A program made the position numbers and the translations under genes. Of a stretch of 32,863 nucleotides of DNA, positions 1 through 32,863 are shown one piece after another. How positions within the stretch are numbered: the stretch's first letter is position 1; the number at the start of each line of letters is the position of its first letter. The DNA comes from Polymyxa betae (lineage: Eukaryota > Endomyxa > Phytomyxea > Plasmodiophorida > Plasmodiophoridae): assembly GCA_003693705.1 (NCBI GenBank), contig RBZT01000173.1, positions 1 to 32,863 of the forward strand, given 5' to 3'. The notes beneath the pieces are model-generated. The model was not told where the DNA came from. It did no database searches and worked only from the letters and a program-made list of their open reading frames with translations.

Positions 1-12
1 ATGTGTCTATTC

Positions 13-560
13 TCAGGATATAGTTTCGATTGGATTATGAATGAAGTAAAAGCGTTCAGCAAAAATCCAAAATAAATGCGATTCTTGGTTATAAAATTCG
101 TTTTCTTGATTGAAGCAGTCAGCAGTATCGTGCGATCTCAGATGGGTGACCAAGTTCGATTTCTGCGAGAGCGTTCACCGACATGTCGGACATTGGAATG
201 GACGCTCGCCAGTATGGGTCGCCATTTGAGTATTTAGATGATGACGCTGAGCGAAGCGTTGATGACAGACTTCGCAAGCGACCGGTTTCTCGCCTGTATG
301 GATGAGCGTGTTGAGGTTCGAAGTCTGCGTGAAGCTCTTCCGGCAGATAAAGCATTAATACGGTCGTTCGTCATTAAGGAGAAGTCAGGTGGCTCTGCTG
401 TTGAATCGTTTTTCCCACAAACTTCGCATTTGAAGGGTTTTTCGCCCGAATGAATTCGAAGATGAGTTCGTAGCATGGATGGGTATAGAAGGATTCGCTG
501 ACAGAGCTTGCAGGTGATCGATCTAAGTAATATCGCTTTCAGGGTCAGAGAATCCTTCAC
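13..560 (-). pseudogene. Decayed C2H2 zinc-finger protein gene
   Basis: The minus strand holds relics of about five C2H2 fingers joined by GEKP/ERP-type linkers. Finger 1 (about 512-450) is intact, C-X2-C-X12-H-X3-H, followed by the linker SGEKPF. Finger 2 keeps its Cys pair, then the frame is broken, with readable pieces such as QQQSHLTSP in a second frame and LNDERPY in a third. Finger 3 (CFIC..., first Cys codon at 354-352) is preceded by an in-frame TAA where ERPYKC would be expected and lacks its first His. Finger 4 ([10 protein letters not shown]...) has Gln in place of the first zinc-binding His. Finger 5 (CPTCR) has TGA at 177-175, then continues SQKSNLVTHLRSH. The tail stays open to a stop at 15-13. 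Intact relatives are nuclear DNA-binding proteins. At least two frame breaks and two stops make this a pseudogene. No start codon is visible, so an upstream exon may be missing. Confidence 0.8.
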
Positions 561-999
561 ACATTACGAAGCCGAAAATTCTCGCTGGTAATGAACCAAT
601 TCATAAAAGTTTAGACAAATATTCTTTCGTACTGTCATCAGTTAGCTTTACTCGACGTCCGTGGTTCCATTTATCGTTTCGGATGTATCCGGTCATACTA
701 TCCCCGATGTTTCGTCAATGCCTATCTGGCTCTGGCCGGTCATAATCCACCGAGGACACGGTCCATTAGAAATCCGCATTTCGACTGTGATCGTGGTCAT
801 GGAGGTCGTTCTATCGCTGTTCGCAGCCCTCGCCCGGTCGTATCTGAAACCGCGTCGTTTGTTGACCACATCAATAGTCGATGTTATGTTCATCTACGAC
901 AAGACAACCGTTTTGTAAGTTGCTCACCCTCTAATTGATACAAGCGATTCTACATTGACTCCGATGATCGATTTCCTTTCAGCTTGTAAATGAGTGTAT
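561..999. other. Gap with one possible terminal exon
   Basis: No convincing gene. A plus-strand open frame (about 646-918) contains a hydrophobic stretch (STVIVVMEVVLSLFAALA). It ends near a good donor-like site (gtaagt at 916) and an acceptor-like tttcag at about 978-983. Joining them would end the frame after two more codons. There is no ATG before codon 21, no recognisable domain and no homolog I know of, so a real exon is possible but weakly supported. Confidence 0.2.
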
Positions 1000-2465
1000 T
1001 TATTCAATGGGATCATCACAGCTGAATACACAATTTCTCCTCCATAGTTCATAATGAAGATGTCCTGGACTAAAATATTCGCTCATCTTGTTTGAATAAT
1101 CACTGACCCAATGTGTTAACTGAACAGAGAAAACATTCCGATCCGAGAGATCCCGCAGCATCGACTGCGTATCACGTCCACGTTGATCCAGGTACTCGTC
1201 CACGTCCCAGAACCCGAACATCTGATTGATATCATACAGCAACGGCCATTCGGATCTCTGCAATCGGGTCTCGGACTCCGTGGCCGTCGACAGCAATGTC
1301 TCTACAAGCAGATGACCTCCCATGGCGACATCACCAAGACCCGGGTCGGCTTCGACGTCCGGGTACGCCCTCGCCATTCCGAGCAGCGCCTTACGCAGGA
1401 ACGGATGATGCCGGTCGAACTGGCCCAGGATCCCGTTCGTGCAGTACCAGGTGCGGCCTGCGATGAACGGCAGCGAATCGTTGAAGGGTTGCTGGATGTC
1501 GTGATCGGCGTCGCACTGGACCCAGCGGTGTCCGTGACCCACCGTCACCCGATCGTGACACGGGAGGCCGTTCCGCATCGTGAACGGCCTCAGGTACAGG
1601 GCGTCCGCGTCCAGCCACGACCCGCCGTGAAGGTACAGTACGGCCAGACGGACAAAGTCCGACAGAATCATGGGCGATCGTTCGATCGCCGGCCACAGCT
1701 GCGCGGCCCAAGTCGAAGTCCGGAAGACGGCGTCGTCGAGTTCCGGAAGAGCGTCCAGGAGTTGGAGTTGCAAGTCGGTCAGGTTGAGCGGGACCATGAC
1801 GACGCGGAGATGATGGGCCGCGAATCTCGGATCGATGGCGTTCAGATTGCCGTAGATATAGAGGGTCGTGTTCGGGTTGTTTTTCAGAAACGATTCGAAG
1901 CCGAGTTGGTACGCTCGAGGTAACGTGGACTGCGTTACCACTGCGAACGCATTTTGCGAAGTCGCGGGATAGTGTGCGGATGTGGATTGCAGTTGGCAGA
2001 CGCTGTGTGAGAGAGCGTCTGCGCTGATCTTCGAGTCCATCTCCAAATCGGATTTCAACGAAATCGCCTCCGAATCTAATGTCATTTGTTAACGTAAAGA
2101 ATTGGCTGTTTTGAAAATCAGAAAATTGTTGGTATATTTCGTTACTCAATAAGCGTGTGATCAAAAACGACCCTTGTAACATAGAGTAATGTGAAACTTG
2201 AGCAAACTTGAAACATTAACAGTAGATTGAAAGCGTTTTTTAAACAGAAATGGATCGAATGTCTCTAACCACTCTGAAGAGTTACCAGCTGTGTCATAAA
2301 GTGCAGTTCTAAGTAATGTAACGATATAGTTGTTATGGCGACAATACTGATTGCTATCCAGGCAACGATGATCAGAAATGGACGACATCTTGAGACTGTC
2401 CTGGCTGAGATCGTTCTGGATCTCCATCTATCAATATTCCGATCCATGCCACCATTGTACATCAT
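1000..2465 (-). CDS. GT32-type DXD glycosyltransferase, Golgi anchored
   Basis: Type II Golgi glycosyltransferase resembling the Gly_transf_sug (DXD) family that includes OCH1 and A4GALT-type enzymes. These transfer a sugar from a nucleotide sugar with metal bound by the DXD. The main exon (1000 to about 2067) carries LSDFVRLAVLYLHGG followed by the diagnostic DAD motif (residues 159-161 of the main reading frame), then a Trp- and His-rich C-terminus. That exon lacks a membrane anchor. An upstream frame (2465-2286) encodes a basic N-terminus and a hydrophobic helix (FLIIVAWIAISIVAITTIS), ending at a donor-like gtaact. The phase-0 join of 2286 to 2067 gives 415 aa, but the acceptor is weak, so the join is tentative. 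An independent start at 2085 is the alternative. The stop codon overlaps an AATAAA, a possible polyadenylation signal. Acceptor sugar and linkage cannot be read from sequence. Confidence 0.82.
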
Positions 2466-2568
2466 AATCTGTTAGTCAACCGAGCGGAATAAAGTACTTC
2501 CAGATAGGTGGACGATACCCGCAGAATGACGAGTGGGCGCATGCCTCCAGAATGAATCTACGAATATG

Positions 2569-2585
2569 CAAACCCTAACCCTAAA
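2569..2585. repeat. Interstitial telomere-like motif
   Basis: CAAACCCTAACCCTAAA: two and a half telomere-type units in the space between the GT32 gene and the next plus-strand ORF. It is one of about nine such short tracts in the window and lies in no gene that I can support. Confidence 0.7.
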
Positions 2586-2720
2586 ATTGATTTCACACTG
2601 AAGCACCTCTGTAATTACAATATGTCGGCAGCCTGACAAAACTGATTGAGGGCTCTGAAACAGGTTTTGACTTCGAAAATTTAGAATGCCGGAGACACAC
2701 ATTCCTCGGATGCTTTTTGG

Positions 2721-3107
2721 ATGATTTTAAAACTTCCATTCTCCAAGACTGCGATATTTCGTATTTCTCACTGTTACGTTCCCATCTCGACTAGAGTAAC
2801 GATTGGCTCTGGTAAAAGATATTTAAGTCTTCAGTCTATAGCGGATGGTGTGGTGCCGTCTATGTCTTACGCGATATCCATCAACGCTGCCCATCCGAAT
2901 CCGTGCAGCTTTAACATGGAAATAGCACAATGCTCTGAACTCCCGCCATGGTTTCGTCTAATATCAATGAATCGTATGAGCGTGAAACAAGCTCTCATAT
3001 CTGAACATAGCGTGATGCGCTTTTATCGCAAATGCGAAAAATGTGTTATAATCTCTGAGTTGCTTGAAATTCTAATTCTCCTTAACATGAGTGAAAAGAA
3101 GGGCTGA
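2721..3107 (+). CDS. Hypothetical 128-aa ORF
   Basis: An ATG-started open frame of 128 codons in the 1.2-kb space between the GT32 gene and the SDR-GT fusion gene. It has no signal anchor, no repeat and no motif that I recognise; the C-terminus is Leu/Ile rich. The opposite strand is less open. It could be a real small gene, a fragment, or chance. I do not assign a function. Confidence 0.22.
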   Translation: MILKLPFSKTAIFRISHCYVPISTRVTIGSGKRYLSLQSIADGVVPSMSYAISINAAHPNPCSFNMEIAQCSELPPWFRLISMNRMSVKQALISEHSVMRFYRKCEKCVIISELLEILILLNMSEKKG

Positions 3108-3384
3108 ATAATCTGCGAATCACCCAGTAGGAGACCCTGGACCTCAACTCAGGCCCGTTTAACTGTGCCGCCCACACCGCTGAAAGGAGCAGATAGTGCA
3201 ATCAAATCCAATCCAAATGCATGAAAATGGAGTGGAATGAAAGCTCTAGGTTTGGAGCGAAGCCTCCATTATCTCGTACGAAACCTCTTCGACATTGACT
3301 GATTCAGGATTCCCCACGGGTGCGGCCTCTTGGGGTTGTGGGAGGCTACGCCACAATAAGTGACTGGCTCGACACCTCTGCGGA

Positions 3385-3612
3385 GCAGCCTCTTCAGTCC
3401 TCTCTTCAGACAGTCCCTTGACCCTTCTTTTCTTGACCATTCTGCAGCGCGGCCTCTCTCCAGTTCTTGCTTTCTTGACCTTTTCAGCAGAGCGACCTCT
3501 TTCCAGTTCTTGCAGAGCGTCCTCTCTTCAATTCTTGACCCTTCTGTGAGCGGCCTCTCTCCAATTGTTGACCCTTCTGCGAGCGGCCTCCCTCCAGTCC
3601 CTTGACACTTCA
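3385..3612. repeat. Degenerate ~33-bp tandem repeat
   Basis: On the plus strand the unit reads roughly gcggcctctctccagttc followed by ttgacccttctg. Unit starts at about 3450, 3493, 3519, 3551 and 3584 give spacings of 43, 26, 32 and 33 bp, so the array has decayed by indels. The last two copies (3551 and 3584) are nearly identical. The array lies in the 5' region of the SDR-GT fusion gene, about 130 bp before its ATG. Open frames across it on both strands are low-complexity by-products. Confidence 0.75.
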
Positions 3613-3738
3613 CTATTTATCATCACCATCTTGTATCTGTACATAAAGTGGTAATGTCATCTCGTCATAGTATGGCAGCCATTTCGGGTGTAGCCATTTA
3701 GCCCAATTTTTTTAGAAGGCTATTTGCAGCAATAGTTT

Positions 3739-6669
3739 ATGATCAGTCAAGAGCCAGTTTTGGTAGGGCCATGGCGCCGTCTGGCGGCTGTCGCTTTAGT
3801 CCTGATTTTCGCTACAATCTGTCTCCTCAGTGTCGTTACTGTCAGTCACGTCAATGATGATCGTCTGCTTTTATCACCAATGTCATCGTTATCTTCCTCG
3901 TTGCATAATCGAACAAGGCATGAATGCAGCGATAACCGCGGTGGTCGTGTGGCTTTGGTGACCGGTATTAATGGCATGATTGGATCTCATGTAGCTCGGG
4001 CTCTTCTCGAATCGAATCGTGCTTGTTATCATGTCGTTGGTCTAATTCGTCCACGATCTGATCTATCAACTCTAGCTGGTATTCTGGATCAGATCGAATT
4101 TGTGCAGGGAGATATTACTGACAGCCATCGTATGATTACCATCATTCAGGAGGTAAACTTTCTGCCTTTACAACTTTAACTTTTTTTATTCAAAACCCAT
4201 TTTTTCTACATTTCTGAAACCTGAAGCCCTATCTGCTTTCTATTCAACATAATCGTTCGATGGATTTATTATTCCAAATTTAAAATGATCGCTTATACAA
4301 GTCTCCTCTATTGAATCGTTTCCGGCCAGGTTGATCCGGATGTGATCTTCCATTTCGCCGCTCAAGCAATCAATGGAATATCGCTCGGTATTCCTCAAGT
4401 GACCGTCGACGCCAATATCCAGGGCACCATCAATCTATTCGAAGCCATCCGACGTTGGGGTCGACACCCCCGCGTCTTGGTCGCCGGCTCCAGCACCGAA
4501 TACGGACAAGCTGCCGAGCGCCATACTGGTCCCATTCCCGAATCGCTGATTCTGGATCCCGTAACGCCCTATGGAATCAGCAAAGCTGCCACCGAGAAGA
4601 TCGCCAATCAGTATGTGATCGCTGCTGAGATTCCAGCGGTCACGGCGCGTCTGTTCATTCATGTTGGCGTCGGTGGGACGGACTCGCTCGCCATCCATCA
4701 GTTCTGTAAGCAGACGGCGCTGGCCGAGCTCGGTCTAGCCGCCCCTGTGATTCGTCATGGGAATCTGAAGACGGCCAGAGATATCACCGATGCGCGTGAT
4801 TCGGCACCGGTTTTGATTCAGCTGGCCGAAGAGGGCGTTCCCGGCGAAGCCTATAACGTTGGTTCCGGGAATACGATTCATATCAAGGATCTGTTAGCTA
4901 ATGTAATCGATCAAGCTCGTGTGGTGATGACGCACGAGCAGGATCCCAAACTGTTCAGATCATTCGATGAGAAAGTTCTCGTTGCCGATATCAGCAAGAT
5001 TCGCGGCCTTACTGGTTGGCGTCCGGCATCCGATATGAGCACGACGGTTGGCAATATCATGGCGTATTGGCGACATAAAGTTCACACATTATACTGTGTT
5101 GAAGACGGTGATGGGGTCAACCCGTGTAAGACGGCCGTGAACAGCGACCCGGCTGCTGACAATGGCACTGTCGCCCCGGCTGTGAAATGCCAGTTTGCCG
5201 ATGTCGATCTCTGGGTTCCCCTTCATGAACCGGAGTTCCCAATGCTATCATTGCTGGTTAATAGCATCAAGACGTTCATGCCATGTTTCAATACGCTGCA
5301 TATTGTCGTGGATCGACCTGATGCCACCAAAGCATTATCATGGTCAGTTGTAGTTATTCTGAACGATTTTTTTCTTTATTTTTGCTTTAACAAGGGTTTT
5401 GGGGTTTTCTTTATATGTTGCTGACCTTTGAATTAATGAAGTTTCTATGTTTGTTAACGGCTATCAGGGTGGTTGAAAGCGATGGTGTTGATGGCATCGG
5501 AAGGATCCGAATCGAACCTGTCGATTTCCCAGAAGCGCTTTCAGCTATCAAAGGGCAGCGATTAGATGGGTATATCGTACAAGCGTGGCGTATGCTCTGG
5601 GCGGATCAATTCTCGGCCACGACCGGTGCGAAATACGTCATGTTATTGGATACGGATTCGATATTCGCCATGCCGGTGACGTGTCGTTCGATCTTCGATG
5701 ATGAAGGCCGAATCTATCAGCTGTCTTGGTCGATTGAGCGGCAAACACACTTTCAGCAGCCTTGTATTGATATGGTCTTTAACATCGTTCTATACGAGAT
5801 GAAGAACTCTGATTTGTTCAATGCAGACAGGAGGTCAATGTACTCGCAGCTATATGGCCACATTTCCCTTCATCATGCCAATCGACGTGTTCGCTCCGAT
5901 GCGGGAATCGATTCGGCAGCGATTAGGGGGCGCCACGTTCGACCTGGCGTTCGGCTCATGGGCCCAACATTCGAACTGGCGATTCTTCTCCCAGTTCGTC
6001 ACTATGGGAGAGTATATGCGACTTAATCATCCTCATGTAAGCCTTATCTCGGACCGAAACATATTCACGTTTTTCCAAAGTTTTTGCCCTTGTTTCAGAT
6101 CATCGATAATATTATATTTTCTGCTTTTTTTTCTGTTTTTTTCTATTTTGTCTGAGAATTTCCTCTCTTGACTATGTTTTCAAAACATAACAATTTCGAT
6201 TGCTTAACCAACGTCATAGCGTGTTCGCCAAGTTTTCTGTCCAATCTGGAATGATGGCGTTGACAACTCGGCCGTTTTCAATGCATCCGACGATGCCCGG
6301 CTGTGTCTGCAGCACGTCCCCGTGACCGTCCACCTCGGCTGGGCCAACAACGCCTACGTCAACGGTGGCACCGGGACCTCGTATCGCCGGGTCGACGCCG
6401 GCGAGTTCAACCGCTACTCGGATAAATACGGCGTCGCCACCATCGATGCTGTTCAAGCCATGACCATTCACGGAATCTGTCTCCGGGATCGCTGGGCCAA
6501 CAAGGACAACCCGTTATGCCACGATATCAACAGTACGACCGTGTTCCCAGACCTTAATCTGTATGGTGACAAACGTCAGCTCGATTGGTCTGTTATTGAG
6601 GAAAGATTCAAGCCTGATGATGGCAGTATTCTGTGTTCTGCAGGATCTCGCAGATCTCAATTTGTGTAA
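3739..6669 (+). CDS. GDP-deoxyhexose reductase-like SDR fused to a glycosyltransferase
   Basis: Five exons (3739-4152, 4330-5342, 5468-5774, 5827-6036, 6220-6669) give 797 aa. Residues about 15-36 form a signal anchor. Residues about 70-420 are an extended SDR: TGINGMIG nucleotide-binding loop (75-82), GSST (191-194), YGISK with Tyr219/Lys223 as the YxxxK pair. The segments GNLKTARDITDARD, EAYNVGSG and ISKIRGLTGWRP match GDP-4-keto-6-deoxymannose reductase (RMD, which makes GDP-D-rhamnose) best; related GDP-mannose dehydratases are the alternative. After about residue 425 comes a second domain (VDLWVPLHEPEFPML... with DTD at 537-539 in LLDTDSIF, then TGGQCTRSYM), typical of a GT-A transferase. 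All introns have GT-AG ends and matching phases. The last acceptor at 6219 is chosen over a nearer one at 6098-6099, which leads to a stop. The anchor would put the SDR in the Golgi lumen, as known for UDP-xylose synthase. An AATAAA lies at 6872. Confidence 0.86.
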
Positions 6670-6906
6670 CTCAGTAACTAAACTCTCTAGTTTATATATC
6701 ATGACAAGTCCGTTATCGGCGATAGTCAGCGATTGAATTTGTCGCGAGATTGCTCAAAGCCATAAATGATTTGGCTCAAAAATCACCAAAGCTATAGCTT
6801 TCACTGTTTGTTAAAATCAACACAAAATTCTACTTGATGGCACTCGAATGTGCACTGAATGGCGTCAATCGAATAAATGATGCTGTTGTAAAATCTTTTC
6901 ACATTG

Positions 6907-8303
6907 TTATAAATTTTGTAAAGTTGGAAACTGGTACCCGATATCATTCAATGCATTAATCCAGTATTGCTGCAGTCGAACATCTTCAATATGAATATAT
7001 CCTCTCTCATACAGCTCTATCGCTAATTCTTCAATCCGTCCTGGCAGGCTGTTCTGCTCTCCTTTCCATTCGATCAGGAAATCGAGCAATGCCTCCGCCC
7101 TCTCATACAGAGGAATCTCCGAGTCGAGATCGGCGAGATAGTTATGCGGATTGCGGAACTGATTCACGAGCGGGGGCGAGTACGTCACCCGTAGGCCCAG
7201 ATCCCAAAGCAATCGCTGTCCGGAATATCCGCGCCAGATATCCGACACCCGCCCGTGGACGGAAATCGGCAGCAATAACATCCAGAACGCCGCCCTTCGG
7301 AACAGGCACGCCTGGGCGTTCAGCGGGGCCAGTACGCCCCGGGGCAACAGGATCGGGAGGGCGTCATCGGCGGCGTTGAAGTTGAAGGGCAGCGGCTGCG
7401 TTAATCGATAGATGGCGTCCATATCCGGATCGTGATCGGCCAGCGACTGAATCAGACCGATGGCGTTGCCGTCGGCGACTTTCCGGACCAGTTCGGAGTT
7501 CCAGGCGGCGTCTTGTTTGATATGAGTGAGAGGGATGCCTCGGGGCCAGACGGGGCGATGGGGTGCCCCAAGTCTCACATACGGATTGTATGATGGGAAT
7601 TGATGGGTCTCGGGAACTCGAACCGGAACTCGATCATGATCGGACGGCGTCGGAATCTGTTTGTCGCTTTTCAGGATGTTGTCGTCGTCAAAGTCCCAGA
7701 TGAATTCGGCGCCTCGCTCGATCGCATACAGAAATCCGATATTTTTCCGCCCGAAATGATTCCATGGAAGGGCGGCGAATAGCTGTGGAAAGCGGCCGCC
7801 ATATGTGTGCTGATCGTCGGCGTTAAGGTAGACGATCGGGCTGGATGCATCCGGGACTTGATAGATGCGAGGTGATTTCCGATCGCCGACCACCACAATA
7901 CACCATTCAGGTCCCAGATTCGCCTGACGACGAACCGCATCGGATGGCTCGAATATCGTCGTCACAACCGACCATTTTGTGCATTGAAATTGTGATCGGG
8001 ATTGATTAACTGCTATGGGCGCCCATCCGGAAAACATCACGTTTTCTTTTGGAAAATTTCGAATTTTCAAACCGGAGAATACTTGCCCACTACAGTCAAA
8101 CATTTGAATAAAACGTTCTGTTTTTGGCCATTTTTCTACCTGGTGGCAGTCCCCGAAAGCGTTTCTGGTTCGATCCAGGTGTCGGATAGGGTCGTACTGG
8201 TCAACGAGGTATTGATGAAGACGATGGCGATCCAGATGAATGAGAGACCGGTTAGGATGGCGACCACCTTCGGATTTCTCCATTCTGATTCTTTGTTCAA
8301 CAT
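6907..8303 (-). CDS. STELLO/DUF288-like Golgi glycosyltransferase
   Basis: Two exons (8303-8140, 8089-6907) give 448 aa. The 50-nt intron (8139-8090, gtagaa...tgtag) changes frame; splicing it joins the anchor-coding start MLNKESEWRNPK to the body. A long unspliced frame starting at 8283 exists but would replace the hydrophobic helix (VVAILTGLSFIWIAIVFI) with an unlikely basic N-terminus. The body shows DUF288/STELLO hallmarks: RKNIGFLYAIERGAEFIWDFDDDN (written here only in outline, an acidic cluster after the GFLYAI block), HTYGGRFPQL, and VSDIWRGYSGQRLLWDLGL. In plants STELLO proteins sit in the Golgi and affect cellulose synthase complex assembly; in animals and protists the family is little studied, and it is classed as glycosyltransferase-like (GT75). 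Convergent with the SDR-GT fusion gene. Confidence 0.85.
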
Positions 8304-8677
8304 ATTGATAGACGACAGACTTAAACCCTAATCATACATTGGCAGGTTGCTGCCTGCAGATTACAGTTCATTGGTCACAGTGCAACCTTACTGACACGTC
8401 ATCTATGATGGGCTGCTGGCTCTCAATCAAGGGAAAGATCGACTCCAGATCAACCTCTAAAAAAGAAAATAAAAACAAAGGGAAAATACGGTTTAGAACC
8501 AGAACGAAATTGAAGAGCAAATCGGTCAAAATATATGGAATTAAGAGAAAATAAAAAAACATGTTTTTGAACTTGTTCGATTTTTTAGCTGTCCAAGATC
8601 TCCCGGATTCCATGAGATTCGCGTATCAAAATTCCAGCACGAACTGATTGAAAACAGTCCGAAACAAATGATAGGGT
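8304..8677. other. Intergenic spacer, A-rich, telomere-like motif
   Basis: The space between two minus-strand genes. It holds TTAAACCCTAATC (8325-8337), about 20 bp upstream of the STELLO-like start, and an A/G-rich low-complexity tract at 8455-8560. A Phe/Leu-rich frame on the minus strand is a by-product of that tract. I see no gene here. Confidence 0.55.
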
Positions 8678-9833
8678 TTATCCATAGATATGATGGGGTT
8701 GACGTCGACATTGTTCCGGCGCTGTTGTCCAGAATGTTGCCGAACCATGTTGACGATATGATGGCCATAACGCCAGCTTCCCATTCGACAACATTTCCGT
8801 GGCGGTTGTATCCTGAACCAGGCCCACGAAATCGCCGTGATAATCGCGAGGCAATGGGAACGCCGTCGAATGGTTGCCGTGATCGCCGCAATGGAATGCA
8901 TCATGATCGACAACATCGTCTCCAACGAGAGGCCAGATAACATCCTCCAGCCATCTCTGATCTGTATCCCATGATGGATTCGGCAATCGCTCATCAACAT
9001 ATCGGGTCAGGTTGCCGCCAACATCGCCCAACTTCGACCTCAAAGTAGCTGCATGGACACCCCACATCCCCTACGGGCCAGTACGGCGCCTCATTAGAAA
9101 CGCATTGATGCACTAATACACAAACCCAGACAAAGAGCGCTTCGAAAGCGTCAAGAAGGATGACTGTTTGAAGGATGAAAAGTTTTGTAGAAAAATCGCA
9201 AAAATCTATAAAAGCTTTTGTAGAAAAAAGCGGAAAAAATGTGGTTGTTACCCCGGGTAATACAAACCAATGATTAGGATGATCTCTCATAATATGAAAG
9301 GTCTTATTAGTCTGCAGCCAGGTGTTCACCGACGAGATCTCGCGGGCCGAGATCCGGGAATCGGCATCGCGGAACAGGGCGTACTCGACCTTGGGATCGG
9401 ACAGAACCAGGAACCGGAAGATACGCTTGGCGTTGCCCCAATGGGAATAGTTCCCCGGCAGCTGGATAACGGTGCCGCCCGCCTCCCGAAGCTGATCCTG
9501 AAACACGCCGGGAATGGTCTCGTCCACGACGAAGATCGATCGCCATGATAGATAATACAGAGGGACGGCCGCCGCATTCGCCAAAGCTCCATCCCGATCC
9601 ATCCCGCGATCGCCATACAGAGAGAACACCACGACCTTGTTCGCCTGCATGAACGCAGGGCGGCGTACGTGCGGCGTACTGGACCCGGCGTGGCGAAGCA
9701 GGTCCGGACGTATGGCATGGGCCTGGTTGCGTCCGATATCGGTAACCTGGAGGACAGTGGCGCCCAGAGCCAGTACGGCGGCGGCCTGTACGAGCCGATG
9801 TAACCAGGAGCTGCTGAATACGTGACCTTTCAT
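8678..9833 (-). CDS. DXD glycosyltransferase, family A copy 1
   Basis: Two exons (9833-9252, 9070-8678) joined across a 181-nt phase-0 intron give 324 aa. Signal anchor at about residues 12-31 (LVQAAAVLALGATVLQV). The body contains SLYGDRGMDRDGALANA, a DAD metal-binding motif within LFRDADSRISARE, then FHIMRDHPNHW, G/GMWG across the splice, and DDVVDHDAFHC. This pattern is seen in uncharacterised nucleotide-sugar transferases of surface-polysaccharide loci; the sugar is unknown. The paralog at 24605-25705 has the same intron position between two glycines before MW, which confirms this splice. The intron carries a repeated ttttgtagaaaaa and one copy of the CCAGTACG octamer. The stop codon TAA lies inside TAAACCCTA, a telomere-like string. 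Confidence 0.85.
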
Positions 9834-10372
9834 TTGATGGGTGAGATGAGGGTGGTTGATGAGCTGGCCTTTTTAATATGGGCGGAATCTGATATTTGGG
9901 AGGGTCACAGAACATGACGCAACCTGAGCTGCATCTTCAGATCAGCATCAATACAATACATCGATATATTCGGCAGGACGCCCTTGGCAGAGGATAACCC
10001 TTCAGAGCTCGAGAACTCTGACAGATAGAACCATACAGATCAGGTCCGAAACAGATGAATATTTCGGGTTTTATTTAATCGCGACATCGCTTTGCCCCAG
10101 ATTAAACCCCAGCTGGGGGCGCCTTCTCTATCTTATCCTGTTTTTGCGTTATTCGAACATGAAGCCGCCCAGGCTCAAACAATGTCTGCAGCATTACGAC
10201 AACGACCGTGGCTGCCATTCGTGGGATCAGTACGACCTCAAGGAAGGGGGTGCGGCCCTGCTTCGTCGTATGACCATACCCGTCATAGTCTCAGGCATGA
10301 ACTGTGTCGCCTCACTGGATGTGTTGTGATCCATCCCCCTATTAAGGATCATCATCATTGGATTGTTGCAAG
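9834..10372. promoter_or_regulatory. Divergent intergenic region (539 bp)
   Basis: Shared upstream region of the family A copy 1 gene (-) and the first GT25-like gene (+), so it presumably holds both promoters. A 61-codon ATG frame (10144-10329, +) lies inside it, without recognisable motif. No TATA-like element, RNA gene or clear repeat was found. Confidence 0.4.
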
Positions 10373-11793
10373 ATGATCGCAGGACGGGGTGATCGTCGTG
10401 GTCGTACTGGACCGGGCCTCATGACGGAGTCCATCCCAGCCCTACTGAATCGTCATCGGACCCAGATCTATCTCATTGCTATTATAACGTTATCATCATT
10501 CCTAACATGGAATATGTTCCATATGTCATTGCAGGCGTACTGCCCCTCGCCCACTAACGTCCTTGATGGACGGTTGACTGGTCAGGACAGCGTCGTGGTC
10601 GCATTCGACGTAACCGAGCAGGAAGCGCGGTCCAGTCCGCAGCTGGTAACGTCAAGTAACGTGCCCGGGCCGGGGTTCGAAACCGATCTGTCGTCCGGCG
10701 GTCGTGCTGACCCAATGCCAACAACAATCGAATCGGGCGACGATGCTGTGATGAGTAACGTGTCCGAGTCGAGTCAGGTCCCAGCTGAAACGTTACCTGA
10801 CCAACCAACGCAGTCGATTGCAGCCGAGTTCTCCGATCCGGAACCGATTCGGACCCCGTCACCGACGGATCTCTACTCCGGGATTCTGCAATGGCGTTAC
10901 CATCAGCAATGTCAGACGGGTCTCCCGTTTGCTGCGAGCCAGTACGACGATCTGATAGGACAGATAGAGGCGCAGGATGAGTTCTCTGCAGTACAAGTTG
11001 GATATGAGATGTGGAATCGACTCAGTCTAGAAGAGGTTCAGTCTCCCTATCGATATTACGCCGATCAGGGAGCCGTGACGGACACCGCTCTGGCCTATCC
11101 ACTCACGATACTCTCCTACGGGCAACGTCGTGAGCAAGGCCTGCAACAGCTGGAACGGATCGGCGCCCACCACACTGATCTGGTGTCGTACCCGTCCTTA
11201 GATGCCGCATTCCATGATCGTCCTTATCTATCCAGATATCTATTTCGTAATGCCATTAATATGGAATGGGATAGATTTACATCATTCTTCTCTGGTAAAG
11301 ATCAGGGCTATCTATTAAGTACATTGAATCAATGGATCGTATTGGAGCGCCTTAAGAACGGCACCTATCCGGATGAGGTTTTTGTTGTCGAGGACGACGT
11401 GTTCATGGTGCCAGATTTCCAGAGGAAGTTCGGCGTTTTAAGGGAGCAGCTGGCCACGTTGCCATGGGAGGTAGGCAGGCAGGAGTTGTGCTAGGGTTTA
11501 GGGTTTTAATGGATGCTCAGGTGGTGTTTGTTGGGACTTGTCATCAGATCAAGTCGGATAGGGAGGCTTCATCGAACTTGTTTGTAGCAGATGCCAGCCG
11601 TTGTTTTAATGCAGTTCTGTTAAGACGTAGCGCGGCTGTAAAGATATTAGAGGCAGGCGCTGTATTAGATGAATTTCAAGCTGTTGATCATATGTTTAAT
11701 ATCTATATACCAACATTGAATCTAACTGCATATTATGTATATCCACCATTAGCCTATGAGCAAACTAAAATATCACATATTTATCCATGCTAA
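10373..11793 (+). CDS. GT25-like glycosyltransferase, copy 1
   Basis: Two exons (10373-11470, 11521-11793) give 456 aa. Start choice: ATG at 10373; a second ATG at 10421 (MTESIPALL) aligns better with the start of the paralog at 21964. Signal anchor QIYLIAIITLSSFLTWNMF, then a long Ser/Thr/Pro/Glu-rich stem of about 120 residues that the paralog largely lacks. The catalytic part has ILSYGQRREQGLQQLERIGA, a KDQGYLLSTLNQW block, the acidic motif VVEDDVFMVPDF and YVYPPLAYEQ near the end, features of GT25/LPS-type transferases (the EDD is the metal site). The 50-nt intron is phase 0 and carries the telomere-like core at 11490-11507. The 273-nt second exon has exactly the same length as in the paralog. 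Confidence 0.85.
11490..11507 (+). repeat. Telomere-like core in intron of GT25 copy 1
   Basis: GCTAGGGTTTAGGGTTTT, sense orientation, starting 20 nt after the donor of a 50-nt intron. The same 18 nt occur in the paralog intron at 22844-22861, and a one-insertion variant in the minus-strand intron at 20690-20672. Confidence 0.85.
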
Positions 11794-12027
11794 ATACCAT
11801 TTTGTCACAGATTCATCTTTCACTTTTTATGTTGGGAATCGCCTTGACCGCTTGATGGCGATGAACTCGCGGTGCGATTCGTTCGAATAGGTCGGATGCA
11901 TATTTCAATTTGATAACGATATGATAGATTCGGTCACAGAAATTGCATCAACAGCCCGAGGGTTGCTGCTACGTCAGACCTCGATTGTTTGTCTATGCAG
12001 AATCAGCTCCATTGATCCACCAATAAC

Positions 12028-13507
12028 ATGTTCGGATCATACTGTCGACGACCGAAATCCAAGCGATCGCTGCCCGCCGACCGACTCCGATCTGTGCTTT
12101 CGCTGCAATGGGTCCAGCTCAGGTCCCAGATTCCACCCGTCCTGCTGCTCCTGGTCGGCGTACTGGCCCTGGCCCTATACCAAAATCGGATCGGGTTCGA
12201 ATCACAGCAACAGAATGCCGCTATGGGGCAGCCGTCAGCCCCAGATATCGTGCGTCTTTATGATGGCAACAGGCTCTTGTCATAGTTTCATGAAATCTTG
12301 AAAATTTTCGGAAACTTTTCGGAGAATTTTCGCCAAAAATTTACCTCATTTTCCCTGCCTGCACATTTCTTGCGGTTCTTCGATGCTGACAATACAGGTG
12401 TACAGGACCTCGGATGGAAGGCTCCAAGGTGGCTCCGGGACTATGTTCAATTCTGTGGTGAGCCGGATACAGACACCACCCGATACCTGATCTGGTCCTG
12501 TACGGATCAATACTGCAGCGGAATCGGGGATCGAATTCGCGGCATTCTCACGGCCTTCTATCTGGCTGTTGGGACACGACGCAAGCTCAAGATTCACTGC
12601 ATCAAACCTGTCAATTTGAACCGATCGCTGCAGCCCTCTTGGATCGACTGGTAACGTGTTGGACGGTTACGTTACCCTTGGGCTGTGTAACATAACTTCC
12701 CCCAGGTCGACCGATGCCGACATCCTGTTCGCCCAAGCCCCCGAACGTGTTCGTGTTCACGCCCGCAATGACACTCTGGCCTACGCATACGATACCGACC
12801 ATCTTCGGATTGCTTCAATCTTCACGACGGCCATGGAGCAGTACGCCCTGTATTCGGCCCCGCAGTTCGCCGCACGTTTCTACGGTGATGAGATCCGTGT
12901 CGGACCTGATAACTGGGACCTATTAGCGACCTGGGCCTGGGATGTGTTGTTCCAGCCTTCGCCCGAACTTCAGGCCGAGATTGACGCCGTTCGATCTGAC
13001 GCCGATCTCTCCGGTGACTATATCGCCGTCCACGTTCGTCATGGCGGTCATTGGGGCGATTGGTTACGTCATGATACGGATCAACAACTCTCTCAGTTTA
13101 TCGAATGCGCCACCAATATGACCAAGTCGATGGGTGGAGATCCACTCATTTATGTCGCCTCCGACGATGTCTGCGTCAAGGAGGAGTTCCGGAAGGCGTT
13201 GGCTGCGGTCCGGTACGACCCGCAACCGCCGCGGCATATCGAGAAGACGCGGGATTATGAGGAACAGCTGAGGATCTGGGCCGAGTTTGAGGTGATTCGT
13301 CAATCGAGTTGTATTGTGGCAAGTTTGAGCGGATTCTCATTATGGCCGGTTATGACAACTCGTGATCCTGTATCAGGGAGAAGATGTTGGGCGAGATTTG
13401 ATCGATGTTCTATGGAGATGATATTGAGATCAAGATCGGGCACTATACCAGCGTATGATGCACCTAGTGCTAATCATCCAGATTTCGGTATTACAGCACT
13501 ACCTTAA
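12028..13507 (+). CDS. Fucosyltransferase-like type II membrane protein
   Basis: Three exons (12028-12249, 12406-12650, 12706-13507) give 422 aa. Signal anchor at about residues 36-53 (PPVLLLLVGVLALALY). The body has YCSGIGDRIRGILTAFYLA (sugar-nucleotide-binding start of fucosyltransferase-like proteins), then PSWIDW, the VHVRHGGHWGDW block resembling the HxRxGD motif of alpha-1,2/alpha-1,6 and O-fucosyltransferases, and a C-terminal SLSGFSLWPVMTT. Intron 2 (12651-12705, 55 nt) is certain. For intron 1 the donor at 12250 with the acceptor ending at 12405 keeps phase 0; donor 12254 with acceptor 12397 is an equal-phase alternative. GDP-fucose or another GDP-deoxyhexose is the likely donor, which fits the neighbouring GDP-deoxyhexose reductase-like gene. 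AATAAA at 13516-13521, eight bases after the stop. Confidence 0.82.
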
Positions 13508-13650
13508 ACCGCCTTAATAAATAGAGACAACAAGGTAGCTATGATCTATGTTCATTTGTAGGCCTCTCTGCTTATTACACGAGAATTCATTATATCAGCT
13601 AGATCAGGAATACAGTACAGAGCTCGTTTAGGTTACATAGATTAGGACCA

Positions 13651-13666
13651 TGATAGGGTTAGGGTT
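13651..13666. repeat. Telomere-like motif overlapping a stop codon
   Basis: TGATAGGGTTAGGGTT on the plus strand. Read on the minus strand it gives AAACCCTAACCCTA, and the TAA stop of the exostosin-like gene (13661-13659) is the TAA of the first CCCTAA. Confidence 0.8.
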
Positions 13667-14888
13667 TCGTGTCACCATCGACTGGGTTGGATTTTGGCGG
13701 TTCAAATCGTGTTAACGAATTTGCAGTCCGTAATATAATATCGAGATCTGATCTCATACATGATTGCATCTTATGCCACCAATCTGTCACCTGATCCTGT
13801 AACCGATCCAGTCGTACTGGATCCTGGATCAGGGCCTTCATCTGCTGGGCGGCCTCCCTCCATGACCCAGCCACAATCCCTGGCACTCGCTCATACGGAG
13901 CATGCTGGAACTCCACATCGAGGAAGACGGGAATACTGCCCTGATCGATGACCTCGGCGAGGCGATGCGTCTCGGGGTTGTTGCCGCACGGAACCAGGGC
14001 GAACACGGCATTGGCGGTCCGCAGATGCCCATATTCGAACGGGCCAGTATGGCCGCCGAAATCGCCCTCGACCTGGATGTCGGCGAGCGGGAACTCGGCC
14101 CGCATCACGTCCACCATCTCACTGCGATCGGCGCGTAACGATCCGATCCACATGGCCGGGCGCTGGCGTTGGCTGGCGGGCCAGTACGACCCGGGCCCGT
14201 GCCCGCTGTCGACGTTGCCCAGACCCCGGCCCTGGAGCATGATCCAGTGCACGCCCAGACGCGGCTCGTCGGGTGGCGTGGGGATTGCGGGGAATACTGG
14301 CCCGGTGCCGCAGGTCATGTTACCGAGTGCACGGACCTTGATATCTGGATGTGATTTTAGATGATGGAAGTAATAATGGCGAAGGACGTAATCGAATGAT
14401 TTGTAAATGATGCCGTTCTGGTCGTTAGTTTCATCAGCCATTAACATAAGACCAACCGAGTATGGATGTCGTACTGCCCAGGATAGGAAGGATGATGAGG
14501 GCTCTATCCAGCGCGTTACGAGCAAGACCGGTGTTTTGATCATGAGGGCGTCAAGATTATCATCGTGAACGGCAACATAACGCCATCGGACCCAGGACGG
14601 AAGCAGTTTATGAATGAACGCGACGCATTGTTCATCGCCACGCTGCCGATCCACGACGATCGTCAGCTGACGTCGTGGATCGTCTGGTTCAGGCTGTGGG
14701 AGAGATAGGGCGCTGATTAGGACGTTGGGTCCCTGTATGTATCGAATCAGTACTGCATTAAGAGCGATGACAAGCAGAAGTGAGGTCATGATAAGTGTCA
14801 GACGATGTGGTGATGTCCATTCTGGTGATATTGGAGCAATCAACCGGCTGCATCCAGTCTGTTTAGATTTCGACTTGGTTACGAGCAT
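13659..14888 (-). CDS. Exostosin-like (GT47) glycosyltransferase 1
   Basis: Intronless, 409 aa. A basic N-terminus is followed by a signal anchor (LTLIMTSLLLVIALNAVLI). The C-terminal half has the exostosin signature: GPFEYGHLRTANAVFALVP, CGNNPETHRLAEVIDQGSIP and VFLDVEF, corresponding to the nucleotide-sugar-binding fold of GT47 enzymes, which transfer GlcA, Gal, Xyl or Ara depending on subfamily. The N-terminal half (VVDRQRGDEQCVAFIHKLL...) is not diagnostic. Divergent from a second exostosin-like gene at 15643. Two copies of the CCAGTACG octamer lie in the coding region in different registers, one as SYWP and one as PVR. Substrate unknown. Confidence 0.85.
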   Translation of the reverse strand: MLVTKSKSKQTGCSRLIAPISPEWTSPHRLTLIMTSLLLVIALNAVLIRYIQGPNVLISALSLPQPEPDDPRRQLTIVVDRQRGDEQCVAFIHKLLPSWVRWRYVAVHDDNLDALMIKTPVLLVTRWIEPSSSFLSWAVRHPYSVGLMLMADETNDQNGIIYKSFDYVLRHYYFHHLKSHPDIKVRALGNMTCGTGPVFPAIPTPPDEPRLGVHWIMLQGRGLGNVDSGHGPGSYWPASQRQRPAMWIGSLRADRSEMVDVMRAEFPLADIQVEGDFGGHTGPFEYGHLRTANAVFALVPCGNNPETHRLAEVIDQGSIPVFLDVEFQHAPYERVPGIVAGSWREAAQQMKALIQDPVRLDRLQDQVTDWWHKMQSCMRSDLDIILRTANSLTRFEPPKSNPVDGDTKP

Positions 14889-14926
14889 CGAGCTTGACGA
14901 CGTCCCGTATTTGGAATGTTACCGGC

Positions 14927-14983
14927 CCACACTAGGCCTCGATGGCCATACTGGACTTCGACGACCATAGTAGGTCTCGACGA
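14927..14983. repeat. Three 19-bp tandem units
   Basis: Units 14927-14945, 14946-14964 and 14965-14983 read ccacactaggcctcgatgg, ccatactggacttcgacga and ccatagtaggtctcgacga. They are exactly 19 bp each, 40-95 bp upstream of the exostosin-like start on the minus strand, where a promoter or 5' UTR would be. Confidence 0.6.
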
Positions 14984-15642
14984 CTCTGTGACATCATGCT
15001 CTTTGAGCCGCCATGGCACTGCCTGATTTAGCAATCAGTTGCTCTGTCTTTCTCAGATTGCAGTATAGCCCCCATAAATGTGTTCAAAAAATTCAGCAAT
15101 TTTCCCTAAGCGATATCAACTATGAGAATGTTAATAGCTTCATACTTGGTAGAAAAAACTAGTCATTTGAAGAGATCAGGTGTTTATTCCCTTTGGAAGT
15201 GTGGTCTTGCGTTATCAAAAGCTTTTCTGCTATTCGTCGGGATCTTCTGTCATGTAAAATGTGAGCAAACTGTCAAAACTTTGACTTCAGCTTTGCGAAA
15301 AGTGCGCTCTGTATTCGCGCATCTTTTGGAATTTCCTTGAGCGCAACCCTCCAAGTTGGACGAGAGAAAAGAAACAGAGCTCCTCTTTCATAAAGCGATG
15401 TCATTCTTGGCTCGCAAGCGTGTCGTTGATCCCGATGCGTCTACGATCTCCTCGTTACGCATTGGAACGGTCTAAAGGCATGCTATCTATATCTTGCCTT
15501 GCTGGCTGCAACGCTATCAAACATTCTTCAAGCTATCGATTTGATCGTCACAGGAGGGATACCCGTTCATTTCGATTTCATCTCTGACCGAACTTCACGT
15601 TATCCCTGCATTCATGCCAGTACTGCTTAAAACGTCATACGA
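14984..15642. promoter_or_regulatory. Divergent intergenic region
   Basis: Space between the two divergent exostosin-like genes. An ATG frame of 72 codons (15122-15340, +) has a hydrophobic centre (ALSKAFLLFVGIFCHV) but no family likeness; it might be a small membrane protein or chance. Nothing else recognised. Confidence 0.3.
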
Positions 15643-16746
15643 ATGAAATCCTTTCGTCGACTGTCGTTTATAGCGATGCTGTCATCGGCGACCACCATCG
15701 TCGTCCTCATTATGTATCTTTGTATACCTGAATCTGCTATCCCATCAAGCTCATCATCTCTGGAATCGTTCTATATTCCATCTTTCAACGGCACTTTTAG
15801 CGAATATTTGACATTCTCGCCCATATCTACTGGCTTTAATTTCTCTGAAGAATTCCATCACGAGAAGTCGTCTCCACCAGAAATCGCCTCACATTATCCA
15901 GACGAATCCCAACGTCAGTTCCCGTATCCATTCGTATCCGGCGATATGTTCCGGTTCACATCCGATTTCATATTCGACGAGAACGATTACAGGAACCATT
16001 GGGGCCCGGGTCATGTTGGTTCTTGTCAGACCGTCTTTGTCAAGAACAACCTTCTTGGCGACTTCTTCGACGACGTCTTCCCTCATATTCGCCACCCGTT
16101 TATCTTAATTTCGCACAATGGTGACGATCCAGCTCCAGGAAGGTTTCATGGGCATTTAGCCGATCCAAGAATCTACTCCTGGTTCGCCCAGAATCTGGAC
16201 GGGACCCAGCACATGAAACTTCGTCCGATTCCAATCGGCATCACGAATAGCCAATGGGAGACCGGCAATCTTAACGAATGGCGCCGTGCTTTAAGCAGAG
16301 ACCTACCTGGTTGGGATGAGAGAGACACTCTGCTCTTTATCAACTGGACCGATGTAAACAACCCTATAAGAAAGCTGCTGAAGGAGAAATTTCGCCATTT
16401 CACCAAAGATACGGTTGTGGGAGAAGGCAACCATGAGCAGTTCCTGCACAACCTTACTCGAACCAAATTCGTCCTGTCACCGCCTGGGAAAGGCATCGAT
16501 TGTCATCGTCATTGGGAGGCGATATTGATGGGAGCTGTTCCTATCGTGTTAAGGTCGGGACTCGACCCGCTCTTTCAGAATGCACCGGCTGTGGTTGTTG
16601 ATGATTTCAACGATATCAGCGAGGATCTGCTGAGGGCGCTCAGGCCATCTGAAAGCTATAATCGTCGCATTATGTGGGCAAATCTCTGGCTCGGTATGAT
16701 TAAGAATTCTGTTCAAGAATGCCTCGCAAGGAGATCGGAAAGTTGA
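15643..16746 (+). CDS. Exostosin-like (GT47) glycosyltransferase 2
   Basis: Intronless, 367 aa, starting at the first ATG. Signal anchor LSFIAMLSSATTIVVLIMYLCI, then a Ser/Phe-rich stem with possible N-glycosylation sites (NGT, NFS). The folded part includes ILISHNGDDPAPG, LRPIPIGITNSQW, LLFINWTDVNNP and the strong signature FVLSPPGKGIDCHRHWEAIL followed by MGAVPIV, as in exostosin-like transferases with a GxDCHR.WE motif. It differs clearly from the neighbouring exostosin-like protein, so the two are not recent duplicates. Sugar specificity cannot be deduced. Confidence 0.86.
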   Translation: MKSFRRLSFIAMLSSATTIVVLIMYLCIPESAIPSSSSSLESFYIPSFNGTFSEYLTFSPISTGFNFSEEFHHEKSSPPEIASHYPDESQRQFPYPFVSGDMFRFTSDFIFDENDYRNHWGPGHVGSCQTVFVKNNLLGDFFDDVFPHIRHPFILISHNGDDPAPGRFHGHLADPRIYSWFAQNLDGTQHMKLRPIPIGITNSQWETGNLNEWRRALSRDLPGWDERDTLLFINWTDVNNPIRKLLKEKFRHFTKDTVVGEGNHEQFLHNLTRTKFVLSPPGKGIDCHRHWEAILMGAVPIVLRSGLDPLFQNAPAVVVDDFNDISEDLLRALRPSESYNRRIMWANLWLGMIKNSVQECLARRSES

Positions 16747-17420
16747 ATACTGCAGTACCGAACCTTGCAGAAGATTGTTTATCACAAGTTGATGCTGCTA
16801 TGGAGTATCGGATCGTTTTCAGTGCTAGAAGCTTCGAACAAAGCATTTAATAACATGGCTGTGACAACTACAGCCAAGTCCCAGTTATACATTGTTCGTT
16901 ATAACGAATTGTCATTGTACTTAGATAAAGCTTCTGATATGAAAGAATACACAGACGGAGGGGTGATAATACTTGGATTGTTAACGCTTAGAGGAGTTTA
17001 GACAGCTTCTACAAATATCCATAGATAGAGGAGAGATTATTGGCGCGCCTGAGTCGGTGTTCTGCCGCAATCATCATAAACGATGTTGCATAATCCGAGA
17101 CCGGGCCACAGGGGCCGCCAGACGCTCAGCCTGCTTGACACCGGCAATCTCGTTTCGATGCTGTCGCCGCCTGGCTACATCATACAGCGCCTGCCATCGA
17201 CCAGCTTGTCGCAGCGAAAGGCTTGCTTGAACTATCGGTTAACAGCACTATACAATAATCGACGTATCTTTACTTCTATAGAATTAATCTGATCGAGACT
17301 AGACGAGAACTTCTGGATTTGAAGATGTATTGGGGAGGCCTCTCTGCCACGTCACGATGACGAGGCCAATTTTCTGCATGTAGTTAGTGATCCCCTATCA
17401 ACATTCTCTCTGCATTTATC
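16747..17420. other. Intergenic region without supported gene
   Basis: 674 bp between two plus-strand genes. Short open frames at 16765-17001 and 17083-17292 have no recognisable motif, and the first has no ATG start. No RNA gene or repeat seen. It presumably carries the 3' end of the exostosin-like gene and the promoter of the PC-esterase-like gene. Confidence 0.4.
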
Positions 17421-19370
17421 ATGCAACACAACAAACAACGTCGTGGTTGGAATGAGATATTCGGTAGCAGCCGCTGGAGAGTATGTAGCAGTATTACCGT
17501 CCTCATTGCTTTCGTTCTGCTTTCTATGAATGGCTTTATAAAGCCAATCAACACACAAGTATCATGGCTGCCAAAACCATCAGCGATGGATCCTCCTCGG
17601 TCTCTTATTCATGGTCTAGAACCTGTCTTCAAGAATAATGGATGGACTGCTATCGACAATCCATGTGCGAAGTTGCCATTCGATCATCGCGATACTGTTA
17701 ATTGGTTAAAGCAACGTTATTGGTGCGATCGTCAACGATATTTTCTAAGGTCAGTTGCCAAGTTTTACTTTCTTTTTCTAAGGTCGGTTGCGAGTTTTAC
17801 TTTCTTTTTCTAAGGTCATTTGCGAGTTATACTTTCTTTTTAGGTCAGTTGCGAGTTTTACTCTCTTTGGATTCCAAAACGTCTCTGCTGGTTGATCATG
17901 TAAACATTGATGATTTTTTGTGTTCGTAGAGGACATCGTAATCATATGAATCCGACCCAAGAACGTTGGTCGAAGCTGAATCCGAAGCTAAACGTGAAGG
18001 TTGATTACAACCGATACGTCGTTAGCGGGCCTGGTCTTGGAGCTACAGTTGAAGGGCGGATTCTGGCCGGTCATACTCGCCTACCAGCAGAGATCGCTCA
18101 AGCACCTGCATATACTGGACAGCAACATAACTGTTCTGTCGGGAAACCATGCGGCTTTCAGATACGAACTTTCGATTCACAAGGCGATCCTGTCAATCAT
18201 AACGAGGCCCGATTCAAGGCCCGGTTGTACGGCACAGCTATCGTCGACGCAGACGTCATGAGTATTGGGGGCGGCGTCTATAACGTGTCGTACACGCCCT
18301 ATGACGCCGGCATGTACTTGATCCAAGTACTTTTAACGTCGGTTGATGGCGAGGGATTGGGCCCCGAATTCATCAATCGCAACGCTCCATTCCTGGTGAA
18401 CGATCTCATCTATCAATCCGAACACCTCCTGCACGTTGTTTGGCAAGACGATTCCGACGATGCTGTCGTTTCGCAATGCACGACGGCCGATCTAGAACGG
18501 GGACGATGGGTGTATGTCGAGAACGAATGTCGCCGGCCGTACTGCACGATGGCGCCCGGCGTCACGCTGTCCGATTTGCAGATCAATGATCCGCTGGGAT
18601 TGAACTGGAACTATGTCTGGGTGCCCATTGATTGTTATTATCATCTGTATACGCCTCTGGAATTTCATCAATGTACTCAGCAATGCGGATATTCGCAATG
18701 GTCGCTATCAGGCGATTCATTGGGTCGAGAGATGCTGCAGAATCTGCAGATGATTCTCACCGATTATTCGCCGAGTTTCGCGATGCCCAAATTGAAGTTG
18801 GGTGGCCCACATTGGTCGAATTCCATCAAGTTCAGAGATGTCACCAACTTCTCTGTCAACTTTGTTATGAATGAATATCATGAGACCGATGATGTCGCCG
18901 TCCTGCATTTACACAACGCCCATCAGCTGACGAGCGGCACTGGCGTCTCCGCCCTCTTTCCAACGAACTTCGCAACGATTGAGGAATTCGCCAGAAACTG
19001 CACCAAGAATCCCAAACAGCGATGTTTCTATTATGTGAATCCCGCTATACAACGTGAAGCCGATCACAGCAACAATGAAAGATTGCAAAGGTCGTTCTAC
19101 CGAGATGTTACGCGAGATCGTATGCAGATCTTCAATATGGCATTACGTGATCATGCCAGATCTCAAAATCTGTCGATTATTGAAGGAGAGATGCCCACCC
19201 GATCAAGATGGCAATCGTGTTGGGATGGAATTCATTATAGCGAAATGTTCGATCATTTCGAACCCGGAGATTCGAGATGGTTTGGAGGAGCGAGTATGAT
19301 GATCACACAGACATTCATTAATGCAATTTGTAATCAGCCATGTTATGCGATGGAAACTACCAGCTCATAA
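17421..19370 (+). CDS. Filamin/PC-esterase sugar O-acetyltransferase-like protein
   Basis: Two exons (17421-17749, 17930-19370) give 589 aa. Signal anchor at about residues 25-43 (SSITVLIAFVLLSMNGFI). About residues 160-245 resemble a filamin-type immunoglobulin repeat (GKPCGFQIRTFDSQGDPV ... GGVYNVSYTPYDAGMYLI). After a GRWVYVENECRRPYC segment follows an SGNH/PC-esterase domain: SGDSLGREM holds the nucleophile Ser in a GDS motif and WDGIHYSE near the C-terminus supplies the DxxH Asp/His. This architecture matches the TBL/XOAT, CASD1 and NXPE type of Golgi enzymes, which O-acetylate or modify glycans. The 180-nt intron is phase 2 and built of tandem copies of a donor/acceptor-containing unit. 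It is the only non-transferase decorating enzyme of the cluster. Confidence 0.86.
17750..17870 (+). repeat. Intronic ~32-bp tandem repeat
   Basis: Four units beginning gtcagttg/gtcggttg/gtcatttg at 17750, 17783, 17815 and 17844 (spacing 33, 32, 29). Each starts with a donor-like gtcagt or variant and ends with a pyrimidine run and ctaag or tag. The first unit start is the real donor; the intron acceptor is further on at 17929. Confidence 0.85.
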
Positions 19371-19767
19371 CACCTCTCTCCAGCTGTCTGCAAGGCATTC
19401 CAAATATTGTCAATGTAAATACAGACCATATAATCACTTACTGCTCGAAGCGATTGTCTTCGCTTTTGCCCTTTTTCGAACGAAAGAATTCCTCCAAGGA
19501 TTTCCATCGGAATCGGTATCTTTCGAATGGATGAATTGCTCAACAAAACGACGTTTTTTTGAAGCGGTGTTGAGCAAGCGACTGATCATCCATTTTTCTT
19601 CAAAAATTTGACCCGATAAGATTATCATGTTCAAGGGTTGCCTGAGACAAAATCTGCAAGATCAAAAATTGCCTTCAGGATTGACCTCCTCTGACGGAAT
19701 TCAGAAATCAGCTTTCATGGAAAAGTTCCGATTATTATATTAATAAATTTATCAGGAAGCGATTTTA
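19371..19767. other. Convergent intergenic region
   Basis: 397 bp between the 3' ends of the PC-esterase-like gene (+) and the next glycosyltransferase (-). Several short overlapping frames on both strands, none with a motif or homology that I recognise. AT-rich near 19730-19750, fitting 3' UTR and polyadenylation signals of the minus-strand gene. Confidence 0.4.
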
Positions 19768-20989
19768 CTAAAGAGCTTTCTCGAAATCCGCTGTGAATCT
19801 TTCTAGACGCTGAACATGCTGAGCACCTTGTCCATCTCCATTCAGAACATGTTGTAATAGCCATTTCGACATATCAAAGATCTCATGATAGGTTCCTCTC
19901 GTATCTGGAACACGCGGCAAATGCGAGTCGAATTTCGTGTCGATTTCGGCCGCGCTTAATGACGATGGCCATCCAATTCGATCGATTCGATTTCGATTGG
20001 TTCTGTACTTAACTAGAACATCCCTCTCCCAGACAATGCTTCCCGTGATTTGAGCCGTTTTCAGCCGTAAACTGACCAATTGCTGATCCCAGAACCATTC
20101 GTTTCCCGTATTAAGCAACGTCGTCCGAATATCCTCGTTGACTCGTTCACAGATATGCTGTTCGGGTGATATGGCGATTGGTGAGATGGGGGATGGAAGA
20201 CGAAGAATCTGTCTCCATCTAAGACCTGTCATACCAATATTTGATAGAGCCCATTCCTTGAAATTATAACCCCATTTATCATCGGTCGCCTGAAACTCTT
20301 CCAGATCGAATAGGAGAATAGGCTGACGTTCCTGCCAGGCCATCGATGTCAACGTCTGATTGGCCAGACGAGCATCGAACGAATCGTAATACTGTCCTTG
20401 GCCTGTAGCGATCGGGAGCAGATCGACATCGGTCGTGATCAGGTAATCGTGATCTCGAATGAACGGCAGCATCGATGCGTATAATCGTGATAGTTGAGTT
20501 AATCGAACCCGATTATCTGGTAGCGAGGAATCGCCTGTTAAATAATAGACATGTTGGATATCATATTCAGCGAGTAAATCTATGATCAGCTGAGTATGGG
20601 AATGATTTCTCCATCCGCTACCAGGCGAATCTTCAACCAGAAAGACACTGAACGATATCATCAGTGAGGGGAAAACCCTAAACCCTCAGCACCTACATTG
20701 GCGTGAATTCCTGTCGTATCTTCCATGCTAATACAACAGCTGGTAGCCAATAGGCATATTTCGCATCCGTTCCGACACTCAATACAGCATAACGACGTCT
20801 TGGTGCGACGATCATCTCATCGGATGAGGTCTCGTTCCGAACGAGAATCTGAGCGCCAAATGTGCCCATCGTTGGCATCGGTGAGCGACAGTTTTCGCTC
20901 AGCACGAATACGATCAAGGCTGTTGATGCTGATACAACTGATACCAGCAATAAGATGGGACCGAATCTCCTGCGCTTGATCTCCTCCAT
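19768..20989 (-). CDS. DXD-containing Golgi glycosyltransferase, unassigned family
   Basis: Two exons (20989-20697, 20647-19768) joined across a 49-nt intron give 390 aa. Starts MEEIKRRRFG, then a signal anchor (PILLLVSVVSASTALIVFVL). The catalytic core starts with YAVLSVGTDAKYAYWLPAV and, across the splice, EFTP/IVFLVEDSPG. DYLITTDVDLLPI supplies a DVD metal-binding motif. A later HICERVNEDIRTTLL...WFWDQQLVS block may position the acceptor. The arrangement is that of a GT-A fold enzyme, but I cannot place it in a numbered family. The intron contains GCTGAGGGTTTAGGGTTTT. Convergent with the PC-esterase-like gene and divergent from the second GT25-like gene. Confidence 0.75.
20672..20690 (-). 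repeat. Telomere-like core in intron
   Basis: Minus-strand GCTGAGGGTTTAGGGTTTT within the 49-nt intron 20696-20648, starting 6 nt after the donor. It nearly matches the cores at 11490 and 22844 although the host gene is not related to the GT25-like genes. Confidence 0.85.
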
Positions 20990-21963
20990 CTCTCAGTAAA
21001 TGCAACGCTACCTGGGATTATGAGTGACTGCATTCCACTGACTGTGTTTCGGTTACATACTCAGTGGTTGGTTGCTCCACAGGTCATGCAGTCGAATTAT
21101 CTAAACTTATTCGTTGAAACAAACTAAAACCAAAAGACTTTTAAATTAAGCATTTTTTTATTATTTTTATTTGAATTAAAATGCCTTGATAATAAATAAA
21201 CATGCTGTTTATAGAAGACTGAATTCGCTGAGTGGCGGCAGCTGGTAATCGTATGACGATAATCATCAGGATTTCTGTTATGTCAATACACTCGGGTTAG
21301 AGGTTCGATGGGGTGGGGGAATGCTGGCCCAATGGTGGAAGAGCTATGGCTTGGTAATCATTGCGCTTTTCAATTATCTGGTGAAGCCCATCGTTATCGG
21401 CATGATGGAAGAAACTTGCAGCCGTTCCTCGATCTCCGCATAGAGTTGATTGAATCGGTTTCATGATGGAATCTGATTTTGGATAGAAAGCGTCCCGTTG
21501 ACGAGCGTTGGTTGGCGATTAACGGTTCTCTTGCTTGGTGATCATCAGATCATACAGAAATTCGATAAACGTGCGACTTGTACAAAGCTTTGTCGTTACA
21601 GACCTGTTTGGTGCTGTTCAGAACCAATTTGTACCGAATCGAATCTCTTGATGACGAATATCTGGACGATGATCCCGCCAGGCGCCAGATCCCGATCTGT
21701 CTGATATACAATCAGCATTTAAACCGAGATATGCCTCATCAGGAACTAACAGCTGAAACGATCATCGTGGAATCCATCATCAACTTGACCGAACTGAAGC
21801 CTGTTTGCTGATTGACGAATAACGAGCGCCGAACGCTGCTTGATGGATCTCTCGGCTGCTGAGAGGTCGGAGATGGCCCGGCCATTGGGGCGTTGCAACC
21901 AATACCTGAACCGTCACAGATAGTTGTAATCAGCAACGAATCTTGTTGCTGAACCGTCCCATC
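20990..21963. promoter_or_regulatory. Divergent intergenic region (974 bp)
   Basis: Upstream region of the unassigned transferase (-) and the second GT25-like gene (+). An AT-rich stretch lies at 21110-21215. Two overlapping frames (21498-21704; 21578-21811, the latter acidic, ESLDDEYLDDDPARR) have no recognisable family, and the second lacks an upstream ATG. They may be remnants. No RNA gene seen. Confidence 0.35.
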
Positions 21964-23193
21964 ATGGATCGACGGAAATCGCTGAATGTGACACGAACGC
22001 AGATCTATCTGTCATTGATCATATTCAGCTCATTGATCACCTGCACTGTTCTATCCCTATCTCGTCGTCCATCATCGCTCCAAGATCCCATTCGAATCTC
22101 CAATCACGATAACGAGACCAAATCCCGAAGCGATGGGCGAAACTCGTCGTTGATCGCCCTTCTCCTGCAATCGCCGAACTCCAAAATCGATGAACTTCCC
22201 GGGCACAGCTCGTCGCCGCCGCCATTCGATCGCACCGCCCGGATCGTGCTGGCTCTTCAACGTCATTATCACGACAGCTGTGATCGTGCGCTAACATCGG
22301 ATGAGATCCTGAATCAGGGAATGATCTCGCAGATCGAGAGCAGCGATGAATTCTCGGGCGTCTTGATCGGGACGGAGATGTGGAATCGGCTGAGCTTGGA
22401 CGAGCTCGACGATCCGTTCCGTTTCTACGCCGACCCGACCGACAGCGATTCGGACGCGTTCCCGTTCGCGATTCTGTCGTACGGGAAACGCCTTCAGCAA
22501 GGGAAAGCGCTGCTCGCGCGTATGGGCGCCGATCGGGTCGATTGCGTATCGTATCCGTCGTTGGAGAAGGCGTTCGCCGACCTCCCGTATCTGTCCCGAT
22601 ATCTGTTTCGTGATGCAGCGATGATGAATTGGGATAATTTCACGATGGAGTTCTCTGGAAAGAATCACGGCTATTTATTAAGTACATTGAATCAATGGAT
22701 GATCTTTGAACGATTAGCGAATGGGACCTATCCCGATCAGGTCGTCATCGTTGAAGACGATATGTTCCTGGTCCCAGATTTCACCAGGAAGTTTCGGGCG
22801 CTGCGATCGCAATTGGCTACAGTACCCTGGGATGTAAGAACACGCTAGGGTTTAGGGTTTTCTCCAATATTCTCGTTTCCAACGCCATCGTGATACTAAC
22901 CGTCGGGCTGTGCGTTTTAGGTCGTGTTCTTGGGGACGTGTTTCGGGATTCGGTCGTACACGCCCGCGACTCCGAACCTGTATGTTGCCGATAGGAGCCG
23001 CTGCTTCAATGCGGTTCTGATGAGGGCCAGCGTGGCCGTTAAGATCCTCGAGGCCGGCGTCTGCGTCGATCGATTCGCTGCTGTTGATCATCTGTTCAAT
23101 CGTTATATCGTCGATCTGAATCTCAACGCTTATTATGTGTATCCACCATTAGCGTATGAACAGTCGAAGAATGTAATACAGCATCCTTGTTAG
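21964..23193 (+). CDS. GT25-like glycosyltransferase, copy 2
   Basis: Two exons (21964-22833, 22921-23193) give 380 aa. The frame is open from 21943, but only via a TTG; the first ATG is 21964 (MDRRKSLNV). Signal anchor QIYLSLIIFSSLITCTVLSL. Same catalytic order as the paralog at 10373: ILSYGKRLQQGKALLARMGA, KNHGYLLSTLNQWM, VIVEDDMFLVPDF and, in exon 2, NLYVADRSRCFNAVLMR and YYVYPPLAYEQ. The EDD is the likely metal site. The intron sits at the same codon as in the paralog (phase 0) but is 87 nt against 50, sharing only the 18-nt GCTAGGG core. The TAG stop lies within GTTAGGGTTAGGGTTT. Confidence 0.86.
22844..22861 (+). repeat. Telomere-like core in intron of GT25 copy 2
   Basis: GCTAGGGTTTAGGGTTTT, identical over 18 nt with the copy at 11490-11507, 10 nt after the donor. 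The remaining intron sequence is not alignable between the two paralogs. Confidence 0.88.
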
Positions 23194-23206
23194 GGTTAGG
23201 GTTTGC
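23188..23206 (+). repeat. Telomere-like motif overlapping stop codon
   Basis: TTGTTAGGGTTAGGGTTTG. The TAG stop of GT25 copy 2 (23191-23193) is the TAG of the first TTAGGG unit. Confidence 0.85.
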
Positions 23207-23582
23207 AGAATCTTTTGAGAGCAGCATCGCCACATCCAATATTGCAGCATGTCATTGAACTAGTAGATTGTGCTGATCAGGTTGAGAGCTCGTCTTAACG
23301 ACAAAGCCGAATCTAGTTAGATACCATCTCTGGCTATTCTGATTATTGGGCTTTGATGGATATTGACCATCTTGAGATTTCCAAAACAATGAACGGATTC
23401 GTGCATGCTATATAGCAGATGATTCATATCAATTGACCATTGAGATTAGACCAATTCGATTTTATTATCCATGCAGCGATTGTTAATAGCCAGCCCATAT
23501 CCATGTCTCGCTCAATTCCAATCATCAATACGATTAGCTTGACAAACAGATCCGCTCAGCCATACAACCTCTGCAACACGTC
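23194..23582. other. Convergent intergenic region
   Basis: 389 bp between the 3' ends of GT25 copy 2 and the GT77-like gene. It begins with the telomere-like motif. No open frame with a recognisable product, no repeat, no RNA gene. Confidence 0.45.
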
Positions 23583-24578
23583 TCACATTATAGTTCGTGA
23601 ATGATTCCATAAATCCTCGTCATGTAATATTCGTTTCTTTTCATCGTGTCCATGTAAATAATTGGCATGAACAATGACCGGACCTTGTGGATATCTCACC
23701 CAATCATATCCTTCAATCCACATGATCTTCCCGTTCGGGAATACCGACCCCGGCACCGTATAATGAGCGTACTGGCCCGCGATGTTGTTCTTGGCCCGAT
23801 TCAACGCGACCTGATCGTCCTCGGTCGGATCGCTATTCGCGAACACGATCCATTCGTGAATGAGTTGTTGCGATGTTTGTTTGGGCGTGAAATACAGCAG
23901 ACACGAGCACCAATACCCATCGGCGCCATCTTCGGAGACGATCAGATCGAGATCGGTGTGATTGGCGAGAATCGGCTCGAACACGCGATACGGATTGCTT
24001 CTATAAGCTGTATCAACATCGGAATAGAACACCGAATATCCCAGCTCAAGAAGCGCCTTCAGCATGCTCGGTCGCGATCGCGTCAGCTTTCGGAATCCGT
24101 TCGAGGCGTATTCGACCGCGGGCGTCTCCGCTTCCGTTGAGATCGGGAGCAGGACGCGATTCGTGTGATTTAACGCCCAATATGTTCGATTATCATAGGC
24201 CATAATCACGTAATTCTCAACACCAACTCGGGACGCCATTCGTCGCCAATCGTCGAACATATCCAGATAGCCCCAATTGACGCCCACCACCGTGATTCGA
24301 TTCTGGTCGTCCGCGAATCGATCCAGGAAACAGGTCGACGGCGGCCAGGGGTCGTACTGACCCGGGCAGGAGGCGATCGCTGGTTGAGGCGCTCTTGGAT
24401 TCAGATAGCGGCTGAGCAATGATCCGATTAGACATGTTGATAGCCCGATGAATGTGAGGACGACGAGAAGTCGAGCACGTCGAGAGGAGCGTCTTGAACG
24501 CGTTTCTAACAGCATTGAGACAGCTCCATATGTGACTGGAATTTCTAGCAGCAATAAAGACCGTCTCAAATAGAGCAT
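23583..24578 (-). CDS. GT77-like nucleotide-diphospho-sugar transferase
   Basis: Intronless. ATG at 24578 gives 331 aa (MLYLRRSLLLLEIP); ATG at 24515 (MLLETRSRRSSRRAR, 310 aa) gives a more typical short basic tail before the anchor LLVVLTFIGLSTCLIGSLL and may be the real start. The frame is open further up but would overlap the preceding gene. Catalytic features of the nucleotide-diphospho-sugar transferase family (PF03407, GT77): YVIMAYDNRTYWAL, LLELGYSVFYSDVDTAYRSN with DVD as the metal site, DDQVALN, and VIVHANYLHGHDEKK at the end. Plant relatives are arabinosyl- and galactosyltransferases; here the sugar is unknown. Only 26 bp (or 89 bp with the later start) separate it from the upstream gene on the same strand. 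Confidence 0.85.
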   Translation of the reverse strand: MLYLRRSLLLLEIPVTYGAVSMLLETRSRRSSRRARLLVVLTFIGLSTCLIGSLLSRYLNPRAPQPAIASCPGQYDPWPPSTCFLDRFADDQNRITVVGVNWGYLDMFDDWRRMASRVGVENYVIMAYDNRTYWALNHTNRVLLPISTEAETPAVEYASNGFRKLTRSRPSMLKALLELGYSVFYSDVDTAYRSNPYRVFEPILANHTDLDLIVSEDGADGYWCSCLLYFTPKQTSQQLIHEWIVFANSDPTEDDQVALNRAKNNIAGQYAHYTVPGSVFPNGKIMWIEGYDWVRYPQGPVIVHANYLHGHDEKKRILHDEDLWNHSRTIM

Positions 24579-24604
24579 GATGTGTTTATTAATAGGTCTG
24601 ATTT

Positions 24605-25705
24605 CTAGCCATAGATATACGCAGGATGATTTCGGCAGCGTTCTGGCACTTGTTGATGGAAATTCGCATCGCCGCTGCGACGATATTCGGGCCATAGAGC
24701 AGTAATGTGACTATGCGAGAAGTCGGTCATGGCCGGATCCAGAATATGGCCAACATAATCGCCATGATAATCGCGTGGTAATGGGAACCCTTTGGAATAT
24801 GGGGAATACTGCCCACAAAGGAACGCATCGTGATCAACGACATCGTCGTGGATCTGCGGAAACACGACCTGCGACAGCCACTCTTGATCGTCGAATTTGT
24901 CGGCGTTCGGGAGCTTGGGCGTCACGAAGTTCGTGATGCTTGCGGCGACGTCTTCCCCAATCTGCCTTCGTAATATTGGAGCATAGACAGCCCACATTCC
25001 CTGAATGCTTTCAGAGATCGTATTGAATGAATTGGTCTCGTCTTACCCCGAGCATGGTGGTTGTATGAGCTGGATGATCTCTCATAATGTGATAGGATTT
25101 GTTCGATCTCAGCCAGTAATGAACCGATGAGATCTCTCTGGCTGAAATACGAGAATCTGTATCCCGAAACATGAAGTAATCGATGGTTGAATCATTGAGA
25201 GCCAAATATCGGAATATTCGACGAGCTTCACCCCAATCTGTGAAGCTATCTGGCAGAACTCGGACCTCGCCACCAGCAGCACGAATCTCGTTCAACGAAC
25301 TCTCCGGAACCGTGTTATCCACAACAAACAGAGCCTTCCACGATAGATAATACAGAGGAACCGATCTGGCATTGAACACAGCCCCGACTAGATCCATAGG
25401 GCGATCTCCATATACAGTGAATGCAACGAATTTGCGAGCTGTTAGATAGCCAGGACGGGCATAATGACTTAAGCTTTGAGATCCATCTTGGAAAGATTCT
25501 TCGGACGAATCCGTTTCACTAATAAACTCGTGAGATATTATTTCATGAAATGTCTCTTTACATCTCACCCGAGATAGGTAAAGTTGACGTGAGGTTTTGG
25601 CTGCAATTTGGATCTGAAATGTAAAGAGCATAATACCAATAGTAAGGGAACCAGGGACAGAGCAATCGCTGCCTGAAATCTCTTCGGATCGCTCCAATAA
25701 CCCAT
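24605..25705 (-). CDS. DXD glycosyltransferase, family A copy 2
   Basis: Three exons (25705-25569, 25518-25047, 25000-24605) give 334 aa. Splicing out 25568-25519 (gtgaga...attag, 50 nt) joins a signal-anchor exon (AAIALSLVPLLLVLCSLHF, then PHVNFTYLG) to ETDSSEESFQDG. An unspliced frame reaching 25874 is longer but lacks this anchor next to the catalytic part; an upstream exon there (MQSSLLRG with its own hydrophobic run) is a less likely alternative. The body has AFTVYGDRPMDLVGAVFNA, LYYLSWKALFVVDNTVP, a DTD motif in MFRDTDSRISARE, YHIMRDHPAH, G/GMWA across the 46-nt second intron, and DDVVDHDAFLC. Paralog of the gene at 8678-9833, with the last intron at the same codon. Sugar unknown. Confidence 0.85.
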
Positions 25706-25953
25706 TGCTATGGCGTTCCGCAGTAAGCTGAAGACGTTGGGAATCAGCACGAACGCTTTCAGTGGTTCGATATCGTCGTACAGGACCTTGATTCAGCAGT
25801 CCGAGTATGACTGACATGCCCATAGTGATGATACAGATTGGACCGCAGCTGCCTCTCAATAGTGATGATTGCATGGTCACTCAACGATAAACAGACGTTT
25901 TCCAACTCAACGAAACTTGTTTTTTTTTTATCAAAATTGACTCTATTTGATGA

Positions 25954-27288
25954 CTACTGATGAAGAATCCAGGAAGTGTTGCTCGCAGCGTCTGTTTCAT
26001 GTGATCGGATTGACAAGATCCGGAGCGAGAAGGTGCTGAGTGGAGATCCAACGAAGAAATCGGCTTCAGCACAGGACTGCTGCTCGATCACTGCCCTCAT
26101 GGCAGCACTGAATCTGCAAGCATCAGATCGATCTGGATCGCATCCTATCTGTTTCAATGCTGCAATTCCTTGACGCAGATAATCCCGATCGCCCGAGTCG
26201 CCATTCGTGATGACGAAAACCGATCGAATGGCTCCAGTTCGGTGCAGCTGATTCGCAGCCGAAATGAAGGAATCCATCGGGATCCGAATCAGATCTTCTC
26301 TGCGAACATGCATACAGAGCAATGGACGTTCATGAACAAGCGTCTGATTCCTGGCAAGAGCCTTAATATGACGATTATAAGGAAGATAATACTGGTCATG
26401 ATCGACAGCGAAGAACATCGTCTCTCCATTAATAAAGATTATTCTCTCCTTGGACCTCTGCAGCAGCGCTGCGGTCAAATTCGTGCCATCCACAGTCTCC
26501 ATCCTATCAAACGACAGAGTACTTTTATCGCATTGAAAGCTGCCTGGAAATCTTCCGGAGCCCAGCTGATCCGAAGACGATCTCACGAATGGAATAAGAT
26601 GAGATATGTTAGAGGCGAGGAAAGGCGTATGCGACCATGGCAGCAGCCAGCAATCAACAGACCACGATGAAGGGTTTCTTAGACGCCATGGTGCATCTTC
26701 GGGCGACTCGCCACAGGACAGATTCCTGTTGATTCCTTTCACGACATAATCGGATGCCACAGGATCGTCGTACAACCCCTGAATATGGCATCTATTCGGG
26801 CTCAGATACGAATTCATCACATCCAGGTCCAGAATCTGCAGCCACGACAGACTGAAATCAGCATGATCCTCCATTGCCGTTATTGTTGGTGGATAAACTA
26901 GAATCTTGCGACCCGATAGGTTGGCGTAATAGATAGCGTTGCTGAGCGACATGATGTTGTTCGATAAACGACCATAACCGGAATAGGCAAGAAACCGATC
27001 TTGAGGTAAAGTCCCATAGATTAGCGATGAAGGTTTTGGAGGAGGTTGCGGGTGCAGGATCGTTAGGTGAAGGACCTTATAGCTGATAACAATGAGAACA
27101 GCAATCATAGCCAGGATCGATGTATATGCAAGTCTCCAATGACATCGCCTGCTTTGATTAAGGGCAGCGAGGGCATCTTCAGCATCCTCAGACATGAAGA
27201 TTCTGCTCGATCGGCGTTCGATTTGATGGAGCTCAGCGGTCAGAATCAATGGATCCGACTCTTGATCCCTGCTTGAGCGTTCAGACAT
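25954..27288 (-). CDS. O-fucosyltransferase-like Golgi protein
   Basis: Intronless, 444 aa from ATG 27288 (MSERSSRDQ). The frame is open further up only through a TTG. A long cytosolic tail of about 60 residues precedes a signal anchor (YTSILAMIAVLIVISYKVL). The lumenal part begins FLAYSGYGRLSNNIMSLSNA, the G-rich GDP-sugar-binding start seen in O-fucosyltransferase (PF10250)-like proteins. LLCMHVRREDL corresponds to the HxRxxDL motif and EQQSCAEADFFVGSPLSTFS to the conserved C-terminal block of that family. Several N-glycosylation sequons. Acts presumably in the ER/Golgi lumen with a GDP-deoxyhexose donor. It is the last gene of the glycan cluster. Confidence 0.85.
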   Translation of the reverse strand: MSERSSRDQESDPLILTAELHQIERRSSRIFMSEDAEDALAALNQSRRCHWRLAYTSILAMIAVLIVISYKVLHLTILHPQPPPKPSSLIYGTLPQDRFLAYSGYGRLSNNIMSLSNAIYYANLSGRKILVYPPTITAMEDHADFSLSWLQILDLDVMNSYLSPNRCHIQGLYDDPVASDYVVKGINRNLSCGESPEDAPWRLRNPSSWSVDCWLLPWSHTPFLASNISHLIPFVRSSSDQLGSGRFPGSFQCDKSTLSFDRMETVDGTNLTAALLQRSKERIIFINGETMFFAVDHDQYYLPYNRHIKALARNQTLVHERPLLCMHVRREDLIRIPMDSFISAANQLHRTGAIRSVFVITNGDSGDRDYLRQGIAALKQIGCDPDRSDACRFSAAMRAVIEQQSCAEADFFVGSPLSTFSLRILSIRSHETDAASNTSWILHQ

Positions 27289-27479
27289 GACCGAAGTTAG
27301 GTGAAGCGACAAAGCCAAGCATGAGCGTCACTGCAGTTGTACCTAGCAGCAGCCATAGAGAGCCAAAATGCCAATATAACTCAGTGCAGAGCAAAAAATT
27401 GCAAAACTGAGACGCGTTCAGATCAGAATATAGGCAGTAATATTATAATACTAATAGAAATGTTTTAAGGGGGGTCAGG
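27289..27479. promoter_or_regulatory. Upstream region of O-fucosyltransferase-like gene
   Basis: 191 bp between the start of the minus-strand gene and the tandem repeat; it presumably holds the promoter. AT-rich from 27430. No defined element recognised. Confidence 0.3.
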
Positions 27480-27945
27480 GTATTCAGAAACTAGTGAATT
27501 GTTGCCATTGTTCACTGGACATTTCCAAAGTGCGCCGTGCCCACCCCCGTTCCGGCCGATAGAGATATCACGCACTGAATTATTACGGTCCTCAGAACTG
27601 GGCAGATCCAAAAATGCGCGATACGCTGATGCCCTAACAGGCCTACCTGTAACTGGTTCGAGATACTCAGTGAATTATTTCCACTGTCCACAGAAAATGG
27701 GCATTTCCAAAAGTGCGCGACGCGCTCACCCAGTCCGAGATACTCAGTGAAATTTTTCCATTGTCCACAGTATATGCCTATATGGGCTTTTACAAAAGTG
27801 CGCGATGCGCTCACCCAGTCCAAGATTCTCAGTGAAATTTTCCATTGTCCAGAGAACATGGGCATTTCCAAAAGTGCGCGATGCGCTGATGAGTGATGCC
27901 CAAACTGGTTCAAGATACGGTACCTAGTCAGTGAATTTGCAGATA
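27480..27945. repeat. 77-99 bp degenerate tandem repeat
   Basis: About six units share agatactcagtgaa, then tttccattgtccac, gggcatttccaaaagtgcgc and gatgcgctcacccag. Unit starts at roughly 27470, 27562, 27661, 27738, 27823 and 27912. The middle three copies are best preserved. The minus strand is open for 188 codons across the array (27512-28075, without ATG start), giving repeated AHFWKCP-like peptides; I regard this as a by-product of the repeat, though a coding repeat is not excluded. Confidence 0.85.
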
Positions 27946-28034
27946 TCACCCTGATTTTGTATGGGTCCAGGACCCACGCAGTTTTTTCCTCTGCCCTCGT
28001 TGTGGGAATCTTGTTATCACTTTTCGTGCATACA

Positions 28035-28544
28035 ATGCTGATGGGGTTGCCCCATTGTCGGGGCCTTAAGCACAAGTCGAAGGCATCGTTATATTGCTTG
28101 CATTTGTGCTGTTCAGATCATCATGTCGGGAATCCACATCAGCAACAATTGTCACGAAATGATTCGGAGGAGATTCTCTGTTGCGACGACAAAAAGGTAT
28201 ACAAGGCATACGAAGTAAGGAAATAACAGTAATGTTTCTTCTATTGCAATTACCGTGAAATCTGTTTTTTATTTAAGCTTTACAAAGGAGCAAGCGATTT
28301 GCAGAAAAACGCTGAAGCATGTACAGCTTTCCAGAAGGAGCGATTCATTCTGTCCTTGTTTGCGCTAAGACTTGATTCTGAGGAAGCCCAGCAATTCCTC
28401 AGAATCAAACAGGAAGAATCATTAATTGGTGTTGAGCTAGCTTTAGCTGGTAAGAAACGAGGGGTAGCCCGGCTGCAAGAAAAAGCCTTAGGCTTGCCAA
28501 AATTGATTCGTTCATTAATCATTAAAATCAAAACAGTCAATTAG
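28035..28544 (+). CDS. Small spliced gene of unknown function
   Basis: Two putative exons (28035-28214, 28278-28544) joined in phase 0 across a 63-nt intron with a good donor (gtaagg) and acceptor (tttatttaag), giving 148 aa if the ATG at 28035 is used. The frame is open upstream to 27957 without another ATG. Exon 1 is Cys/His rich (YCLHLCCSDHHVG). Exon 2 is helical and charged (KGASDLQKNAEACTAFQKE ... EAQQFLRIKQEE) and ends with a basic tail. Not membrane-anchored and not like the glycan genes upstream. No family recognised; it may belong to a mobile element, since a retrotransposon follows. Confidence 0.45.
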
Positions 28545-29369
28545 ATTGTAGTTGGACCAACGTGGTTCCCAAAATGCTCTAGATATCAGGTCTCCTTGTA
28601 GTTTTCGAAGCATATCAGCATCCTAAATGCGAGCGAACTTGCTAGATCATCTTTCGCTCTTCATTCCAACCTTTATTATCAGCTCTTTGAGCGTTAATCG
28701 TGAAAGGATGGTTTGCCTGGAACCGTTTGTCAAGTATGTACTCTGAATCCAGATTGCTCTGGGCGCTGTTAATAATCCAGGATCAAATTATGCAATATAA
28801 CGCAAGTCTTCATAACTGAGTACATTGCATCGCGAGACCACAACTTAAATGAAAAGTCAAGATGTGAAAGCGTGCTTGGAGCATCCCAAATTCTCGTTCG
28901 ATGTCTTTACGCTTGTTTTCCTGCTTTAGATGCAAATAGCTCCTGTTTCCCCGCTATCAGATTGGATATGGTGAATTAGATAGATTCCACCAGCTAGCCC
29001 AAACGGTACTGTGTAAATATGGCCATTTACCTGGAAGTGTGGTGCTTTAAAGAGACATAGACACAGAAAGGTGAGCGGAATGAGACCTGCCGTGTGTATT
29101 CGAAAAAAGAATGAGTAAAAACGGGAGAGAGAGAATCACAGGAGCAACAGCAAACTAGTAGAGGCTGCAAACTCAGTGTCTTGTCTGCGGACAAGACAAT
29201 GCGATATGGCCATGTCAGGAGGCCGCGGCCAGTCTTGAACGACCATGGCGTGAGACTGATCGCGTACCACGGCGACCGTTACTTCTGGAGGCCGCGTCAT
29301 GCTGTCGGGGCACGACATAATCACCCCCCGAATGAGATGCCGGCTGGTTGCGGAGACGTGCCCATTAAT
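28545..29369. other. Region without supported gene; possible element end
   Basis: About 800 bp between the small spliced gene and the chromodomain relic of the retrotransposon. It probably includes the 3' untranslated part of the element, but I found no repeat matching the other side (31500-31650), so no LTR can be drawn. Short frames on both strands are unremarkable. Confidence 0.4.
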
Positions 29370-29379
29370 CGGCAATGAC

Positions 29380-29550
29380 CTGGACATCATTAAAGTTCGT
29401 AGCCGGTTCTCAGAATCTTCGCCCGGGGCGAAGTTCTTCCATCGTTCAAGGTACTGTACGTCGTTTGAATGGGGTGTCACGGTGCGATAAGTTCTTGTCA
29501 ACGATGAAAGATAAGGGGCCATGACCCGGGTCGCGTGAAACCAACTTCAA
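29380..29550 (-). pseudogene. Chromodomain relic
   Basis: After the integrase tail (LSFIVDKNLSHRD in one frame) the reading shifts frame at the CGACGTACAGTACC stretch to VQYLERWKNFAPGEDS, matching the chromodomain core Y-L-V-K-W-K-x-[FYW] with the following acidic segment. One frameshift separates the halves. In active chromoviruses this domain steers integration to marked chromatin. Confidence 0.7.
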
Positions 29551-30182
29551 CTGTGACGGGGCGACACTGCGAGAGATAAACGTTTGATCACTGTCCACTA
29601 ACTGATAACTTCCTCCCTTCGTTCGTCGGAGTACCTCAAACGGGCCCTCAATGTAAGGGCGGTTTTTATCCGAGCGCGTCGGATCCATCTCCATGACGTA
29701 GCTGCCGACAGGAAAGGGTTCTTTGAGAATACGATGCGTTTTAACAAAAGATACAATGGCTCGCGAAGCGCGTCCAGATTCTCGGTCAGAATTAGCGGGA
29801 AACAAAATGCCAGAAAACCAGCGCAGTCGCTCTTTCACAAGATTGAAGTCCGAGGTAGGCGACGAATAGCAGGTCTGAAAAATAATCGACAGCTGCACAG
29901 CGGGAACCTATCGGTCCCACTGTCGATCTTCACTTTCCAGTAGTTTCCGGATGGCACGGCATGAGGTTTGTACTGTGCGTTCAGCCAAACCATTAGCAAG
30001 TGGGTGATACTTAGTTGCGGAGCGGTGATCGATGCCAACTTCCTTCGTCATCAGTTGCATAAGTTGATTGACGAACTCCGAGCCATTGTCAGACTGAACG
30101 ATGCGAGGGAAGCCAAAATCACAAAAAATCATAACCAATGCCTTGGAAACGGAGGTAGCCGATTTGTCAAGAAGGGCATGTG
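29446..30182 (-). pseudogene. Integrase fragment
   Basis: Starts within the core at LLDKSATSVSKALVMIFCDF, then FPRIVQSDNGSEF with the second catalytic Asp and NGLAERTVQT with the catalytic Glu, followed (in a shifted frame) by the C-terminal SH3-like segment (FPVGSYVMEMDP, GPFEVLRRTKGGSYQLV). The zinc-binding N-terminus and the first catalytic Asp are missing. Confidence 0.85.
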
Positions 30183-30488
30183 TCAGCTGACATGCAGAGC
30201 GGCGCCTATTCCAACATCAGACGCGTCCGTCGCTACCTTAACTGCTTGCTTAAAGTCCAGAAAATGCAGGAAAATGCCGTGACGGAGAATGTCTTTCAAG
30301 CCGCTGAATGCTTGCCGACGTTCGTACGACCAGTCGGAATCTCCAATGTGTGGTAATTTCCGCATTGACTCTAGTGGAGCCGCAACCGTCGAGTAACAGG
30401 GAATAAAGTCCCAGAAATAATTGATCAATCCCAGGTAGCGCTCCATTTGGTTACCGCTGGTAGGCGGAGGCCAATTGTCGACATCCAC
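30183..30488 (-). pseudogene. RT thumb / RNase H start fragment
   Basis: Encodes the connection region (RYLGLINYFWDFIPCYST, AAPLESMRKLP, AFSGLKDIL) and the beginning of RNase H with VATDASDVGIGAAL, which includes its first catalytic Asp. It then stops where the rest of RNase H should follow; integrase begins within a few bases, so a deletion removed the middle. Confidence 0.85.
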
Positions 30489-31200
30489 TTATTTGCGCCT
30501 GTCCACGGAAATGCCGTCTTTTGTGAACGTGTGGCCCAGAAGATGAAGCGATGGTCTGAAGAAGTGAGACTTCTTCAGGCTTACTCGTAGATTGGCATCA
30601 GTTAATCGGTCCAAAGTGTCGATCAAATCTTCGAGGTGTTCCTCCGGAAAGCTCGAGCCAACCGGTATGTCGTCAAGAAATGGGATTGCAATGTCGAACC
30701 TTCAAGAACACGTTTCATGGTGCGCTGTAGCACAGATGATGTCGTCAACCCGAAAGGCGCTCCAACGAATATAAGATGCCGTCCTTGCCCAGTAAACAAA
30801 AGCTTTTCGCGATAAGGCTCATGAACTGGAAGCTGTAAAAACTCTGTTCTAAATCCATCGCACTTAAGATACTTTTGCCTGCGAGGACCTGGAAAATTTC
30901 GGATACGAGAGGTAGGGGTACCTGTCTGGCAACAGTAGAGCGTTGAGAGCTCTGGGGTCTATGCAAACCCGCTTCGGTTTCTTCTGGCCAGTAACCTCGT
31001 CCCTCTTCAGAGCAACTAATAGTGAAAGGTTCCATTGACACCCTCGGGGGGCATCCGTGACCTTGCCATTCTGTATCCATTCCCTCACTTGATCGTGAAC
31101 GACCGTCTTCCCATGATGAGGTATTGGATACTGCCGACGATAAACTGGCTGGCTCTGGCCCGTCTCGAGGTGAACAACGGCCTCCTGTAGTGAACAGAAA
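30489..31200 (-). pseudogene. Reverse transcriptase relic
   Basis: Read in several frames: REWIQNGKVTDAP, KPKRVCIDPRALN, then after a frameshift PLPLVSEIFQVLAGKS and AMDLEQSFYSFQF, APFGLTTSSVLQRTM, and the catalytic FLDD box followed by IPVGSSFPEEHLEDLID. The D of MDL and the DD pair correspond to the metal-binding Asp residues. An in-frame TAA follows VDRRK at about 30490. At least three frameshifts. Confidence 0.85.
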
Positions 31201-31530
31201 CTGTTAAGTGGTATAGCTTGTTGCGTCGGATAGCGTGAAAAAGAAGTGGATGCGAAGTTAATGGATGGGGTTCAGCGTTCTGATGAGTCTCAACGAGTGG
31301 TGGAGTAACATCCTCAGGTGGAGAGGTCTGAGAGGCGGTCACGGAGTGCGGCAGTTGGAGGCCGAGGCCGAGGAGACAGTTCGCACATAGTTTCCTTCAC
31401 AAATTCTTGCCAATACTCTACCACTAACTTCATCATTGCTAATAGCCTTTCTGCATACAGACATATACAATCACTCATAGCATTTTTGCATACAAACATA
31501 TACAATCACCTATATCTCTTCTTCTGTGAT

Positions 31531-31640
31531 TTATTCATGGCGTTCATCTAGAATTTGCGCAATCTGATCTTTCGTCAGATTGTCCGGGCATGCGTATACG
31601 GGATGCCCGGGCTTCTCGCAGTGATAGCAGATCAACCCCT
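31531..31640 (-). pseudogene. Gag CCHC zinc-knuckle relic
   Basis: Minus strand: CYHCEKPGHPVYAC fits C-X2-C-X4-H-X4-C exactly (Cys codons at 31629-31627 through 31590-31588), followed by PDNLTKDQIAQILDERHE and a TAA at 31533-31531. The frame is cut off upstream by TAG at about 31640, next to a T-run, right where AT-rich sequence begins. Typical end of a retrotransposon gag. Confidence 0.75.
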
Positions 31641-31734
31641 AAAAAAAATGCGAACGTGTTGATAATCCTCCCACAAGGTTATTTTCCCATACAACACCCG
31701 CCCTTTCGCCCATCTCAAAAACCGCTTTTGTTAA

Positions 31735-32010
31735 TTTTTCAATTTGTCATTTTCCAATTTCCATTTCTAAAAATATCACGTTATAACACCCAATAACGTA
31801 ATAACCCTAACTCCAAACCCTAATTTCAAAAAAAATCAATTTGTCATTTTCCAATTTCAATTTCTAAAAATATCATTCCAAAAAAATTTTCCACCCAAAT
31901 AAAATTATTTTCCCAAACCCTAATCTCAAAAAATACCCAGATTGTCATTTTCCAATTTCAATTTCTAAAAATATCATTCCCAAAAAACTTTTCCACCCAA
32001 ATATATTTTT
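31735..32010. repeat. 97-101 bp AT-rich satellite
   Basis: Three units with the shared core aatttgtcattttccaattt and ttctaaaaatatca starting at 31741, 31838 and 31939. Between the cores lies ccaaaccctaat (31814, 31911), so each junction has a telomere-like AAACCCTAA. Located in the AT-rich end segment. Confidence 0.85.
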
Positions 32011-32134
32011 CTTTTAAACTCAAAATTAATTTTCAAATCAAACAATAAAATCAATTCAAAAAACAAAACCAACAACAAAACCCACCCCGCCCAATCAGGG
32101 AAAAAACTAAAAATTATAATAGGGTGTAATTGTA

Positions 32135-32326
32135 ATGGTAAATGGTTATTTAAAGTGTAAATTTTGTGGTTATTATAAGCAATACAATAATTTAACAGAA
32201 GCAAAATTTTTTGATAAAGATTTAAAATTTCATAACTCTTTTTGTAATCACCAGAAAAATATCGAATTGAGTAGAAATATAATAAAAGATATTATTAAAA
32301 AAAATATGAAAAAACTGAAAATTTAA
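32135..32326 (+). CDS. AT-rich 63-aa ORF with Cys/His pattern
   Basis: ATG-started, 63 codons. CKFCGYY near the start and FHNSFCNHQK further on form a C-X2-C ... C-X-H spacing that could bind zinc. The C-terminus is Lys/Ile rich (IIKKNMKKLKI), in line with the very low GC content. No family recognised. Codon use is unlike all genes before 28 kb. If TAA were read as sense here, the frame would continue about 20 codons. Confidence 0.35.
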   Translation: MVNGYLKCKFCGYYKQYNNLTEAKFFDKDLKFHNSFCNHQKNIELSRNIIKDIIKKNMKKLKI

Positions 32327-32360
32327 CTTTAAAAGAAAAAAATGATTGTAATATATAGAA

Positions 32361-32822
32361 ATGAAATATTATAAAATTGAATATGTAGATATATCAGAAA
32401 TTGTAAATAAAAATATTGTTAGGGAAGCGCCTAAATTATTAACTGAATACGATAAATTACAATATCTAAGAAGGCCATTGGAAATCTTTACGAATAAAAA
32501 GTTTTTACAATCAATCAAAGAACAATAATTAGTTTTAGTATCTTTGAAATATGATTTATCATTAAATCCATTGAATGAAGAAACACAATTATTGCTAAAA
32601 ATTGAAGAAAGGCAATATAAATATATGGTTTATTATACTAAAATAGCAAGTTTAATTATTGATAATGAAATTGAAAGAGCTGAAAAACTTTTTGAAAAGG
32701 CAAAGGAAAATGCCATTGAATATTTAGAAATGGTAAGAGAGTTAAATGAAGATGCTTTTTATTTAAATATATCTCAAAAAATTCAAATTTTTTTATGTAT
32801 TGTGAATTTCAAATTAATTTGA
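32361..32822 (+). pseudogene. AT-rich ORF interrupted by one in-frame TAA
   Basis: ATG at 32361 opens 55 codons (MKYYKIEYVDISEIV ...) to TAA at 32526-32528. The same frame then continues uninterrupted for another 97 codons (LVLVSLKYDLSLNPLNEE ...) to TGA at 32820-32822. The second part is a charged helical protein (KIEERQYKYM, ERAEKLFEKAKENAIEYLE), possibly coiled coil. Either one gene broken by a stop, or two small ORFs, or a sequence using TAA as a sense codon. No family recognised. Confidence 0.4.
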
Positions 32823-32863
32823 GAAAAAATAATCAGTAATTAATTTAATTTAATTTCTTTTTC

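Follow-up and report, generated by a model that had tools for sequence, protein, structure and literature searches.

Fourteen adjacent genes for probable Golgi-type glycan enzymes on one contig of Polymyxa betae form a candidate pathway cluster

The 32.9-kb window analysed here, which is one whole contig of a 24.4-Mb eukaryotic assembly, carries 14 adjacent gene models at positions 1,000–27,288 that belong to about 12 families and do not constitute one tandem array. The block is confirmed as a real 14-gene cluster of the Golgi-glycan type, and it probably represents a physically clustered Golgi pathway for one deoxysugar-containing, possibly O-acetylated glycan of the surface or wall in a plasmodiophorid (Rhizaria). 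One marker gene of the assembly found its best match in Plasmodiophora brassicae, at 57% identity. Glycan genes of eukaryotes are usually scattered, and their pathways must therefore be found enzyme by enzyme. The sequence-only reading of this DNA held in describing an intron-bearing eukaryotic locus with a cluster of distinct glycan-enzyme families, while several of its assignments proved weak. No report of this locus was found in the literature on clustered glycosyltransferase genes, a search whose coverage mostly excluded subscription journals.

The 14 models were built by hand with GT–AG introns, and the first exon of G01 was likewise picked by hand. Introns amount to one per gene, intergenic gaps range from 79 to 1,291 bp, and 70% of the interval 1,000–27,288 is coding; among the listed ORFs of 120 aa or more, a single one (2,721–3,107) falls entirely within a gap. 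The window was also scanned for Rfam families and tRNA genes, and no match was obtained. In agreement with the earlier description of 14 consecutive anchored genes, an anchor-like hydrophobic stretch of 19 residues was present within the first 110 residues of all 14 proteins, as called by a simple hydropathy scan (best mean hydropathy 1.41 to 2.94, lowest in G05 and G04). Four neighbouring pairs are divergent (G01/G02, G04/G05, G07/G08, and G10/G11), and G02 and G03 are convergent. Paralogue pairs within the window are G04/G13 (52% identity over 274 aa) and G05/G11 (60% over 300 aa). The right end of the contig is AT-rich (20–21% GC), and telomere-like motifs and a retroelement piece lie near the cluster. 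A terminal telomere array was not seen at the contig ends.

All 14 proteins were scanned against Pfam. Matches above the curated cut-off were obtained for five, namely G01 (Gly_transf_sug), G02 (GDP_Man_Dehyd/Epimerase), G03 (STELLO), G09 (Filamin), and G12 (Nucleotid_trans). Another five (G06, G07, G08, G11, and G14) matched below the cut-off only and G04, G05, G10, and G13 matched nothing, leaving 9 of 14 without an above-cut-off match. No flippase or polymerase was recognised by Pfam among the 14 proteins. DXD or EDD motifs are present in G01 to G05 and in G10 to G13. G14 carries an HxRRxD motif and G09 both a GDS and a DxxH motif; the roles assigned to these motifs are putative. The motif list given earlier was right in outline, but several of the family assignments attached to it are weak.

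G02 (3739..6669, plus strand, five exons) encodes an anchored SDR domain resembling GDP-6-deoxy-4-hexulose reductase, joined to a second domain with a DTD (DXD) motif, and it adjoins the STELLO-type G03. The SDR domain matched PF16363 with an E value of 1.8e-54. Its closest solved relative is PDB 2pk3, a GDP-6-deoxy-4-hexulose reductase (RMD; E 1.6e-44), which fits the deoxysugar supply that had been proposed. Further PDB matches were 7us5, a dehydratase (1.6e-33), and 6x3b, an RMD (4.7e-32); that the second-best solved match is a dehydratase counts against the RMD reading. The SDR motifs TGxxGxxG at residue 75 and YxxxK at residue 219 are both invariant in a 10-member alignment. In NCBIfam, 24 families matched G02 and the cut-off was reached in none of them. 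Elsewhere in the genome the only match of G02 itself was a short SDR match on contig C235, where a second, stronger GDP_Man_Dehyd match was also found; the protein carrying the latter could supply the substrate of G02.

G03 (6907..8303, minus strand; exons 8303-8140 and 8089-6907) is a STELLO-type glycosyltransferase that matched PF03385 with an E value of 3.3e-19 and 69.4 bits against a cut-off of 27.8, the match covering only positions 1-112 of 387 of the profile. One partial extra copy lies on contig C277. Among 46 homologues of G02, 13 contain a G03-like region within the same polypeptide, placed before the SDR module in 10 and after it in three, and P0133, P0135, and P0138 contain all three modules (STELLO, SDR, and transferase-like). 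Eleven homologues aligned over both halves of G02 and a twelfth has the halves swapped. These fusions are evidence that G02 and G03 may share a joint function. Because no other cluster member matched the 46 homologues, the fusion evidence is limited to these two genes.

Two genes resemble fucosyltransferases. G06 (12028..13507, plus strand, three exons) has an HVRHG motif and matched NodZ in Pfam with an E value of 0.032 and 13.5 bits against a cut-off of 28.3, and a PDB sequence search gave no match. G14 (25954..27288, minus strand, single exon) has an HVRRED motif and matched O-FucT in Pfam (E 2.4e-4, 21.3 bits against a cut-off of 31.5) and the POFUT2 structure 4ap5 (E 2.7e-4). One extra locus was found for each, on C249 (46%) and C409 (41%), respectively. 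The fucosylation suggested earlier would depend on these motifs and low scores; neither protein reached the cut-off of the fucosyltransferase family profile, and they stand as weak candidates for this activity. G08 (15643..16746, plus strand, single exon), previously called an exostosin, had Pfam matches to RXYLT1_C/GT47 below the cut-off only and is better read as GT114-like. In phmmer searches it matched structures of the chlorovirus enzyme A075L over residues 143-331 with an E value of about 1.4e-14. With the A075L chain numbering taken as offset by two, Asp161, Arg243, and Arg289 of G08 align with Asp73, Arg158, and Arg208, which are reported as active residues of A075L (PMC11571054). A paralogue (55%) lies on C458. 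G07 (13659..14888, minus strand, single exon) is exostosin/RXYLT1-like, with Pfam E values of 0.0015 for RXYLT1_C and 0.0019 for GT47, both below the cut-off, and no match in a PDB sequence search. G12 (23583..24515, minus strand, single exon) matched PF03407 with an E value of 1.1e-28 and 101.1 bits against a cut-off of 22, which places it in GT77; the PDB search gave nothing useful, and the family has four genomic loci including the cluster copy.

G01 (1000..2447, minus strand; exons 2447-2286 and 2040-1000) is a type II, GT32-like protein with a DXD motif that matched PF04488 above the cut-off (E 8.7e-6). The paralogues G04 (8678..9833, minus strand, two exons; RDADS motif) and G13 (24605..25874, minus strand, two exons; RDTDS motif) encode putative GT-A transferases. 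A bacterial relative, P0001, gave a predicted GT-A-like model (pLDDT 76) with only a moderate match to glycogenin (TM about 0.47). In a scan of genome contigs, one locus out of 35 pattern matches was confirmed, in Rahnella. The proteins recognised around it are of the LysR, bacterial Ig-domain, and OmpA types and do not belong to glycan synthesis, which counts against the pathway reading. The second paralogous pair, G05 (10373..11793, plus strand, two exons) and G11 (21964..23193, plus strand, two exons), shares a VEDD motif. G05 would be a transferase judging from its EDD motif, and G11 matched GNT-I below the Pfam cut-off (E 0.1); the predicted fold of G11 had a mean pLDDT of 37 and was unusable. 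G10 (19768..20989, minus strand, two exons) is anchored and has a TDVD motif, and it found no useful PDB sequence match. G09 (17421..19370, plus strand, two exons) matched Filamin PF00630 (E 8.7e-8) and carries GDS at residue 371 and DxxH at residue 542, which we take to be PC-esterase catalytic motifs of the NXPE/TBL type. The PC-esterase model of Pfam was not matched, Filamin being the only family reported at E up to 1. The O-acetylation proposed earlier is thus backed by the motifs but not by the profile, and G09 is a weak candidate for an O-acyltransferase.

Whole-genome searches gave at least 15 further loci of cluster families on 14 other contigs; these counts are lower bounds, and the sequence of G07 itself was left out. 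Neither G01 nor G09 has a second locus, and G10 has one extra locus (C456, 69%). G11 has extra loci on C43 and C130, and G13 on C56, C86, C70, C176, and C142. That chance gathered the genes, or that the genome is generally dense in glycan genes, is extremely improbable. The spread of the G04/G13 family over five further contigs would favour it, and the lower-bound counts and the choice of comparison sequence, which consisted of paralogue-bearing contigs rather than random ones, leave some room for it. However, general gene density is no explanation for the cluster because only 15 further loci were found, and the equal density of such genes across the genome that the sequence-only reading had considered was not borne out. 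In addition, Pfam scans near the paralogues covered 30 of the 39 ORFs with 200 aa or more, and none of the 13 above the cut-off was a glycan enzyme. For 14 genes here against 15 further loci elsewhere, the binomial chance, calculated post hoc, is 5e-33, and the locus corresponds to a eukaryotic gene cluster in the sense of non-homologous pathway genes adjacent beyond chance. The genes could instead share no pathway and have been gathered by recombination, either at a local hot-spot of duplication or at a variable locus for surface glycans. We regard this as quite improbable: the two paralogue pairs, the nearby telomere-like motifs and retroelement piece, and a convergent G12-like/G11-like pair on C130, arranged tail to tail in the same order as in the cluster, speak for it, but about 12 distinct families are present, several of them single-copy, the contig ends show no telomere array, and the duplicates are old (52–60% identity).

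Another explanation is that the block is foreign, acquired from another protist, an alga, or a virus, or that the contig is a contaminant, in which case one pathway would still be possible. GC3 averages 0.551 in the cluster and 0.450 in a sample of 42 ORFs with 200 aa or more (Mann-Whitney p 7e-4), although this background includes paralogues and possibly wrong frames, and the GC3 of five outside paralogues is 0.21–0.49. The AT-rich right end and the one intron per cluster gene point the same way, compared with four introns per gene reported for P. brassicae (PMC4471660). Moreover, P. brassicae is named in none of the matches to G13 or G02, most of which are nameless. On the other hand, tetranucleotide usage of the window thirds (0.71–0.72) equals the between-contig mean of 0.723, whose spread is wide (0.27–0.91), and 14 other contigs carry paralogues. 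Scans of viral contigs with four queries gave 0 pattern matches for P0133, 77 for the fusion alignment A3, 3 for G14, and 52 for the G05/G11 exons (A7); none was confirmed, and a giant-virus origin was rejected. A foreign origin appears unlikely.

In the preferred reading, a physically clustered pathway, type II Golgi enzymes would together make a single extracellular or wall glycan. From GDP-4-keto-6-deoxymannose, G02 would form a GDP-6-deoxyhexose by reduction (to judge from similarity, GDP-D-rhamnose), and the product would be handed both to the transferase-like domain fused within G02 and to G03. Fucose and sugars on fucose might be added by G06/G14, G08, and G12, the chain extended or branched by G01, G04/G13, G05/G11, G07, and G10, and the glycan O-acetylated by G09. 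Joint inheritance or co-expression may maintain the clustering, and the four divergent pairs could share promoters. A reductase in the Golgi lumen would require NAD(P)H there, which counts against the proposal. If the proposal is right, the 14-gene block, two of whose genes occur in other organisms as multi-enzyme fusions, would list the parts needed to make one glycan and would draw attention to a polymer on the surface or in the spore wall of soil-borne plant parasites. It would also raise the question of how such a block arose in a Rhizarian.

Bacterial capsule and O-antigen loci hold sugar-nucleotide supply, transferases, and acetylation together, and the cluster resembles them in this respect; it differs in its intron-bearing eukaryotic genes on both strands and in the absence of a recognised flippase or polymerase. 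Among eukaryotes, the galactosaminogalactan (GAG) cluster of Aspergillus fumigatus comprises five co-regulated genes and is found in several fungi (PMC4817252). As described there, it also serves one exopolysaccharide and combines a nucleotide-sugar epimerase, a synthase, and modifying enzymes, but it has 5 genes rather than 14 and its enzyme families differ from the SDR-transferase, STELLO, GT77, GT114-like, and O-FucT-like proteins found here, all with Golgi-type anchors. The fusions P0133, P0135, and P0138 of other protists contain the modules of G02 plus G03 in one polypeptide, whereas here they are two convergent neighbours inside a larger cluster. Plant STELLO proteins are linked to cellulose synthase trafficking in the title of PMC4906169, and the SDR–STELLO fusions suggest in what biochemical context proteins of this type may act. 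In chlorovirus PBCV-1, the xylosyltransferase A075L (GT114), whose three reported active-site residues are kept in G08, is one of the N-glycan enzymes, and the viral acceptor contains fucose and D-rhamnose; A075L is described as cytosolic (PMC11571054), unlike G08 with its anchor-like stretch. Tentatively, and with considerable doubt, the locus might be the eukaryotic equivalent of the polysaccharide loci of bacteria, with 14 Golgi-anchored enzymes in one block, a nucleotide-deoxysugar made in the lumen by a transferase-tethered reductase, and a chlorovirus-like fucose/D-rhamnose/xylose glycan on the surface or spore wall of a plant parasite.

The window (32,863 bp) makes up the whole of contig C339 in an assembly of 24.43 Mb and 541 contigs. 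The size and GC content of this assembly lie close to the values published for Polymyxa betae (27.1 Mb, 45.1% GC), and its GC content also to that of Spongospora (45.7%) (PMC6328671). A Tudor-SN gene on another contig, C56, has its top database match in Plasmodiophora brassicae (57% identity), followed by a match of 43%; this single marker suggests a plasmodiophorid distinct from P. brassicae. The window itself is eukaryotic, because GT-AG introns are present in 10 of the 14 gene models (14 introns in total, none in four models) and the flanks carry C2H2 zinc-finger and retroelement pieces. The models, designated G01 to G14 from left to right, occupy positions 1,000–27,288 on both strands, with intergenic gaps of 79–1,291 bp and a coding fraction of 70%. 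An N-terminal hydrophobic, anchor-like stretch was found in all 14 predicted proteins by a simple hydropathy scan. When the 14 proteins were scanned against Pfam, G01, G02, G03, G09, and G12 matched above the cut-off and G06, G07, G08, G11, and G14 only below it, while G04, G05, G10, and G13 gave no match. Within the window, G04 is clearly similar only to G13 (52% over 274 aa) and G05 only to G11 (60% over 300 aa); the similarity between G07 and G08 is faint (E 0.011). Counting each of the two clear pairs once leaves 12 families, and the cluster is therefore not a tandem array.

Whole-genome searches covered the cluster families and PF16363, and their locus counts are lower bounds. Further loci were found for the G04/G13 family on C56, C86, C70, C176, and C142, for the G05/G11 family on C43 and C130, and for the GT77 gene G12 on C478, C130, and C204. 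G10 (C456), G14 (C409), G06 (C249), and G08 (C458) have one further locus each, and the STELLO-type G03 has a partial match on C277. For G07, the GT47 profile served as the query, and its sole match was C458. These searches gave no further locus for G01 or G09; for G02 they returned nothing beyond a short SDR match, located on C235 and left out of the count. In total, at least 15 further loci lie on 14 other contigs, compared with 14 genes in the window. Under a binomial model, at least 14 of 29 loci would share 0.135% of the assembly with a probability of 5e-33, calculated post hoc with paralogues taken as independent. No plausible correction for the post hoc test, the paralogues or the lower bounds removes this low chance of clustering. 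In approximately 181 kb from eight of these contigs, picked for holding a paralogue and not at random, no gene resembled those of the window except the paralogues, of which one pair sits on C130. This sequence contains 39 ORFs of 200 aa or longer; 30 were scanned against Pfam and 13 matched above the cut-off, none of them a glycan enzyme; one Pfam-negative ORF is a G13 paralogue. The run of fourteen adjacent putative glycan genes described in the sequence-only reading is real and beyond chance expectation, and the whole-genome searches with these families showed no equal density elsewhere.

On a piece of C130 (L025), G12-like and G11-like genes (1470–2459 and 5844–6544) are arranged tail-to-tail as in the window, and the G11-like copy appears interrupted.

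G02 consists of an SDR fused to a second domain, whose D-x-D aspartates are both invariant in an alignment of ten relatives. With residues 60–797 as the query, scoring of the best 7,993 candidates yielded 46 homologues; most are metagenomic proteins, and the others include two from eukaryote transcriptomes, one of a Prymnesium assembly and one of Effrenium voratum. Both halves aligned in the same order in 11 of the 46 and were swapped in a twelfth, P0138. Comparison of G03 against all 46 revealed a G03-like region in 13 (P0133, P0135, P0138, P0142, P0147, P0150, P0152, P0154, P0155, P0156, P0158, P0159, and P0168), located N-terminal to the SDR in 10 and C-terminal to it in P0138, P0159, and P0168. 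The module order is STELLO-SDR-transferase in P0133 and P0135, and transferase-SDR-STELLO in P0138. The database's Pfam annotation lists STELLO in 12 of the 46. In our own scans, STELLO exceeded the cut-off in five of one set of eight proteins (P0133, P0135, P0138, P0142, and P0158) and fell short of it in P0147 from that set; in a separate scan it fell short in P0150 and was not among the matches of P0159. A gene-prediction artefact is unlikely, since the fusions occur in two domain orders in many proteins. G02 and G03 are separate convergent neighbours here and one polypeptide elsewhere, a classical sign of a shared process. The remaining cluster members had no match among the 46 homologues. 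P0133, P0135, P0138, P0150, and P0158 are very long multi-domain protist proteins combining STELLO, SDR and other transferase-like parts, with weak matches to GT61 in P0158 and GT15 in P0150.

The nearest relative of the G02 SDR by sequence is the GDP-6-deoxy-D-lyxo-4-hexulose reductase 2pk3 (E 1.6e-44), and the next solved matches are GDP-mannoheptose 4,6-dehydratase and then GDP-6-deoxy-D-mannose reductase 6x3b; no NCBIfam model reached its cut-off. C235 encodes a further and stronger GDP_Man_Dehyd match, and this protein could be a candidate dehydratase feeding G02. Among solved entries, G03 has a match to one of bacterial type that is labelled only "Transglycosylse" (E 1.7e-15).

Some GT77 enzymes are known to add sugars onto fucose. 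G08 matches the chlorovirus PBCV-1 enzyme A075L (E 1.4e-14), whose active residues are reported as Asp73, Arg158, and Arg208 and whose acceptor is a fucose carrying D-rhamnose and galactose (PMC11571054). Their aligned counterparts in G08 are Asp161, Arg243, and Arg289, and the C458 paralogue has the same motifs. Given the likeness of the G02 SDR, the acceptor chemistry of A075L and the action of some GT77 enzymes on fucose, a glycan containing fucose and D-rhamnose would be a coherent but unproved product of the cluster. The G04/G13 family includes bacterial members (~30% identity), one of which has a GT-A-like predicted structure near glycogenin. The PC-esterase assignment proposed for G09 would fit its GDS and DxxH motifs, which resemble those of PC-esterases, whereas Pfam and PDB searches reported only a filamin-like domain.

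The cluster may be native to the lineage or acquired by it. Acquisition would fit the raised GC3 (0.551, against 0.450 in other ORFs) and the 14 introns in 14 genes, a density below the published P. brassicae figure of four per gene (PMC4471660). None of the G02 and G13 matches is labelled P. brassicae, though most carry no species name. Against acquisition, the tetranucleotide usage of the window equals the mean of other contigs, although values of this measure scatter broadly, and other contigs carry diverged paralogues. No relative was confirmed in four scans of viral contigs.

Telomere-like short motifs (TAGGGTTTAGGG or TAGGGTTAGGG, either strand) occur at positions 11492, 20676, 22846, 2573, 13654, and 23191. 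The first three are inside introns of G05, G10, and G11, in the same intron in the paralogues G05 and G11; some of the other contigs sampled also have comparable motifs. The left contig end holds a C2H2 zinc-finger gene piece (130–563, minus strand) resembling one on C56 (piece L030). Broken retroelement pieces at 29449–31400 (minus strand) match an integrase core (PF00665) and an RNase H-like domain (PF17919) in separate short frames. At the right end (~32000–32863), GC falls abruptly to 20–21%, and a 97-aa frame there had no match in a Pfam scan; this end could be foreign, organellar or chimeric.

Judging from sequence, one shared glycan pathway, as originally proposed for the locus, is the best explanation of the cluster and somewhat favoured overall; it is firmest for G02 and G03. 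Among eukaryotes, the closest precedent encountered is the fungal GAG cluster of five genes (PMC4817252).
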